Below, piece by piece: positions 1 through 64,000 of a stretch of 64,000 nt of DNA (the first letter of the stretch is position 1; every line of letters starts with the position of its first letter). The position numbers and the translations under genes were made by a program. The stretch is from Antrihabitans stalagmiti (GTDB lineage Bacteria > Actinomycetota > Actinomycetes > Mycobacteriales > Mycobacteriaceae): the NCBI RefSeq assembly GCF_016482825.1, contig NZ_JAEMNV010000002.1, positions 868,001 to 932,000 on the forward strand, in the 5' to 3' direction. The notes under the pieces are model-generated. The model saw only the letters and a list, made by a program, of their open reading frames with translations. It had not been told where the DNA came from and did no database searches.

Positions 1-200
1 ATACCGTCGAAACCTCCGACGTCGTCATCACCATGGGCTGCGGCGACGTCTGCCCCGCCTTCCCAGGCGTCGACTACCAGGACTGGGCTCTGGCAGATCC
101 CGCAGGCAAAGGCGTCGAAGCGGTTCGACCGATCCGCGACGAAATCGAACGTCGAGTCCGTGCACTGCTCGCGCAACTAGACATCGTCGCAGCCTCGTGA
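1..200 (+). CDS. arsC: Arsenate reductase, C-terminal part (gene cut by window edge)
   Basis: Only the last 65 codons are present; the frame enters at base 3 and stops at TGA 198-200. The visible part is the C-terminal half of a low-molecular-weight-phosphatase-type arsenate reductase. It carries the MGCGDVCP segment with two cysteines able to act in the disulfide cascade, and ALADPAG, which contains the conserved Asp of the DP loop. It closely resembles the end of the complete ArsC at 1399-2058, so the two are probably paralogues of the same redox type. The catalytic CX5R loop lies upstream of the window. The stop overlaps the next gene's GTG (GTGA), which suggests translational coupling within an arsenic-resistance operon. 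Confidence 0.85.
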   Translation, partial: TVETSDVVITMGCGDVCPAFPGVDYQDWALADPAGKGVEAVRPIRDEIERRVRALLAQLDIVAAS

Positions 201-637
201 ACCCGCACCCCGCCGACCCCAGCAAGCCGTCTGTGTTGTTCGTCTGTGTCAAGAATGGTGGAAAATCGCAGATGGCTGCCGGCTTGATGCGCAAGGCAGC
301 CGGAGAATCGGTGCAGGTGCACTCCGCCGGAACGAAACCAGGCGATGCCGTCAACGCACTCTCGGCACAATCTCTGCTCGAGGTCGGGATCGACATCGGA
401 AACGAGCGACCGAAGCCCATCGACCCGATCTTGCTTCACGAGGTCGACCTCGTCGTCACGCTAGGCCGCGAAGCAACCGTCGACACGCCTCCCGGCACTG
501 CAGTAGAAAACTGGGATACCGACGAACCGTCACTGCGTGGGATCGACGGAATCGAACGCATGCGCATCGTCCGCGACGACATCGCTGCCCGCGTGGACCA
601 GCTGGCACGCCAGCTCACCGCCACCAATATGGACTGA
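197..637 (+). CDS. arsC1: Arsenate-mycothiol transferase, ArsC1/ArsC2 type
   Basis: The 146-residue protein is of the low-molecular-weight phosphatase fold. The catalytic loop reads CVKNGGKS from Cys17, so the usual Arg of CX5R is Lys23. That is normal for the actinobacterial arsenate-mycothiol transferases (Corynebacterium glutamicum ArsC1/ArsC2), which join arsenate to mycothiol for later reduction by mycoredoxin. It lacks the extra resolving cysteines of the neighbouring ArsC, in keeping with thiol-dependent chemistry. The GTG at 197 overlaps the previous stop by 4 bp, and no better start is visible. It sits between a thioredoxin-type arsC and an ArsR-ArsC fusion. Assignment is by motif and recalled sequence similarity. 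Confidence 0.87.
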   Translation: MNPHPADPSKPSVLFVCVKNGGKSQMAAGLMRKAAGESVQVHSAGTKPGDAVNALSAQSLLEVGIDIGNERPKPIDPILLHEVDLVVTLGREATVDTPPGTAVENWDTDEPSLRGIDGIERMRIVRDDIAARVDQLARQLTATNMD

Positions 638-686
638 CAACACGACCGAACGCAGCACTGGGCCCAGCGCTTGACCACCCGAATTA

Positions 687-720
687 ACTCAGTCATTATT
701 GAGTCAATGATTACTGACTC
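687..720. promoter_or_regulatory. Overlapping palindromes, probable ArsR-type operator
   Basis: ACTCA (687-691) pairs with TGAGT (700-704), and GAGTCA (701-706) pairs with TGACTC (715-720), giving two nested dyads on the ATG at 707. The AT-rich, dyad-rich stretch immediately before an ArsR-domain gene is the expected place for its operator. Binding is inferred, not shown. Confidence 0.55.
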
Positions 721-1402
721 AACCCCGGATTTGGCCAGGCGAGCGTCGATTCACGCCGCACTGGCAGATGTCGGACGATTGGCCATCGTCGACGCATTGC
801 TGCTCGCCGATGCCGCACCCTCGGAGCTACAGGCCCGGGTGTCGATGCCGTCGAACCTCCTTGCGCATCATCTCCGGGTACTCGAGCGAGCGGGCATCGT
901 GAGCCGCAGGCGATCCGAAGGCGACCGACGTCGCACCTACCTACAGCTGGTTCCCGCCACCCTCGACGCGATGGTCCCGTCCGGTAGCCGGCACGCTGCC
1001 CGAGTCGTCTTCGTGTGCACCCAGAACTCCGCCAGATCGCAACTGGCGGTTGCCGTCTGGAATCGACACAGCGAGATCCCCGCCGCTTCCGGCGGGATCG
1101 ACCCCGCTCCGCAAGTTCACCCCGATGCGGTTGCCGCAGCGAAACGCCGTGGACTCCGAATGCGGCCCCACAAACCGCGACGAGTCGACGACGTTCTTTC
1201 CCCTGGCGACCTCGTCATCGCAGTGTGCGACAACGCACACGAAGATCTGCCCCCGGACACCCTGCGGATGCATTGGTCCATCCCCGACCCCGTTCCCGCC
1301 AACCTCCATGCAGCATTCGACCGAACCGTCGACGACCTCGACCAACGAATACGCCGCCTGGTGCCAGTACTCGACCCGACAAGCAACGGAGCAATCGCAT
1401 GA
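707..1402 (+). CDS. ArsR-type HTH domain fused to ArsC/LMW-phosphatase domain
   Basis: This is a two-domain protein of 231 residues. Roughly residues 8-85 form a winged-helix ArsR-like domain with the recognition segment SNLLAHHLRVLERAGIV and the wing RRRSEGDRRRTYL. From about residue 100 a low-molecular-weight phosphatase domain begins with VFVCTQNSARS (intact CX5R) and ends with the DP-loop motif WSIPDP. The N-terminal domain contains no cysteine, so it lacks the arsenite-binding cysteine motif of classical ArsR proteins; sensing may depend on the C-terminal domain. I chose ATG 707; a TTG at 671 is in frame but would place the operator inside the gene. The stop overlaps the next ATG (ATGA). 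Likely role: autoregulated repressor of the ars operon, with possible reductase or ligand-binding function. Confidence 0.8.
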   Translation: MITDSTPDLARRASIHAALADVGRLAIVDALLLADAAPSELQARVSMPSNLLAHHLRVLERAGIVSRRRSEGDRRRTYLQLVPATLDAMVPSGSRHAARVVFVCTQNSARSQLAVAVWNRHSEIPAASGGIDPAPQVHPDAVAAAKRRGLRMRPHKPRRVDDVLSPGDLVIAVCDNAHEDLPPDTLRMHWSIPDPVPANLHAAFDRTVDDLDQRIRRLVPVLDPTSNGAIA

Positions 1403-2058
1403 CACAGAACGTCTCCACCGTCCGCGAACTATCCATCGATCAACGACTCGCACTCAGAACTGCGGCAACTCAACTGCTCGGCGAGTTCGGCGACATGTTC
1501 GGTGTCGAGACGATCGAGCGGTTTCTGCACTCGTCGTACGATCAATTCGCTGGCCGCGCAACAGTAGTCAACTTTCTTCCATTGCTAGCCGAGCGTTTCG
1601 CCCGGCAACGTCTCCGCGCGTTGGCCAAGGTCGAAGGAAAGTCGGACAACGGCCTGCCGACGGTACTGTTCCTGTGCACCCACAATGCGGGCCGGTCGCA
1701 GATGGCCATGGGCTTCTTCGAACATCTTGCCGGCGACAATGCAGTGGCATGGTCGGGCGGTTCCGAGCCGGGCATCAGCGTGAACCCGGAAGCCGTTGCG
1801 GCCATGGCGGAGCGGGGAATCGACATCTCCCACGAGTACCCGAAGCCGTGGACCGACGAGGTCGTCCGCGCCGCCGACGTGGTCATCACTATGGGCTGCG
1901 GGGATGCGTGCCCGGTATTTCCCGGGCGACGCTACGAGGAATGGGTCCTCGCCGATCCAGCAGGTCTCGACGTCGATGCCATCCGGCCGATTCGCGACGA
2001 CATCGAGAGGCGAGTCAGAGCACTCCTCGAGGAACTCGACGTCACTGTCGCTGCCTGA
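1399..2058 (+). CDS. arsC: Arsenate reductase with N-terminal helical domain
   Basis: The 219-residue protein has two parts. An N-terminal helical domain of about 80 residues precedes the phosphatase fold, as in the thioredoxin-linked arsenate reductases of corynebacteria and mycobacteria. The catalytic loop CTHNAGRS gives Cys93 and Arg99. Cys167 and Cys171 in MGCGDACP are candidates for the disulfide relay, and ADPAG carries the acid Asp. It would reduce arsenate to arsenite for export, using a thioredoxin-like donor rather than mycothiol. ATG 1399 overlaps the fusion gene's stop by 4 bp, so the genes are translationally coupled. Its C-terminus nearly duplicates the partial gene at 1-200. 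The next gene is convergent, 27 bp away. Confidence 0.88.
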   Translation: MTQNVSTVRELSIDQRLALRTAATQLLGEFGDMFGVETIERFLHSSYDQFAGRATVVNFLPLLAERFARQRLRALAKVEGKSDNGLPTVLFLCTHNAGRSQMAMGFFEHLAGDNAVAWSGGSEPGISVNPEAVAAMAERGIDISHEYPKPWTDEVVRAADVVITMGCGDACPVFPGRRYEEWVLADPAGLDVDAIRPIRDDIERRVRALLEELDVTVAA

Positions 2059-2085
2059 CCGACTACACGCGAGCCTCCTTCGTCG

Positions 2086-3639
2086 CTAGTTGGACACGGC
2101 ATCGAGAATCTCTTGCACCGCAGGCCGCGCTCGATCCGCATCGCTCGCTACCAAGCCGATTCTGGTCCTGCGGTCGAGCACGTCGGAGGCGTCCACCGCA
2201 CCCTCGTTGGTGATCGCGAACTCGATCTCCGCCCTGGTGACGTCGACTCCGTCGGCGATCGGTTCGAGGGGCATGGCCACGGTCGCAGCATCGAGGACGG
2301 TCCGAGCCGCGCCGCCGAAACGAGCGACGAGAGATTCCGGCAGACCGGCGGTCGCTGTGCTGGCCGCGTGGCCGGGCGCGCCGATCAAGGGCAGGTTGTG
2401 CGTCTTGCAATCCGATGCCTGCAGGCCACGTACGTCGACCGCTTTGTCGACGGCATCCTGCGCCATCCGGCGGTACGTGGTCAGCTTGCCGCCGACGATC
2501 GTGATCAGTCCGTTCGGTGATTCCAGTACGGCATGTTTGCGCGATACGTCCGAGGTTTCGCCGCCACCGCTGTCGAGTAGCGGTCGCAGTCCGGAGTAGG
2601 TGCCGCGAATGTCGTTGCGGGTCACTGGGACCTGCAGAGCGGTGTTCACGGTGTCGAGGAGGAAATCGATTTCCGAGTCAGCGGCCTCCGGTTCGTCGGG
2701 TATCGGGCCGGGCGCATCCTCGTCGGTGAGGCCGAGGTAGATCCGACCCTGCTGCTGCGGTAGCGCGAAGATGAAGCGACTGATCGAACCCGGCACCGGA
2801 ACGGTCAGCGCTCCGGTCGGATTGCCGAACAGTTCCGCGTCGAAGACCAAGTGGGTGCCGCGGCTCGGGCGCAGCTTGATCGAGGAATCCACCTCCGCGG
2901 CCCACACGCCGGTCGCGTTGATGACCGCTTTTGCTGCGAGCGTGAAGGTTTCACCCGTTGTGGTGTCGGTGAGTCGAGCCGACGACCCGGTCACCTCGTC
3001 GGCGCGCACATGATTGAGGATCGACGCGCCGTGTTCGGCAGCGGTTCGTGCGATTGTCACGACCAGCCGAGCGTCGTCGACGAGTTGCCCGTCGAAGGCG
3101 AGCAGGCCACCTTTCAGCCCATCGGTGCGGACGCCGGGGACAAGTTCGATCGTCTTGGCCGCGTTCACCTTTCGCGACCGTGGCAGCACCGAACCGGGAG
3201 TGCGGGCCACCACCCGAAGTGTGTCCCCCGCAAGAAAACCCGTGCGGACGAGCAATCGGTGGGACGGCGTGATCGACGGCATCAGCGGAACTACCTGCGT
3301 CATCGCGTGAATCAGGTGCGGCGCGGTGCGGGTCATGAGAATGCCTCGCTCGACAGCACTTTCGTGCGCTACGCCGAGCCGACCGGACGCGAGATAGCGC
3401 AATCCGCCGTGCACGAGCTTCGAACTCCATCTGCTGGTGCCGAAGGCGAGATCGTGTGCGTCGACGAGAACCGTCCGTAACCCGCGCGTTGCGGCGTCGA
3501 GAGCGATACCGACACCGGTGACGCCACCACCTATCACCAAGACGTCGACATCTTGGTGACCTGTGCTGCGGTCCGCGAGCTTTTCGAGGTGCCTGCGCCG
3601 TAGCCGGGCGTCCAGTTTCGCCGACTGGTCGGATGTCAT
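2086..3639 (-). CDS. glpD: Glycerol-3-phosphate dehydrogenase, FAD-dependent
   Basis: The 517-residue flavoprotein oxidises sn-glycerol 3-phosphate to dihydroxyacetone phosphate and passes electrons to the quinone pool at the membrane. The FAD dinucleotide-binding motif VLVIGGGVTGVG is at about residues 33-44. Other family markers are SSKLVHGGLRYL and IVGGKLTTYRRMA, the GlpD C-terminal signature. Length fits the shorter actinobacterial GlpD. The ATG at 3639 overlaps the stop of the upstream kinase gene (ATGA), so the two are translationally coupled. Together with the AgpS-like gene it forms a three-gene operon around DHAP and glycerol 3-phosphate. The tail of the gene faces the ars operon. 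Confidence 0.93.
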   Translation of the reverse strand: MTSDQSAKLDARLRRRHLEKLADRSTGHQDVDVLVIGGGVTGVGIALDAATRGLRTVLVDAHDLAFGTSRWSSKLVHGGLRYLASGRLGVAHESAVERGILMTRTAPHLIHAMTQVVPLMPSITPSHRLLVRTGFLAGDTLRVVARTPGSVLPRSRKVNAAKTIELVPGVRTDGLKGGLLAFDGQLVDDARLVVTIARTAAEHGASILNHVRADEVTGSSARLTDTTTGETFTLAAKAVINATGVWAAEVDSSIKLRPSRGTHLVFDAELFGNPTGALTVPVPGSISRFIFALPQQQGRIYLGLTDEDAPGPIPDEPEAADSEIDFLLDTVNTALQVPVTRNDIRGTYSGLRPLLDSGGGETSDVSRKHAVLESPNGLITIVGGKLTTYRRMAQDAVDKAVDVRGLQASDCKTHNLPLIGAPGHAASTATAGLPESLVARFGGAARTVLDAATVAMPLEPIADGVDVTRAEIEFAITNEGAVDASDVLDRRTRIGLVASDADRARPAVQEILDAVSN

Positions 3640-4550
3640 GTCGCTGCTTTCTTTCTGCTCGGCGTGAGGATGCTGAGATGGCGCGGAAGCACGCTGATGT
3701 CGACGGGGAGCGGGCCGATGGGTTCGCCATCGGCGTACGCCGTGATCCCTGCAGACTCGACGCGGATCGACGTTGTGCGGAACGTATCCACCTCTGGCAA
3801 CTCGATGTGCTTGCCGCTGAACACCTTCGGGAACGATCTCAACAGACTCAGTCGCGAGCCGGCCGCGATCACGGTGACGTCGAACAACCCGTCGGTCGGG
3901 TCGGCGTTCGGGCAGACGAGCATTCCGCCGCCGTAGCTGCGAGTGTTCCCGATCGCCACCAATGTGATGTCCCGCTCGATCACTGTTCCGTCGTCGAGCG
4001 TCAGCCGAAACGGCAGCGGACGCAAGTTGGCCAACTCGGCGACAAGCGCAACGTTGTACCGCATTCGGCCTCGTGGCCACGACATCCGGTTGGTGCGGTC
4101 GGTCACCAGCGAATCGAAACCGGCGGCGGCGATGGAACCGAAATAGCGGGTAGCCCCGTCCGCACGAACGGCGAGCCCGACGTCGACTCGTGTCGAGTTG
4201 CCGTCCGCGATGATGTCCGCCGCGGCCTCCGGGTCGTCGCGCGGGATGTCGTAGGCACGAGCATGGTCGTTGCCGGTTCCGGCCGGGATGATGCCGAGTG
4301 GCACATCGGTTCCGCAAAGCTGCTGCAGCGTATGGGAAATCATCCCGTCGCCGCCGACAGCGGCGACTATGTCCGAACCGCGTTCGAGGACTTCCCTTGC
4401 CAGGCGACGTGCGTCGTCGGGGTCACTGCCGACGTACTCGTCGACCTGCAGTCCGCGCTCACGCAGCCGCCGGACCGCGCGAGCCGTTATCTCCCCACTC
4501 TTGCCCGCACCCGACTTGGGATTGGAGAACAGAGCAACGCGCTTGGTCAC
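3636..4550 (-). CDS. Diacylglycerol kinase family lipid kinase
   Basis: The 304-residue protein is of the DAGK/YegS catalytic family. Family motifs are FSNPKSGAGK near the N-terminus, VAAVGGDGMISH (GGDG at residues 66-69, nucleotide binding) and IIPAGTGNDHAR. These enzymes phosphorylate diacylglycerol or a related lipid hydroxyl at the inner face of the membrane. The GTG start at 4550 overlaps the stop of the AgpS-like gene (GTGA), and its own stop overlaps glpD's ATG. Placement between an alkyl-DHAP-synthase-like oxidase and GlpD suggests a lipid of glycerol or ether-glycerol type as substrate, but the exact lipid cannot be read from the sequence. Confidence 0.85.
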   Translation of the reverse strand: MTKRVALFSNPKSGAGKSGEITARAVRRLRERGLQVDEYVGSDPDDARRLAREVLERGSDIVAAVGGDGMISHTLQQLCGTDVPLGIIPAGTGNDHARAYDIPRDDPEAAADIIADGNSTRVDVGLAVRADGATRYFGSIAAAGFDSLVTDRTNRMSWPRGRMRYNVALVAELANLRPLPFRLTLDDGTVIERDITLVAIGNTRSYGGGMLVCPNADPTDGLFDVTVIAAGSRLSLLRSFPKVFSGKHIELPEVDTFRTTSIRVESAGITAYADGEPIGPLPVDISVLPRHLSILTPSRKKAAT

Positions 4551-6160
4551 GGAATCAGCTTCCCCGGGTTGAGGATTCCGGTCGGGTCGACGGCGGCCTT
4601 GACCGCGCGCAGTACACGCACGCCGAGTTCGCCGACCTCCTGATCCATCCACGGTCGATGATCTGCGCCGACAGCGTGATGATGGGTGATGGTGCCGCCG
4701 TTCGCCATGATTGCATCGCACGCGGCGTTTTTGGCCCGCTGCCACTGCGCTATCGGATCACCGCGTTGCGCGCCGATCACGGTGAAGTACAACGAGGCAC
4801 CCGTCGGGTAGATGTGCGAAATGTGGCACATCACAATCGATCCGGTTCCTGTTTCCTGCAACGTGGCTTGCAATGCCTGTGTCACAGCACCTTTGAGCCG
4901 ATCCAGGTTGCCCCAGTCGGTCGCGGTCTCGAGCGTTTCACACAGCGCGCCGTTCGCAAGCAACCCGTCTCTGAGGTAGGGGGCGTCGAACCTGCCGTGC
5001 TCCCACGCGAGCGCAGGTTCGTCGCCCAACGACTCGCCCCCCGCAGCCAGAAGTGCCGCTCGGGTTGTCTCGTGTCTGCCGTTCACCTGCTCGGCGGTGC
5101 CCTCGAAGACGGTCATGCCGATACAGCCACCGGACACCTGATCGCCGCCGATCTTGTCGGTCATCGCCAAGTTCAGCCCGGTCTCGACCTCGTCGGACAG
5201 CCTGATCACGGTGGGCCCTGTTCCGTCCTGTGTCACTGCGCGCAGCGCAGCAGCACCGGTCGCGAAGTCGGGAAAGCGCCACGACTCGTGCCGCTTTTCG
5301 GCGGGGACCGGATGCACTCGCAACCGCACCGAGGTGATGATGCCGAAGGTGCCTTCGGAGCCGGAGAACAACTCACGCAGGTCGGGGCCTGCGGCCGATT
5401 TCGGCGCGCGGCCGAGGTCGAGCACGCCTTCCGGGGTGATGACCCGAAGGCCGCGGATCATGTCGTCGAAGCGGCCGAAACCGGCGGAATCCTGACCCGA
5501 CGAGCGGGTTGCCGCGAACCCGCCGATCGTGGCGAAACGAAAGCTCTGCGGGTAGTGACCGAGTTCGTAGCCCTGCGCTGCTAGCAGTGCTTCAGCGGCA
5601 GGACCGGTCAGCCCCGCGCCGAGCGTTGCCTCGCGTGACACCTCATCGAGTTTGCTCAACTGATCGAAGTGGTGCAGATCGAGCGAAATCACGGCGGCAA
5701 AGTCGCCGCGGATCGGTTCGAGACCACCCGTCACCGAGGTTCCGCCGCCGAACGGTACGACCGCTATACGCCGCTCGACACAGACAGCGAGCACAGCGGC
5801 GACCTCCTCGTCGGTCGCGGGCAGAACCACCGCGTCCGGCGCGTCTTGCACATCGCGACTTTTGCGGCGAAGCAGATCGAACGTCGATTTACCGCCTGCG
5901 CGAGGCAGTCGATCCGCGTCGGCGGTACTGAAGTTCTCGGCTCCGACCACCGCGCTGAGAGCAGCCGCATCGTCGGGTGTCAGCGCGGACGGCCGCAGCA
6001 CAACGTCTGCCGCATCCGGTGTGTCCACGTGCTGCAACTCGCCGAAAACACTTGTCAACAGATTGAGGATCTTGTCCGACAACGGCTTTGCCAGCGCCGG
6101 ATCGCCCCATGCGTTCCACTTCATCAACGGTGCGGGCAGGGTCGGCGCAGCGGTGTTCAC
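4547..6160 (-). CDS. agpS: FAD-linked oxidase, alkyl-DHAP synthase (AgpS)-like
   Basis: The 537-residue protein belongs to the vanillyl-alcohol-oxidase/FAD-linked oxidase superfamily. The FAD-binding PCMH domain shows VVPFGGGTSVTGG and IGGFAATRSSGQ. Near the C-terminus is a triple histidine at 493-495 (THHHAVG), the motif essential in alkyldihydroxyacetonephosphate synthases, which exchange the acyl chain of acyl-DHAP for a fatty alcohol to make an ether bond. It resembles M. tuberculosis Rv3107c. GTG 6160 is preceded by a good ribosome site (GAAGGAG). It leads an operon with a lipid kinase and glpD and is divergent from a TetR gene, its probable regulator. Whether ether lipids are really made is not known; a lactate- or glycolate-oxidase-like role is the alternative. 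Confidence 0.82.
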   Translation of the reverse strand: MNTAAPTLPAPLMKWNAWGDPALAKPLSDKILNLLTSVFGELQHVDTPDAADVVLRPSALTPDDAAALSAVVGAENFSTADADRLPRAGGKSTFDLLRRKSRDVQDAPDAVVLPATDEEVAAVLAVCVERRIAVVPFGGGTSVTGGLEPIRGDFAAVISLDLHHFDQLSKLDEVSREATLGAGLTGPAAEALLAAQGYELGHYPQSFRFATIGGFAATRSSGQDSAGFGRFDDMIRGLRVITPEGVLDLGRAPKSAAGPDLRELFSGSEGTFGIITSVRLRVHPVPAEKRHESWRFPDFATGAAALRAVTQDGTGPTVIRLSDEVETGLNLAMTDKIGGDQVSGGCIGMTVFEGTAEQVNGRHETTRAALLAAGGESLGDEPALAWEHGRFDAPYLRDGLLANGALCETLETATDWGNLDRLKGAVTQALQATLQETGTGSIVMCHISHIYPTGASLYFTVIGAQRGDPIAQWQRAKNAACDAIMANGGTITHHHAVGADHRPWMDQEVGELGVRVLRAVKAAVDPTGILNPGKLIP

Positions 6161-6301
6161 TCGATACTCCTTCGGTCTGCAGGTCTTTGGCTCAGCCTTG
6201 CACTTCCTGCAGTTCTCGGACCGCTTCTCGAACTTTTTGGTGCGAAGGGTATCGATCCCGACTGCAGGTGCACGCCACCGGATTCCTGTTGCCGGAAATC
6301 C

Positions 6302-6323
6302 AGACCAGAACTATATTCGGTCT
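6302..6323. promoter_or_regulatory. Dyad AGACC-N12-GGTCT, candidate TetR operator
   Basis: A 5-bp-arm inverted repeat with a 12-bp AT-rich centre ends one base before the TetR start codon. It lies in the 163-bp space shared with the divergent agpS operon, the normal location for a TetR autoregulatory operator. The arms are short, so the call is tentative. Confidence 0.35.
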
Positions 6324-6896
6324 ATGCAGGTTCGTGATCGGTTGATTCTTGCCGCAGAGCGTCGCTTTGCCGAGTTCGGCGCCCTGGACACGACGCTGTC
6401 CGACATCCGAGCCGACGTCGGAGTCAGCGTCGGCGCGCTGTATCACCACTTTCCCGACAAGTCGCAGCTGTACCGCCAGGTCTGGGAGCACGCACTCGGT
6501 GACTACCAAGAGCACTTCTGGAACGTTGTTCGTGACAGCGACACCGCCGAGCAAGGCGTCAAAGACGCAGTTAGGCTGCATCTTTCCTGGGTCGCGACGC
6601 ACCCGTCGCGTGCCACTGTGCTCGCGGGATCCAAGCCTCCCGGCATCGCGTCCAACGCTGCCAACCTCGAGTTCTTCCGAAACACGATGCGCTGGTGGCG
6701 GACCCACGCCGGCTACGGCGCCGTCAAGGCGCTCGACTTCAACGTCGTCTACGCACTGTGGCTCGGGCCTGCGCAGGAATTTTCGCGGCTGTGGCTCGGC
6801 GGTGAACTCGAACAAGATCCGACCGACGTTGCCGAGGTACTCGCCGAGGCCGCATGGCAGGCCGTCAAGGCACAGGACACCAAGGAGACCCGATGA
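6324..6896 (+). CDS. TetR-family transcriptional regulator
   Basis: The 190-residue protein has an N-terminal TetR helix-turn-helix at about residues 8-50, with the family pattern VSVGALYHHFPDKSQLYRQV. The remaining residues form the variable ligand and dimer domain. It is divergent from the agpS-dagK-glpD operon and overlaps the downstream thioesterase by 4 bp (ATGA). It therefore probably represses both itself and the lipid operon in response to an acyl or lipid ligand. I chose ATG 6324 because the HTH begins directly after it; a longer in-frame extension overlaps the agpS coding region. The ligand is unknown. Confidence 0.87.
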   Translation: MQVRDRLILAAERRFAEFGALDTTLSDIRADVGVSVGALYHHFPDKSQLYRQVWEHALGDYQEHFWNVVRDSDTAEQGVKDAVRLHLSWVATHPSRATVLAGSKPPGIASNAANLEFFRNTMRWWRTHAGYGAVKALDFNVVYALWLGPAQEFSRLWLGGELEQDPTDVAEVLAEAAWQAVKAQDTKETR

Positions 6897-7312
6897 CCCT
6901 CACCATCGACGACGCGCGGCGGATACTCGCCGGACAGCCGTTCAATTCGCTTGTCGGCGGCAGGATCACAGTCTTTCGAGAGGGCAAAGCAACCCTGCAG
7001 ATCCCGATCCGAGACGAACTGCGCCAACAATTCGGCCTCGTGCACGGCGGCGTCCTCGCCTACGCGGCGGACAACGTACTGACGTTCGCTGCCGGTTCGG
7101 TGCTCGGCCCGAACGTGCTGACCGCCGGTTTCACTATCACCTATCTTCGCCCGGCCGCCGGAAAGACGTTGCGCGCCGAAGCCGAGGTGATCAGCGCAAC
7201 CCGCCGACAGGCGTTGTGTCACTGCGAGATCTACTCCGACGACGACGGCAGGGAACCGATCCTGGTTGCGGCGGCGCAGGGCACGACCAAGCTGCTCGAG
7301 AAGGCGGCGTGA
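6893..7312 (+). CDS. PaaI-family hotdog thioesterase
   Basis: The 139-residue single-hotdog protein contains the PaaI-type motif VHGGVLAYAADN, which carries the residues that position the catalytic water, and GFTITYLRPA in the central strand. Such enzymes hydrolyse acyl- or aroyl-CoA in the cytoplasm. ATG 6893 overlaps the TetR stop by 4 bp. Co-transcription with a regulator of a lipid operon suggests an acyl-CoA substrate. Its TGA abuts the stop of the convergent oxidoreductase gene (TGATCA, 7310-7315). Confidence 0.83.
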   Translation: MTLTIDDARRILAGQPFNSLVGGRITVFREGKATLQIPIRDELRQQFGLVHGGVLAYAADNVLTFAAGSVLGPNVLTAGFTITYLRPAAGKTLRAEAEVISATRRQALCHCEIYSDDDGREPILVAAAQGTTKLLEKAA

Positions 7313-8281
7313 TCAGTCGATCTCGAGCACAGCCTTACCGAGCACTCGACCCTCTTCGAGATCGAGCAGCGCCTGCGCAGCGTCGGCGAGCGGGTACGTC
7401 GCCTGAACAACGGGACGCAAACCGGCGGCCACCAATCGAGTCAGCGAATCGTGCACCTCTCTGACCGCACCGAGGTCGTGGCGCAAGAATTCGCCCCAGG
7501 CAGCTCCGACGATGCTGATGTTGCGGAAGAGCACACGATTGATCTTGACGGTCGGAATCGAGCCACCCGCGAAACCGATGACCACCAGCCGCCCTTCGGG
7601 CTTCAGCACGCGCACGGCGTCGTCGAACGCATCGCCCCCGACAGGATCGACGACGACCGACACACCTTCCTTGCCCGCGAGGTCCCGAACGACCCCATCC
7701 CAGCCGGGTGCCAATCGAACCACCTCGTCCGCGCCGAGCGAGCGCAGGAAGTCGTCCGCACTGTCGCGACGAACGACCGCGATCACCCGCGCACCGTGCG
7801 CCTTCGCGAGTTGGATTGCAGCGGTGCCGACTCCGCCCGCAGCGCCGAGCACCACAACCGTCTCCCCCGCGACCAGCTTCGCCCGTCGCAGATATGCGAA
7901 TTCCATCGTCTGATAGTTGATGATCATCGACGCGCCTTCGGCGAACGACAGCTCGTCGGGCAGCGGGAGCACCAACTGCTCGGGCGCTGCCGCGCGTTCC
8001 GCATAGCCGCCGAGGAAAGGCAGCGTCGCAAGCACACGCTGGCCGACGGCGAACTCGCTGCCTTCGGGCGCCGCGGTGACCACACCCGCAATCTCCGAAC
8101 CGGGGACGAAAGGCGGATCCGGCCGCATCTGATACTTGCCGTAACTGATGAGCAGATCCGGAAAGCACACTCCGACAGCGCGAACCTGAATGGACACCAT
8201 GCCGGTCGTCTCGGGCTCGGGCACCTCACCGAACTCGATTCCTGCGGGCCCAGTGAGGCTGGTCACCTGGATTGCGCGCAC
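7313..8281 (-). CDS. Quinone oxidoreductase-like MDR protein (NADPH-dependent)
   Basis: The 322-residue medium-chain dehydrogenase/reductase is of the zinc-free quinone-reductase branch. The N-terminal GroES-like domain has VPGSEIAGVV. The Rossmann motif LGAAGGVGTAAIQLAKAHGA follows at about residue 145, typical of NADPH-binding QOR proteins. No catalytic zinc ligand set is present. The GTG start at 8281 follows GGAG at good spacing. It probably reduces a quinone or an enone; the substrate is not evident. It is convergent with the thioesterase and divergent from the acyl-ACP-thioesterase-like gene. Confidence 0.85.
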   Translation of the reverse strand: MRAIQVTSLTGPAGIEFGEVPEPETTGMVSIQVRAVGVCFPDLLISYGKYQMRPDPPFVPGSEIAGVVTAAPEGSEFAVGQRVLATLPFLGGYAERAAAPEQLVLPLPDELSFAEGASMIINYQTMEFAYLRRAKLVAGETVVVLGAAGGVGTAAIQLAKAHGARVIAVVRRDSADDFLRSLGADEVVRLAPGWDGVVRDLAGKEGVSVVVDPVGGDAFDDAVRVLKPEGRLVVIGFAGGSIPTVKINRVLFRNISIVGAAWGEFLRHDLGAVREVHDSLTRLVAAGLRPVVQATYPLADAAQALLDLEEGRVLGKAVLEID

Positions 8282-8408
8282 TCGATCTCCATTCAGGGGT
8301 CGGACTGTTACCGGTGTCTAGGTTGTCCTGATCGATGCTATGTCGCGATTGCCCCGTAAAGTTCATGGGGACAACGCACCGACACCGCGGATCACGAGGA
8401 GCCGACCA

Positions 8409-9194
8409 GTGTCACTCGACCAGCCGCTAGCCCCGCCACCGCCTGACGGGTTGGGATTCACCTCGTCATGGCCAGTGCGCGCAGCCGACGTCGATCCCGA
8501 CAACCGGCTCCGACTCGATGGCGCGGCGCGATACCTGCAAGACATCGCCTGGGAGAACCTGCAGTCCACCTTTTTCGCATCGACGGACCCGTTCTGGGTC
8601 GTTCGTCGCACCGTCGTCGACGTGCTTCGACCCGTTGTCTGGCCGGACGTCGTCGAGCTGCGGCGATGGTGCTCGGGTATGTCGACCCGATGGACGAACA
8701 TGCGGGTCAGCATCAACAGTTCCGGCGGCGGCCTTATCGAGTCCGAGGGTTTCTGGATCAACATCAGCGAGAAGACCGGTCTGCCCACACGCATCAGCGA
8801 CGAAGGCCTCGGCTATCTGGCTCAGACAACCGACCAGCACAGGTTGCGCTGGCGGCCGTGGCTCGCCGAACCGCCTCCTCCGGAGTCGGAGCGCGACACC
8901 GCGTTCTGGCTACGCGCGACCGACATCGACCAGTTCAATCACCTCAACAACGCGGCGTACTGGCACGCCATCGAAGAGCGTCTGCTCGACCTGCCGAAAC
9001 TGGTCGCCGTTCCGCATCGCGCCGTGCTGGAGTACATCGCGCCGATCTTCCCGCGTGAATCGGTATCGATCCGGGCTCGCCTCGAAGGCGGCGACGGGCG
9101 CACCGGGACGCCGACACTCAAACTTTGGTACGTCGTCGACAACGACGTCCGTGCTGTCGCGCGGGTCGCGCCCCTTACGGACAGCACGGACTGA
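8409..9194 (+). CDS. Acyl-ACP thioesterase-like double-hotdog protein
   Basis: The protein is 261 residues from GTG 8409, which I prefer because GAGGA lies about nine bases upstream; an in-frame ATG at 8340 lacks a ribosome site. It has two hotdog domains. The first starts with WPVRAADVDPDNRLR. The second contains DIDQFNHLNNAAYWHAIEE, matching the N-x-H...N signature of the FatA/FatB-type acyl-ACP thioesterase family (PF01643). Members release fatty acids from acyl carrier protein. The gene ends two bases before the stop of the convergent fprB gene. The chain-length preference cannot be predicted. Confidence 0.78.
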   Translation: MSLDQPLAPPPPDGLGFTSSWPVRAADVDPDNRLRLDGAARYLQDIAWENLQSTFFASTDPFWVVRRTVVDVLRPVVWPDVVELRRWCSGMSTRWTNMRVSINSSGGGLIESEGFWINISEKTGLPTRISDEGLGYLAQTTDQHRLRWRPWLAEPPPPESERDTAFWLRATDIDQFNHLNNAAYWHAIEERLLDLPKLVAVPHRAVLEYIAPIFPRESVSIRARLEGGDGRTGTPTLKLWYVVDNDVRAVARVAPLTDSTD

Positions 9195-9196
9195 CG

Positions 9197-10861
9197 TCAG
9201 CCCTTTTTGGCGACGTCGATCATGTCGGCAACCGAGGTGAACTTGACCCGCGGCCGTCCGGCTGACTTGCCTCGCTGCCGCTCTGCCTGATCGATGGCAC
9301 GCCAACCGGCGCGGTCGACCACGTCCGACTGCCGACTCGAAAGCAGCTTCTGCAGTGCCGCACGATCTTTCGCCGGCTTCGCCAGTGCGCCGGCCTCGAA
9401 GTCGGCCAAGATCTGGGCGACCGTCTGTTCGGCGTCGGTCTTGTTGGAGCCGATGATCCCGCGTGCGCCACGCTTGATCCAGCCCGTGACGTAGACACCG
9501 GGCACCGGAGCTCCGTCGTCACCGAGCACCCTGCCTTTGTCGTTGGGCACGACACCACGGCGGTCGTCGAACGGCAACGAATCGATCGGCAGCCCTTTGT
9601 AGCCGATCGATCGGATGACGAGCGAAGTATCGATCGTCTCCGTCCGGTCCGTCGCTACAGCGGCGAGGTCGGCGTCGAGTTCGTTCTCGACGACGCGGAT
9701 GCCCTCGACTCGGTCGGTGCCGAGAACTTCGACGGGAGATACCAGGTAGCGGAACACAATTCGCTTGCGACCTGGATCGACGGGCTTGCTCGCATATTCG
9801 CCGGCAAGTTGCACCTTCAGCTTGATCGGCGGTTCGGTTTCGGGATCGTCCACGATCGCCTGGCTCGCCGCGTCCAGCACCACATCGCTTTCGTCGATCA
9901 CGATGTCGATGTCCTTCAGGTACGCGAGCGCGAGAAACTCCGACGAGGTGTAGGCGGCCTGCGCGGGTCCACGGCGGCCGAGCAACACAACTTCACGAAT
10001 ATTGCTGTGCCGTAACGCTTCCAGTGCATGGTCGGCGATATCGGTCTTGGCGAGGTCGTCGACGCTGAGCGTCAGGACACGAGCGACATCGAGGGCGACG
10101 TTGCCATTGCCGACGATGACGGCACGCTCGCCAGACAGGTCGAAGGTGTGGTCGGCATAATCGGGATGGCCGTTGTACCAGGCGACGAATTCCGTTGCGG
10201 CGTGGCAACCTTGCAGGTCCTCACCTGGGATGTCGAGCCGCCGGTCGCTGGACGCGCCGACGCCGTAGACCACGGCGTGATGATGCTCGAGCAACTCGTC
10301 GTGGCTGATGTGCTTGCCGACCTCGACGTTGAGGTGATACTGAAACGTCTCGCGCTTGAACGCCGACTCGAACATCGCGCTGACACCCTTGGTGCCAGGA
10401 TGGTCCGGCGCGACACCAGCACGAACCAGACCCCATGGGGTCGGCAGCTTTTCGAGCATTTCGATCTCGACGTCGGCGCGCATCAGTAGATTCTCGGCGG
10501 CGTAACACGCAGCCGGACCCGCACCCACAACCGCGACCCGCAGCGTGCCGAGAGATTTCGGCGGACGAACCGGGATGACGAGAGGCGAGACGTCCGGCTC
10601 CAGCGGATGCCGCTCGAACCAGGCGGCGTTGACATCCTTGAATCGCGCTAGCGACGCCGACAACTCGTCTTCGGAGAAGATCGCGTCGACCGGGCAGGCG
10701 TCGACGCAGGCGCCGCAGTCGATGCACGTGTCGGGGTCGATGTAGAGCATCTCGGTGCCGTCGAATTCTCGTTGCTCCGGTGTCGGCCGAATGCAGTCGA
10801 CAGGGCATTCGGAGATGCAGCTCGCATCGTTGCAGCACCGCTGGGTGATCACGTAGGCCAT
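9197..10861 (-). CDS. fprB: Ferredoxin/ferredoxin-NADP reductase fusion FprB
   Basis: The 554-residue protein fuses a two-cluster ferredoxin to an adrenodoxin-reductase-like flavoprotein. The first 60 residues carry the cysteines of two Fe-S clusters: Cys9, 15, 19 and 23, then CIDCGACVDACP with Cys46, 49, 52 and 56. The FAD site VVGAGPAACYAAENLL follows at about residue 111, and VIVGNGNVALDVARV is the NADP site. It matches mycobacterial FprB (Rv0886). It would shuttle electrons from NADPH to ferredoxin-dependent enzymes such as cytochromes P450. ATG 10861 (MAYVITQ) is preceded by GAGGA; upstream in-frame codons lack support. Confidence 0.92.
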   Translation of the reverse strand: MAYVITQRCCNDASCISECPVDCIRPTPEQREFDGTEMLYIDPDTCIDCGACVDACPVDAIFSEDELSASLARFKDVNAAWFERHPLEPDVSPLVIPVRPPKSLGTLRVAVVGAGPAACYAAENLLMRADVEIEMLEKLPTPWGLVRAGVAPDHPGTKGVSAMFESAFKRETFQYHLNVEVGKHISHDELLEHHHAVVYGVGASSDRRLDIPGEDLQGCHAATEFVAWYNGHPDYADHTFDLSGERAVIVGNGNVALDVARVLTLSVDDLAKTDIADHALEALRHSNIREVVLLGRRGPAQAAYTSSEFLALAYLKDIDIVIDESDVVLDAASQAIVDDPETEPPIKLKVQLAGEYASKPVDPGRKRIVFRYLVSPVEVLGTDRVEGIRVVENELDADLAAVATDRTETIDTSLVIRSIGYKGLPIDSLPFDDRRGVVPNDKGRVLGDDGAPVPGVYVTGWIKRGARGIIGSNKTDAEQTVAQILADFEAGALAKPAKDRAALQKLLSSRQSDVVDRAGWRAIDQAERQRGKSAGRPRVKFTSVADMIDVAKKG

Positions 10862-10970
10862 GTGTCGATCCTCGTCGTGCAATCAATCGTCGAGTAGGTC
10901 AGGGTGACCATAGTTTGAACATTGTCTCCTCAAGTGTGCCGCACGAGTATCGGGCGCATACCGTGTTCGT

Positions 10971-11465
10971 ATGACACGGCGAGTACTGATCCTCATGCGG
11001 CACGGCAAGTCCGCATATCCGACCGGGATCGGAGATCACGAGCGTCCCCTCGCACCTCGTGGGCAACGCGAAGCCGCACTTGCCGGCGACTGGTTGCGAG
11101 AGCATCAACCGCCCGTCGACGGGATCCTGTGCTCGACATCGCTGCGCACTCGGGAGACGTTGATCGCGACCAAGCTAGACGCCCCGACCCGCTTCGACGA
11201 GACGATCTACGGCGCATCGCCGCATCAACTGATCGATCTTGTGCACGGTGTCGACGACGCTGTTTCGACGCTGCTGATCCTCGGCCATGCGCCCGGCATG
11301 CCGTACACCACATGGGAACTGGCCTCGAATCGCAGTTCGCCGCCCGCCGAGCAGGTCAGCAAGAAGTTCCCCACCTCTGCGCTGGCGATCCTGGAATTCG
11401 ATCTGCCGTGGGACCAGCTCGATACCGGCCTCGCCGAGCTGGTTGCGTTTCATATTCCAAGATAG
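10971..11465 (+). CDS. sixA: SixA-type histidine phosphatase
   Basis: The 164-residue histidine phosphatase superfamily protein has the catalytic RHG motif at residues 10-12 (LMRHGKS) and the second histidine, His106, in LGHAPG. SixA proteins dephosphorylate phosphohistidine proteins, classically an HPt domain. It lies directly upstream of xylB. In C. glutamicum a sixA-like gene is likewise part of the mtlD-sixA-xylB arabitol/mannitol operon, so linkage to polyol catabolism is conserved, though its role there is unclear to me. Its TAG stop forms the left end of the palindromic repeat at 11463-11539. Confidence 0.85.
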   Translation: MTRRVLILMRHGKSAYPTGIGDHERPLAPRGQREAALAGDWLREHQPPVDGILCSTSLRTRETLIATKLDAPTRFDETIYGASPHQLIDLVHGVDDAVSTLLILGHAPGMPYTTWELASNRSSPPAEQVSKKFPTSALAILEFDLPWDQLDTGLAELVAFHIPR

Positions 11466-11539
11466 GGCGCTCCGCGCCTCGTGAGTCTTTTCTTCAGGTT
11501 CTGACCTCCGAAAAGACTCACGAGCGGCGGAGCCGCCTA
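11463..11539. repeat. Palindromic stop-codon repeat, copy A
   Basis: A long inverted repeat with perfect 15-bp arms, CTCGTGAGTCTTTTC (11478-11492) and its complement (11510-11524). Outer GC-rich arms run from TAG (sixA's stop, 11463-11465) to CTA (11537-11539). The same element recurs at 23236, 52686 and 63329. Here it separates two co-directional genes, sixA and xylB, unlike the other copies. It could act as a terminator or a small mobile repeat. Confidence 0.85.
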
Positions 11540-11549
11540 CGCTCGTGGG

Positions 11550-12956
11550 GTGACTCTCGTCGCCGGTATCGATTCGTCCACACAGTCGTGCAAGGTCGTC
11601 GTCCGCGACGCCGAGACCGGCGCCCTCGTGCGCTCTGGACGGGCCAAACACCCGCCCGGCACCGAGGTCGACCCACAGCACTGGGCGGACGCAATGGCCG
11701 AGGCTGTCGCCGACGCGGGCGGCCTCGACGACGTCGACGCCATCTCTGTCGGAGCGCAACAACACGGCATGATCTGCCTCGACGCCGAGGGCTCCGTCGT
11801 CCGGCCCGCACTGCTGTGGAACGACACCCGCTCGGCCTCCTCGGCAACAGACCTCATCGATGACCTCGGTGGCGCGCAGGCCTGGACCGACGCGGTCGGG
11901 GTGGTTCCAGTCGCCGCGATCACGGCCGCCAAACTGCGCTGGCTCGCCGACAACGAACCCGACGCCGCCGACCGGACCGCAGCGGTCTGCCTGCCGCACG
12001 ACTGGCTGACCTGGCAGCTCTCGGGCGCTACGGGTCTGGACACGTTGACGACCGACCGCGGCGACGCGAGCGGCACCGGCTACTTCTCGGCCGCGACGAA
12101 CGCCTACCGAACCGATCTGCTGAGTCTCGCTCTGCGCGGACGCGAACCACTGCTACCTCGGGTCGCGGGTCCGTCGGAGGTGGTCGGCCGGGCGTCGTCG
12201 AAGGGCGCGGCACTCGGGCCGGGGACCGGCGACAACGCCGCGGCAGCTCTCGCCCTCGATGCCCGCGACGGCGACGTCGTCGTATCGATCGGAACGTCCG
12301 GTGTGGTGTCCGCCGTCTCGACGGTGACACCGAACGATGCCTCGGGTGAGGTCGCCGCGTTCGCCGACGCAACTGGACGACAACTGCCACTGCTGTGCAC
12401 GCTCAACGGTGCGCCGGTGCTCGACGCGATGGCAAAGCTGCTCGGCGTAGACCATGCTCGTTTGGCAGAGCTGGCGTTGTCCTCGGCGAGCGAAGGCTTG
12501 GTGCTGGTTCCTTTTCTCGAAGGTGAGCGAACCCCCAATCGTCCTGCCGCAACCGGCGCGATACACGGACTACGACAACATAATTCGACTCCAGGCCATC
12601 TCGCCAGGGCCGCGGTGGAAGGACTGTTGTGCGGGCTGGCAGACGGCATCGATCGACTGCGGCACCTGGGGGTGCGGACCGACCGCGTGCTGCTGGTCGG
12701 CGGCGGCGCGCGCTCTCGAGCGATTTGTGAACTCGCGCCAACGATTTTCGGTGTTCCCGTCGCCGTTCCAGAACCGGGCGAATACGTCGCCGATGGCGCT
12801 GCGCGACAAGCTGCGTGGGCACTGTCCGGCGACGCGGAACCGCCGAGCTGGACGCACGCGACGGCGACCGTGTACGAGGGTGTCGCGACGCCCGAGATCA
12901 GGGATCGGTACTCGTCGGTCCGCGAGCTGACCGACGGTTCGCCGCTACTCGGCTAG
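11550..12956 (+). CDS. xylB: Xylulokinase
   Basis: The 468-residue FGGY-family carbohydrate kinase starts with the phosphate-binding [11 protein letters not shown]. It has the substrate segment VGAQQHGM, the catalytic aspartate Asp228 in [10 protein letters not shown], and the adenosine motif LLVGGGARS near residue 388. QHGM and overall length fit xylulokinase, which phosphorylates D-xylulose to enter the pentose phosphate pathway. With the convergent mannitol/arabitol-type dehydrogenase it makes a polyol-to-ketose-phosphate route. The GTG start at 11550 is 10 bp after the palindromic repeat and has no clear ribosome site. Its 3' end overlaps mtlD by 12 bp. Confidence 0.9.
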
Positions 12957-14447
12957 CTGTGCCACCGTCGCTCGCGCACCGATTGTGTGCAGCGAGTCGA
13001 GGCCGGCCAGATATGCCTCGACGAACCTTGGCTCATCGATCAGGTCGCCGAACACCGCCCGATCGGTGAGGAATGCCGTGGGGTCCTCGTGTTGCGATGC
13101 GGCGAGCGGCATCAGTCGATCGCGCAATTGGTCGACGATGGTGATCGGTTCACCTTGCTCGTCCACGCCCTCCGCATATCGTGCCCAACTTGCCACAACC
13201 GCTGCCGCGCAGGTGATCTCGCCACCGGTCTCGAGCTGGTGCCTGATGACCGGCAGCAGCCACTTCGGAATCCGGTCGGACGATTCGGCACACAGCCGGG
13301 CGACGGTGTCGCGCACGGACGCATTGGAGAAGCGCTCGATCAGGGTGTGCTTGTATTCGTCGAGATCGACGCCGGGTACGGGCCGCAATGTCGGCGTCGC
13401 CTCGTTGTCCATGTACCGCAACAGGAATCGCGCGAAGAGCGGATCCTGGGCGACCTCGTGCACAAGTCGGTAGCCACTCAGATAGCCGAAGTAGCACATG
13501 GACTGATGGCTGGCGTTGAGCAACCTGAGTTTCATCAACTCGTACGGCGCGACATCGTCGACGAGTTGCACACCGACACTGTCGAAGTCGGGGCGACCCA
13601 GTGTGAAGGAGTCTTCGAGCACCCATTGGGTGAACGGTTCGGTAGCCACCGGCCAGGCATCGTCGATGCCATACCGCTCTGCGACTTCCGCGGTCGTCGC
13701 AGCCGTCGTCGCCGGCGTGATGCGGTCGACCATCGAGTTCGGAAACGCGCCCTCGGTCTCGATCCAGTCTGCGAGATCGGGGTCTCGCAGCCGTGCGAAC
13801 GCCGTGAACGTCGACCGCGCGATGTGGCCGTTGCCCTCGATGTTGTCGCAGGACATGATCGTGAACGGAGGGAGACCGCGCGCCCGACGGCGAGCGAGCG
13901 CCTCGATGACGTAGCCGAAAGTTGTTGCAGGGACGGCATTCGGCACCAGGTCGGCAACGATCGCCGGATTGTCCGCGTCGAACTCGCCCGTCGTCGCCGA
14001 GAAGTTGTAGCCGCCTTCAGTGATGGTCAAGGAGACGATGCGGGTCGCCTCGTTCGCCATCGTCGCGATCACCTTCTCCGGATCGTCCGGAGCATAGAGG
14101 TATTCGACGATCGACCCGATCACGCGCGCCGTCCACGAACCGTCGGGAGCAGTCACCGCCAGCGTGTAGAGGCAGTCCTGCGCGGCCAGCACGTCGCGCA
14201 TAGTTCGATCCGACGGGAGTACACCGACCCCGCAGATGCCCCAGTCCCGAGCGCCGCCGCGTTCGAGCAGCGCATCGACGTACATCGCCTGGTGTGCACG
14301 ATGGAAACCACCGACGCCGAAATGCACTATGCCGACCGTGATCTCGGACCGGTCGTAGGTCGGCACCGACACCGAATCGGCGAACTGCGCGACCGACTTT
14401 GCGTCGAGTCGCACCGAACCCGACTTTCGATCGACCACCGCGGCCAT
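12945..14447 (-). CDS. mtlD: Mannitol 2-dehydrogenase-type polyol dehydrogenase
   Basis: The 500-residue protein is a polyol-specific long-chain dehydrogenase. An N-terminal nucleotide-binding region [15 protein letters not shown] is followed by the catalytic KxxxxNxxH signature, here Lys306, Asn311 and His314, equivalent to the catalytic set of Pseudomonas mannitol 2-dehydrogenase. It would oxidise D-mannitol to fructose and probably D-arabinitol to xylulose with NAD. The latter would feed xylB directly. The start ATG follows the upstream dehydrogenase stop by 2 bp, with GGGAGG inside that gene, so they form an operon. Confidence 0.9.
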
Positions 14448-14449
14448 TG

Positions 14450-15502
14450 CTACCTCCCTGCTACATCGACGACTGCTTTGATACTGCCTTCGATCCGGTC
14501 AGCGGCGAGCGCGTCGGCGACCTGATCGAGGGTGAATCTGTGCGTGACCATCGAGTCCAGATCGACGGACCCCGCCTCCACGAGTTCACGGGCCGTCGGC
14601 CAGGTGTTGGCATATCGAAACACACCGGTGAGGACCAACTCTCGGGTTTGCAGCAACGACACCGGCATCGACAGCTCGTCGGCGCCCATTCCGACGAGCA
14701 CGACGGTCCCAGCCGGACGCACGGCATGCATGCCGTCGACGACGGCTCGCGGGGCACCCGATGCGTCGATGAAGGCGTCGACCCGCAGCGCGCGAACATC
14801 AGCGGTGAGCGGATCGAGGACCTCGTGTGCGCCGAACCGTGTCGCGGCCGTTCGCCGACTCGGATCGGGGTCGGAAACGACAACTCGCGTCGCTCCGAAA
14901 GCTCTGACTACCTGCAGCGTCACCAACCCGACCGGCCCGGCCCCTGCAATCAAAACGTGCGCGCCTGCGACGACACCCGCCTTACGGACAGCGGCGATTC
15001 CCACCGAAAGGGGTTCGAACAGAGCCGCCGCGTCGTCGCTGATCGAGTCCGGAATTCGATGTGCAAACGACGACTGAATCGTGACGAACTCGCACAGCGC
15101 ACCGTCGACCGGCGGGGTTGCGTAGAACTTCATGTGTGGACACAGGTTGTACCGGCCTGACCGCGACTCCTCGGAGGTCGGATCGGGGTGCTGTGGCTCG
15201 ATCGAGACACGCTGACCGATCCGCTCGCCATCGACCTCGGAACCAACCGCGACGATCCTGCCTGCTGCCTCGTGACCGAGTATCAGGGGCGATTCGACGA
15301 CGTACTCGCCGATTCGGCCGTGCCGGAAGTAGTGCGCGTCGGATCCGCAGACACCCACAGAACTGACTCTGACCAGTACCTCGTCACGCGCGGGCCGTGG
15401 CGTCGGGCGCTCCTGAAGCTCGATGACGCCGGGCGCCATCAGCACGCTTGCACGCATCGTTCTCGGCGGCGACTCCGGCGGAGAGAGTGTTGTGTACGTC
15501 AC
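14450..15502 (-). CDS. Zinc-dependent sorbitol/xylitol dehydrogenase-like MDR enzyme
   Basis: The 350-residue medium-chain alcohol dehydrogenase has catalytic zinc ligands Cys52 (VGVCGSD), His77 and Glu78 (LGHEAAG). The NAD-binding motif is GAGPVGLVTLQV. The four-cysteine structural zinc loop is absent, as in sorbitol dehydrogenases. It would oxidise a polyol such as sorbitol, xylitol or ribitol to a ketose. The GTG at 15502 gives an N-terminal extension; ATG 15457 (MRASVLMAPG) is an alternative start closer to the family norm, and neither has a strong ribosome site. It is divergent from the SorC regulator, which probably controls it. Confidence 0.87.
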   Translation of the reverse strand: MTYTTLSPPESPPRTMRASVLMAPGVIELQERPTPRPARDEVLVRVSSVGVCGSDAHYFRHGRIGEYVVESPLILGHEAAGRIVAVGSEVDGERIGQRVSIEPQHPDPTSEESRSGRYNLCPHMKFYATPPVDGALCEFVTIQSSFAHRIPDSISDDAAALFEPLSVGIAAVRKAGVVAGAHVLIAGAGPVGLVTLQVVRAFGATRVVVSDPDPSRRTAATRFGAHEVLDPLTADVRALRVDAFIDASGAPRAVVDGMHAVRPAGTVVLVGMGADELSMPVSLLQTRELVLTGVFRYANTWPTARELVEAGSVDLDSMVTHRFTLDQVADALAADRIEGSIKAVVDVAGR

Positions 15503-15528
15503 ATTCTGATGTTAGCGTACGAGAGCAA

Positions 15529-15564
15529 GCGTTCACGACCTGAGCATTTGCTCACCGCGAACGC
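15529..15564. promoter_or_regulatory. Nested inverted repeats, probable SorC-regulator operator
   Basis: The dyad TGAGCA-TT-TGCTCA (15541-15554) sits inside an outer dyad GCGTTC (15529-15534) / GAACGC (15559-15564) that shares its centre to within 1 bp. The site lies in the 83-bp space between the divergent dehydrogenase and regulator genes, so one bound protein could control both directions. Confidence 0.55.
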
Positions 15565-15585
15565 GAAACTCGACGAGGAGTGCGT

Positions 15586-16578
15586 GTGACAACGGATCCA
15601 GTGCGCCCGGGCGCATCCGACGACGTCCGACTGGCCCTGCGAGCGGCGACGCTCTATCACCTCGAAGGTGCGACGCAGGCGGACATCGCCGCGAAGCTCG
15701 GCGTTTCGAGGCCGACCGCCGGTCGCCTCATCGCACGGGCACGAGCCCAAGGTTTGGTACGGATCGAGATCAGCGTCCCCGACGATCTCCGGTCAGCCGT
15801 ACACACCGACATCGAACGAGACCTGGAACGCCTGTTCGGTCTCACCGAGGCCGTTGTGATCGGCGATGTGCCCGACGGTTCCGTGACCGGCTACCAACCG
15901 CTCGGCCGGTCCGCGGCCGCAGTCCTCGGCCGCCGCCTGCAAGCCGACGACACCCTCGGATTCACCTGGGGCCCGGAGACAGTCGCGGTCGCTCAAGCGC
16001 TACGCACCAAAACGACGAAGTGCGCCAACGTCGTTCAACTCGACGGCTCGATGACGTCGATCGACTATCAGACCGGAGTCGACTACACGCTCGGACGATG
16101 CGCGACACAGTTGCAGGCGACCCCCGTCCGACTCCATGCGCCCCTCTACGCCGATCCAGCCACAGTGACTGCGCTGGAACAGGATTCGATCATGGGGCGC
16201 GCTCTGAGTCTCGGCCGCAAAGCCGAGGTGATGATGTTCGGCGTCGGTCCGGTGTCGACCTCGACCACACTTTTCGAAGGTAGCTACATCGATACCGCGA
16301 TCCTCGACGAACTCCGCACGCATGGCGCGGTCGGGGAAATCGGCGGCCGCTTCTATCGCCTCGACGGCAGCATCGTCGACGGTCCACTTCCCGCGCGCAC
16401 CGTCTCGGTACCGCTCGAAGCGATCCGCGACTGCCGCGCATCGTTACTCGTTTCCGGAGGCGAACTGAAGCACGAGGCAATTTTCGGAGCGCTTGCCGGC
16501 GGCATGGCGAAGATCCTCGTCACCGACATCAATTGCGCACAGTGGCTTTTGGAACAAAAGGAGGAATCGGCAACATGA
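15586..16578 (+). CDS. SorC-family sugar-binding transcriptional regulator
   Basis: The 330-residue protein has an N-terminal HTH (about residues 20-55, QADIAAKLGVSRPTAGRLI) and a C-terminal sugar-phosphate-binding domain with SIMGRALSLGRKAEVMMFGVG. The family regulates sugar and polyol operons, binding phosphorylated sugars as effectors; C. glutamicum AtlR/MtlR of the arabitol-mannitol locus is of this type. GTG 15586 is chosen because GAGGAG (15575-15580) is at proper spacing; a GTG at 15580 overlaps that site. It is first in the ABC transporter operon and its stop overlaps the binding-protein ATG (ATGA). It probably senses polyol catabolism and controls both divergent operons. Confidence 0.9.
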   Translation: MTTDPVRPGASDDVRLALRAATLYHLEGATQADIAAKLGVSRPTAGRLIARARAQGLVRIEISVPDDLRSAVHTDIERDLERLFGLTEAVVIGDVPDGSVTGYQPLGRSAAAVLGRRLQADDTLGFTWGPETVAVAQALRTKTTKCANVVQLDGSMTSIDYQTGVDYTLGRCATQLQATPVRLHAPLYADPATVTALEQDSIMGRALSLGRKAEVMMFGVGPVSTSTTLFEGSYIDTAILDELRTHGAVGEIGGRFYRLDGSIVDGPLPARTVSVPLEAIRDCRASLLVSGGELKHEAIFGALAGGMAKILVTDINCAQWLLEQKEESAT

Positions 16579-17927
16579 AACCCCGATCGAAGTTGGTCGC
16601 AACAGCGCTCGCGATGATCACCGCGATCACCGTTGCAGGCTGCGCAGGCGCCGGTTCCTTCACAGGCGGCGGCGGTGACACGGTCACGGTTGCGATCATC
16701 TCGAACTCGCAGATGCAGGACGCCATCAAGCTGTCCGACGAGTTCGAGCGCGACAACCCAGGCATCAAGCTCAAGTTCGTGTCCCTGTCGGAGAACGAAG
16801 CGCGCGCCAAGATCACCGCGTCCGTCGCGACCGGCGGCGGTGAGTTCGACGTCGTGATGATCAGCAACTACGAAACTCCGCAGTGGGCCGAGAACGGTTG
16901 GCTCACCAATCTTTCCGACTACGCGAAGCAGACACCCGGCTACGACGAAGACGACTTCATTCCATCCCTGAAGAAGTCACTGTCGTACGAGGGCAGCATG
17001 TACTCGGTCCCGTTCTACGGTGAATCGTCGTTCCTGATGTACCGCAAGGACCTTTTCGAACAGGCCGGACTGACGATGCCCGCCGAGCCGACCTGGGAGG
17101 AAGTGGCCGGTTACGCCGCGAAGTTGAACGATCCAGGCAACCTCTCCGGCATCTGCCTCCGCGGCAAGCCCGGCTGGGGCGAGGTACTCGCACCGCTCGA
17201 CACCGTCATCAACGCCTTCGGCGGACGCTGGTTCGACGAGAACTGGAACGCACAGCTGACCAGTCCGGAAGTTGTTCGCGCAGTGAACTTCTACGTGGAC
17301 ACGGTGCGCGACTACGGTCAGCCCGGCGCCGCGACGAGCGGCTTCAGCGAATGCGCGACTCAGCTCTCGCAGGGCAATACCGCGATGTGGTACGACTCCA
17401 CCGCCGCGGTCTCGGTGCTCGAGGACCCGTCGTCGAGCAAGGTTGTCGGGAAGATCGGCTACGCGCCGGCACCATCGGCGGCAAAGAGCGACAACGGTTG
17501 GCTGTACTCCTGGTCGCTCGGCATTCCCAAGACGAGCGAAAGGCCCGACGAGGCTTGGAAGTTCGTGGCGTGGATGACCAGCAAAGAGTATCTGCGCAAC
17601 GTCGGCGAACAGCTCGGCTGGGAGCGAGTACCGCCAGGCAGTCGGCTGTCGACCTACGAGATTCCCGAGTACAAGGAAGCCGCTGCGGCATACGGACCGC
17701 CGACTCTCTCGGCGATGGAAAAGGCGGATCCAGAACGTCCGACCGTGCAGCCCGTGCCCTACACCGGAGTCCAGTTCCTCACGATCCCTGAATTCCAAGA
17801 TCTGGGAACACGGGTCAGTCAGCAGATCAGTGCAGCCGTAGCCGGACGCATCAGCGTCGAGGACGCACTCGAACAAGCACAGCAGTATGCCGAGGTCGTC
17901 GGCAAGACCTATCAGGAGGCGCAGTAG
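16575..17927 (+). CDS. Polyol/sugar ABC transporter substrate-binding lipoprotein
   Basis: The 450-residue protein has a lipoprotein signal peptide with lipobox VAGC (lipid-modified Cys23), so it is anchored outside the cytoplasmic membrane. The body matches family 1 extracellular solute-binding proteins: DEFERDNPGIKLKFV near the start and EAWKFVAWMTSKEY in the C-lobe. ATG 16575 follows AAGGAGGA and overlaps the regulator's stop. With the two permeases and the ATPase downstream it forms an importer of the sorbitol/mannitol (Smo) or maltose type. The neighbouring polyol dehydrogenases indicate a sugar alcohol as ligand; this is inference. Confidence 0.9.
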   Translation: MKPRSKLVATALAMITAITVAGCAGAGSFTGGGGDTVTVAIISNSQMQDAIKLSDEFERDNPGIKLKFVSLSENEARAKITASVATGGGEFDVVMISNYETPQWAENGWLTNLSDYAKQTPGYDEDDFIPSLKKSLSYEGSMYSVPFYGESSFLMYRKDLFEQAGLTMPAEPTWEEVAGYAAKLNDPGNLSGICLRGKPGWGEVLAPLDTVINAFGGRWFDENWNAQLTSPEVVRAVNFYVDTVRDYGQPGAATSGFSECATQLSQGNTAMWYDSTAAVSVLEDPSSSKVVGKIGYAPAPSAAKSDNGWLYSWSLGIPKTSERPDEAWKFVAWMTSKEYLRNVGEQLGWERVPPGSRLSTYEIPEYKEAAAAYGPPTLSAMEKADPERPTVQPVPYTGVQFLTIPEFQDLGTRVSQQISAAVAGRISVEDALEQAQQYAEVVGKTYQEAQ

Positions 17928-17929
17928 CC

Positions 17930-18898
17930 ATGTCAAGGGCAACAACAGAAGTGGCGGCCGCTACCGCGCCCGAAGCCGAACCCGCGCCGAAACTGAGGTC
18001 GAAGCGCGATCACATCACCCGTGCCGAGAAGTGGCGCCTGCGTGGACCACTGCTGCCCGCGCTGATATTTATGGTCGTCATCACGCAGATCCCGTTTCTC
18101 GTCACGCTCTACTATTCGACCCAGTCCTGGAACCTCGTCCGACCAGGTTCACGAAAGTTCAACTGGCTCAACAACTACGTCGATGTATTCAAGGATAGCC
18201 AATTTCGTGAGGTCGCCCTCAACACGGTGATCATGATCGTCGGTACGGTCATCATCTCGGTGATCCTGGGTCTGCTGCTTGCCCTGTTGCTCGACCGCCA
18301 GTTCTTCGGTCGGGGCATCGTGCGGACGCTGTTGATCACGCCTTTCCTCGTCACACCCGTTGCGGCAGCGCTGATCTGGAAGACGACGATGCTCGATCCG
18401 GTCTACGGACTGATCAACTTCGTCCTGAAGCCGTTCGGCGTCGGACAGGTCGACTGGATCAGCAAGTATCCGCTGGCCTCGGTCATGGCCGACCTCGTCT
18501 GGCAGTGGACGCCGTTTATGATGCTGCTGATTCTCGCAGGGCTGCAATCGATGCCACGCGACATCATGGAGGCGGCCCGCGTCGACGGTGCCAGTTCGTT
18601 CGCCCTCTTCCGCGAACTGACGCTGCCGCACCTGCGACGCTTCATCGAACTCGGCGCCGTTCTCGGAGCTGTGTACCTCGTCAACACCTTCGACGCCGTC
18701 TACATGATGACGTCGGGCGGACCGGGCGTCGCGAGCTCCAACCTGCCGTACTACATCTACCAACGCGCTTTCCTCGGCTTCGACATCGGCCAGGCCGCAG
18801 CGATGGGTGTCGTGACAGTCGTTGCCACCATCATCATCTCGACGTTGGCGCTGCGCCTGATCTTCAAGAGCTTCACCGGAGCCGAGGAGGCAGCCTGA
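17930..18898 (+). CDS. Polyol/sugar ABC transporter permease, MalF type
   Basis: The 322-residue integral membrane protein has about six hydrophobic segments and the EAA loop EAARVDGASSFALFRELTLP, which docks on the ATPase. The N-terminal ~40 residues are charged and cytoplasmic. It starts two bases after the binding-protein stop and overlaps the next permease by one base (TGATG), so all are in one operon. It pairs with the second permease to form the translocation pore for a polyol. Confidence 0.9.
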   Translation: MSRATTEVAAATAPEAEPAPKLRSKRDHITRAEKWRLRGPLLPALIFMVVITQIPFLVTLYYSTQSWNLVRPGSRKFNWLNNYVDVFKDSQFREVALNTVIMIVGTVIISVILGLLLALLLDRQFFGRGIVRTLLITPFLVTPVAAALIWKTTMLDPVYGLINFVLKPFGVGQVDWISKYPLASVMADLVWQWTPFMMLLILAGLQSMPRDIMEAARVDGASSFALFRELTLPHLRRFIELGAVLGAVYLVNTFDAVYMMTSGGPGVASSNLPYYIYQRAFLGFDIGQAAAMGVVTVVATIIISTLALRLIFKSFTGAEEAA

Positions 18899-19788
18899 TG
18901 AGTACCGTCCTGAACAAATCGGCTGCCGACACCGCCGCGAACACCGCGGCGATCGCCAAGAAGGCAAAGCAGAAGCGGCGGTGGAGTCGCGACTCGATTT
19001 GGTCTGTCGTCGCGTGGATCGTCGGAATCGGGTTCTTCTTCCCGGTCCTCTGGATGGTGCTCACCGCGTTCAAGAAGGAGAGCGACGCGTACACCGATCC
19101 GCCGTCGATCATCTTCACCCCGACGCTCGAGCAATTCCGCGCGGTGCTGTCCAGCGGCATCGGCACGACCCTGATGAACTCGGCTTTCGCAACAGGCATC
19201 TCGACGTTGCTGGTGCTGCTGCTCGGTGTCCCGGCCGCATTCGCACTCTCGCTGCGACCGGTCAAAGGCACGAAGGACGCACTGTTCTTCTTCATCAGCA
19301 CGAAGATGCTTCCCGTTGTCGCAGCCATCATCCCGCTGTACGTGATCGTCGGCGACATCGGCATGCTCGACAACATCTGGACACTCGTAATCCTCTACAC
19401 GGCAATGAATCTGCCCATCGCCGTCTGGATGATGCGATCGTTCTTCCTCGAAGTTCCCAGCGAACTGCTCGAGGCAGCAAGTATGGACGGCGCCAGCCTC
19501 TGGCGCGCGGTCCGCGAAGTGATTCTGCCGCTGGTGTCCCCCGGTATCGCCGCCACGGCCCTGATCTGCGTCATCTTCTCCTGGAACGAATTCTTCTTCG
19601 CGGTGAACCTGACAGCTGTTCAGGCTCAGACGATTCCGGTGTTCCTCGTCGGCTTCATCACCGGGCAGGGCCTCTACTGGGCGCAACTGTCGGCGGCCGC
19701 CGTACTGACCGCGCTGCCGGTCGTGCTCGCAGGCTGGTTCGCCCAGAACAAGCTGGTTCGCGGCCTGTCGTTCGGTGCCATCAAGTAG
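18898..19788 (+). CDS. Polyol/sugar ABC transporter permease, MalG type
   Basis: This 296-residue second permease has six predicted membrane segments and an EAA motif (EAASMDGASLWRAVREVILP). The gene starts at ATG 18898, which shares a base with the preceding stop and has GAGGAGG upstream. The short lysine- and alanine-rich N-terminus is cytoplasmic. It forms the heterodimeric channel with the upstream permease. The ATPase gene follows after 62 bp. Confidence 0.9.
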   Translation: MSTVLNKSAADTAANTAAIAKKAKQKRRWSRDSIWSVVAWIVGIGFFFPVLWMVLTAFKKESDAYTDPPSIIFTPTLEQFRAVLSSGIGTTLMNSAFATGISTLLVLLLGVPAAFALSLRPVKGTKDALFFFISTKMLPVVAAIIPLYVIVGDIGMLDNIWTLVILYTAMNLPIAVWMMRSFFLEVPSELLEAASMDGASLWRAVREVILPLVSPGIAATALICVIFSWNEFFFAVNLTAVQAQTIPVFLVGFITGQGLYWAQLSAAAVLTALPVVLAGWFAQNKLVRGLSFGAIK

Positions 19789-19850
19789 GGCAATTCAGGT
19801 AGTAACGCACTCCCCCAAAATCTTTCGTATGCACACTAGGAGCAACCATC

Positions 19851-20963
19851 ATGGCTGAGATCTCGTACCAGAAAGCGTCCTGCATCTACTCCGGCGCCGA
19901 CAAGCTCGCCGTCGACTCCCTCGACCTCGAAATCGAAGACGGCGAATTCGTCGTCCTGGTCGGACCTTCCGGCTCGGGCAAAAGCACCGCACTACGGATG
20001 CTGGCAGGCCTCGAAGAGATCGACGACGGCAACATCACGATCAACGGCAAGGACATGGTCGGCGTTCCGTCCAAAGACCGCGACATCGCGATGGTGTTCC
20101 AGAACTACGCGCTCTACCCCAACAAGACCGTCGGGGAGAACATGGGCTTCGCGCTGAAGATGCGCGGCGTCGACGCCGACGAACGCAAGCGGCGCGTCGC
20201 CGAAGCAGCAAAGGTTCTCGACCTCACCGAATACCTCGACCGCAAGCCAGGCAAGTTGTCCGGCGGCCAGCGACAGCGAGTTGCCATGGGGCGCGCCATC
20301 GTTCGCGAACCACAGGTCTTCTGCATGGACGAGCCGCTCAGCAACCTCGACGCCAAACTGCGCGTGCAGACCCGTACTCAGATCGCCGCACTGCAACGGC
20401 GACTCGGAACGACGACCGTCTACGTGACCCACGACCAGGTCGAAGCCATGACGATGGGCGACCGAGTCGCAGTGCTCAAGTTCGGCAAGCTGCAGCAGTT
20501 CAGCTCGCCGACCGAACTCTACGATCGGCCTGCGAACGCGTTCGTCGCAGGATTCATCGGTTCGCCTGCGATGAACCTGTTCAACGCTCGCATCGTCAGC
20601 GGTGGCGTCGACATCGCAGGCAGCACAATGGAACTCCCCCGCGAATCGCTGAATCTTCTTGCCTCCAGCGGACTCGACGCCGTCACCGTCGGGTTGCGAC
20701 CTGAGCAGCTCGAATTGCGCCGCGACGGAGAAGGTTTCGACGTGACGGTCGAACTGGTCGAGGAACTGGGTAGCGAGTCCTACGTCTACGCACGCAACTC
20801 GGGTTCACCGATCACCGGACTGGACGGTCAACCCGTCACCTTCGTCGCACGCTCAGGCGGGCGCGCACCGGCGAAGCTAGCCGAATCGGTCACCATGCGC
20901 GTCAACGAAGGCGGCGTCGTGCACCTGTTCCACCCGGTGACGGGTGAGCGCATCGGGAACTAG
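19851..20963 (+). CDS. Polyol/sugar ABC transporter ATP-binding protein (MalK/SmoK-like)
   Basis: The 370-residue ATPase has Walker A GPSGSGKST, signature LSGGQRQRVAMGRA, Walker B FCMDEPLSNLDAKLR and the switch His in YVTHDQ. A C-terminal TOBE-like regulatory domain (about residues 240-370) is present, as in MalK-type sugar importers. It energises the two permeases. AGGAGC lies just before ATG 19851. It is the last gene of the regulator-transporter operon. Its TAG is followed after 10 bp by the CTA stop of a convergent small gene. Confidence 0.92.
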   Translation: MAEISYQKASCIYSGADKLAVDSLDLEIEDGEFVVLVGPSGSGKSTALRMLAGLEEIDDGNITINGKDMVGVPSKDRDIAMVFQNYALYPNKTVGENMGFALKMRGVDADERKRRVAEAAKVLDLTEYLDRKPGKLSGGQRQRVAMGRAIVREPQVFCMDEPLSNLDAKLRVQTRTQIAALQRRLGTTTVYVTHDQVEAMTMGDRVAVLKFGKLQQFSSPTELYDRPANAFVAGFIGSPAMNLFNARIVSGGVDIAGSTMELPRESLNLLASSGLDAVTVGLRPEQLELRRDGEGFDVTVELVEELGSESYVYARNSGSPITGLDGQPVTFVARSGGRAPAKLAESVTMRVNEGGVVHLFHPVTGERIGN

Positions 20964-20973
20964 CCCACGCCGC

Positions 20974-21177
20974 CTAGCGGAGGTATTTCACTCCGACGAC
21001 ACCGAGCACGCCGAGCGCGATCAACGCGAGGACGGCCCAGCCCAGACCACCGATCCACCAGACGAGTGCGAACAAGACGATCGCCGGGGACAGAGCGATC
21101 AGGGTGATGGTCGGGCTGTCCTTGATCGTCTCCAGAGCGGAGCGCGTCTGGTTCCGGTCGATACCTTTACCTGGCAT
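20974..21177 (-). CDS. Small two-TM membrane protein
   Basis: The 67-residue protein has a charged N-terminus (about 22 residues) and two closely spaced hydrophobic segments, separated by a glycine pair, ending in KYLR. A strong ribosome site (GGAGGAG) precedes ATG 21177, which supports it as real. I do not recognise its family. It lies between the polyol ABC operon (convergent) and an HTH regulator gene on the same strand, 21 bp away, so it may be co-transcribed with that regulator. Confidence 0.7.
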   Translation of the reverse strand: MPGKGIDRNQTRSALETIKDSPTITLIALSPAIVLFALVWWIGGLGWAVLALIALGVLGVVGVKYLR

Positions 21178-21198
21178 GGTGAGCTCCTCCGTCGGTAG

Positions 21199-22050
21199 TC
21201 ATTCCAGAGTAACGCTCATCGACTGCGTACCGACGACACGAAGAAGGTCGAGCTTGTCGCGTGCATCGGTGCCGGGTCGAGGTGAATAGACCAGCAACTG
21301 CTGCGCGGCGTTGGGTGTCAGCAGCTTCTCGCAGATCACTTCCACGAGTCCCACCTCGCGGTGCTGGATCCGCTTGACGTCGGAAACACGTACGGAGACT
21401 TCGTGTTCGGTCCACAGACTCTCGAATTCCGCACTTGCCGAACGCAAGCTGCCGACCAATTCGACGACGTCTTCGTCGCCCGAACGACGCGCCGATGTGG
21501 CACGGAGATCCGCAACGTTCCTGCGGCTCAGGTAATCCCAGTCCTCTTGCGGAAGCATACCGCGACCCCCTGGGTTCATGAAGTAGCGCCAGAAGTGGTA
21601 GCGCTCGAGGCCTCCGTACGCCCTGGCGTCGCCGAAAAGCACAACGTGCATCGGGTTCTGCACGAGGATTTCGCTGAGATCCGAGACCACAGCGGCAGGT
21701 ACGTCGTCCAGCTTCGCCAGAATGTTCAACATCCCCGGCCCGATGTGCTTGTCGCCAGCTCCCCGCACCGGCGCCGAATATCCAACCAGAAAGTACAGAT
21801 GATCACGCTCGTCGTCGGTCAGACGCAGCGCCCGGGCCAGCGCGCCGAGCACCTGCAACGACGGGTGCGGTCCACGTGCCTGCTCGAGGCGGGTGTAGTA
21901 GTCGGTCGACATACCGGCAAGCGAGGCAACCTCGTCGCGACGCAACCCAGGGGTCCGGCGTCGAACACCCGGCGGCAGACCGACGTCGGACGGTACCAAC
22001 TGTTCGCGGCGTCGACGCAGGAAGTCGGCTAGCTCGGGTCTGTCCATCAT
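21199..22050 (-). CDS. XRE/MmyB-like helix-turn-helix regulator
   Basis: The 283-residue protein has an N-terminal XRE-type HTH (TPGLRRDEVASLAGMSTDYY) that starts with LADFLRRRREQL. A MmyB-like ligand-binding domain follows, with a typical HFWRYFMNPGGRG stretch. Such regulators are very common in actinobacteria and usually control a divergent oxidoreductase gene. Here the divergent gene is an aldo-keto reductase 97 bp away. Two adjacent ATG codons (22050 and 22047) are possible starts. Confidence 0.88.
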   Translation of the reverse strand: MMDRPELADFLRRRREQLVPSDVGLPPGVRRRTPGLRRDEVASLAGMSTDYYTRLEQARGPHPSLQVLGALARALRLTDDERDHLYFLVGYSAPVRGAGDKHIGPGMLNILAKLDDVPAAVVSDLSEILVQNPMHVVLFGDARAYGGLERYHFWRYFMNPGGRGMLPQEDWDYLSRRNVADLRATSARRSGDEDVVELVGSLRSASAEFESLWTEHEVSVRVSDVKRIQHREVGLVEVICEKLLTPNAAQQLLVYSPRPGTDARDKLDLLRVVGTQSMSVTLE

Positions 22051-22147
22051 TCCACTGTCCTACAGACCCCCGAGCCCTGCCAGGGATCGCCGATCCCCCG
22101 ATAGACCGTCTCTGCCGACGGCGACGGAACCGGACGATGGTGGAACC

Positions 22148-23176
22148 ATGACGACCACACAGACATCGAACGAAGCAGCCATCGCCACTGTTCCACTCGG
22201 GAACACCGGTCCGACCGTCGGCCGTATCGGACTCGGCGCCATGGGAATGTCCGGATCGTACGGACCTGCCGACGACGCCGAATCGACAGCAACCATTCAC
22301 GCCGCCCTCGACTCGGGCGCCAACCTCGTCGACACCGGCGACTTCTACGGATCCGGCCACAACGAAGCGCTGATCGGGAAAGCGCTCGCCGATCGACCTC
22401 GCGAGGACTACCTGCTGAGCGTCAAATTCGGCGCGCTGCGTGGGCCGGATGGATCATGGAACGGTTTCGACGCTCGTCCCGAAGCGACGAAGAACTTCGT
22501 CACCTACTCGCTGCAGCGGTTGGGCGTCGATCACATCGACATCTACCGCCCAGCCCGCCTGGATCCGACCGTGCCGATCGAAGACACCGTCGGTGCGATC
22601 GCCGAACTTGTCGACGCAGGCTACGTGAGGCACATCGGACTCTCGGAGGTCGGGCCCGAGACGATTCGCCGGGCCGCAGCGACCGCACCGATCGCGGATC
22701 TGCAGATCGAATACTCGATCGTTTCTCGTAGCATCGAGAATCGAATCCTGGTGACAACCCGCGAGCTCGGCATCGGCATCACCGCATACGGCGTTCTGTC
22801 GCGCGGACTGCTGAGCGATGCAGTGCGTTCAGGAAAGACGTTCGGCGCACACGACTTTCGTGCACATAGCCCCCGGTTCCAGGGCGACAATCTCGACCGA
22901 AACCTGAAACTGGTCGAGACCTTGGCCGCACTGGCCGAACGCCACGGCGTCAGCGTCGCGCAACTAGCCATCGCGTGGGTCCTCGCTCAGGGTGAGGACA
23001 TCGTCCCTGTCCTCGGTGCACGCTCGCGCGCTCGCTGGGAGGAGTCGAAAGCCGCACTCACTGTGGAACTTTCGACAACCGAACTCGCCGAGATCGACAA
23101 GGCCGTCCCTGCCGACGCAGTGGCGGGCGAACGTTACGCAGCAGCACAATTCGCGTCGCTGGATAGCGAAAGGTAG
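22148..23176 (+). CDS. Aldo/keto reductase
   Basis: The 342-residue TIM-barrel oxidoreductase has the catalytic Asp-Tyr region NLVDTGDFYGSGHNE. The usual catalytic Lys strand is LLSVKFGALRG, and the NADPH-binding end is PVLGARSRARWEES. The histidine commonly found in the active site is replaced: the segment reads DHIDIYRPARLD, where many relatives have YYLHR-like sequence. It is probably regulated by the divergent MmyB-like protein. The substrate is unknown. A strong terminator follows the TAG. Confidence 0.86.
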   Translation: MTTTQTSNEAAIATVPLGNTGPTVGRIGLGAMGMSGSYGPADDAESTATIHAALDSGANLVDTGDFYGSGHNEALIGKALADRPREDYLLSVKFGALRGPDGSWNGFDARPEATKNFVTYSLQRLGVDHIDIYRPARLDPTVPIEDTVGAIAELVDAGYVRHIGLSEVGPETIRRAAATAPIADLQIEYSIVSRSIENRILVTTRELGIGITAYGVLSRGLLSDAVRSGKTFGAHDFRAHSPRFQGDNLDRNLKLVETLAALAERHGVSVAQLAIAWVLAQGEDIVPVLGARSRARWEESKAALTVELSTTELAEIDKAVPADAVAGERYAAAQFASLDSER

Positions 23177-23178
23177 GC

Positions 23179-23234
23179 AAGCCAAGGCGAAAGCCCCCCA
23201 GTCCCTTCGGGATTGGGGGGCTTTTGCTTGGCTT
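23179..23234. terminator. Bidirectional terminator between aldo/keto reductase gene and rpoC
   Basis: AAGCCAAG (23179-23186) and AGCCCCCCA pair with TGGGGGGCT and CTTGGCTT (ending 23234) around a TTCG tetraloop, with CTTTT on the plus strand and an A-rich side serving the minus strand. It can stop transcription from both convergent genes and is immediately followed by palindromic repeat copy B. Confidence 0.85.
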
Positions 23235-23235
23235 C

Positions 23236-23297
23236 GCTCGTGAGTCTTTTCGGAGGCCCTAACCTCCAAAAAGACTCACAAGCGGCGAAGCCGCCTA
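23236..23297. repeat. Palindromic stop-codon repeat, copy B
   Basis: Left arm 23236-23256 (GCTCGTGAGTCTTTT then GGAGG) pairs with 23263-23283. The right outer arm GGCGAAGCCGCCTA ends with CTA (23295-23297), which is rpoC's TAG stop. The left outer arm is shortened compared with copies C and D, and a separate terminator hairpin sits next to it. Confidence 0.85.
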
Positions 23298-26200
23298 GCG
23301 GAAATCGTTGCTGAAGCCGTAGTCGTCCAACGGAACCGCAGCACCCGTTCCGGAGCCGAAGCCCTCGGGCGAGTAGTACTGGTCGTCGTAGGACGGCACC
23401 GCGTACGCGGCCGCACGTGCCTCTTCGGTCGGCTGAACCTGGATGTTGCGGTAACGGTTGATACCGGTACCGGCAGGAATCAGCTTGCCGATGATCACGT
23501 TTTCCTTCAGACCGATCAGCTTGTCGCTGCGGCAGTTGATCGCCGCATCGGTGAGCACACGAGTGGTCTCCTGGAACGACGCTGCCGAGAGCCACGAATC
23601 CGTCGCGAGCGACGCCTTCGTGATACCCATCAGCACCGGACGACCTGCCGCGGGCTCAGCACCCTCGGCAACGACGCGACGGTTGCTCGCCTCGAACTCG
23701 GCACGCTCGGTGAGCGAACCAGGCAGGAACTCGGTGGCACCCGAATCGATGATCGTCACGCGACGCAGCATCTGGCGAACGATCACCTCGATGTGCTTGT
23801 CGTGGATCGACACACCCTGGCTCCGGTACACCTCCTGGACCTCGTTGACGAGGTGGATCTGCACCTGGCGGGGTCCCATGACACGCAGGACCTCGTGCGG
23901 ATCCGCCGAGCCTTCCAGCAACTGCTGGCCGACCTCGACATGGTCGCCGTCCGAGAGCAGACGCTCGGAGCCGTCGTCGTGCTTGAAGACACGCAGACGT
24001 TGCCGCTTCGAGAGCTTGTCGTAGACAACTTCCTCGCCACCGTCATCCGGGATGATGGTGATCTTGTAGAAGCGATCGTCGTCCTCGAGGCGGACCCGTC
24101 CGGACACATCGGCAATCGGAGCCTTGCCCTTCGGCACACGAGCTTCGAAGAGCTCCTGCACACGAGGCAGACCGCCCGTGATGTCCTCGCCGGCCACACC
24201 ACCCTGGTGGAAGGTACGCATGGTCAGCTGGGTACCGGGCTCACCGATCGACTGAGCGGCGACGATGCCGACCGCTTCGCCGATGTCGACGAGCTTGCCT
24301 GTTGCCATCGAGCGGCCGTAACACGTTGCGCAGACGCCCGTGCCCGTGGTGCAGGTGAGCACGGAGCGCACCTTCACCTGGGTGATACCGGCTGCCAGGA
24401 GCGCGTCGATCGCGGGATCGCCGAGATCGGCGCCACGCTCGACGACAACGTTGCCTGCCGCGTCGACCGCATTCGCGGCCAACGTACGGGCGTAGGTGCT
24501 GGTCTCGACATGTGCGTCGCGAACCAGTGAACCGTCGGCCTGCTTCTCGGCGATGTGCGTCGTGATGCCACGCTCGGTGCCACAGTCGTGCTCGCGCACG
24601 ATGACGTCCTGCGACACGTCGACCAGACGACGGGTCAGGTAACCCGAGTCCGCGGTACGAAGCGCGGTGTCGGCCAGACCCTTACGAGCACCGTGGGTAT
24701 TGATGAAGTACTCGAGAACGGTCAGGCCTTCCTTGAAGGAAGACTTGATCGGACGCGGGATGAACTCACCCTTCGGGTTCGTCACCAGACCCTTCATGCC
24801 CGCCAGCGACCGAACCTGAGTCATGTTGCCGGCAGCGCCGGACTTCACGATGATCGGGATCGGGTTGTCGTCGGGGTAGTGCGCCTCCATGGCCTTACCG
24901 ACCTCGTCGGTCGCCTCGGTCCAGATCTTGACCAACGCGCTGTTGCGCTCCGTGTGGTTGAGAGCACCACGCTGGTACTTGCGCTCGATCTGATCGGCCT
25001 GCGCCTCGAACGCCTCCATGATGGCCGGCTTCTCCGGCGGAACCAGAACGTCGGACATCGAGATCGTGACACCCGAACGTGTGGCCCAGTAGAAACCGGC
25101 GTCCTTGAGCTTGTCGACGGTCTGCGCAACCACGATCATCGGGTAGCGCTCGGCGAGATCGTTGATGATCGTCGCCTGACGCTTCTTCGGCATCTGCTCG
25201 TTGACGAACGGGTAGTCGGCCGGAAGCAGCTCGTTGAAGAGCACACGTCCGAGCGTCGTTTCCGCCGTCCACGCGTCGCCGCGTCGCCAGCCCTCGGGGA
25301 ACAGCTTGTCCTCGATTTCGCGGGACGGACGCTGCTGGGTCAGGCGGACCTTGATGGCCGCTCGAACCGACAGCGCGCCACGATCGACGGCCATCTGTGC
25401 CTCGGCGGGCGAGGAGTACGCACCCGTCTCCGGCAGGTCGGTGCCTGCCGCGGTGTACGAACCGACCGCGTCGTCCTGCAGACGGGTCAGGTGGTACAGA
25501 CCCGTCACCATGTCCAGACGCGGCATGGCCAACGGACGACCCGATGCCGGCGAGAGGATGTTGTTCGACGACAGCATCAGGATGCGCGCCTCGGCCTGAG
25601 CCTCGGCGGACAGCGGAAGGTGCACGGCCATCTGGTCACCGTCGAAGTCGGCGTTGAACGCCTCACAGACGAGCGGGTGCAGCTGAATTGCCTTGCCTTC
25701 GACCAACTGTGGCTCGAATGCCTGAATACCCAAGCGGTGCAGCGTAGGTGCGCGGTTCAGCAGCACAGGGTGCTCGGCGATGACCTCTTCGAGGACATCC
25801 CACACCTGCGAACGCTGACGCTCGACCATGCGCTTTGCCGACTTGATGTTCTGCGCGTGGTTGAGATCGACCAGTCGCTTCATCACGAACGGCTTGAACA
25901 GCTCGAGTGCCATCAGCTTCGGCAGACCACACTGGTGCAGCTTCAGCTGAGGACCGACGACGATCACGGAACGACCCGAGTAGTCGACGCGCTTACCGAG
26001 CAGGTTCTGACGGAATCGACCCTGCTTGCCCTTGAGCAGATCGCTCAGGGACTTCAGCGGGCGGTTACCCGGACCGGTGACCGGACGTCCACGACGACCG
26101 TTGTCGAACAGTGCGTCGACGGACTCCTGCAACATCCGCTTCTCGTTGTTGACGATGATCTCGGGAGCACCGAGATCGATCAGTCGCTTGAGGCGGTTGT

Positions 26201-27251
26201 TGCGGTTGATCACGCGGCGGTACAGATCGTTGAGGTCGGACGTCGCGAAACGGCCACCGTCGAGCTGAACCATCGGACGTAGCTCCGGCGGGATCACCGG
26301 GACAGCGTCGAGAACCATGCCCATCGGCGAGTTGCCCGACATCTGGAAGGCCGCAACGACCTTCAGACGCTTGAGCGCACGCAGCTTCTTCTGGCCCTTG
26401 CCGCTACGGATGGTCTCCCTGAGGATCTCCGCTTCGGCGTGGATGTCGAAGTTCTGCATCAGCTTCTGGATGGACTCCGCGCCCATCGCGCCGGTGAAGT
26501 ACTCGCCGTAGCGGTCGATCAGCTCACGGTAGAGAACTTCGTCGACGATGAGCTGCTTCGGAGACAGCTTGACGAAGGTGCTCCAGATCTCGTCGAGACG
26601 ATCCAGCTCGCGCTGTGAACGGTCGCGCAGCTGACGCATTTCGCGCTCGCCGCCGTCCTTCACCTTGCGACGAACATCGGACTTCGCGCCCTCTGCTTCG
26701 AGTTCGGCGAGATCGGCTTCGAGCTTCTGCGCACGAGCCTCCAGATCGGCATCGCGCTGATCGCCGACAGCCTTCTTCTCGACCTCCATCTCGGCTTCGA
26801 GAGTGGAGAGCTCGTTGTGGCGCAGCTCGTCGTCGACGGCCGTGATGACGTACGCGGCGAAGTAGATGATCTTTTCCAGATCCTTCGGCGCGAGGTCGAG
26901 CAGGTAGCCCAACCGCGACGGCACACCCTTGAAGTACCAGATGTGCGTGACCGGAGCGGCGAGCTCGATATGGCCCATCCGTTCGCGGCGAACCTTCGCA
27001 CGGGTCACCTCGACGCCGCAGCGCTCACAGATGATGCCCTTGAAGCGCACGCGCTTGTACTTGCCGCAGTAGCATTCCCAGTCCCTTGTGGGACCGAAGA
27101 TCTTCTCGCAGAACAAGCCGTCCTTCTCTGGCTTGAGCGTGCGGTAGTTGATGGTCTCCGGCTTCTTGACCTCACCGAACGACCACTGACGAATATCGTC
27201 AGCGGTAGCAAGGCCGATCCGGAGTTCATCGAAGAAGTTGACGTCTAGCAC
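23295..27251 (-). CDS. rpoC: RNA polymerase beta' subunit
   Basis: The protein is 1318 residues, the usual actinobacterial length. It has the N-terminal zinc finger cysteines (ECYCGKYK...[10 protein letters not shown]), the catalytic magnesium triad NADFDGDQM, and the second zinc-binding region [19 protein letters not shown] long actinobacterial helical insertion after about residue 140 is rich in Glu and Lys. Start GTG 27251 ([10 protein letters not shown]) agrees with mycobacterial RpoC and has AAAGGAAG upstream. It lies 111 bp downstream of rpoB, with a notable hairpin between them. The TAG stop belongs to a palindromic repeat. Confidence 0.99.
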
Positions 27252-27309
27252 GTAACTTCCTTTCCCCTGTACGGGTTCAGTTGCTGCAAATTCTCAAAGT
27301 TGCGGTGAA

Positions 27310-27354
27310 CCGATGTGGCATTCGTCCCGGTAAGCGGTGCGAATGCCACATCGG
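27310..27354. repeat. 15-bp-arm hairpin in the rpoB-rpoC spacer
   Basis: CCGATGTGGCATTCG (27310-27324) is perfectly repeated in inverted orientation at 27340-27354, with a 15-nt loop, all within the 111-bp rpoB-rpoC gap. There is no T-run after it, so it does not look like a full terminator. Its loop and right arm resemble the repeats at 41.4-41.7 kb (about 22 of 30 positions). Confidence 0.8.
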
Positions 27355-27362
27355 CACACGTC

Positions 27363-30300
27363 CTAGTTCGCGAGGTCGTCGACCGTCGCAGCTTCGTTCC
27401 TGGAAAGGTTGATTCCCAGGTTCGCTGCGGCACGCTCGAGATCTTCGTCGTCGCCGTCGGCCATCGTGATGGCTGCACCGTCCGAGGACAGCACCTCCAC
27501 GTTGAGGCACAACGACTGCAGCTCCTTGAGGAGCACCTTGAACGACTCCGGAATACCAGGCTCAGGGATGTTCTCGCCCTTGACGATCGCCTCGTACACC
27601 TTCACTCGACCGACCACGTCGTCCGACTTGATGGTCAGCAGTTCCTGCAGCGTGTAAGCCGCGCCGTAGGCCTGCATCGCCCAGCACTCCATCTCACCGA
27701 AGCGCTGGCCACCGAACTGGGCCTTACCACCGAGGGGCTGCTGCGTGATCATCGAGTACGGCCCGGTCGAACGAGCGTGGATCTTGTCGTCGACCAAGTG
27801 GTGCAGCTTGATGATGTACATGTAGCCGACCGAAACCGGGTACGGGAACGGCTCGCCGGAACGTCCGTCGAACAACGTCGCCTTGCCGTCGGCGCCGACC
27901 ATCTGCACACCGTCACGGTTGGGCAGCGTCGACTCCAGCAGACCTGTGAGTTCCTTCTCCTGCGCACCGTCGAACACCGGAGTCGCGATGTTGGAATCCG
28001 GACCCGCAGCCAGCATCTCTTCGGGAAGAGTTGCTGCCCAGTCGGGACGCGTTCCGTCACTTGCGATCTGGATGTTCCAGCCGGTCTTGCCGATCCACCC
28101 GAGGTGGGTCTCCAAGATCTGACCGATGTTCATACGACGCGGCACACCGTGCGTGTTCAGGATGATGTCGACAGGGGTTCCGTCGGGCAGGAACGGCATG
28201 TCCTCAGCGGGGAGGATCTTGCCGATGACGCCCTTGTTGCCGTGTCGGCCGGCGAGCTTGTCGCCGTCCTGAATCTTGCGCTTCTGTGCCACGTAGACGC
28301 GGACCAGTTCGTTGACGCCGGGAGGCAGATCGTCGTCGTCATCGCGGGAGAACACCCGGATGCCGATGACCTTGCCGGACTCGCCGTGCGGAACCTTGAG
28401 CGACGTGTCACGAACCTCGCGGGCCTTCTCACCGAAGATCGCGCGCAACAGGCGCTCTTCCGGTGTCAGCTCCGTCTCGCCCTTCGGCGTGACCTTGCCG
28501 ACCAGCACGTCGCCGTCACGAACCTCGGCACCGATGCGGACGATGCCGCGATCGTCGAGATCCGCGAGGACCTCGTCGGAGACGTTCGGGATGTCCCGAG
28601 TGATCTCCTCTGCGCCCAGCTTCGTGTCGCGAGCATCGATCTCGTGCTCTTCGATGTGGATCGAGGTGAGAACGTCCTCTTCCACGAGGCGCTGCGACAG
28701 GATGATCGCGTCCTCGTAGTTGTGGCCTTCCCACGGCATGATCGCCACGAGCAGGTTCTTACCGAGTGCCATTTCACCGTTTTCGGTGCATGGTCCGTCG
28801 GCGAGTACCTGGCCCTTCTCGACCCGTGCACCTTCGTCCACGATCGGCCGCTGGTTCGCGCAGGTGCCCTGGTTGGAGCGGGCGAACTTGCGCATCCGGT
28901 AGCTCTTGCGAGTGCCGTCGTCGGCCATCACCGTGACGTAGTCGGCCGAAACCTCTTCGACCACACCGCTCTTCTCGGTGATGATGACGTCGCCTGCGTC
29001 GATCGCCGCGCGCAGTTCCATGCCGGTACCGACGAGCGGCGCCTCGGAACGAACGAGCGGAACCGCCTGACGCTGCATGTTCGCACCCATCAGGGCGCGG
29101 TTTGCATCGTCGTGCTCGAGGAACGGAATCATCGCGGTTGCGACGGACACCATCTGTCGCGGCGAGACGTCCATGTAGTCGACGTTGGTCGACAGGACGA
29201 ACTCGACTTCGCCACCCTTACGACGAACGAGAATGCGCTCGTCGGTGAAGTGACCGTCGGCGTCGATCGGCGAGTTCGCCTGAGCAACGACGTGGCGGTC
29301 CTCTTCGTCGGCGGTGAGGTAGTCGACGTGATCGGTGACCTGACCCTCGACGACCTTGCGGTACGGCGTCTCGATGAAGCCGAACGGGTTGACCCGTGCG
29401 TACACCGACAGCGAACCGATCAGGCCGATGTTCGGGCCTTCAGGGGTCTCGATCGGGCACATACGGCCGTAGTGGCTGTGGTGCACGTCGCGAACCTCGA
29501 GGCCGGCACGCTCACGAGACAGACCACCGGGGCCAAGAGCCGACAGGCGACGCTTGTGGGTGAGACCCGACAACGGGTTGTTCTGGTCCATGAACTGCGA
29601 CAGCTGCGAAGTTCCGAAGAACTCCTTGATCGCGGCGACGACGGGACGGATGTTGATCAGGGTCTGCGGCGTGATCGCCTCGACGTCCTGAGTCGTCATC
29701 CGCTCGCGAACGACACGCTCCATACGAGACAGACCGACGCGGATCTGATTCTGGATCAGCTCGCCGACCGTACGAAGACGACGATTACCGAAGTGATCGA
29801 TGTCGTCGACCTCGACGGGAACCTCGATGCCACCGGGAGCCGTCATCGACTGATCGCCCGCATGCAGGTGAACCAGGTACTCGATGGTGGCGACGATGTC
29901 TTCTTCGGTGAGAACCGACGACGTGATCGGCTCGCCCGTGTGGATGCCGAGCTTCTTGTTGATCTTGTAGCGACCGACACGAGCCAGGTCGTAGCGCTTC
30001 TCCTTGAAGAACAGGTTCTCCAGCAGAGTCTGCGCGCTTTCCTTCGTTGGCGGCTCGCCCGGACGCAGCTTGCGGTAGATGTCGAGCAGGGCCTCGTCGG
30101 TACCTGCCGTGTTGTCCTTCTCGAGGGTCGCCATCATGATCTCGGAGAAGCCGAAGCGCTCCGTGATCTGCTCGGTGGACCAACCAAGGGCCTTCAGCAG
30201 CACGGTGACCGGCTGACGACGCTTGCGATCGATACGGACACCAACGGTGTCGCGCTTGTCCACGTCGAACTCGAGCCATGCGCCACGACCCGGAATGACC

Positions 30301-30869
30301 TTCACGCTGTGGAGGTCTTTTTCCGTCGTCTTGTCGATGTTGTGCTCGAAGTACACACCCGGCGAACGAACGAGCTGGCTGACTACCACGCGCTCGGTGC
30401 CGTTGATGATGAACGTGCCCTTGTCGGTCATCATCGGGAAATCTCCCATGAAGACCGTCTGGCTCTTGATCTCGCCAGTGTTGTTGTTGATGAATTCGGC
30501 GGTGACGAACAACGGCGCCGCGTAGGTCATGTCCTTGTCTTTGCACTCATCGGTCGAGGCCTTGACCTCGTCGAAGCGTGGGTCCGAGAAGGACAACGAC
30601 ATGGATCCCGAGAAGTCCTCGATCGGGGACAGCTCGGTGAGGATCTCCTCCAAACCACCTGCGAGTGCGTTGTCGCCGCGTGCGGTTGCACGTTCACGCC
30701 AAGCCGGCGAACCGACCAACCATTCGAACGAATCTGTTTGTAGGTCGAGCAACCCAGGAACTTCCAGGGGCTCACGAATCTTTGCAAAAGAAACCCTAGG
30801 CGGGGCTCCGGGAATACCGGCATTGGCCTTGGTCTGGCTAGAGACTGCCAAGATGCGTCCTTCCAGCAC
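27363..30869 (-). CDS. rpoB: RNA polymerase beta subunit
   Basis: The 1168-residue beta subunit is almost colinear with mycobacterial RpoB. The rifampicin-binding cluster reads [20 protein letters not shown] followed by [10 protein letters not shown]; the Asp, His and Ser positions most often mutated in resistance are wild type, so target-based resistance is not indicated. GTG 30869 ([11 protein letters not shown]) is chosen because mycobacterial RpoB begins at this residue; a TTG at 30887 would add six residues and has GAAGG upstream. It forms an operon with rpoC and is preceded by a ~500-bp leader region. Confidence 0.99.
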
Positions 30870-31081
30870 CTCACGCGGGCCACGCAAATCGCGTGACCTT
30901 CGCTCGTATCTGCTTGTTCTGCGGGGCGTTTTCTAAACTGATCGGGCACGGAGCTGGATGACGCCCGAACGGAAATACGCCCGCAACATGAAGTAAGCGG
31001 CACCCGAGAGTGACACTTTCAGCCAAGCAGTTGAGGGGTGGACAGGAGGCAGCCAGCGCAACGTCCAAAACTACACCGAAT

Positions 31082-31097
31082 CTCGACATATGTCGAG
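31082..31097. promoter_or_regulatory. Perfect 16-bp palindrome in the rpoB leader
   Basis: CTCGACATATGTCGAG is a complete palindrome about 215 bp upstream of the rpoB start. It has the size and symmetry of a dimeric repressor site. No regulator can be named from the sequence. Confidence 0.45.
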
Positions 31098-31225
31098 CGG
31101 CGCACCAAAAGTAACATCCGAGCTGGGCGTCCGTGCGGTAACGACGCTGGTTGCCAGCGAGCAGTAATACAAATCACTGCTCTGGCGAAGCACCGCTCGG
31201 CCCGCGATCTCTCGCATGTCTCGCC

Positions 31226-31257
31226 ACTAGAGTGACGCCTCATCCCGCCCGCGTCAA
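31226..31257 (-). promoter_or_regulatory. rpoB: Possible rpoB promoter
   Basis: Read on the minus strand, TTGACG (31257-31252) is a good -35 element, followed 20 bp later by TCTAGT (31231-31226). The spacing is longer than ideal, so this is a weak candidate. Confidence 0.25.
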
Positions 31258-31330
31258 GGCTTCTTACGGCGTTTTACGCAATCCGATCAGGGGAAATGCG
31301 CCATGCATCGCCGCTCCATCGTTTTGGAAC

Positions 31331-31372
31331 GCAAAATCCGCCGAGGCTCAGGAAAACCTGGCCTCGGCGGAT
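31331..31372 (-). terminator. Rho-independent terminator of mceG
   Basis: ATCCGCCGAGGC (31336-31347) pairs with 31361-31372, with an inner CAGG/CCTG stem around AAAA. On the minus strand the hairpin is followed by TTTTGC. It starts 14 bp past the mceG stop. Confidence 0.85.
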
Positions 31373-31385
31373 CTCGAGTCGAACG

Positions 31386-32510
31386 CTATTGCTTGCGCAG
31401 GGAAGGCGAAGATTCGTAGCCGCCCTCGTTGTAAGTCGGCAGCACCTGGGTGTCCTGGTTGCTGTTGTCGTGCTGATCGCCGTTGTCGTACTGATCGCCG
31501 TTGTCGTAGGTCGAGTACTGCTGCGTGTCCTGCGTTGCGTCGAGGTCGTTCTGGATCGCGACCTGAGCGGCGTGCGGCAGCGTGTGCATGATCTCGCGAA
31601 CTCGGGCCTGGCGGCGATCGATCGCCTTGCGGTGCGGCATACCCGGCGTTGCGACCATCTGCGGCACGATGCCCTCGACGTCTTCCACGCCACCGGCATG
31701 GTGACCGGCATCGGCGAGAGCCTGCTCCTGCGCCATCTGCGCCTCGTCCTTTTCCTCGGACATACCGATCGGACCGATCATCCGACCGTTGAGGAACTGC
31801 TTGACGACGGGCTCGTCGGAGGTCAACAGCACTTCGCGGGGTCCGAACATCACCAGGTTGCGACGGAACAGCATGCCGATGTTGTCCGGCACCGTACGAG
31901 CGAGGTTGATGTTGTGCGACACGATCAGGAACGTCGCGTCGATCTGCGCGTTGATGTCGAGGAACAACTGGCTGATGTAGGTCGTACGCACCGGATCGAG
32001 ACCCGAGTCGGGCTCGTCGACCAGGATGATCTCCGGATCGAGTACCAGAGCACGCGCCAGGCCGGCGCGCTTGCGCATACCGCCGGAGATCTCGCCGGGC
32101 AGCTTGCCCTCGGCGCCGGTCAGACCGACCAGGTCCAACTTCTCCATGACGACCTTGCGGATGTCGGATTCGGACTTCTTGGTGTGCTCGCGCAACGGGA
32201 ACGCCACGTTGTCGAACAGGTCCATCGAGCCGAAGAGTGCACCGTCCTGGAAGAGGACGCCGAACAGTTTGCGGATCTCGTACAGCTCCTTGTTGGAGCA
32301 CGTCGTGATGTTGGTGTCACCGATGAAGATCTCGCCCTCTTCGGGCTTGAGCAGACCGATCAGCGACTTCAGGAACACGGACTTACCCGTGCCCGACGGG
32401 CCGACCATCAGGCTGATCTCACCCGGAGGGATGTTCAGCGTGACGTTCTGCCAGATATTTTGCCGTCCGAAAGACTTACTGATGCCTTCGGTCCTGACTG
32501 CTACGCCCAC
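31386..32510 (-). CDS. mceG: MceG/Mkl-type ATPase of Mce lipid transporters
   Basis: The 374-residue ABC ATPase is orthologous in sequence and position to M. tuberculosis Mkl/MceG (Rv0655), which powers all Mce lipid and steroid importers. It has Walker A GPSGTGKS, signature ISGGMRKRAG, Walker B ILVDEPDSGLDP and the MceG-specific C-terminal region PIGMSEEKDEAQMAQEQAL. GTG 32510 is chosen because GGAGG lies five bases upstream and the protein then begins as in Mkl. The last ~35 residues are an odd Asp/Asn/Gln-rich tail with repeats of YDNGDQ, absent from the M. tuberculosis protein as I recall it. It is transcribed alone, between terminators. Confidence 0.93.
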   Translation of the reverse strand: MGVAVRTEGISKSFGRQNIWQNVTLNIPPGEISLMVGPSGTGKSVFLKSLIGLLKPEEGEIFIGDTNITTCSNKELYEIRKLFGVLFQDGALFGSMDLFDNVAFPLREHTKKSESDIRKVVMEKLDLVGLTGAEGKLPGEISGGMRKRAGLARALVLDPEIILVDEPDSGLDPVRTTYISQLFLDINAQIDATFLIVSHNINLARTVPDNIGMLFRRNLVMFGPREVLLTSDEPVVKQFLNGRMIGPIGMSEEKDEAQMAQEQALADAGHHAGGVEDVEGIVPQMVATPGMPHRKAIDRRQARVREIMHTLPHAAQVAIQNDLDATQDTQQYSTYDNGDQYDNGDQHDNSNQDTQVLPTYNEGGYESSPSLRKQ

Positions 32511-32632
32511 GCCAACCTCCACATTCGAACAGACACAACCCATCGACACGAGCCTGACCCGAGCCATTGTGCGTTCGGACACTGTATCCCAAGGGGTGTG
32601 CCTCAGGTGACAGTGCTTGCAAACCCGCAACA

Positions 32633-32669
32633 CAAACGAAAGCGGGCGACCCCCGAAGGGATCGCCCGC
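32633..32669 (-). terminator. Rho-independent terminator of rplJ-rplL
   Basis: GCGGGCGA (32642-32649) pairs with TCGCCCGC (32662-32669) through a GAAG/CTTC-capped loop. On the minus strand the stem is followed by TTTCGTTTG. It lies 33 bp after the rplL stop. Confidence 0.88.
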
Positions 32670-32702
32670 CTGGCGTAGGCGCTCGACGAGCGTTTCGCCG
32701 AA

Positions 32703-33089
<387 letters not shown>

Positions 33090-33185
33090 GATGGCGGTCC
33101 TTCCTTTTGGTTCCAGTCGCTGATCCCGCGACCTGGATTGCACGCGCAGCGTGCGTGGTGGTTATGCGTGATGCGCGGGTGCGGA

Positions 33186-33770
33186 TCAGCTTTCGGTAGC
33201 AACTTCGGCAGCGTCGGTCGCTTCGGCGGTTTCGGAAACCGCCGGAGCACCCTCTGCTGCTTGCCTCTTCTCCTGCAACGCAACGGCCAAGCGGGCCACC
33301 TGCGATGCGGGAGCGTTGAACAGAACTGCGGCCTTGACCAAGTTGCCCTTCATCGCGCCGGCAAGCTTCGCCAACAGGATCTCGCGAGACTCGAGGTCCG
33401 CGATCCGGTTGATCTCGTCCACGGACAGCGCACGGCCGTCCATGTAGCCGCCCTTGATGATCAGCGCCTTGTTGTCCTTTGCGAAGGCTTTGATCGCCTT
33501 CGCTGCGTCGACCGGTTCGCCGTTGACGAATGCAATGGCGGTCGGACCGACGAACAAGTCGTCGAGGCCTTCCACGCCCGCTTCAGCAGCGGCACGCTTG
33601 ACCAGGGTGTTCTTGGCGACGGAGTAGGTAGCGTTCGCGCCGAGCGCACGCCGCAGATCAGTGATCTTTCCTACGGACAGACCACGGTATTCCGTGACAA
33701 CCGCTGCGGTGGAACCTTTGAACTGCTCCGTGATCTCCGCTACCGCGGTGACCTTCTCAGGCTTTGCCAT
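33186..33770 (-). CDS. rplJ: Ribosomal protein L10
   Basis: The 194-residue L10 protein anchors L7/L12 dimers to 23S rRNA. The N-terminal region [17 protein letters not shown] and [16 protein letters not shown] is typical; the C-terminus has a low-complexity Ala/Glu tail. ATG 33770 matches family starts; the reading frame remains open upstream through the leader, but that part is non-coding by comparison. The upstream leader with a terminator-like hairpin (33866-33896) suggests autoregulation. Confidence 0.98.
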
Positions 33771-34142
33771 ACTTCGCCTCCTCTCGTGACGGTCAGTACT
33801 TCTTGGACCCTGTTCGACCGAAAGCCGTTGGCGGTCAGGCAAAGTAGGAAGGGAGGAGAGAATGCAAAACGCCCCGGTGCAGGGCACACGGGGCGTATCA
33901 GGACGCAACGCAAAAGCGTCGCAATCCCTACCTCGATCTCCTGCGTGGGTCGCCGGACAATGCTTTCCGGACCTTCAACTGTGCTGTACAAGCCACAGTG
34001 ACCAACGGTCTTGGGTAGAACGTGATTGGGTGGCTGCCGAAATGCTCGACGGCCGTCCGTTAGAGTACCCGACCCAGGCGTGAACGGCCAAAACGCCTAC
34101 AGTCGGGCGGAGAACGACCGACGACGATTGTGAGGGTCACCG
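33771..34142. other. rplJ leader and divergent promoter region
   Basis: This 372-bp gap separates rplJ (minus) from the LipG-like gene (plus). It holds a terminator-like hairpin on the minus strand and an imperfect dyad CCGGA/TCCGG at about 33952-33971, in the position of the ribosomal L10 leader. No protein gene is supported. Confidence 0.55.
33866..33896 (-). terminator. Terminator-like hairpin in rplJ leader (possible attenuator)
   Basis: On the minus strand CGCCCCG (33895-33889) pairs with CGGGGCG (33876-33870) and is followed by TTTT (33869-33866). It stands about 100 nt upstream of rplJ, a suitable place for premature termination controlled by L10 binding. That function is inference. 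Confidence 0.5.
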
Positions 34143-35051
34143 ATGACGCAGGACATTCGACGCGGCACAGCGGAGGCCAACGGGCTGACGCTCGCATACG
34201 AGGACATGGGCGATATCGACGCACCGCCGGTGCTGCTCATCATGGGCTTCAGCGCACAGCTCACACTGTGGCCGACCGAATTCTGCGACCTTCTTGTCGA
34301 TGCAGGCTACCGGGTGATCCGTTTCGACAATCGCGACATCGGCCTCTCGACCAAGATGGACGGAACCCGGGTATCCGGCTCGATGCTGCTTCGCATGGCG
34401 CTCTTCGAAATCGGCAGGCCAAGCGCGGTGCCGTACACCCTCACCGACATGGCCGCCGACACCCGAGGCCTGCTCGACCACCTCGGCATCGACTCGGCCC
34501 ACGTCGTCGGCGCATCGATGGGCGGGATGATCGCACAGGTACTCGCCGCACAGAGTCCGGACCGCGTTCGCACCCTCGGCATCATCTTCTCCAGCACGAA
34601 CCAACCGTTCCTACCGCCTCCCGCGCCCCTTGCGCTCAAGGCACTGCTGTCGAGCCCCGGCAAGAACCCGACGCGAGACGACGTCGTCAAGCTGATCATG
34701 CGAGGTCAACAAGCAATCGGCAGCCCGGCGTATCGGGTGTCCGCCGAGGTCGCCGCCCAACGTGCAGGTGAGAGTTACGACCGCAGCTACCACCCGGCAG
34801 GCGTCGTCCGGCAGTTCGGCGCGGTTACAGGTAGCGGCAGCCTGCTTCGCTTTACGAAGAAGATCGACAAGCCGACCGTCGTGATCCACGGTGCCAAGGA
34901 CCCACTCATCCGTCCTGCAGCAGGCAAGGCCGTCGCTCGCGCGATCAAAGGTGCGACGCTGCACATCATCGACGGCATGGGCCACGACCTACCCGTAGAA
35001 CTGCTGCCGCGGATCACCGGACTGCTGGTGGAAAACTTCGAACGTGCCTAG
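34143..35051 (+). CDS. lipG: Alpha/beta hydrolase, LipG-like
   Basis: The 302-residue alpha/beta hydrolase has nucleophile Ser125 in VVGASMGGMIAQ, an acid Asp in IHGAKDPLIRPAAG and a histidine in GMGHDLP. It resembles M. tuberculosis LipG (Rv0646c), which lies near rplJ as well, so position supports orthology. Members are esterases or phospholipase/thioesterase-like; the substrate is unknown. ATG 34143 begins the protein. Its TAG shares bases with the convergent gene's stop (CTAG at 35048-35051). Confidence 0.85.
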   Translation: MTQDIRRGTAEANGLTLAYEDMGDIDAPPVLLIMGFSAQLTLWPTEFCDLLVDAGYRVIRFDNRDIGLSTKMDGTRVSGSMLLRMALFEIGRPSAVPYTLTDMAADTRGLLDHLGIDSAHVVGASMGGMIAQVLAAQSPDRVRTLGIIFSSTNQPFLPPPAPLALKALLSSPGKNPTRDDVVKLIMRGQQAIGSPAYRVSAEVAAQRAGESYDRSYHPAGVVRQFGAVTGSGSLLRFTKKIDKPTVVIHGAKDPLIRPAAGKAVARAIKGATLHIIDGMGHDLPVELLPRITGLLVENFERA

Positions 35052-35716
35052 TCGACGGTGTCTGCGTCGATGATCTCGGCAACGTCGGCCGCCTCCGCGA
35101 TGTCGCGCTCGCTCCTGACGGTCCGCGGCGCAGGTCTGCGCTTCATCCCCGGCATCCGCATCGCGAAATCGCGCAACGGCTCGACAGCGACCGACAGCAA
35201 CTGCGCCGACTCGTCGACGGCCTTGATCGGACGGTCCAGTGATTCGATCACGGGTCCGATCCTCGCGATACGTTCCAAAGAGTCGGTGACGCGCTCGATG
35301 ATGCCGCCGTCTTCGACGAGTTGCTGGATCAAACCCTGCTCCGCAAGTAGCTGATCAAGCACACCACCCTTGGCAAGAACTCGTTCCAGGGCACCATCGT
35401 CGGACAGCAGACGCTCCAATGGACCACCCGGTGCCGTGACGCGATCCACCGCGCCACCGGGTTCCATCAACCGATCCAGCGGGCCGCCGGGCGTCGACAG
35501 TCTCGCAACGATGCCGTCCTCGGCGAGCAAGCGATCGAGCACCCCACCCGGCGCCATCGCCTTGCCGAGCGGTTGGTCGGCGGCCGTCATCGTCGACACC
35601 TGATTCGCCATCCGAAGTGGACCATCGGGGTCGACCAATTTGGCAACACCGATGCTCGCCTCGCCGAACGCGATAGCAACACGGACGGGGAACGTAATCA
35701 CGTCGAACAGACCCAT
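35048..35716 (-). CDS. Protein with nine exact ten-residue repeats, unknown function
   Basis: The protein has 222 residues. Residues 57-146 consist of nine units spaced exactly ten residues apart, with consensus G-G-x-L-D/E-R-L-L-x-x (for example GGVLDRLLAE and GGPLDRLMEP). Each unit alternates a glycine turn with an amphipathic stretch, so a regular solenoid or membrane-edge-binding fold is plausible. The N-terminal 25 residues (MGLFDVITFPVRVAIAFGEA) are amphipathic or hydrophobic without a clear cleavage site. The acidic C-terminus follows a basic KRRPAPR patch. I do not recognise a named family. It is transcribed toward lipG, with shared stop bases. Confidence 0.75.
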   Translation of the reverse strand: MGLFDVITFPVRVAIAFGEASIGVAKLVDPDGPLRMANQVSTMTAADQPLGKAMAPGGVLDRLLAEDGIVARLSTPGGPLDRLMEPGGAVDRVTAPGGPLERLLSDDGALERVLAKGGVLDQLLAEQGLIQQLVEDGGIIERVTDSLERIARIGPVIESLDRPIKAVDESAQLLSVAVEPLRDFAMRMPGMKRRPAPRTVRSERDIAEAADVAEIIDADTVD

Positions 35717-35771
35717 GAACGCAAACCCTACTTCAGGCCCCGAAGCCGAATGCAGTCACACGAAACCAGAA

Positions 35772-35800
35772 ACGGCCGGTGCGCACTGCGCACCGGCCGT
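35772..35800 (-). terminator. Terminator of rplK-rplA
   Basis: ACGGCCGGTGCG (35772-35783) pairs perfectly with CGCACCGGCCGT, ending at 35800. It begins 21 bp after rplA's stop; the minus-strand tail is TTTCTGGTTTC, only moderately T-rich. Confidence 0.7.
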
Positions 35801-35820
35801 CGATTCTGTGGAAGGACTTG

Positions 35821-36534
35821 CTACTCGGCATCCTCGAGGAGGTTGCGGGTACGGTTCGGATCCACCGGGATGCCCGGACCGGTGGTGGTCGAAACAGTAA
35901 CCTTCTTCACGTAGCGACCCTTGGCCGACGACGGCTTCGCACGGAGGATCTCCTCCAGTGCCGCACCGTAGTTCGCAACCAGCTGAGCGTCGTCGAACGA
36001 CGCCTTGCCGATGACGAAGTGCAGGTTGGCCTGCTTGTCGACGCGGAAGTTGATCTTGCCGCCCTTGATGTCGTTGACAGCCTTCGTGACGTCCATCGTG
36101 ACCGTGCCGGTCTTCGGGTTCGGCATCAAACCACGCGGTCCGAGGACACGCGCGATACGGCCGACCTTGGCCATCTGATCCGGCGTCGCGATAGCGGCGT
36201 CGAAATCGAGCCAGCCACCCTGGATCCGCTCGATCAGATCCTCGGCGCCGACTGCGTCCGCACCAGCGGCCTCAGCCTCGACAGCCTTCTCGCCTGCGGC
36301 GAAGACGATCACACGAGCGGTCTTGCCCGTGCCGTGGGGAAGGTTGACCGTGCCGCGAACCATCTGATCCGCCTTGCGTGGATCCACGCCGAGTCGAACG
36401 GCAACCTCGACGGTTGCGTCCGTGTTCTTCGTCGCGGTGTCCTTCGCAAGCTTCGCTGCCTGCAGCGGGCTGTACAGAACGCTCTGATCCACCTTCGCGG
36501 CGGCTTCGAGATACGCCTTACTTCGTTTTGCCAT
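35821..36534 (-). CDS. rplA: Ribosomal protein L1
   Basis: The 237-residue L1 protein of the large-subunit stalk includes the L1 signature region around [16 protein letters not shown] and [13 protein letters not shown]1 binds 23S rRNA and, in many bacteria, its own mRNA leader. ATG 36534 follows AAGGAC. It lies 80 bp after rplK in a conserved rplK-rplA operon and is followed by a GC-rich hairpin. Confidence 0.98.
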
Positions 36535-36614
36535 GTTCTCTGTCCTTACGCTCTTGTATTCGGCAGTTGTGGTTTACGAGCCTGGCCGGCTCTCCCACAC
36601 GTTCGTTGTAGTTC

Positions 36615-37052
36615 TTAACCCTCGACCGTGATACCCATCGAACGCGCTGTGCCCGCAATGATCTTCGCGGCCGCTTCGATGTCGTTCGAGTTCAGGTCTT
36701 CCTGCTTCGTCTTCGCGATCTCACGAACCTGATCCATGGTCACCTTGGCGACCTTGGTCTTGTGCGGTTCGCCGGAACCCTTCTGCACACCGGCAGCCTT
36801 GAGCAGCAGGCGGGCAGCAGGCGGAGTCTTCAACTTGAAGTCGAAGGTCCGATCCTCGTACACCGAGATCTCGACAGGCACGACGTTGCCACGCTGCGAC
36901 TCGGTCGCCGCGTTGTACGCCTTGCAGAATTCCATGATGTTGACGCCGTGCTGGCCGAGCGCGGGACCCACTGGAGGAGCTGGGTTCGCCATACCGGCCT
37001 GGATCTGAAGCTTGATGATCCCGGCGAGCTTCTTCTTCTTCTTGGGGGGCAT
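36615..37052 (-). CDS. rplK: Ribosomal protein L11
   Basis: The 145-residue L11 protein forms the GTPase-associated centre with 23S rRNA. It begins [17 protein letters not shown] and contains [20 protein letters not shown], the thiostrepton-region N-domain, and the C-terminal rRNA-binding segment with [20 protein letters not shown]. It lies between nusG and rplA as in nearly all bacteria. Confidence 0.98.
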
Positions 37053-37135
37053 CTCTCGTGTTTCCTTGTTTGTGTATTGCTCGGGTTTCTTGCGCTAGCA
37101 GTGCAAGTCTTTTGAGTGGCCGACTATTCCGCGGG

Positions 37136-37960
<825 letters not shown>

Positions 37961-38028
37961 TTAGTCGTCACGTAGGTCTGTGGGGCGCCGGCAGTTGTGG
38001 TGGTCGCTCCCGCAGGCTCCGCTCCTGT

Positions 38029-38469
38029 CTATCCGAACAGCCAGCTGACGCCCTTGATGAACGCCAGGTCCAATCCGCTGATGTAGGCAACCATGAAGAC
38101 CACGAACACCAGAACAACACTTGTGTAGGTGACCATCTGCTTGCGGTTCGGCCAGATCACCTTGCGCAGTTCGGCAATCACTTCGCGCAAGAACCGGCGC
38201 AACCGCTTGAAGACGTTCTCCTGTTTGGTCCTGCTCGCGGTCGCGGACGATCTCGCACCAGCGGGCCGAGGCCTGCGGACCGTTGCCACCGCCGACGATG
38301 CCGAATCCGAAGATTCCGCTGTTCGTGTCCTGCGACTCGACCGCTTGCCGCTCGGCCGACTCACCGAGGCTTCGGCCTGCTCGGTCGCGTCATCTGCAGT
38401 CGGGTCGGCATTACCGGAGACCTTGTCCTCCGCGTCGCCGCCGTCGCGCGTGTCGCGCTCGTCGCTCAC
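38029..38469 (-). CDS. secE: Preprotein translocase subunit SecE
   Basis: The 146-residue protein has a long, charged, disordered N-terminal region (about 85 residues, rich in Asp, Ser and Arg), common in actinobacterial SecE. The conserved SecE core follows: [20 protein letters not shown] and a single C-terminal membrane helix ([16 protein letters not shown]). It is an essential part of the SecYEG channel. GTG 38469 (SDERDTRDG) has GAGAGGA upstream; the frame stays open further upstream only because it runs through tRNA-Trp. Confidence 0.95.
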
Positions 38470-38500
38470 CGTCGATCCTCTCAGTCGCTGACATCCAGGG

Positions 38501-38573
<73 letters not shown>

Positions 38574-38763
38574 TCGGACTGATCGATGTGCTCGCCCTCA
38601 CCGCGCTGCGATGAACCCGAACTTTCGACCTGTCCGCTCTAGGTTCACATACGATGCGCGCCACCCTCGGTAGCCTGAACCAGCACTACAGGGCAGCGCG
38701 CAGCGCTGAGAAAACCCAGAAAACTTAGTGTACGTTACTGCCCGCGCCCGACCGAAATCGCGG

Positions 38764-39822
38764 CTAAGCCAGCTTGACTGTGGCCGTCGCCCGGCCGAAA
38801 ATTCGCCTGCCCTCGAACTTGGCAGTGATAGCGACGACGGCGGTCTTCGACTCCGCGTCGACGGACTTCACCTTGCCCGTGTACTCGATCTCCGCCGCCT
38901 TCTGCGGATCCACGTACACCGGACTTGTGAAACGCACGTTGTACTCACGAACCGCACCGGGATCACCGAGCCACGACGTCACGAATCCCGCGCCGAGGCC
39001 CATCGTCAGCATTCCGTGTGCGACGACGTTGTCCAGGTCGACGAGCTTGGTGACCGTGTCGCTCCAGTGAATGGGATTGGCGTCACCGGAAACACCGGCG
39101 TAGTTGACGAGGTCGCCGCGGGTCAACCGAACAGTGCGCGGCGGGAGCTCGTCAGCGACCGACACCGTGTCGAAATCGCGTGCGTGCTTGCTGGCCGGCG
39201 CATCTGCAGGCGCTGCAGCAGCGGAAGCGGGCTCGCCCTTCGCCAACTTCGGCTTCGGGAGATGGGATGGAGCGTCGGAGCCGACGCCGTGCATCATGAC
39301 GTCCTTGACCGCGTGCTCGAGGTTCTCGTCGATCGCCTCACCGGCGCGGCCGACAAGCGTCGTGTAGGTGGTCTGCACGAGTTCGTCGTTCTGATCGGTG
39401 ACGATGTTCTTGGTCACGATGATCCCTGCACCCTGCGGCGCGCGACGGAACGAATCGAGGTACACCTCACAGGTCAGCTGATCGCCGACCTTGATGGGCT
39501 TGTGGAACTCGAGAACCTGGTCGGTCTGCATGATCTGGCTTGCGTCGTAGCCGGTCACGACCGTGTCGAAGAGTCGCTTCTGCGCCAGAATTCCGACCAG
39601 AGAGATGAACGTCAACGGCGCAAGAAGGCCGTCGTAACCGAACTCCTGAGCGGTGTTCTCGTCCCAGTGCACAGGGTGGTAATCCTGGACGGCGCGGGCG
39701 TACTCACGAACCTTCTCGCGCCCTACTTCGTAGTAGTCGTCGACGCGGTAGTGGTGCCCGACCATTGCTTCGGTCTGGGCGTAAACGTCTTCGACTGTGT
39801 CCGAAACAACATTGTTTGTCAC
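38764..39822 (-). CDS. hadAB: Fused (3R)-hydroxyacyl-ACP dehydratase HadA-HadB
   Basis: The 352-residue protein joins two hotdog proteins that are separate genes in M. tuberculosis (Rv0635 and Rv0636). Residues 1-165 match HadA (YARAVQDYHPVHWDE, YDGLLAPLTFISLVG). An Ala/Pro linker (about 190-212) follows, then HadB with the hydratase motif YAGVSGDANPIHW, catalytic Asp247 and His252. It dehydrates 3-hydroxyacyl-ACP in the FAS-II cycle that elongates meromycolate chains. No hadC follows: the 190 bp before tRNA-Trp contain no gene. The start is GTG 39822. It is downstream of rpmG and two tRNA genes in a conserved order. Confidence 0.93.
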   Translation of the reverse strand: MTNNVVSDTVEDVYAQTEAMVGHHYRVDDYYEVGREKVREYARAVQDYHPVHWDENTAQEFGYDGLLAPLTFISLVGILAQKRLFDTVVTGYDASQIMQTDQVLEFHKPIKVGDQLTCEVYLDSFRRAPQGAGIIVTKNIVTDQNDELVQTTYTTLVGRAGEAIDENLEHAVKDVMMHGVGSDAPSHLPKPKLAKGEPASAAAAPADAPASKHARDFDTVSVADELPPRTVRLTRGDLVNYAGVSGDANPIHWSDTVTKLVDLDNVVAHGMLTMGLGAGFVTSWLGDPGAVREYNVRFTSPVYVDPQKAAEIEYTGKVKSVDAESKTAVVAITAKFEGRRIFGRATATVKLA

Positions 39823-39915
39823 GTGGGAAATCTACCTATCTACGTTGGACGCCGCGTCGCGCGGGTCCGGCGTGTCGGCATCCCCACGTGCAACCGTCTA
39901 CCGGAACGAAGGGAG

Positions 39916-40080
39916 TTAGCGAGACTCGCGGTGCGCCCTGTGGGTGCCGCAGTTCGGGCAGAACTTCTTCAGTTCCAGACGATCCGGATCGTTACGCCGG
40001 TTCTTCTTGGTGATGTAGTTACGGTGCTTGCATTCCACGCACGCCAAGGTGATCTTGGGCCGAACGTCGGTCGAGGCCAC
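39916..40080 (-). CDS. rpmG: Ribosomal protein L33, zinc-binding type
   Basis: This 54-residue protein begins (GTG 40080) [20 protein letters not shown]. It has two CxxC pairs, CVEC and CPNC, so it is the zinc-containing form of L33 and corresponds to RpmG2 of mycobacteria. The C-terminal THRAHRESR is typical. It lies between tRNA-Met and hadAB. The zinc-free paralogue is not in the window. Confidence 0.96.
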
Positions 40081-40105
40081 GGGACGCCTTCTTTCGAGTA
40101 AGTCT

Positions 40106-40143
40106 CTGATCTGGTTCGATCAGGGCTGATCTGGTTCGATCAG
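40106..40143. repeat. Tandem palindromes between tRNA-Met and rpmG
   Basis: CTGATCTGGTTCGATCAG occurs twice (40106-40123 and 40126-40143) with a 20-bp period. Each copy is itself a hairpin (CTGATC/GATCAG). They lie directly 3' of tRNA-Met in the transcript and before rpmG, where they could be processing or pausing structures. Confidence 0.75.
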
Positions 40144-40158
40144 GTTTCGTTCATGTTG

Positions 40159-40231
40159 TAGCGATGGCCGGACTTGAACCGGCGACACAACGATTATGAG
40201 TCGTTTGCTCTACCGACTGAGCTACACCGCC
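40159..40231 (-). tRNA. tRNA-Met (CAT), elongator type
   Basis: The cloverleaf reads GGCGGTG at the 5' acceptor, D arm GCTC...GAGC, anticodon stem ACGAC/ATCGT-like with loop containing CAT, T arm GCCGGTTCAAGTCCGGC and discriminator A. The first base pair is G-U, and it lacks the initiator's unpaired 1-72 C-A and GGG/CCC anticodon stem, so it is an elongator. Confidence 0.93.
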
Positions 40232-40277
40232 AGGTATCTGACACTGCACCTAACCGATGCAGCACCGCAATCCAGCG

Positions 40278-40350
40278 AGCCCCCTAACGGAATCGAACCG
40301 TTGACCTTTTCCTTACCATGGAAACGCTCTACCGACTGAGCTAAGGGGGC
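40278..40350 (-). tRNA. tRNA-Thr (GGT)
   Basis: Acceptor GCCCCCT pairs with AGGGGGC; D arm, anticodon stem TTTCC/GGAAA with loop ATGGTAA (anticodon GGT), and T arm AACGGTTCGATTCCGTT are complete. It lies 46 bp upstream of tRNA-Met on the same strand, as in M. tuberculosis. Confidence 0.96.
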
Positions 40351-40371
40351 ATGGCAACGCCCACACCAAGA

Positions 40372-40400
40372 ATTATCCAGCAATTCACGGTGCGCTTGAA
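40372..40400 (-). promoter_or_regulatory. Candidate promoter for tRNA-Thr/Met-rpmG-hadAB
   Basis: On the minus strand GATAAT (40377-40372) is five of six to the -10 consensus, with TTCAAG (40400-40395) 17 bp upstream as a poor -35. The start point would be about 15 bases before tRNA-Thr. It is the only good -10 seen ahead of this tRNA cluster. Confidence 0.35.
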
Positions 40401-40496
40401 GCCTTCAAGAGGTTACACAGTGTGGCGGCCCCACGCCAAACCGTTAGGTCAGGGGTGGTGCGACGCACACAACTGCAGCCTGGATTCGCTCCAACG

Positions 40497-40541
40497 AAAA
40501 TGCCCCGCGAACCTGCGCAGCGGCAGATCACGGGGCATTTT
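40497..40541 (-). terminator. Terminator of tRNA-Tyr
   Basis: AAAATGCCCCG (40497-40507) pairs with CGGGGCATTTT (40531-40541). On the minus strand it begins 9 bp after the tRNA-Tyr 3' end and finishes with a run of T. Confidence 0.85.
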
Positions 40542-40549
40542 CTTCGGTG

Positions 40550-40632
40550 TGGCAGATGTAGGATTCGAACCTACGTAGGCATAAGCCGACGGATTTACAG
40601 TCCGCTCCCATTGGCCGCTCGGGCAATCTGCC
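40550..40632 (-). tRNA. tRNA-Tyr (GTA), long variable arm
   Basis: The 83-nt class II tRNA has acceptor GGCAGAT/ATCTGCC, anticodon loop CTGTAAA with GTA, a long variable arm, T arm GTAGGTTCGAATCCTAC and discriminator A. It is followed by a strong terminator and is divergent from yajQ. Confidence 0.95.
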
Positions 40633-40786
40633 ATTCGCGTTCAGCGTTCTCGAACCCAGGTTCGAAGTATTGCTTCCTCGCGCAGAGCAGAATACAACGA
40701 ACCCGCACCCGAACACCAAACCGGGTGGCCAGCGCCGTGCGCGCAACGATAACGTCGGTACCAAACAACTCATCGAGGAGCACTTA

Positions 40787-41278
40787 GTGGCCGATTCATC
40801 CTTCGACGTCGTCAGCAAAGTCGATCGTCAAGAGGTCGACAACGCATTGCACCAGGCAGCCAAAGAGCTGACGACGCGCTACGACTTCCGAGGCACCGGC
40901 GCAGGCATCGACTGGTCCGGCGAAGAGGCAATCGTCCTCACCGCCGAAGCCGAAGAGCGCGTCAAGGCCGCACTCGACGTCTTCAAGGAGAAGCTGATCC
41001 GCCGCGACATCTCGCTCAAAGCGTTCGACGCGGGCGAGCCGGTCCAGTCCGGCAAGATCTACAAGATCACCGGCACCCTCGTCCAGGGCATCACCACCGA
41101 GAACGCGAAGAAGATCACCAAGAAGATCCGCGACGAAGGCCCCAAGGGCGTGAAAGCCCAGATCCAAGGCGAAGAGCTCCGCGTCAGCAGCAAGAAGCGC
41201 GACGACCTGCAAGCCGTGCAAGCACTGCTACGCAACGAAGACTTCGGCATCGCCCTGCAGTTTGTGAACTATCGGTAG
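40787..41278 (+). CDS. yajQ: YajQ-family nucleotide/cyclic-di-GMP-binding protein
   Basis: The 163-residue protein has two ferredoxin-like domains. Diagnostic segments are [18 protein letters not shown] at the start, [10 protein letters not shown], and the C-terminal [12 protein letters not shown]. Members bind nucleotides, and in Xanthomonas a homologue binds cyclic di-GMP; the actinobacterial role is not established. GTG 40787 is chosen because of GAGGAG eight bases upstream and the conserved N-terminus; upstream codons lack conservation. Confidence 0.92.
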
Positions 41279-41291
41279 CAGTGTTGATGGC

Positions 41292-41790
41292 CCTCGCCTG
41301 CGCTCGGGCGGGGGTTGCCGGGCCTATAGCCGCAGCCTTCCCTCGTCGGCTCGCGCTTCGCGCATCGCTCCTCGGTCCAGGCTGCGCCGGCCCCGCAACC
41401 ATTCACGTGGGGTCGGGGCGCCCCTCACGCTGCTGTACGGCGTCGGTGCCACCCCCACTCCACACAAACCCGGAGCCAATGCGACATCCGTGCCGCCCAG
41501 CGGGACCAGTGCCACATTCGCTCCACCAAACCCGCAACCACACGGCCCCAGGGCGCCCCTCACTCCACCCAGCAGCGTCAGCGCCACCCCCACTCCACAC
41601 AAACCCGGAGCCAATGCGACATTCGCACCGCCACGCGGGACCAGTGCCACATTCGCTCCATCCGATCGCGCGGCCACACGCCGTTCGGTGCGCCGGCGTC
41701 GTCTGGACCGAGGAGCGATGCGCGAAGCGCGAGCCGACGAGGGAAGACGACGTCTAGGGGCGCGCCGAACCCGACCGAGCGCAGGCGAGG
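41292..41790. mobile_element. 0.5-kb repeat element with 44-bp perfect inverted repeat
   Basis: A 44-bp sequence at 41337-41380 is repeated perfectly in inverted orientation at 41703-41746. A further 16-bp pair, CCTCGCCTGCGCTCGG (41292-41307) and its complement (41775-41790), lies outside. Between the arms are two direct copies of about 110 bp with a 135-bp period (ending 41525 and 41660), roughly 85% alike. No transposase is present. It fills the 549-bp gap between yajQ and htpX and may be a non-autonomous element or a decayed insertion. On the minus strand the copies are in one open frame encoding GANVALVP-like repeats, but no ribosome site supports a gene. Confidence 0.6.
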
Positions 41791-41827
41791 TCCAGTGTCA
41801 CAGCGAGGTCCAGGGTCACAGCCACCC

Positions 41828-42694
41828 CTACTCCCCCCGCGCCATCGCTTCCAGCCTGGCTATGCGGTCTGCCATCGGGGGGTGGGTGGCGAACATCTTC
41901 CCTATCCGTTCGCCGCCGCGGAATGGGTTGGCGATCATCATGTGCGACTGTGCCGCCAGTCGCGGCTCCGGCGGCAGTGGTGCCGCGCTGACGCCCAGTT
42001 CCAGTTTCCGCAGCGCAGATGCGAGCGCGAGGGGATCACCTGTCAGCTCGGCGCCGGATTGGTCTGCCTGGTACTCACGTGACCTGGAGACCGCGAGTTT
42101 GACGACCGTTGCGGCGATCGGGCCCAGCAGCGAGACGAGTAACACACCGAGCATGTTCGGTCCGCCGCCGTTGCCGCGGCCGCCGAACATCGAGGCGAAG
42201 ATTGCGAGGTTGGCGAGGCCGGAGATCACCGCCGCCATCGCCCCCGCTACGGACGAGATGAGAATGTCGCGGTTGTAGACATGGGACAGTTCGTGGCCGA
42301 GCACCGCGCGTAGTTCGCGTTCGTCGAGGATCTGCAGAATTCCGCTGGTGCAGCACACGGCCGCGTGCCGTGGACTGCGGCCGGTTGCGAAGGCGTTGGG
42401 CGCATTCGTTGGGCTGATGTAGAGCCGCGGCATCGGCTGGTGAGCCGTCGTCGCCAGTTCGCGCACGATCCGGTAGATCACCGGCGCCTCGACCTCGGTG
42501 ATGGGTTGGGCATGCATCGCCCGCAGCGCAAGTTTGTCGCTGGCAAAGTACGCGTATCCGTTCATCGCGACAGCGAGAACGATCGCGATGATCAGAATTG
42601 TGCTGTTTCGGAACATCGCGCCCGCAAACACGATCAACGCGGACATGCCGACCAGCAGCCCGAACGTCTTCAAGCCGTTTGCGTAGCCGTGCAC
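41828..42694 (-). CDS. htpX: Membrane zinc metalloprotease HtpX
   Basis: The 288-residue M48 protease has two N-terminal membrane segments (about residues 10-50), the zinc motif HELSH (134-138, with Glu135 catalytic), further hydrophobic segments, and the third-ligand region [10 protein letters not shown]. It degrades misfolded membrane proteins. It corresponds to Rv0563 and lies beside grcC1 as in M. tuberculosis. The GTG 42694 start agrees with the family; the ribosome site is weak. Confidence 0.93.
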
Positions 42695-42785
42695 ACGTGC
42701 CCCATTTCTTCGTCACCGTCATACAGCCAACGAAGCCGCCGGGTGACACAGTTCCCGGCGCGTAGGAGACGTTACTCGCGGCGGC

Positions 42786-43838
42786 TCAGCCGACGCGCTC
42801 GATCGTGTAATCCACGAGTCGCTTGAGCGCCTCGTTCCCGATTCCCTGCGGCAGTTGCGCAAGCTCGGCGCGTGCGAGGTCGGCATAGCCGGCCAGCTTC
42901 TCCTTGGCCAGTTGCATGCCCTGAGAGCCGCGGAGCAGGGTGAGTGCTTCGGCGACGTCGTCGTCGGAATCGACAGGTCCGGACAGCAGCTGCCGAAGCC
43001 GGTCGCCCGCGGGGCCCTCTTCGCGCAGCGCGAACAGCACCGGCAATGTGTGGACGCCTTCGCGCAGATCGGTGCCGGGCGTCTTGCCAGACTGCTCGGA
43101 GACGGATGCGATGTCGATGATGTCGTCGGAAATCTGGAATGCGGTTCCGACGGCATCGCCGAGTCGTTCGAGACGGGCGACGTGATCTGCCGTCGCACCG
43201 GAGAAGGTGCCACCGAATCTGCCGGACGCCGCGATCAGCGAACCGGTCTTCTCCCACACGACCCGCAGATAGTGCTCGACCGGATCCTGCATCTCTTTGA
43301 CGCCGATGGTTTCGCGCATCTGGCCGGTGACCAGTTCCGCGAAGGTTTCGGCGATGATGCGGACCGCTTCGGGTCCGAGTGTGGACACCAGTCGCGAAGC
43401 GTGGGCGAACAGGTAGTCGCCCGCGAGGATCGCGACATTGTTGCCCCAGCGAGCGTTCGCGCTCGGCGCTCCCCGTCGCATCGTCGCTTCGTCCATGACG
43501 TCGTCGTGATACAGGGTTGCGAGGTGGACCAACTCGACGACCGTCGCGGCCGTAATGATCCCTGGGTCGTACGGCTTGGGTCCGAGTTGGGCGGTCAGGA
43601 TCGTGAAGAGTGGCCGGAACCTCTTGCCGCCTGCCTTGGCGAGGTGCAGCGCTGCCTCGGTCAGGAAATCCTCACCGTCGGACAGTTCGCTGACGAGCAG
43701 CTTCTCGACCCTCTCGAGGCCATCGCGGACCTTCGCGGCCAGCGTGGGGTCGATCAGATCGACCCCTGCGACGACCGTGCTCTCTTCGCTCACTATCCCG
43801 GTGCTCGTTCCTTCTGTCGGTGACGCATCGAGGTTCAC
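42786..43838 (-). CDS. grcC1: Trans-polyprenyl diphosphate synthase (GrcC1-like)
   Basis: The protein is about 350 residues from GTG 43838. It has both aspartate-rich motifs of long-chain trans-prenyl synthases: LYHDDVMDEA (first) and FQISDDIIDIAS (second), plus GGKRFRPLF. It would build the polyprenyl tail of menaquinone from IPP. It matches M. tuberculosis GrcC1 (Rv0562), next to htpX and divergent from menJ. The start is uncertain: GTG codons at 43922 and 43793 are also in frame, and none has a strong ribosome site. Confidence 0.9.
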   Translation of the reverse strand: MNLDASPTEGTSTGIVSEESTVVAGVDLIDPTLAAKVRDGLERVEKLLVSELSDGEDFLTEAALHLAKAGGKRFRPLFTILTAQLGPKPYDPGIITAATVVELVHLATLYHDDVMDEATMRRGAPSANARWGNNVAILAGDYLFAHASRLVSTLGPEAVRIIAETFAELVTGQMRETIGVKEMQDPVEHYLRVVWEKTGSLIAASGRFGGTFSGATADHVARLERLGDAVGTAFQISDDIIDIASVSEQSGKTPGTDLREGVHTLPVLFALREEGPAGDRLRQLLSGPVDSDDDVAEALTLLRGSQGMQLAKEKLAGYADLARAELAQLPQGIGNEALKRLVDYTIERVG

Positions 43839-43979
43839 GGTATTGAACCTAGCGGTTGGCGCTGACGTCGGTCCGCTCGATGCCTGCTGAGCACCCCTCA
43901 CGGCGGCTGAAAACGCGTCCACCCGCTCGGGCTGTCAAGATGGAACCATGACGTCGTATGTAGCCAAGTGGAGCCTGTA

Positions 43980-45227
43980 GTGGATTCGGAGCAGCAGGAG
44001 TTTCCGATCGGTACCGACGTTCTCGTCGTCGGCGCAGGACCTGCCGGTTCGGCCGCTGCTGCGTGGGCTGCGGTTGCAGGCCGTGACGTCGTTCTTGCTG
44101 ATGCGGCCACCTTTCCGCGCGACAAGACGTGCGGTGACGGACTGACGCCGCGTGCGATTGCGGAGCTCGATCATCTCGGCCTCGGTGAGTGGGTTCGCGA
44201 GCGTGCGACCAACCGTGGGCTGCGTTTGGCGGGGTTCGGCCGTGAGGTCGAACTCGAATGGCCTGGCGGATCACTGCCCACCATCGGAAGTGCCGTTCCC
44301 AGAACCGAACTCGACGACAAGCTCCGCCGAACGGCCGTGGAATCCGGTGCGAGAATGGTGGAGGGCGCCAAAGCGGTCGACGTCGAACGCGACGGCGATT
44401 CGGTGCGTGCAGTGACATTCACCACGGCATCGGGTACCCGGACCATTACGTGCCGTTCGCTGATCGTCGCCGACGGTGTTCGCTCGCCGCTAGGTAAGAA
44501 ACTCGGCCGCACCTGGCACCGCGAGACCGCGTACGGCGTCGCGGCTCGCGCCTACGTCACCTCAGGGCGCAGTGACGATCAGTGGATCACGTCACACCTC
44601 GAGTTACGCGACGGCGACGGGGCCCTGCAACCCGGTTACGGCTGGGTTTTCCCGCTCGCGACCGGCGAGGTGAACATCGGGGTCGGATCGCTGGCGACCG
44701 TCAAGCGGCCCGCGAACGTCGCACTCAAACCGCTCCTCGAGTTGTATGTCGAGAAGCGTCGCGAGGAGTGGCAATTCGAGGGACCGATTCGCGCGGTGTC
44801 CTCTGCACTGCTGCCGATGGGTGGGTCCGTATCCGGCGTCGCAGGCAAGAACTGGGCGCTCATCGGTGATGCGGCGGGATGTGTCAATCCACTCAACGGC
44901 GAGGGCATCGACTACGGGCTCGAAGGTGGCAGGCTGATCGTCGACCTACTCGACGAACCCGACCTCACCGACATCTGGCCGGAGCTGCTGCGGCAGCGCT
45001 ACGGCAAGGCCTTTTCGATCGCGCGGCGACTCGCCGGTCTGGCGACGGTTCCCGGCGCGGTCCGCGCTGGCGGACCCCCAGTCTTGCGTTCGAAAGCGCT
45101 GATGCGCATCGCAATTCGCGTGATGGGCAATCTGGTGACGGACGAGGACGTCGACGCGACCGCGCGCGCGTGGCGAGCTTCGGGTCGCGCATCACTTCGA
45201 ATCGATCGCCGCCCACCGTTCAGCTGA
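43980..45227 (+). CDS. menJ: Menaquinone reductase MenJ (geranylgeranyl-reductase family)
   Basis: The 415-residue flavoprotein closely matches M. tuberculosis MenJ (Rv0561c). It has the FAD motif VLVVGAGPAGSAAAAWAA, TFPRDKTCGDGLTPRA, and the second FAD region GDAAGCVNPLNGEGIDYGLE, and it ends with RRPPFS as MenJ does. It saturates the beta-isoprene unit of menaquinone-9 type quinones. GTG 43980 is chosen because GGAG lies six bases upstream; a GTG at 43968 is also possible. It is divergent from the prenyl synthase, and its stop shares a base with the AraC gene start. Confidence 0.93.
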   Translation: MDSEQQEFPIGTDVLVVGAGPAGSAAAAWAAVAGRDVVLADAATFPRDKTCGDGLTPRAIAELDHLGLGEWVRERATNRGLRLAGFGREVELEWPGGSLPTIGSAVPRTELDDKLRRTAVESGARMVEGAKAVDVERDGDSVRAVTFTTASGTRTITCRSLIVADGVRSPLGKKLGRTWHRETAYGVAARAYVTSGRSDDQWITSHLELRDGDGALQPGYGWVFPLATGEVNIGVGSLATVKRPANVALKPLLELYVEKRREEWQFEGPIRAVSSALLPMGGSVSGVAGKNWALIGDAAGCVNPLNGEGIDYGLEGGRLIVDLLDEPDLTDIWPELLRQRYGKAFSIARRLAGLATVPGAVRAGGPPVLRSKALMRIAIRVMGNLVTDEDVDATARAWRASGRASLRIDRRPPFS

Positions 45228-45703
45228 TGACGGCACAACCCGTCGCACACGACCTGCTGGTGCACTTGCGACGCGCACGCGATCTCGCCGACAGGCGCTA
45301 CAGCGAGCAACTCGATCTCGACGAACTCGCCCGTGCCGCGGGCGTGTCGAAATACCACTTTCTGCGGTGCTTCGCGGCGACCTACGGCAAGACTCCGGCG
45401 CTGTATCTGGCCGAACGCAGAATCGAGCGGGCCCAGGACTTGCTGCGCGCGACGAACTTGACGGTCACCGAGGTGTGCGACCTCGTCGGGTACAGCAGTC
45501 TCGGATCGTTCAGCAGCAAGTTCCGTGCGCTCGTCGGGGTGTCGCCGTCTGCCTATCAAGCGAAGTTTGCAGGAGCAGGTGTCCCCCACATCCCGGGCTG
45601 TTTCGTGTTCATGCACGGCCTCAGCGACAGGGCAGGCGGTCCACCGACCGCGCGGACCAAGACAGCAATTCCGGAGAAGCCTGCGGAGGAGTCTTCGGAA
45701 TAA
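45227..45703 (+). CDS. Small AraC-family regulator
   Basis: The 158-residue protein consists mainly of the double HTH of AraC regulators (about residues 10-110, with DELARAAGVSKYHFLRCF and GYSSLGSFSSKFRALVG) and a short proline/alanine-rich tail, with no separate effector domain. ATG 45227 overlaps the menJ stop (TGATG). The VOC protein gene begins 10 bp after its stop, so the two likely share a transcript. The target is unknown. Confidence 0.85.
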   Translation: MTAQPVAHDLLVHLRRARDLADRRYSEQLDLDELARAAGVSKYHFLRCFAATYGKTPALYLAERRIERAQDLLRATNLTVTEVCDLVGYSSLGSFSSKFRALVGVSPSAYQAKFAGAGVPHIPGCFVFMHGLSDRAGGPPTARTKTAIPEKPAEESSE

Positions 45704-45712
45704 GTTGTTCCC

Positions 45713-46159
45713 ATGATTACCAACGTCTCTCTCGTCACCGTCTATGTCACCGACCAGGACGAGTCCAAGAAGTTCTATACAGACAAGCTCGGCTTCGTCG
45801 AAACCGCCGATGTATCGATGGGTGAAGGGTTCCGGTGGGTGACGGTCGCCCATCCGGACCATCCGGAACTCGAAGTGACACTGATGATTCCGGGGCCGCC
45901 GCTCGACGACGGGATGGCAGATACGATCCGCCGCGCGCTCGCGAACGGCTCGGCGGGTGGCCTCGGGCTCAGCACGAAGGACTGCCGTAAAACCTGTGAG
46001 GAACTCGCGGCCAAGGGCGTCGAGTTGGTCGCCGAGCCTGCGGAGCGGCCCTACGGCGTCGAGGCGATCATCCGCGACAACTCGGGCAACTGGCTTGTGC
46101 TCGTCGAGCGCAAGTACGTCCCTGGCGACCACACCTACACCGCGGCCGAATTCGCCTGA
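45713..46159 (+). CDS. VOC-superfamily (glyoxalase/dioxygenase-like) protein
   Basis: The 148-residue protein has the paired beta-alpha-beta-beta-beta modules of the vicinal-oxygen-chelate fold: VSLVTVYVTDQDESKKFYTDK at the start and a C-terminal RDNSGNWLVLVER strand with a metal-site Glu. These proteins include glyoxalases, dioxygenases and resistance proteins; the specific role is not evident. It follows the AraC regulator closely and may be its target. Confidence 0.82.
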   Translation: MITNVSLVTVYVTDQDESKKFYTDKLGFVETADVSMGEGFRWVTVAHPDHPELEVTLMIPGPPLDDGMADTIRRALANGSAGGLGLSTKDCRKTCEELAAKGVELVAEPAERPYGVEAIIRDNSGNWLVLVERKYVPGDHTYTAAEFA

Positions 46160-46303
46160 CCGTACGGGCGAAGGCGCGGCAAAATCAGTTCCGAAAGTTT
46201 TTCGCGATCCCTGTCGATATCGCGTCGAGTCGATCGACGTGTTGGTGAGGCCAGGCGAAAGCCGGAGCCAAACCACCGATACGTTCACTCGAAGGAGATC
46301 GAC

Positions 46304-46744
46304 ATGACCGCCACCATCGCAACCGCCATCCCCGCTTCCGCCGCCGCACACACGGTGTCGCCGAAGGCTCGCCTCGCAGGCCGCATCGTCAGCGGCGTCG
46401 TGGTCGCGCTTCTGCTGCTGGACTCGCTGTCCAAGCTCGCCCAGGTCCAGGAAGTCGTGGACGCCAGTGTCGCGCTCGGCATCCCGACCGGTCAGGTTCC
46501 GGTGATCGGTGCCATCCTGCTCGCCTGCATCGCGCTCTACGTCGTGCCGCGCACCTCGATCCTCGGTGCGGTCTTTCTGACGAGCTACTTCGGTGGCGCG
46601 GTGATGCTGAACAACATGATGAACGAGAAGCCGCTGTTCAGCACCGTGCTCTCCGCCGCCTACGTGGGAGTGTTCGTCTGGCTGGGACTGTGGCTGCGTG
46701 ACGGCCGGGTGCGCGCCATCGTTGCCTCGATCATCGGACGCTGA
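46304..46744 (+). CDS. DoxX-like membrane protein
   Basis: The 146-residue protein has about four hydrophobic segments (centred near residues 35, 75, 95 and 125) and the DoxX_2 pattern with LLLLDSLSKLAQVQEVVDA and TSYFGGAVMLNN. A ribosome site GAAGGAG precedes ATG 46304. DoxX-type proteins associate with redox and thiol homeostasis, but the function of this branch is unclear. The gene is followed by a strong terminator, so it may be separate from the YCII gene. Confidence 0.82.
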   Translation: MTATIATAIPASAAAHTVSPKARLAGRIVSGVVVALLLLDSLSKLAQVQEVVDASVALGIPTGQVPVIGAILLACIALYVVPRTSILGAVFLTSYFGGAVMLNNMMNEKPLFSTVLSAAYVGVFVWLGLWLRDGRVRAIVASIIGR

Positions 46745-46765
46745 GTACCCCCTACACCCCAGAAG

Positions 46766-46795
46766 GCCCGATCTGCCTTCCGCAGATCGGGCTTT
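46766..46795 (+). terminator. Rho-independent terminator after DoxX-like gene
   Basis: GCCCGATCTGC (46766-46776) pairs with GCAGATCGGGC (46782-46792) around CTTCC, followed by TTTCG. It is 22 bp after the stop codon. Confidence 0.85.
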
Positions 46796-46825
46796 CGCCG
46801 ACACTTCACCTCGAGGAGAAATGCG

Positions 46826-47188
46826 ATGCGATACCTCACCTGGATACGTAGTGCACGCGAGCAAGGCGAACCGCCGCAGGCGCTGCAGGACGCGATGAAC
46901 GCAGCTATCGAGGAGCAGATGAAGGCTGGTGTCATCCTCGAGGCCGGCGGGTTGGGCACCATTCGCGACGGAGGCGCGAAGCTGACGCTGACGAACGGCA
47001 AAATCACGGACGGACCGTATGCGGAGACCAAAGAACTCGTCGGCGGTTATGCGATCCAGAACCTGAGTTCGCACGAGGAGGCTCTCGACAACGCCCGCTG
47101 GCTACTCGACCTGCACAAGGAGTACTGGCCCGAGTGGGAGGGCGACGTCGAGGTCAGGCAGATGTACGTCGACGGCGAAAGCTCTTAG
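46826..47188 (+). CDS. YCII/DGPF-domain protein
   Basis: The 120-residue protein is of the YCII-related family, with the DGPF-type motif as TDGPYAETKELVGGYAIQ. Relatives typically lie beside ECF42 sigma-factor genes and are of unknown function; here no sigma factor is present. GAGGAG precedes ATG 46826. It begins just after a terminator and ends 2 bp before the stop of menG. Confidence 0.83.
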   Translation: MRYLTWIRSAREQGEPPQALQDAMNAAIEEQMKAGVILEAGGLGTIRDGGAKLTLTNGKITDGPYAETKELVGGYAIQNLSSHEEALDNARWLLDLHKEYWPEWEGDVEVRQMYVDGESS

Positions 47189-47190
47189 CC

Positions 47191-47898
47191 CTACGTCGTC
47201 GGCAGCGTCGCGGCATGCAGCGCGACGATGCCGCCGGAGAGATTGCGCCACCGCACCTCGCCCCAGCCCGCATCCTGGATGTGCTCTGCCAGCTTCGCCT
47301 GATCCGGCCAGGCTCGGATCGATTCGGCGAGGTAGACGTAGGCATCGGGGTTGCTGCTGACACGCCGGGCAACCTGCGGCAGAGCTTTCATCAGATATTC
47401 GAGGTAGGCGATCCGAAACGGCGCGAACACCGGTGTGGAGAACTCGCAGATCACCAAACGCCCACCCGGCTTGGTCACCCGAGCGAGCTCGCGTAGTCCG
47501 GCGTCGAAATCGGACACGTTGCGTAGCCCGAAAGAGATTGTGGCGACGTCGAATACGGAGTCGGCGAACGGCAGGTGCATGGCGTCACCCGCGACCATCG
47601 GAACGTTGCGCGACAGTCCGGCTTTCAACATTCCTTTCGAGAAATCCGTTGCGACGCACCAGGCTCCGGACTTCCCGATCTCGACCGTCGACACGCCTGT
47701 ACCTGCGGCCAGATCGAGGACCCGCTCACCGGTCTTCGGCGCGATCGCCTTGCGCGTCGCACGTCGCCACAACTTGTCCTGCCCGAGCGAGATCACCGTA
47801 TTGGTGAGGTCGTAGCGCTTCGCGACGCCGTCGAACATTGCCGCTACGTCGGTCGGATCCTTCTCGAGCGATGCCCGGGAGCCCTGAGTCTTTGCCAC
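47191..47898 (-). CDS. menG: Demethylmenaquinone methyltransferase
   Basis: The 235-residue class I SAM methyltransferase is of the UbiE/MenG type. It has [22 protein letters not shown] near the start in family form, SAM-binding [16 protein letters not shown], and the late motif [19 protein letters not shown]. It methylates demethylmenaquinone in the last step of menaquinone synthesis. It matches M. tuberculosis Rv0558 by position beside mgtA. The start is GTG 47898. Confidence 0.94.
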
Positions 47899-47932
47899 GC
47901 CTCAAAGCTACCTTTCGCCGAAAGCTTGGCGA

Positions 47933-49081
47933 CTACGCGGTGTGGGACCACTGCGCCGCGGTTCCGCCGATCACGTCGCGGTAGTGCTCGATCAGTTCGC
48001 CGCAGACCGCGGGCCACGTCCGGTGCAGGACCGAACGTCGTGCAGCGTCACCGAATTTGGAGCGGCCATCGGGATCTGCGAGTGCCGACACAGCGCTCGG
48101 TAGCAGTTCGGTGAACCGATCGACGGGGAGCAAGTAGCCGTTTCGGCAGTGCGACACGAGATCTCGCGGACCACCCGCGTCGGGTCCGATGACAGGAACG
48201 CCGCTGGACAGCGCTTCCTGAACGGCCTGGCAGAACGTTTCGTGCTCGCCCGGATGGACGAAGACGTCGAGACTCGCATAGGCCTGTGCCAGCTCGGCAC
48301 CACCGAGCTGTCCCATGAACACCGCTCCCGGCAAGAGCCGTTCCAACGACGGACGGTCGGGTCCGTCGCCGACGACGACAAGCTGGATGCGCGGATCACG
48401 GGCAAGGGGTGCCAGTCGTTCGACGTGTTTCTCCGGCGCGAGTCTGCCGACGAACCCGACGACCAACTTGTCCCGATCTGCGCCGAGCCACTGCGCCCGC
48501 AGACTCTCGCGGCGTGCGGTCGGGCTGAAGCGATCGATGTCGACCCCCCGACCCCAGCGGTGCACACGCGGGATGCGGTGCTGTTCGAGGGCATCGACCG
48601 CGGCCGTCGAGGGAGCGAGTGTGCGGGCAGCACGCCGGTGGATGCGTGCGGTCCACCCCCATGCTGCGCGGCTGGTCAGTCCTAGTCCGTAGCTTTCGGC
48701 GAAGCCCGCGACGTCGGTCTGATAGATAGCGACCGCGGGGACGTCGAGGCGCAGAGCAGCGCCGAGCCCACCCGCACCGAGCAGGAACGGCGACGCGAGG
48801 TGAACTACGTCCGGGTCGAAAGCCCGCAAGGCCGCCGTCATACCCGGTTGCGGCAGTCCGACCGGAAGCGAACTGACCTTCGGGACCATAACCGCGGGCA
48901 CTCGGTAGATGGGGAATCCATCGTGGTCAGTCGGCGCGGGAGGCAGCGACCGGACGGTGTCCGGCGCGACGACGAACCCCTGGTGACCTTGCCTTTTGAG
49001 GTGCTCGAGCACTCGGAGCACCGAGTTGGTTACACCGTTCATATTCGGCAGGAACGATTCTGCGACTATGGCTATCCGCAT
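47933..49081 (-). CDS. mgtA: GDP-mannose-dependent glycosyltransferase MgtA
   Basis: The 382-residue GT4 (GT-B fold) glycosyltransferase begins [20 protein letters not shown] and has [16 protein letters not shown] at the donor domain start and the [20 protein letters not shown] acceptor/nucleotide motif. It corresponds to Rv0557 (MgtA, formerly PimB), which mannosylates a glucuronosyl diacylglycerol lipid as the start of lipomannan-like glycolipids. ATG 49081 is preceded by AGGAT. It is transcribed with the small membrane gene upstream and menG downstream. Confidence 0.9.
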
Positions 49082-49143
49082 GGTTCGATCCTGTCGCAGC
49101 GATTGCGCAGGGTAGCCACCGTGACGTTGCCGCGAGACGAAGT

Positions 49144-49581
49144 TCAGGAGAACGCTTCGAATCGGCGGGCGCGGCGACGCAGGTAGTACAGCGTCGGCAG
49201 CGCAATCACCCACACGACGACAATGACCGACGCTGCCGGAATGATCGCCACACTCGCGTTGCGACCGGCGACGCGAACCAGGTCGGGGTCGGCCTTCGAG
49301 TATTCGACGTCGATCCGCTGGCCGACGGTCAGGTTGGTGGGATAGAGGACACCAAGACGTGGGTTGTGCGTCACACCGTCCGGTGTCACGAAGGCTACCG
49401 CGGAGCGCAGCCTGCCTGCGGACAACACTTCGGCGGTCGCAACTCCCCGATCGGACTCGATCGTGTGATCGTCGCGCCACGCTGCGAGAACGAGCACGAC
49501 AGCAAGCACGGAAAGGGCGATCGCGACAACGTACACACCGAGCCGGACCCGTCGCAGGAGGTTGAGGCTCGAGGTGGTCAC
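49144..49581 (-). CDS. Two-TM membrane protein (Rv0556-like)
   Basis: The 145-residue protein has an N-terminal membrane helix (about 13-35), an extracytoplasmic domain with [19 protein letters not shown] and [20 protein letters not shown], and a C-terminal helix (about 110-132) followed by a basic tail. The layout is like DUF3592 proteins. It occupies the position of Rv0556 between menD and mgtA in M. tuberculosis. No function is known to me. Confidence 0.8.
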
Positions 49582-49642
49582 CGACGCAGATTACCGTTGG
49601 CAACGCCACTGCAGCGCACCGCTGGGGGTAGCGTCGTCGTCC

Positions 49643-50140
49643 ATGTCACGCACGTTCGAGGCGAAGATCAACTACGCCGCGCCGCCTGCCGTCGTTCACG
49701 GTGTCCTCACCAACACAGAATTCTGGCACTGGGTTTTCAAGGATTCCGAGCACGGCTCCGTCGAAACACGCTCCGATGCTCCCGGGACGATCAGCGCGAC
49801 GATGACGAACAAAGTGGGCGGCGACGCGTTGCCCGGCCTGGTCAGGAAGGTCGTCAAAGGCGATTTGGTGTTGGTCAACACCGACACCTGGACCACGTTC
49901 GACGGCCAGCGCGCGAACGGCACGTTCTCGGGCCGCTCGAGCAAGGGCATGGGCGGAATCGACGGAACGTTCGTCCTGCACGCCGACGGCGACGGCACCG
50001 TCATCCACGCCAAAGGTGCTGCCGAGGTCAAGGTTCGTATCGTCGGAGGCGCGATCGAGCGACTCGTCGAGCAGATGATGGGCAACATGTTCGACGGTCA
50101 GCGCAAGTACGTCGAGAAGTGGCTGGCAGAGCAGACCTAG
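49643..50140 (+). CDS. DUF2505/SRPBCC-like protein
   Basis: The 165-residue protein starts [20 protein letters not shown], the beginning of a START/SRPBCC-like lipid-binding fold. The C-terminus [20 protein letters not shown] is the amphipathic helix of DUF2505. Such proteins probably bind a hydrophobic ligand; the function is unknown. It stands alone on the plus strand, with menD convergent. Confidence 0.75.
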
Positions 50141-50149
50141 CTCGCCGAC

Positions 50150-51760
50150 CTACAGCCGAGCCCTGACCGCCGCGTGCAGTTCGCGCAGACCCGACCGTTC
50201 GGTGGTCACTTCGAGCACCCGTACCCCGTGGTTGGCGACGCCGAGCGCTTCGGTCAATTGGTCGGGGTCGACCAGCCGATGCGGGACCCGGTACGCGCTG
50301 CACAGTGCGGCGAGGTCCATTCCGTGCGGCGTGCCGAAGACCCGCTCGAACACTCCCGCGTACTGCGGATCACCCTGCTCGAGCAGTTCGAAGATGCCGC
50401 CGCCGTCGTCGTTGGCAACGACGATCGTGAGGTCGTCCGGGCGTGGTTCGCCGATGCCCATCAGCAGCCCCGCTGCGTCGTGCAGGAAGGTCAGGTCGCC
50501 GATCAGTGCGACGGTCCGCCCCGGGTGTTTGAGGGCCGCGCCGACCGCGGTCGACACCGTGCCGTCGATGCCTGCGACGCCGCGATTCGACAGCACCCGT
50601 ACGCCGGGCTTCGGGTAGCTGACGAGCGCTGCATCTCGAACCGGATTCGACGCACCGAGGAGAAGTTGGTCGCCCGGTTCCATCGCATCGGTGACGACGG
50701 CGGCCACGTGCAGGCCCGTCGGTTTCGGGTGCAGCGAAAGTTGTTCTCGGACTGCAACATCGGCGTGCGACGCCAGCTTCTGACAGCGCGCCAGCCAGGC
50801 GGCACGTGGCGATCCGGTGACAACCGCGCGCGTTCCGGTACCGACGACGTTGCCGGAGACGTCCGGCCAGCGTGGACCGGTGGTCAGCGCGAAGACCGCG
50901 ACAGCCGGGTTGGCGAGCAGCTTCGCCACCGGTCGATGCAGCGTCGGGCGGCCGGTGATGATGGCTTGGCGTGGCTCCAGGAGCGGCAACGCAAGCGGAT
51001 GCAGCGGCGGACCGTGCAGAGGTGCCGTCGGTTCGGCGACGGTCGGCACGCCCGCAAGTTCGGGCCGATGCCCCGACCCGTGGCCGGAGATGACGACGGT
51101 GTCGATCGAGAGGTCGATGTCGATCGGTACGTCGAGGGTCGCGTTCTGTGTGGTCGTCCACGCCGCACCGTTCGGCCGACCTGCGGGCGTCAACTCGTCC
51201 GGGTGGCGACCGGGGACCAGCGGTTCGCGCAGCGGGATGTCGAAGTGCACGGGTCCGGCGTTGCCCGACCGAGTTCCGCGCGCTGCTGCGAGCACCCGGC
51301 AGACCGCCGACCGCCACTGACTGTTCTGGGCCAGACCGTCCTCGGCGAGCCCGAGGCTGACCGTGGCGCGAACCTGACTGCCGAACAGTCCGAGTTGCTC
51401 GATGGTCTGGTTGGCACCCGTGCCGAGCATTTCGTAGGGCCGGTTGGCGCTGAGGACCACCAGCGGCACACGTGCGTAGTTCGCTTCGAGGACGGCAGGA
51501 CCGAGGTTGGCGACCGCGGTTCCTGAGGTCATCACGATCGGCACGGGTCGACCGCTCGAGATTGCGAGTCCGACTGCGAGGAAACCTGCGGTCCGTTCGT
51601 CGATGCGCATGTGCAACCGGACCCGCCCGGCAGCGTCGGCTGCCTGCAGCGCAAAAGCCAGCGGAGCATTGCGCGAACCCGGGCACAGAACGACGTCCTC
51701 GACGCCGCCGCGGACGAGTTCGTCGACGACAACGGTGGCCTGAGCGGTGGACGGGTTCAC
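50150..51760 (-). CDS. menD: SEPHCHC synthase MenD
   Basis: The 536-residue thiamine-diphosphate enzyme condenses isochorismate with 2-oxoglutarate, the first committed step of menaquinone synthesis. The N-terminal catalytic Glu region is [20 protein letters not shown]. The C-terminal ThDP/magnesium motif is [11 protein letters not shown] through [13 protein letters not shown]. The order menD, Rv0556-like, mgtA, menG is that of M. tuberculosis. Start GTG 51760 has little ribosome-site support but agrees with the family. The promoter region is shared with an iron-box gene. Confidence 0.96.
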
Positions 51761-51833
51761 CTGTCCAGATTGTCAGACGGTGCGCGGTCCAGCTCTGTCG
51801 GCTCGATCACGGCGACTCGCCGAGCTGCACTGC

Positions 51834-51847
51834 TTAGGCTAACCTAA
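51834..51847. promoter_or_regulatory. IdeR/DtxR iron box
   Basis: TTAGGCTAACCTAA equals the last 14 bases of the mycobacterial IdeR consensus and is nearly palindromic. It ends four bases before the ATG of the siderophore-interacting gene, so iron-loaded IdeR would block its transcription. The divergent menD start is 74 bp away. Confidence 0.82.
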
Positions 51848-51851
51848 GCCC

Positions 51852-52688
51852 ATGTCAAAGTACGTCAAGCCGCAGGAACGGCACATTCTCACGGCCAAGG
51901 TCCTCGCATCGAAGCAGATCAGTCCGAACTTCGTTCGCGTCACGGTCGGCGGCGAAGGCCTCGCACAGTTCGCGCCGATGGGCTTCGACCAGTGGTTCCG
52001 CTTCTTCTTCGCCCGCGAGGGCCAGGACGAACTCCGACTCCCCACCAAGGCGAGCAACCTCTGGTACGCGCAGTTCTTGCTGATGAGCAAGGACAGTCGG
52101 CCCGGTGTGCGTAACTACACGGTCCGCAGCTTCCGGGCTGCAGGTGAAGGTCAGTTCGGCGACACGGCCGAGATCGACATCGACTTCGTCACTCACGGCG
52201 ACGCGGCACACGGCGATCTAGGTATCGCGTCCGCGTGGGCGAGCAGCGTCGAGGCAGGCAACGAGGTCGCGCTGCTGGACGAGGGTCTGATCTACAACCC
52301 GGTGGACAACGTGGATTGGCACCTGCTTGCGGGCGACGAGAGCGCGCTGCCTGCGATCGTGGGAATCCTGAACTCAGCGCCGAAGGATGCGCGGATCGAA
52401 GCGTTCATCGAGATTGCACATGCCGACGATGCCCAAGAGATTGCCGGACCCGATGGCGCGAACGTCCACTGGATCGTCCGCAAAGACGCGCACGGTCGTC
52501 CGGGAGCGGAGGTCGTCGAGGCGGTGAAGAAGGCGACGCTGCCAGACGGACCGTGCTACGCATTCTTGGCAGGGGAAAGGGAATTGGCGACAGGCCTTCG
52601 CAGGCACCTCGTCAACGAGCGCCACGTCCCGAAGGCCAACGTGACTTTCACCGGTTACTGGCGCCTCGGCAAGGCAGCGCCGGGCTAG
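51852..52688 (+). CDS. Siderophore-interacting FAD-binding (ferric reductase-like) protein
   Basis: The 278-residue protein is of the SIP/ViuB family. It has an FAD-binding domain with VRNYTVRSFRAAG (RxYT-S FAD motif) and an NAD(P)H-like C-terminal domain with DWHLLAGDESALPAI and YAFLAGERE. These cytoplasmic enzymes reduce ferric siderophores to release iron. The IdeR box immediately upstream supports iron-repressed expression. With the box 4 bp before ATG 51852, the transcript must have a very short leader or none. Its TAG is the left end of repeat copy C. Confidence 0.92.
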   Translation: MSKYVKPQERHILTAKVLASKQISPNFVRVTVGGEGLAQFAPMGFDQWFRFFFAREGQDELRLPTKASNLWYAQFLLMSKDSRPGVRNYTVRSFRAAGEGQFGDTAEIDIDFVTHGDAAHGDLGIASAWASSVEAGNEVALLDEGLIYNPVDNVDWHLLAGDESALPAIVGILNSAPKDARIEAFIEIAHADDAQEIAGPDGANVHWIVRKDAHGRPGAEVVEAVKKATLPDGPCYAFLAGERELATGLRRHLVNERHVPKANVTFTGYWRLGKAAPG

Positions 52689-52761
52689 GCGGCTTCGCCG
52701 GTCGTGAGTCCTTTCGGAGGGTCCCACCTCCGAAAGGACTCACGAGCCGCGGAGCGGCCTA
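52686..52761. repeat. Palindromic stop-codon repeat, copy C
   Basis: A full 76-bp element. The left half starts with TAG (52686-52688, stop of the siderophore protein) and the right half ends with CTA (52759-52761, stop of the convergent gene). Core arms GTCGTGAGTCCTTTCGGAGG and CCTCCGAAAGGACTCACGAG flank a six-base loop. The C/G pair inside the core is changed compensatorily relative to copy A (CTTTTC to CCTTTC on both sides). Confidence 0.88.
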
Positions 52762-53205
52762 TTCCGCGTGACGCTGGACCAACGCACCCAATCGGGGCAG
52801 CGCTTCGATGACGTTCTTCTTGGCCGACGGCCGCATGGACTTGTAGACCTTCTTCGCGGCCTGCCGGCTCGACGCCTCGATCCGCTCGTCGGTGACGCTG
52901 AGCAGCGCATCGGCCACCTCGTCGCCGCGCGCTGCCAGGAAATCGCCGAATTCGCCGCCGCCTGCTGCACCGAAGTCCTGCCAGAACGGCTCCAGGCGAC
53001 CGAAGAATTCGGGCAGCAGCTTCTCGAGCGCCTCGGTGACGATCGACGGGCTGACCTTCTTGACGGCCGCGTAGCCGCCTCGAACGGCGAGACCCGACGC
53101 ACCCTTCTTCTCCGAGACCTCCAAGTCGATCAGTGCGCGCACCTCTGCGATCACGGTGTCGCGACGCGACGAGTCGAGCAACGTTTCTTTCAGTGCTGCA
53201 ACCAC
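52759..53205 (-). CDS. Conserved helical protein, unknown function
   Basis: The 148-residue protein is rich in Ala, Glu, Lys and Arg and appears fully helical, without membrane segments. I know similar unnamed proteins in mycobacteria and relatives but no function. GTG 53205 is chosen because GGAGG lies nine bases upstream; a TTG at 53211 would sit too close to it. It is upstream of the palindromic repeat, which supplies its stop codon. It follows menC on the same strand after 51 bp. Confidence 0.72.
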   Translation of the reverse strand: MVAALKETLLDSSRRDTVIAEVRALIDLEVSEKKGASGLAVRGGYAAVKKVSPSIVTEALEKLLPEFFGRLEPFWQDFGAAGGGEFGDFLAARGDEVADALLSVTDERIEASSRQAAKKVYKSMRPSAKKNVIEALPRLGALVQRHAE

Positions 53206-53256
53206 TTTCAAGCCCTCCGTAACAATCTTCGACTACCGGCGCCCGACACTATACGG

Positions 53257-54258
53257 CTACGTCGCGGTGTCGCTGGTCAGCACTGCGTAGCACCTGCGCA
53301 ACCGCTCGATCCACCACCGAGTGCGATCGTCACGAGCCGCGAGGCGACGCAACCGCAGCAAATCGGGAGCGATCGGACCGACAGCCAACGTGCCGTCGAC
53401 AAAATGCGGGGTCGGCGCGACGTCGGTCTCGAAGAAGCCACCTGTCCCTAGCCCACACGCAAGCTCGAGGTTCGGCAAACTGGCTGCGGCCGCAAGTCCC
53501 GCACTCATCCCGACCGCCGAGTCGAGGGCGCTCGACACAACGAGCGGAACGCCGAACGGTTCGAGGTCTGTTGCCAGCGACAGCAATGCCTGCACGCCGC
53601 CGAGCGGCGCGACCTTCACGACGGCGACATCGAGACCGCCCATACGCGCGACGCGCAACGGATCGTCGGCGCGGCGAATGCTCTCGTCGGCGGCGATACG
53701 TATCTCAGGCAGTCGCCGCCTGACCTCGACGAGTTCTTCGACGCTCGCGCACGGTTGTTCGGCGTATTCGAGCGGCGCGTCCGCACTCAGCACGCACAGC
53801 GCTCGGACAGCCTCCTCGACCGTCCAGCCACCGTTGGCATCGATCCGCACGTTGGGGATGTGTTCACGAACCGCCGCGACGCGACGGACATCGTCAACGA
53901 GGGACTGCCCCTTTTCGGCGACTTTGACCTTTGCGGTCTGCGCACCAGGAAAGCGGGCGAGCACGGCAGGCACCTGGCTCGGCGCGACGGCGGGAACGGT
54001 TGCGTTGACGGCGACCCGCGTGCGGACCGGCTCGGGAAAACCGGTCCACGCGGCCTCGATCGCGGAGTGCAGCCAGGCGGCGGACTCGTCGTCGGCGTAT
54101 TCGGGAAACGGCGCGAACTCACCCCAGCCAGCAGGTCCGCGCAGCAGAACGACCTCGCGGTGGGTGATCCCACGGAAACGGACCCGCATCGGGAGGGTGA
54201 CGACGTGCACCTCGTCGAGCAGGTCCTCCAGTGCGGGCAGTTGGGGCATGCTGCCCAT
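53257..54258 (-). CDS. menC: o-Succinylbenzoate synthase
   Basis: The 333-residue enolase-superfamily enzyme dehydrates SHCHC to o-succinylbenzoate. The catalytic set is visible in order: lysines in TAKVKVAEKG, metal ligands Asp in RIDANGGW, Glu in EYAEQP and Asp in IAADES, and the second lysine in VAVVKVAPLGG. ATG 54258 follows GAGGC; a second ATG at 54249 is also possible. It is 51 bp downstream of a methyltransferase gene on the same strand. Confidence 0.94.
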   Translation of the reverse strand: MGSMPQLPALEDLLDEVHVVTLPMRVRFRGITHREVVLLRGPAGWGEFAPFPEYADDESAAWLHSAIEAAWTGFPEPVRTRVAVNATVPAVAPSQVPAVLARFPGAQTAKVKVAEKGQSLVDDVRRVAAVREHIPNVRIDANGGWTVEEAVRALCVLSADAPLEYAEQPCASVEELVEVRRRLPEIRIAADESIRRADDPLRVARMGGLDVAVVKVAPLGGVQALLSLATDLEPFGVPLVVSSALDSAVGMSAGLAAAASLPNLELACGLGTGGFFETDVAPTPHFVDGTLAVGPIAPDLLRLRRLAARDDRTRWWIERLRRCYAVLTSDTAT

Positions 54259-54308
54259 TCTTGCCTCAACCCGTCGGACGACGGATCCGCAGGGCCGGTC
54301 CGCAACGG

Positions 54309-55538
54309 TCAGAAGAACAACTCCAGCCAGGTCGACGTCTTCTCGATACGCATTCCACTCCCTCGCTCACCGGAGTGCGACCCCGTCGGACCTGCGACCA
54401 CTGTCGGTATCGCCGTCCGGTCCAGATCCCATGCTGAAATCGCCGCGCACAAGCGCTGCGCCAAGTCGTCGCCGGATGGGCCGTGCCCGATGGCGCCGAG
54501 CTCGAACTGCGGACCACCTGGACCCGACCCCCGCGGTCGGACCGTCAGGTAGGCCACCGACGTGGCGTCGGCCAGAGCAGGATCGCGGTGCGCAATAACG
54601 GGCCGGCACAGACCCTGCTGGATCGCTTCCGGCGCAGCGCTCAGCCGACAACATCCCGGATCCGTCGCACTCATACGAAGCCAAATCCCGTCGAAGCTGT
54701 CGCCTCCACCGATCGTGGCTTTGGACCACCGCTCGACGCCTTCCTGATCCAGCACCCCGACAAGCGACTCCGATGTAATCGCCTGGTCCGCATCGACCAC
54801 GAGCTGAACGAAACCGTCGGAGGAGATGATTTCGGTGCGCTCGCCGTCCTCCTGCCCGATCATCGGCACGAACCCGCACGACACGGCCGAATACGAGCGC
54901 AGCTGTCCGTCGAGGTAGTCGAACCCCACACTCCACGATTGTCCGCGCCAGCGCAGCGGGACGACGAGCTTGCCGCCGTCTGCCAGCTGGGAGTACCACG
55001 AGCGCGGAATATCCCACGCGCCGACGGTTGCGATGATTCTGTCGTACGGAGCGCCATCGGGTTGTCCGATCGCGCCGTCCGCAGCGACCGTGCGAACATG
55101 CGCGAATCCGTTGTTGTCCAACACAACTCGCGCGCCGCTGACGACCTTTTCGTCGATGTCGATGCTCGTCACAGCGCCGTGGTCGCCGACGACGGTGGCC
55201 AGTAGCGCCGCGTTGTAACCGGTTCCCGTACCGACCTCGAGGACCTTCATCCCTGGACGGATGTCGAGCTGGTCGAGCATCAGCGCCATCAGGCTCGGCA
55301 TCGACGCAGAACTCGAGACGGCACCGTCGCGATCGCGCTTGGTGATCACGACGTCGTCGGCATAGGCCTCGGCAATCGACACCGCCGGCACGAACACGTG
55401 TCGTTCGACCTTCCGCATCGCCTGCTCCACAGCATCCGTGCCGGCGTACCCGACGCTTCGAATCCGGTCGACCAGCAGCTGCCGCGCCTGTGCGGACGAC
55501 ATCGGCACATTTTCTTCTGCCACGCCCTGCTCTGCCAC
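54309..55538 (-). CDS. PCMT-like methyltransferase with C-terminal extension
   Basis: The protein is about 409 residues. The N-terminal half is a protein-L-isoaspartate-methyltransferase-like fold: HVFVPAVSIAEAYADDVVIT, SSSASMPSLMALMLDQLDI and SAM motif VLEVGTGTGYNAALLATVVG. A further ~190-residue C-terminal domain (with WSKATIGGGDSFDGIWLRM and FELGAIGHGP) is found in the methyltransferases linked to FxLD-type lanthipeptide clusters and their stand-alone relatives. No precursor peptide or lanthionine synthetase is nearby. GTG 55538 is preceded by GGGGAG; ATG 55502 is a shorter alternative. It lies upstream of menC on the same strand. Confidence 0.78.
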   Translation of the reverse strand: MAEQGVAEENVPMSSAQARQLLVDRIRSVGYAGTDAVEQAMRKVERHVFVPAVSIAEAYADDVVITKRDRDGAVSSSASMPSLMALMLDQLDIRPGMKVLEVGTGTGYNAALLATVVGDHGAVTSIDIDEKVVSGARVVLDNNGFAHVRTVAADGAIGQPDGAPYDRIIATVGAWDIPRSWYSQLADGGKLVVPLRWRGQSWSVGFDYLDGQLRSYSAVSCGFVPMIGQEDGERTEIISSDGFVQLVVDADQAITSESLVGVLDQEGVERWSKATIGGGDSFDGIWLRMSATDPGCCRLSAAPEAIQQGLCRPVIAHRDPALADATSVAYLTVRPRGSGPGGPQFELGAIGHGPSGDDLAQRLCAAISAWDLDRTAIPTVVAGPTGSHSGERGSGMRIEKTSTWLELFF

Positions 55539-55680
55539 GCTGTGCTCCCCCGCCCTCGATTGCTTCACTTCGACGTTCCCCCGATCCCCGGACCGCAACC
55601 ATTTTGGCCCCAACCCGACACACGACGGATCCGCAGGGGCTTCACAGGCAGTTCGCAGGGTCAGCCACGAGACTCGCGGC

Positions 55681-57039
55681 GTGCATCAGGGGATTTCGTT
55701 GCTCGGCGGCTGGTTCCCGTCGATGGTGAAGCTGCTGACCGTCGTGCTCGCCGTCGCGGCTGTGGGTTGGCGGACTCGACGATGGCGGTATGTGTGGGTG
55801 CCGATCGCCATCGCGATCGGCGTCGCGGGGGCACTTGCCGCGCGGACGTATGTCGATTCCGAAGGCCTTGCCTCCGACCCAGCTCCACCGCAGTTGTGGT
55901 TGTGGACAGGGTGCTTCGTCGCGGCAGTAGCGGTCGCGATTCTCGGTTGGCGCGGTACGCGGTGGTGGCGTCGAGCGTTGTCGATTCTGTTGGTGCCCTT
56001 GAGTTTTGCCGCTGCCCTGGTCGTTCTCAACGAATGGGTCGGCTATTACCCGACCGTGTCGGCTGCATGGGGCGCGCTCACGGCCGGTCCGCTGCCCGAC
56101 GAAATCGACGTCGCCGAGCTCGCGGGTCTGCGTGGCACGTCGCCGGACACCGGCAAGGTGGTGCAGGTCGACATACCGGACGACGCAAGCGGTTTCGCCC
56201 ACCGATCCGAGTACGTCTACCTGCCGCCCGCCTGGTTCGCCGGCGCAACACCACCTGCTTTGCCTGCGTTGATGATGATTGCGGGTGAATTCAACACTCC
56301 GGCTGACTGGTTGCGCAGTGGTGGTGCGATCGAGACTGTCGACGACTACGCAGCCAGCCACGACGGCCAGGCGCCGATTCTGGTGTTCGTCGACTCCGGC
56401 GGCAGTTTCAACAACGACACAGAATGCGTGGACGGGCCTCGCGGGAACGCCGCCGACCACCTCACCGACGACGTGCGGCCGTACCTCGTCTCGACTTTCG
56501 GTGCCTCCGCGAAACCCGAGAACTGGGGTGTCGTCGGATGGTCGATGGGCGGCACCTGCGCGGTCGATCTGACGGTCATGCACCCGGACCTGTTCACCAC
56601 GTTCGAAGACATCGCAGGCGATGCAGGACCGACCGCGGGGACGAAGGAACAGACGATCGATCGACTCTTCGACGGCGACGCCTCGCAATGGGACGCCTAC
56701 GATCCGGCCACCGTCATGGCGAAACATGGCCCCTACGTTGGGGTTTCGGGATGGTTCGAAGACACCGGTGCGCCTCCGAACGGAGGCAAGCGGCCACAGA
56801 GCGGCAATTACCATCCGCCACCGAGGGCGACGTCGACCCCGAGTGGCTATGGCGGGCACGACGACACACACGACACCGGCGAACTCGGCGCCGCCGACAC
56901 CCTGTGCAAAGAAGCCTCTGCGCAACAGATTTCGTGCGAGGTCCATACGATCTGGAGCGGTCACACGTGGCAGTTCGCGACGCAGGCCTTCACCGACGCG
57001 CTGCCGTGGCTGGCGGACCACATCCGAACCGACAGCTAG
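55681..57039 (+). CDS. Membrane-anchored esterase (mycolyltransferase/esterase-D-like fold)
   Basis: The protein is about 452 residues. It has three to four N-terminal membrane segments (within residues 10-125). An extracytoplasmic alpha/beta-hydrolase domain of the esterase/antigen-85-like PF00756 type follows, with nucleophile Ser in VGWSMGGTCAVDL and a final histidine in IWSGHTWQFATQ. Similar membrane esterases are common in mycobacteria. Its role may be in the cell envelope, which is inference. GTG 55681 starts at the conserved SLLGGWFP; ATG 55723 is an alternative. Its stop shares bases (CTAG) with the next gene. Confidence 0.82.
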   Translation: MHQGISLLGGWFPSMVKLLTVVLAVAAVGWRTRRWRYVWVPIAIAIGVAGALAARTYVDSEGLASDPAPPQLWLWTGCFVAAVAVAILGWRGTRWWRRALSILLVPLSFAAALVVLNEWVGYYPTVSAAWGALTAGPLPDEIDVAELAGLRGTSPDTGKVVQVDIPDDASGFAHRSEYVYLPPAWFAGATPPALPALMMIAGEFNTPADWLRSGGAIETVDDYAASHDGQAPILVFVDSGGSFNNDTECVDGPRGNAADHLTDDVRPYLVSTFGASAKPENWGVVGWSMGGTCAVDLTVMHPDLFTTFEDIAGDAGPTAGTKEQTIDRLFDGDASQWDAYDPATVMAKHGPYVGVSGWFEDTGAPPNGGKRPQSGNYHPPPRATSTPSGYGGHDDTHDTGELGAADTLCKEASAQQISCEVHTIWSGHTWQFATQAFTDALPWLADHIRTDS

Positions 57040-57260
57040 ACCGCCGACGCATTGGGGTCGATGCCCCCGGGATGGTGCGGAAGCAGGGTGTACGCGATCT
57101 CGGGCGGCATGTCTTCGGGTGGCACGGCGTCGGGATCGAGAGGATCTGCGAGGTCGACGAAGGGCTCCAGCGACCGACCGCCGAGCAAGGGATTGCGCTG
57201 CACTTCCACAACGATGGCGACGAGAAGCAGAACCCCGACAAAGCCGACCACGATGCCCAT
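57036..57260 (-). CDS. Small single-TM protein
   Basis: The 74-residue protein begins (ATG 57260, GGAGG five bases upstream) with a hydrophobic helix MGIVVGFVGVLLLVAIVVEV followed by an acidic, proline-rich cytoplasmic or external tail containing LPHHPGG. I do not recognise the family. The ribosome site and TM layout support a real gene. It is convergent with the esterase. Confidence 0.68.
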   Translation of the reverse strand: MGIVVGFVGVLLLVAIVVEVQRNPLLGGRSLEPFVDLADPLDPDAVPPEDMPPEIAYTLLPHHPGGIDPNASAV

Positions 57261-57325
57261 ATCCGCCTCCGGACCCTGCAAACTGCGCCTCGCGCCGAGT
57301 CTAGGCCGAACCCCAGGCGAGCGCT

Positions 57326-57973
57326 TTACTGCTGGCCGGGAAGAAGTTGGACCATCAATGCGTCGGAGTCCGCGAGCAGCGTTCCCGCTTCGTCGGTGAG
57401 GCGGGCACTGACGAATGCCTTGCGGCCTTCGACGCGATCGACTCGACCTTCGATGACGAGCGGCACGTTGAGCGGCGTGACCTTGCGGTAGTTGATGTGC
57501 AGGTACGCGGTGCGGCTGATCGGTCGGCCGGCGGCGTGGACCGTCATGCCGAAAATATCGTCGAAAAGCAAGGGCAGGACGCCGCCGTGCGCGGCTGCGT
57601 TGCCACCGAGGTGATAGCGCCGGAACACACCACGGCTACGGACACCTTCGGCGTCGAACTTCTCGATCATCCACGGCAGCATCAGCAGACTGCCCCGGCC
57701 GGGAAGCCCGATGACGCGCCCGCCTGTGGCTTCACCCTCTTTCGCTTCGTAGGGCGCCAACAGCGCTGCGAGTGCTTCGGCTTGCGCCCGGGCTTCTGCG
57801 AGCACGTCGTCCGGCGCATCGATCGACACGGCGAGGTCCTGGAGTGTGCGCATGGCCTCGATGAACGGCCCGAAATTGGGTCCGGGCGTTGCGGCGGTGA
57901 ACTTCGGAAATCCGCCGTGGTGTTCGTACTCTTCGTCCACGGAGGTTTGACCGTTCGTTGCCTGTTCACTCAT
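57326..57973 (-). CDS. PaaI/hotdog thioesterase family protein
   Basis: The 215-residue protein has a hotdog domain at about residues 110-215 with YHLGGNAAAHGGVLPLLFDD, the PaaI-type active-site region, and AYLHINYRKVTPLN. The N-terminal ~100 residues include a helical segment rich in Ala and Glu. It would hydrolyse an acyl- or aroyl-CoA. It is divergent from menB, so a role as DHNA-CoA thioesterase (MenI-like) is possible but unproven. Confidence 0.78.
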   Translation of the reverse strand: MSEQATNGQTSVDEEYEHHGGFPKFTAATPGPNFGPFIEAMRTLQDLAVSIDAPDDVLAEARAQAEALAALLAPYEAKEGEATGGRVIGLPGRGSLLMLPWMIEKFDAEGVRSRGVFRRYHLGGNAAAHGGVLPLLFDDIFGMTVHAAGRPISRTAYLHINYRKVTPLNVPLVIEGRVDRVEGRKAFVSARLTDEAGTLLADSDALMVQLLPGQQ

Positions 57974-58107
57974 ACGGTCACGTTAGCCGATGCAGTTATA
58001 CGGTGTCAGATTTGCCCGCCAGGTTTACAGCGAACTGCGACGCACTCGACATTGCATTGCACACGTGATGGCCATGACAACGAGACGTATTACCTAGGCT
58101 GGGGCAG

Positions 58108-59001
58108 GTGACCTTCAATCCGCAGCTGTGGCGACCCGTTCCGGGATTCGAAAATCTCACCGACATCACCTATCACCGGCACGTCGAGCAGGGCACGGTC
58201 AGAATTGCGTTCGATCGGCCCGACATTCGGAACGCCTTCCGACCGCACACCGTCGACGAGCTCTACCAGGCACTCGACCACGCGCGAATGGCGTCCGACG
58301 TCGGCGTCGTACTGCTCACCGGCAACGGCCCGAGTAGCAAGGACGGCGTCTGGTCGTTCTGCTCCGGCGGCGACCAACGGATCCGCGGACGCAGCGGCTA
58401 CCAGTACGCGAGCGGGGACACCGCCGACACCGTCGACAAGGCGCGCGCAGGCAGGTTGCACATTCTCGAAGTGCAGCGGCTGATCCGGTTCATGCCGAAA
58501 GTGGTCATCGCCCTCGTCAACGGTTGGGCCGCCGGCGGCGGCCATTCGCTCCACGTCGTCTGCGACCTCACACTCGCCAGCCGCGAGCACGCGCGATTCA
58601 AGCAGACCGACGCCGACGTCGGCAGCTTCGACGGTGGCTACGGCAGCGCCTATCTCGCGAAGTTGGTCGGACAGAAATTCGCCCGCGAGATCTTCTTCCT
58701 CGGCCACACCTACACAGCCGACGAGATGCACAACATGGGCGCTGTGAACAAAGTTGTCGACCATGCCGACCTGGAAGACGTCGCACTCGAATGGGGCGCC
58801 GACATCAACGGCAAGTCGCCGCAGGCCCAACGCATGCTCAAGTACGCGTTCAATCTCGCCGACGACGGTCTGGTCGGCCAGCAACTGTTCGCGGGTGAAG
58901 CGACGCGGATGGCGTACATGACCGACGAGGCCGTCGAGGGTCGGGATTCGTTCCTGGAGAAGCGCAAACCCGACTGGTCCCCCTACCCCTGGTACTTCTG
59001 A
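58108..59001 (+). CDS. menB: 1,4-Dihydroxy-2-naphthoyl-CoA synthase
   Basis: The 297-residue crotonase-family enzyme cyclises o-succinylbenzoyl-CoA. Markers are the SGGDQRIRGRSGYQY loop, the oxyanion-hole region GWAAGGGHSLHVVCDLTLAS, the catalytic Asp in TDADVGSFDGGYGS, and the C-terminal PDWSPYPWYF shared by actinobacterial MenB. GTG 58108 matches the family start. It heads a plus-strand run with a hypothetical, a VOC gene and pitA. Confidence 0.96.
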   Translation: MTFNPQLWRPVPGFENLTDITYHRHVEQGTVRIAFDRPDIRNAFRPHTVDELYQALDHARMASDVGVVLLTGNGPSSKDGVWSFCSGGDQRIRGRSGYQYASGDTADTVDKARAGRLHILEVQRLIRFMPKVVIALVNGWAAGGGHSLHVVCDLTLASREHARFKQTDADVGSFDGGYGSAYLAKLVGQKFAREIFFLGHTYTADEMHNMGAVNKVVDHADLEDVALEWGADINGKSPQAQRMLKYAFNLADDGLVGQQLFAGEATRMAYMTDEAVEGRDSFLEKRKPDWSPYPWYF

Positions 59002-59016
59002 GGTAAGACTGAGGGT

Positions 59017-59460
59017 GTGGACCCGCAGAAACCGAACGAGCAACACGTCCGACCCGACGGCGTCACCGACGAGACAGTCGCAGCGGTCGGCAAAGTGTCC
59101 GAAGCGCTGGAGACCATCGAACGTGCACGCGGACATCTCTACGATTTCCATCAGCTGACCGGCCACGCCGACCTACTGCTCGGCGAGGCGGCCGATGCGC
59201 TCGAAGAGGCCGGTCATGCGGCTACAGCGCAGCAGCTGCGCGACGAACTCGTCGGCCGAAACGTCGTCGAAGGTCGCTGGACCTTTCAGTTGGTCGAGGA
59301 GTTCGACGACGGCTACTGGTCGGCGTTTCGCGAGGCGGACAAGCGGATTCGTGACGAACTGCAGGGCGGTAAGCGGCATCTCTTCGAAGCCGAGATGAAG
59401 GAATCGCGACGCACACACGGGCGTCGACACCACGAGGCACGGCCGATCCAGGGAGCTTGA
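59017..59460 (+). CDS. Conserved helical protein, unknown function
   Basis: The 147-residue, helix-rich, charged soluble protein contains RARGHLYDFHQLTGHADLLL and the C-terminal RRTHGRRHHEARPIQ. Unnamed homologues are widespread in actinobacteria as I recall. It starts 15 bp after menB and ends 4 bp before the VOC gene, so it is probably in the menB transcript. No function can be assigned. Confidence 0.75.
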   Translation: MDPQKPNEQHVRPDGVTDETVAAVGKVSEALETIERARGHLYDFHQLTGHADLLLGEAADALEEAGHAATAQQLRDELVGRNVVEGRWTFQLVEEFDDGYWSAFREADKRIRDELQGGKRHLFEAEMKESRRTHGRRHHEARPIQGA

Positions 59461-59464
59461 AGCG

Positions 59465-59857
59465 ATGCAGGTACTCAGCAGCAGAATCATCTTGCGTCCT
59501 GCCGATCACGCACGCACGCTGACCTTCTACCGCGATGTGATCGGCCTTGCCATCGCCCGCGAGTACCCGGGCGGCACCGTGTTCTTCGCCGGTCAAGGCT
59601 TGATCGAGGTCACGTCCTACAGCGGAACCGGAGCGTCGAACTCCTTCGACGGCGCGATTTGGCTTCAGGTCAAGGACCTTGCCAAGGCGCAGAGCGAGCT
59701 GGCAGCGAAGGGAGTCCCCATCGATCGCGAAGCCAAGAAGGAGCCGTGGGGCCTGCGCGAAATGTGGATCACCGACCCCGATGGAGTAAGCATCGTCGTC
59801 GTCCAGATACCCGACGATCATCCTTTGCGACGCGACACACGATCGACTACAACGTGA
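59465..59857 (+). CDS. VOC-superfamily protein (Rv0546c-like)
   Basis: The 130-residue glyoxalase-fold protein has RIILRPADHARTLTFYRDVI and a C-terminal MWITDPDGVSIVVVQIP strand. It corresponds by position to Rv0546c next to pitA in M. tuberculosis. Metal ligands typical of glyoxalase I are not all evident. The start ATG 59465 follows GGAGC closely. Confidence 0.82.
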   Translation: MQVLSSRIILRPADHARTLTFYRDVIGLAIAREYPGGTVFFAGQGLIEVTSYSGTGASNSFDGAIWLQVKDLAKAQSELAAKGVPIDREAKKEPWGLREMWITDPDGVSIVVVQIPDDHPLRRDTRSTTT

Positions 59858-59962
59858 CGTAAACCTCCTGCATATCCGGGCATATCGGTCACTTGGTGGA
59901 CGGCAGATGAACACCCGCGACCCTGGCTGGCTTTCCGCGGATCGAGTACGCACACTAATCGC

Positions 59963-61162
59963 GTGAGCGCTGAACTCCTCGTCCTCTTAATCGTCGTCGT
60001 AACGGCTCTGGCCTTCGACTTCACCAACGGTTTTCACGACACCGCGAATGCGATGGCGACATCGATCGCTACCGGTGCACTCAAACCGAAGGTGGCAGTC
60101 GGTCTTTCCGCTGTTCTCAACCTTGTCGGCGCCTTCCTCTCGGTGGAAGTCGCCGCAACCGTTGCCAAAGGAATAGTCGACCTCAAAACCGTGCAGGGCC
60201 AAGACCTTCTTGTGATCGTCTTCGCCGGACTCGTCGGCGGCATTCTCTGGAACCTCGCAACGTGGCTCTTCGGCATTCCGTCGAGTTCGTCGCACGCGCT
60301 GTTCGGCGGACTCATCGGAGCGACGATTGCGGCACTGGGAACCAGCGGCGTCATCTGGGCGAAGGGCTCCGACGGCGTCGTCAACAAGATCCTCGTTCCC
60401 GCACTGCTCGCTCCCGTGGTCGCCGGCCTCGTCGCCGCGATCGGAACGTTCGCGGTCTACAAGATCACCGATCGCGTCAACGAGAAGAACAAAGAAGAAG
60501 GCTTCCGCTGGGGCCAGATCGGGTCGGCGTCACTCGTCTCGCTGGCGCACGGCACCAACGACGCGCAGAAGACGATGGGCATCATCTTCCTGGCCCTCGT
60601 TGCGCACGGCACCATCAACGGTGATTCGGAGATGCCCTTCTGGGTCAAACTGTCCTGTGCATTGGCAATTGCGCTCGGTACCTACCTCGGCGGCTGGCGA
60701 ATCATTCGCACGCTCGGCAAGGGGCTCGTCGAGATTGCGTCGCCGCAGGGATTCGCGGCTGAATCGTCATCTGCAGCAATCATTTTGACGTCCAGCCACT
60801 TCGGCCTTCCCTTGTCGACCACACAGACGGCGACCGGCTCGATCCTCGGAACCGGCGTCGGCAAGAAGGGCGCGGAGGTCCGGTGGGGCGTTGCGGGTCG
60901 GATGGCCGCCGCGTGGCTGCTCACCCTGCCTGCCGCCGGCATCGTCGGCGCACTCTGCTGGGCCCTCGCTCACGCGATCGGCGGACTCGGTGGCGTGCTC
61001 GTGGTGTTCGGAATCCTCGTCGGGCTGTCGGGCTACATGTACCTGCGCTCGAAGAAGAACCCGGTCGACACCTCGAACGTCAACGAAGACTGGGACGGCG
61101 GACTCACGCCTCCTTCGGAAAAAGTCAAGACGAGCACTCCCGCCGACCCGGCGAACGTCTGA
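59963..61162 (+). CDS. pitA: Low-affinity inorganic phosphate transporter PitA
   Basis: The 399-residue Pit-family transporter has about ten membrane helices. The two family signatures are GFHDTANAMATSIATG near the N-terminus and AHGTNDAQKTMGI in the middle. The C-terminal ~35 residues are soluble and polar. It imports metal-phosphate with protons. It matches Rv0545c by position. The start is GTG 59963. A direct repeat of CATATC (59871-59886) lies in its upstream region. It is followed by three small genes conserved beside it. Confidence 0.94.
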   Translation: MSAELLVLLIVVVTALAFDFTNGFHDTANAMATSIATGALKPKVAVGLSAVLNLVGAFLSVEVAATVAKGIVDLKTVQGQDLLVIVFAGLVGGILWNLATWLFGIPSSSSHALFGGLIGATIAALGTSGVIWAKGSDGVVNKILVPALLAPVVAGLVAAIGTFAVYKITDRVNEKNKEEGFRWGQIGSASLVSLAHGTNDAQKTMGIIFLALVAHGTINGDSEMPFWVKLSCALAIALGTYLGGWRIIRTLGKGLVEIASPQGFAAESSSAAIILTSSHFGLPLSTTQTATGSILGTGVGKKGAEVRWGVAGRMAAAWLLTLPAAGIVGALCWALAHAIGGLGGVLVVFGILVGLSGYMYLRSKKNPVDTSNVNEDWDGGLTPPSEKVKTSTPADPANV

Positions 61163-61180
61163 GAAGGGCGAACGTAGAAC

Positions 61181-61471
61181 ATGGATACTTTCCTCAAAAC
61201 CGTCGACTCGCTGTGGCGCGTTGTCGCCATCGGCCTCGTATTCGGCGCCGGGTTGCCCGTCGTATTCGCCTACGGAATCAAGTTCCTCGCGGTCAACGAG
61301 ATCAACGCAGACGGCACGGTCGGTCGCCGTAATCCGGTGATGGCGTTGGCCGGATCTGCTCTGCTCGCATTGGTCTTGCTCTCCGTCATCGCGGGCGTGC
61401 TTTTCATTGCCAAGGATTTCATCCTCACCAGCTTCGACATCTCCCTCTTCGGGGCAAAGGCGAAAGGATAA
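61181..61471 (+). CDS. Small two-TM membrane protein (Rv0544c-like)
   Basis: The 96-residue protein has two hydrophobic segments (about 12-36 and 53-78) joined by a polar loop with NEINADGTVGRRNP. It lies between pitA and the DUF3349 genes, as Rv0544c does in M. tuberculosis. It could be an accessory of PitA, but only linkage supports this. Confidence 0.8.
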   Translation: MDTFLKTVDSLWRVVAIGLVFGAGLPVVFAYGIKFLAVNEINADGTVGRRNPVMALAGSALLALVLLSVIAGVLFIAKDFILTSFDISLFGAKAKG

Positions 61472-61475
61472 TCAC

Positions 61476-61805
61476 GTGACTGCAGAAGCGAACGCGGAAA
61501 ATCAGTCGATACTCCAGACCGTCATCGGTTGGCTGCGCGCCGGATACCCGCAGGGTGTGCCCCGCGAGGACTACATCGCACTCTTCGCCGTGCTACACCG
61601 TCGGTTGACCGAATTCGAAGTCCGCAAGATCGCCGATCAGTTGATTGCGAATGCTGTCGCCGAAGACGGTGTCATCGAGCGCAGTGAGATCGAGGATGCA
61701 ATTGCGAAAGTCGCGTTGGAGCAGCCCGGCGACGACGATGTCGCACGCGTAGCGTCGCGTTTGGCAGCGGGCGGATGGCCATTGGCCAATCCGTCGGACA
61801 ACTGA
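61476..61805 (+). CDS. DUF3349 protein, first copy
   Basis: The 109-residue protein matches the DUF3349 family (Rv0543c): WLRAGYPQGVPREDYIALFA followed by LTEFEVRKIADQLI and SRLAAGGWPLANP. The small all-helical fold is known from a structure of Rv0543c as I recall; its function is unknown. GTG 61476 starts four bases after the preceding stop codon. A second copy follows immediately. Confidence 0.85.
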   Translation: MTAEANAENQSILQTVIGWLRAGYPQGVPREDYIALFAVLHRRLTEFEVRKIADQLIANAVAEDGVIERSEIEDAIAKVALEQPGDDDVARVASRLAAGGWPLANPSDN

Positions 61806-61815
61806 GCCGCCCGCC

Positions 61816-62130
61816 TTGGCACTTCCGCCATTTCTCGCAAACGTCCTCGGCTGGCTGCGTGCCGGCTATCCCGAGGGCGTGCCGGAAAGGGACTACGTTC
61901 CACTCTTGGCACTACTGACTCGCAAGCTGTCCGACGACGAGGTCGAACAGATCACAACAGCGCTCGTCACGGCGGGCGACCTTCCCATCGACAAGACCGA
62001 CATCCAAGTGATGATCACCAAGATCACCGACGAGATGCCGCTGTCCTCGGATGTGGATCGGGTCAGCTCCAGACTCGCAGCGGGTGGCTGGCCGATTGCC
62101 GATCCGACGACGGATCTCGAATCGCCGTAG
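61816..62130 (+). CDS. DUF3349 protein, second copy
   Basis: The 104-residue paralogue of the upstream gene has the same skeleton, WLRAGYPEGVPERDYVPLLA and SRLAAGGWPIADP, but diverges in the middle. The start appears to be TTG 61816; there is no ribosome site, so translation may be coupled to the upstream gene 10 bp away. Tandem duplication of DUF3349 is a departure from the single Rv0543c. Confidence 0.8.
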   Translation: MALPPFLANVLGWLRAGYPEGVPERDYVPLLALLTRKLSDDEVEQITTALVTAGDLPIDKTDIQVMITKITDEMPLSSDVDRVSSRLAAGGWPIADPTTDLESP

Positions 62131-62182
62131 TCGTGTCAGGCACCCGTCCGTTCCCGACAGCGATGCGTGACACCATCGAAGG

Positions 62183-63331
62183 GTGAGCAACACACTTCGA
62201 ACGCTGGCCGTACCGTCCGGCGATGCCGTTGCCGAGGTGCTTCCTGTCTTGCGAGAAGTATTGGCGGGCACCACATCAGCGGTCCTTCCAGTTCCCGCGG
62301 GTGACCGACGCGAAACCGCTCGGCTCGAGACAGCGCTTGCTTCGGGTGAGCCGATAGACGACGGCGTCGCACTTGTCGTCGCGACGTCCGGAACCACGGG
62401 AACTCCCAAGGGCGCGATGTTGTCGGCAGCCGCATTGCGTGCGAGCGGTACCGCGACACACAAGCGACTCGGTGGAGCCGGCAGCTGGTTGCTTGCGCTG
62501 CCGACCCACCACATCGCCGGACTGCAAGTCCTGTTTCGCGGCATCCTTGCCGGCCTTCCGCCAGTGGTTCTCGATGTCGCCGACGGCTTCGATCCGGCGG
62601 CACTGGCGCCTGCGATCGATGCGATGCCAGGGCCTCGCCGCTACACCTCACTGGTCCCGACGCAACTCGTCAAAGCGCTCGACGACGCTGCGGCCGTTGC
62701 TGCGTTGACGCGCCTCGACGCGGTGCTGCTGGGCGGGGCGGCAACACCGGTCTGGTTGCGCGAGAAGGCAAGCGACGCCGGTATCAATCTGTTCCGGACC
62801 TACGGGATGAGCGAAACCTGCGGCGGTTGTGTCTACAACGGCATTGCCCTCGACGGCGCCCTGGTCGAGATCGAGGACGGCCGCGTCGTTCTCGGCGGGC
62901 CGATGGTTGCCACCGGGTATCGCGGCCTACCCGAGCACCCATCGTTCGCTCGGCAAGGCTGGTTCCGAACCGATGATGGGGGCACGGTGACCGACGGCAT
63001 CCTGACCGTCACTGGACGGTTGGACGAAGCCATCTCGACGGGCGGTCTTACGGTCGTCCCGCAGGTTGTCGAAGCCGCGATTCTCAGCCATCCCGACGTC
63101 CGCGAATGTGCGATCGTCGGTGTCGCGGACCGGCGCCTTGGCGAACGTGTCGTCGTTGCGGTCGTCGCCGCACCCGGCGCGACGCCGTCGTTGCGGGATA
63201 TTCGCGATCACGTTGCGCAAGAGCTCGATTCGACTGCAGCGCCGCGCGAGCTGCTCCTGGTCGATGCACTCCCCCTGCGCGGGCCGGGCAAGGTCGATCG
63301 AGCAGCTGTGCGGGCACTTTTCGAGCACTAG
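62183..63331 (+). CDS. menE: o-Succinylbenzoate-CoA ligase
   Basis: The 382-residue acyl-adenylate ligase is shorter than E. coli MenE, as usual in actinobacteria. The P-loop-like AMP motif is VATSGTTGTPKGAML; further signatures are TYGMSETCGG and the hinge TGRLDEAISTGG. It activates o-succinylbenzoate to its CoA ester for MenB. It corresponds to Rv0542c by position after DUF3349. The start is GTG 62183. Its TAG stop is the left end of repeat copy D. Confidence 0.93.
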   Translation: MSNTLRTLAVPSGDAVAEVLPVLREVLAGTTSAVLPVPAGDRRETARLETALASGEPIDDGVALVVATSGTTGTPKGAMLSAAALRASGTATHKRLGGAGSWLLALPTHHIAGLQVLFRGILAGLPPVVLDVADGFDPAALAPAIDAMPGPRRYTSLVPTQLVKALDDAAAVAALTRLDAVLLGGAATPVWLREKASDAGINLFRTYGMSETCGGCVYNGIALDGALVEIEDGRVVLGGPMVATGYRGLPEHPSFARQGWFRTDDGGTVTDGILTVTGRLDEAISTGGLTVVPQVVEAAILSHPDVRECAIVGVADRRLGERVVVAVVAAPGATPSLRDIRDHVAQELDSTAAPRELLLVDALPLRGPGKVDRAAVRALFEH

Positions 63332-63402
63332 GCGGATCCGCCGCTCGTGCGTCTTTTCGGCGCGCCTGCCCTCCGAAAAGACTCACGAGGCCGAGGGCCC
63401 TA
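63329..63402. repeat. Palindromic stop-codon repeat, copy D
   Basis: The element runs from menE's TAG (63329-63331) to CTA (63400-63402), the stop of the beta-lactamase-like gene. The right core CCTCCGAAAAGACTCACGAG (63370-63389) pairs with the left core CTCGTGCGTCTTTTCGG with one mismatch; the GGAGG part of the left arm is altered to GCGCG. Confidence 0.85.
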
Positions 63403-64000
63403 GCGAAGTTCCGTCACAGCCAGATGCGCAGCCCGGCCGATCGCCTGGTCTACGACGGGAAGCAGCGGGTCGGCCCGGGCTGCCCTCGTGAACACCGCGA
63501 CCGCGACGGCTGTCTCACCTGGAAACTCCACCACCGCAACCTCGTTGCGGATGGCACCGATCGTTCCGGTCTTGCCGGAAACGACAACTCCGCTGTAGGG
63601 AAACCCCGATCGAATTCGATGCGGCCAAATCTGTTCCGACATCACCCTTTTGACCAACTTGGTGGACACATGGGAGACCGCTTCTCCCGTCCAGATCGCG
63701 TCGAGCAGTGTCGTCATCTCACGCGGAGTCGTCGCACTGGCGAAGGCAGGGTCGTACACGGCGGAGGTCCGCTCGTCGAAACTGTCGGCGAGCGATTCGA
63801 ACGCCTCCCTCGTCGTGTGCACGTCCATGTCGGCCCGCAGCATTCTGTGCGCATCGTCTGTGCCGCCGACTATTCGAGTTCGCGACAAGCTCAGGTCGGC
63901 GAGAACTTTAGCCACGGACTCGAGCCCGACCATACGCAGGATGATGTCCGCGGCACCGTTGTCGGACACCGTCATCATCGACCTCGCGAGGTCGCGCACG
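63400..64000 (-). CDS. Class A beta-lactamase-like serine hydrolase (cut by window edge)
   Basis: About 200 C-terminal residues are visible. They include the SDN-type motif MTVSDNGAADIIL, an omega-loop-like region and VVVSGKTGTIGA (KTG motif), so the protein belongs to the class A beta-lactamase/serine hydrolase group. The SxxK nucleophile motif and any signal peptide lie beyond the right edge. The 'start' at 63999 would be an internal valine. Whether it hydrolyses beta-lactams cannot be judged: no Glu166-type ExxLN motif is obvious. Its stop is provided by repeat copy D. Confidence 0.8.
   Translation of the reverse strand, partial: VRDLARSMMTVSDNGAADIILRMVGLESVAKVLADLSLSRTRIVGGTDDAHRMLRADMDVHTTREAFESLADSFDERTSAVYDPAFASATTPREMTTLLDAIWTGEAVSHVSTKLVKRVMSEQIWPHRIRSGFPYSGVVVSGKTGTIGAIRNEVAVVEFPGETAVAVAVFTRAARADPLLPVVDQAIGRAAHLAVTELR

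What the first reader, a model, noticed from the sequence alone, without database searches (positions are those of the whole stretch)
11463..63402. Four-copy palindromic repeat whose ends are the stop codons of flanking genes
Elements of 62-77 bp at 11463-11539, 23236-23297, 52686-52761 and 63329-63402 share a core CTCGTGAGTCTTTTCGGAGG, a short variable loop, and its complement, inside GC-rich outer arms that begin TAGGCGG and end CCGCCTA. In copies C and D both ends are used as in-frame stop codons of two convergent genes. In B the right end is rpoC's stop, and in A the left end is sixA's stop. Stem changes are compensatory between copies. This looks like a dispersed bidirectional terminator or a mobile miniature repeat that settles exactly on stop codons, possibly trimming protein C-termini.
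Basis: seen in the sequence. Interest (0 to 1): 0.75.

Follow-up and report, generated by a model that had tools for sequence, protein, structure and literature searches.

The report
Three-hairpin repeat capping gene ends
A short DNA repeat that folds into three hairpins occurs in well over a hundred copies in this actinobacterial genome, mostly pressed directly against the stop codons of genes; it behaves like a small mobile element, and what moves it is unknown.

Summary
The four copies are real and belong to a large family: 420 arm matches in the genome, 0 for the reversed control. The genus is Antrihabitans, not Rhodococcus. The "outer arms" are not parts of one long palindrome: each is a separate mini-hairpin, usually GC(GNA)GC, beside a 19-bp stem with a 6-nt loop. 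The mini-hairpin stems covary strongly and the two of one element avoid matching each other, so three separate hairpins are kept. Of 145 stop-facing sides, 84 have the stop codon exactly at the hairpin edge (82 TAG), 13 one base away, 28 use a TGA inside the core. Empty orthologous sites in sister species show insertion behind conserved stops, for example rpoC; some other copies are shared. The same design with other core sequences matches 86 of 301 family genomes, and some Rhodococcus plasmids. Y1 (REP-type) transposase: none in this genome or in 9 of 10 other carriers. I read it as a REPIN-like mobile palindrome acting as folded single-stranded DNA that settles on stop codons. A role as bidirectional transcript end is possible but not shown. 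Systematic trimming of proteins is not supported.

The parts
11463..11539 (.). Copy A: TAG 11463-11465 (stop of a SixA-like phosphatase gene), mini-hairpin 11466-11478, left arm 11479-11498 (one base inserted), loop 11499-11504, right arm 11505-11523, mini-hairpin 11524-11536, CTA 11537-11539
23238..23297 (.). Copy B: left arm 23238-23256, loop 23257-23262, right arm 23263-23281, mini-hairpin 23282-23294, CTA 23295-23297 = rpoC stop. Left mini-hairpin lost
23190..23224 (.). Intrinsic-terminator-like hairpin beside copy B; three relatives have a terminator-like hairpin 8-12 nt behind rpoC
52686..52761 (.). Copy C: TAG 52686-52688, mini-hairpin about 52690-52700, left arm 52702-52720, loop 52721-52726, right arm 52727-52745, mini-hairpin 52746-52758, CTA 52759-52761; both ends are stops of convergent genes
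63329..63402 (.). Copy D: TAG 63329-63331, mini-hairpin 63332-63344, left arm 63345-63363, loop 63364-63369, right arm 63370-63388, mini-hairpin 63389-63399, CTA 63400-63402; both ends are stops of convergent genes
10971..11465 (+). Histidine phosphatase (SixA-like), stop flush with copy A
   Evidence: TIGR00249 below its cut-off
23295..27251 (-). rpoC, stop flush with copy B
51852..52688 (+). Siderophore-interacting protein family gene, stop flush with copy C
52759..53205 (-). DUF6918 gene, stop flush with copy C
62417..63331 (+). o-succinylbenzoate--CoA ligase (menE-like) gene, stop flush with copy D
63400..63978 (-). Beta-lactamase2-domain gene, stop flush with copy D

Best explanation
A family of short, protein-less mobile palindromes with the architecture of a REPIN in its clover fold: AG + mini-hairpin + 19-bp stem with 6-nt loop + mini-hairpin + CT. 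Shown: many copies; three hairpins kept by compensatory change and by avoidance of the competing long fold; insertion directly behind existing stop codons at sites that are empty in sister species; the same design in other genera with different stem sequences. Inferred: copies spread as folded single-stranded DNA, with the ultrastable GC(GNA)GC mini-hairpins at the ends as recognition feature, moved by a trans-acting enzyme not identified here. Insertion behind the T (or TG) of a stop codon, where the element's own AG restores TAG or TGA, leaves the protein unchanged, which with some preference for TAG would explain the flush stops. Resident copies may also act incidentally as hairpins at the ends of both transcripts.
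For: Copies: 211+209 arm matches, control 0; 126 two-armed elements read. Mini-hairpins: the two variable pairs of each have mutual information 0.46-0.68, 0 of 2000 shuffles as high; 186 of 194 perfect triloops are GNA, 178 of 194 have GC(GNA)GC, N takes all four bases. GNA loops on two or more G-C pairs are extraordinarily stable as DNA, Tm 78 C for GCGAAGC (passage of PMC4686876). Same stem on both sides in 4 of 59 against 21.2 in shuffles, minimum 10; other genera 1 of 19 against 4.8, 97 of 5000 shuffles as low. Innermost loop pair complementary in 11 of 124 against 54 expected, outermost 41 against 62. Across genera 14 of 19 main-stem pairs change on both sides, 90% of cells paired, 0 of 500 shuffles. 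Empty sites: rpoC TAG shared by four Antrihabitans genomes, with the element only in this one, between the stop and a terminator hairpin; L130 site with a downstream block conserved in two relatives. Contiguous stretches of relatives: 0 of 12 (G001), 0 of 14 (G003), 0 of 4 (G002) orthologous stops carry it. In Rhodococcus sp. DK176 a decayed copy is read in frame inside an NRPS gene. Flush stops agree with depositors' annotation in R. opacus PD630 (both sides) and R. oxybenzonivorans (one side).
Against: No enzyme found: Y1_Tnp absent in the own genome and in 9 of 10 other carriers. No target duplication: left and right flanks of 86 elements with clean edges share no more direct repeats than shuffled pairs. 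At convergent sites both ends are flush in 41 of 54, which a one-sided insertion does not explain. Some copies are inherited: 8 of 12 orthologous stops in A. stalactiti loci that were fetched because they hold the core also have it, one only as a remnant; one lies at the identical position (L141/L221). In this genome the central arms are more conserved in sequence than the mini-hairpins, the reverse of REPINs. The three-hairpin fold is within 1 kcal of the best fold in only 27 of 59 with DNA and 23 of 59 with RNA parameters. The middle loop pair shows no avoidance (80 against 85). The patterns partly reflect common ancestry of the copies.
Confidence: 0.58

Rival explanations
1. A bidirectional transcript-end element (terminator or 3' mRNA stabiliser): the hairpins end or protect both converging transcripts, and selection keeps them next to stop codons.
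For: 54 of 124 typed copies lie in convergent gaps against 13 of 64 junctions in the window (p 4e-9), 12 in divergent gaps. A. stalactiti keeps only the long hairpin, 77 of 93 stop-facing sides within -6 to 14 nt, 37 of 63 copies convergent. Very stable as RNA. T is raised to 0.31 in the 12 nt behind the 3' mini-hairpin of tandem copies against 0.18 background, though these are also upstream regions of the next gene.
Against: T fraction just after the main stem 0.093, TTTT within 12 nt of the 3' mini-hairpin in 4 of 58 tandem copies. In sense RNA of 57 tandem copies G-U 29 against A-C 24. At rpoC it is added in front of a conserved terminator-like hairpin. Exact distance 0 is not a known terminator property.
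Confidence: 0.25
2. A double-stranded DNA binding site: each 19-nt arm is a half-site of a dyad bound by a chromosomal or termination protein; the mini-hairpins are structural extras.
For: In this genome most variable positions of the central arms vary independently while keeping a per-arm consensus (8 of 9).
Against: Arms of different genera change together in pairs (14 of 19 pairs); mini-hairpins conserve fold rather than sequence; loop and mini-hairpins avoid complementarity, which a duplex site would not need.
Confidence: 0.08
3. True REPINs moved by a RAYT (Y1 tyrosine transposase) that was lost or is too diverged to detect.
For: Half-element reads TAG or GAG + GC-rich hairpin, as many REPs read GTAG + hairpin (Table 1 passages of PMC2817692); inverted doublet with pairing spacer and a clover fold as in PMC3116915 (passages). 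One carrier, G025, has a short PF01797 match just over the cut-off (25 against 23 bits, positions 60-99 of 121).
Against: No PF01797 match in the own genome and 9 of 10 other carriers, while the control rings in 6 of 14 genomes. The fourth base before the hairpin is not fixed as G.
Confidence: 0.08

Closest known systems
REPINs / REP doublets (PMC3116915 and PMC2817692, passages seen)
   Same: Inverted pair of short AG + GC-rich hairpin units, spacer that pairs into a stem, over 100 copies, almost all outside genes, clover or long-hairpin fold; an insertion sequence uses it as landing site, as known for REPs (PMC1525189, abstract seen)
   Different: No RAYT found; flush with stop codons and enriched in convergent gaps; GNA triloops; mini-hairpins conserve fold rather than sequence; central stem sequence differs between genera
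MITEs
   Same: Short, non-coding, inverted-repeat, mobile on evolutionary time
   Different: No parent transposon noticed (not searched for) and no target duplication
Intrinsic terminators
   Same: Stable hairpin close behind stop codons, many in convergent gaps
   Different: No U-tract; near-uniform sequence in all copies; absent at the orthologous ends in the contiguous stretches of sister species compared
Rickettsia palindromic elements (recalled, not tested)
   Same: Palindromes that can lie in frame in coding sequence, as in the Rhodococcus NRPS copy
   Different: Here almost always at gene ends, 1 of 126 inside a gene

Membership tests
REPIN/REP | Two REP-like hairpin units in inverted orientation with pairing spacer | tested here: met
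REPIN/REP | GTAG or related tetranucleotide 5' of the hairpin | tested here: not met
   AG kept (116 of 145 stop-facing, 43 of 63 start-facing clean sides) and T or G usual before it, but the fourth base is any of the four (G 35 of 116 and 10 of 43). Some listed REPs also deviate
REPIN/REP | RAYT (Y1_Tnp) gene in the genome | tested here: not met
   0 in own genome; 1 short match just over the cut-off in 10 other carriers
REPIN/REP | Random distribution in extragenic space | tested here: not met
   flush with stop codons, convergent enrichment
MITE | Terminal inverted repeats | tested here: met
MITE | Target site duplication | tested here: not met
   86 elements with clean edges, 2-8 nt, five insets: never clearly above shuffled pairs
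MITE | Parent transposon with matching ends | not tested
   no dedicated search made
Intrinsic terminator | Stable hairpin behind the stop codon | tested here: met
Intrinsic terminator | U-tract directly after the hairpin | tested here: not met
Intrinsic terminator | RNA 3' ends at the element | not testable with these tools
   no transcript data
Rfam RNA family | Match to a curated family over its gathering score | tested here: not met
   window: only 4 tRNAs; three loci at E up to 1: two matches far below gathering score, one of them (BTH_s19, 21.2 against 153 bits) over an element

The most novel reading that the evidence does not exclude
A new class of miniature mobile DNA, widespread in this family of Mycobacteriales, that folds into a three-hairpin single-stranded clover, homes to stop codons from which its own AG rebuilds TAG or TGA, and is moved by a system other than the known Y1/RAYT transposases.
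Probability: 0.35. Interest if true: 0.82.

Novelty: new variant of a known kind. Interest (0 to 1): 0.64.

Why it matters
A repeat family with over a hundred copies in this genome, and copies in many relatives including Rhodococcus, matches no Rfam family over its threshold in the sequences tested, and its core returned no paper in the open-access text search. It offers a natural system for three open questions: how transposase-less palindromes spread without a RAYT, how a mobile element can settle at gene ends without changing the protein, and whether such hairpins then become transcript ends.

Tried and rejected
REPIN with RAYT: no Y1_Tnp here. Target duplication: none; a TA duplication is further disfavoured because A of AG is kept on start-facing sides (43 of 63 AG) more than T (18 of 43). 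Element-supplied truncation of proteins: rejected for the distance-0 class. RNA-sense selection on the main stem: no clear G-U bias. Composite cassettes: genes between neighbouring copies in 12 cases were listed; no transposase stood out by eye, no family search was run on them. Plasmids: the Antrihabitans element had no match; a query from a 9.7-Mb genome of the genus of G025 hit 6 Rhodococcus records. Literature: searches listed nothing that, by title and abstract start, describes these elements; most subscription journals are not held. Rows dropped: R1 was built from 22 of the 27 aligned copies; A3 and R2 use 5 own copies and 25 of the 38 rows; one search uses 37 of those 38 (one looked like a chance match).
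Full report
WHAT IS THERE. The four window copies are real. The window lies in a 6.39-Mb genome with 211 forward and 209 reverse matches (up to 3 mismatches) to the 20-nt core, 0 for the reversed control. G001, of the same genus by the tool's kinship, has the contig lengths of Antrihabitans stalactiti YC2-7, so the genus is Antrihabitans. I took 124 element positions from the listed matches, fetched loci, and scanning them gave 126 distinct two-armed elements and 5 single arms, the latter left out of all counts. The total is probably 200-240 (my estimate from arm matches).

ANATOMY. The common frame is AG, a mini-hairpin (usually 5 bp with a 3-nt loop), a 19-nt arm TCGTGMGTCYTTTYGGHGG, a 6-nt loop (124 of 126), the inverted arm, a second mini-hairpin, CT. 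The "outer arms" are thus two separate hairpins. On 252 sides, 194 have a perfect triloop stem of at least 4 bp; 186 of these have GNA loops read outward from the core, 178 have GC(GNA)GC, and N is G 76, T 59, A 42, C 17. The other 58 sides are imperfect or have other loops, 12 of them with CTTG. GNA loops on two or more G-C pairs give extraordinarily stable DNA hairpins, Tm 78 C for GCGAAGC (passage in PMC4686876); that RNA versions are weaker is my recollection only.

SELECTION ON THE FOLD. In the mini-hairpins the two variable pairs change together: mutual information 0.46-0.68 against 0.035-0.049 in shuffles, 0 of 2000 shuffles as high. In the central arms only 1 of 9 variable pairs (position 10) is associated. 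Left and right mini-hairpins avoid matching: same stem in 4 of 59 elements with two perfect 5-3-5 minis, shuffled mean 21.2, minimum 10 of 5000; in other genera 1 of 19 against 4.8, 97 of 5000 shuffles as low. The innermost loop pair is complementary in 11 of 124 against 54 expected, the outermost in 41 against 62, the middle one in 80 against 85. Matching minis would allow one long hairpin, so this favours three hairpins. Copies share ancestry, so part of it is inheritance. Folding programs are mixed: three hairpins within 1 kcal of the best fold in 27 of 59 (DNA) and 23 of 59 (RNA), median deficit 1.7 and 3.6 kcal; single examples.

POSITION. With my own codon-usage ORF caller, contexts are convergent 54, tandem 58, divergent 12, inside a gene 1, one at a locus end. 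Convergent share 54 of 124 against 13 of 64 window junctions, p 4e-9. Of 145 stop-facing sides with a clean mini-hairpin, the stop codon ends at the hairpin edge in 84 (82 TAG), one base before it in 13 (12 TGA), 2-10 nt in 13, more than 10 nt in 5, inside at the core TGA in 28, otherwise inside in 2. Start-facing sides (82) range from -42 to 799 nt. AG stands before the hairpin on 116 of 145 stop-facing and 43 of 63 start-facing clean sides, so AG belongs to the element; T before AG is 85 of 116 against 18 of 43, p 0.0004; the base before that is any of the four. At convergent sites 41 of 54 are flush at both ends, 12 at one, 1 at none (flush = 0, 1, 2, -17 or -19); tandem stop sides 48 of 58. 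47 convergent gaps without element have median 6 nt, 45 of them from -56 to 63. In the loci counted, stops away from elements are TAG in 91 of 314, at elements in 70 of 113.

EVOLUTION. In four Antrihabitans genomes rpoC ends in TAG; only here does the element follow directly, in front of a terminator-like hairpin that lies 8-12 nt behind the stop in relatives. At the L130 site the stop and a downstream block are conserved in two relatives without the element. Over contiguous stretches, orthologous stops with the same core within 90 nt: 0 of 12 in G001, 0 of 14 in G003, 0 of 4 in G002 (several per site, so not independent). At copy C, G003 has a different hairpin of similar plan between the same genes. 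In A. stalactiti loci fetched because they hold the core, 8 of 12 orthologous stops have it, one as a remnant, one at the identical position: part of the set is inherited. Protein tails at distance-0 sites end within 3 residues of both C-termini in 25 of 29 comparisons (hand count). At 13 distance-0 TAG sites, relatives lacking the element have TAG in 14 of 25 cases (one) against 167 of 568 genes, p 0.007 without correction for several relatives per site; at 8 of 13 sites at least one relative has TAG, at 5 none seen has. A. stalactiti has the same core without mini-hairpins: 63 copies, 37 convergent; of 93 stop-facing sides 77 lie within -6 to 14 nt; codons TGA 57, TAG 19, TAA 17 (only copies fitting an exact pattern).

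DISTRIBUTION. Model R1 matches 10 of 61 genomes, own included. The same frame (19-6-19 plus minis) with different arm sequences occurs in several genera; across 30 sequences 90% of cells pair against 69% shuffled, and 14 of 19 main-stem pairs change on both sides. Model R2 matches 86 of 301 family genomes at E 1e-4, own included, tallied as 10 of 31 genera, matches per genome capped, and 5 of 200 genomes drawn over the order at E 1e-5: own, one of the family (G062) and three of other families (G059, G350, G462). Among top-scoring copies of two other genera, clean stop-facing sides lie at -1 to 2 nt in 15 of 19 (G025) and 8 of 10 (G023); -1 there means the G of TAG was counted in the hairpin. 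In G020, 4 of 5 clean sides stop inside instead, and G029 gave one side, at -7. Six Rhodococcus plasmids match a query from the genus of G025. Annotation puts stops flush in R. opacus PD630 (both sides) and R. oxybenzonivorans. In Rhodococcus sp. DK176 a decayed copy is in frame in an NRPS gene; DK17 and DK180 show NRPS under the match in the listing only, and in USK10 it lies in an open frame by my caller.

MECHANISM. Shown: insertion behind stops, three-hairpin constraint, turnover between species, spread over genera. Inferred: movement as folded single-stranded DNA by an unknown enzyme, because ultrastable GNA mini-hairpins are known for DNA and the plan equals a REPIN clover. Not found: the enzyme (no Y1_Tnp), target duplication; not testable: effect on transcripts. 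Against a classical terminator: no U-tract, no clear G-U bias in tandem sense RNA (29 against 24 A-C). Convergent sites flush at both ends remain unexplained by one-sided insertion; overlapping stops, as in A. stalactiti at one such gene pair, are one route, loss or replacement of the short spacer another.

COMPARISON. What it works like: a REPIN or MITE. Membership: it fails REPIN on the RAYT, the tetranucleotide and random extragenic placement, and MITE on target duplication, so I file it as neither. Papers: passages of PMC4686876, PMC2817692, PMC3116915; abstract and outline of PMC1525189; others only as search listings. My confidence in the best explanation fell slightly (0.60 to 0.58) after the formal target-duplication test.

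Noticed in passing
L307-L312 (contig ends of the own genome): All 6 genome matches of one insertion-sequence end (up to 3 mismatches) abut the same point of an element, just past the loop. L311 with L026 suggests a 14-bp target duplication equal to the hairpin apex: an insertion sequence that homes to this repeat.
   Followed up: partly
L305:1501-1575 (Rhodococcus sp. DK176 pDK1): A decayed element is read in frame inside a non-ribosomal peptide synthetase gene; the listing shows the same gene under the match in DK17 and DK180.
   Followed up: partly
L101, L117, L126 beside the element; similar in L119, L121: One mini-hairpin is replaced by a recurring sequence GTAGTAGGTGGAATTGTGGT or a variant of it.
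   Followed up: no
own genome C2:17.7-20.4 kb (L034, L019) against L199: Two elements lie about 2.6 kb apart here, while A. stalactiti has a single element between the orthologues of the two outer genes: possible gain of DNA at an element.
   Followed up: no
window 27305-27359: Another 25-nt inverted repeat beside the rpoB-rpoC gap; A. stalactiti has a palindrome in its rpoB-rpoC gap. Similar sequence recurs at 41610-41652.
   Followed up: no
window 41311-41772: 81-nt inverted repeat (84%) around two 110-nt direct repeats (86%), function unknown.
   Followed up: no
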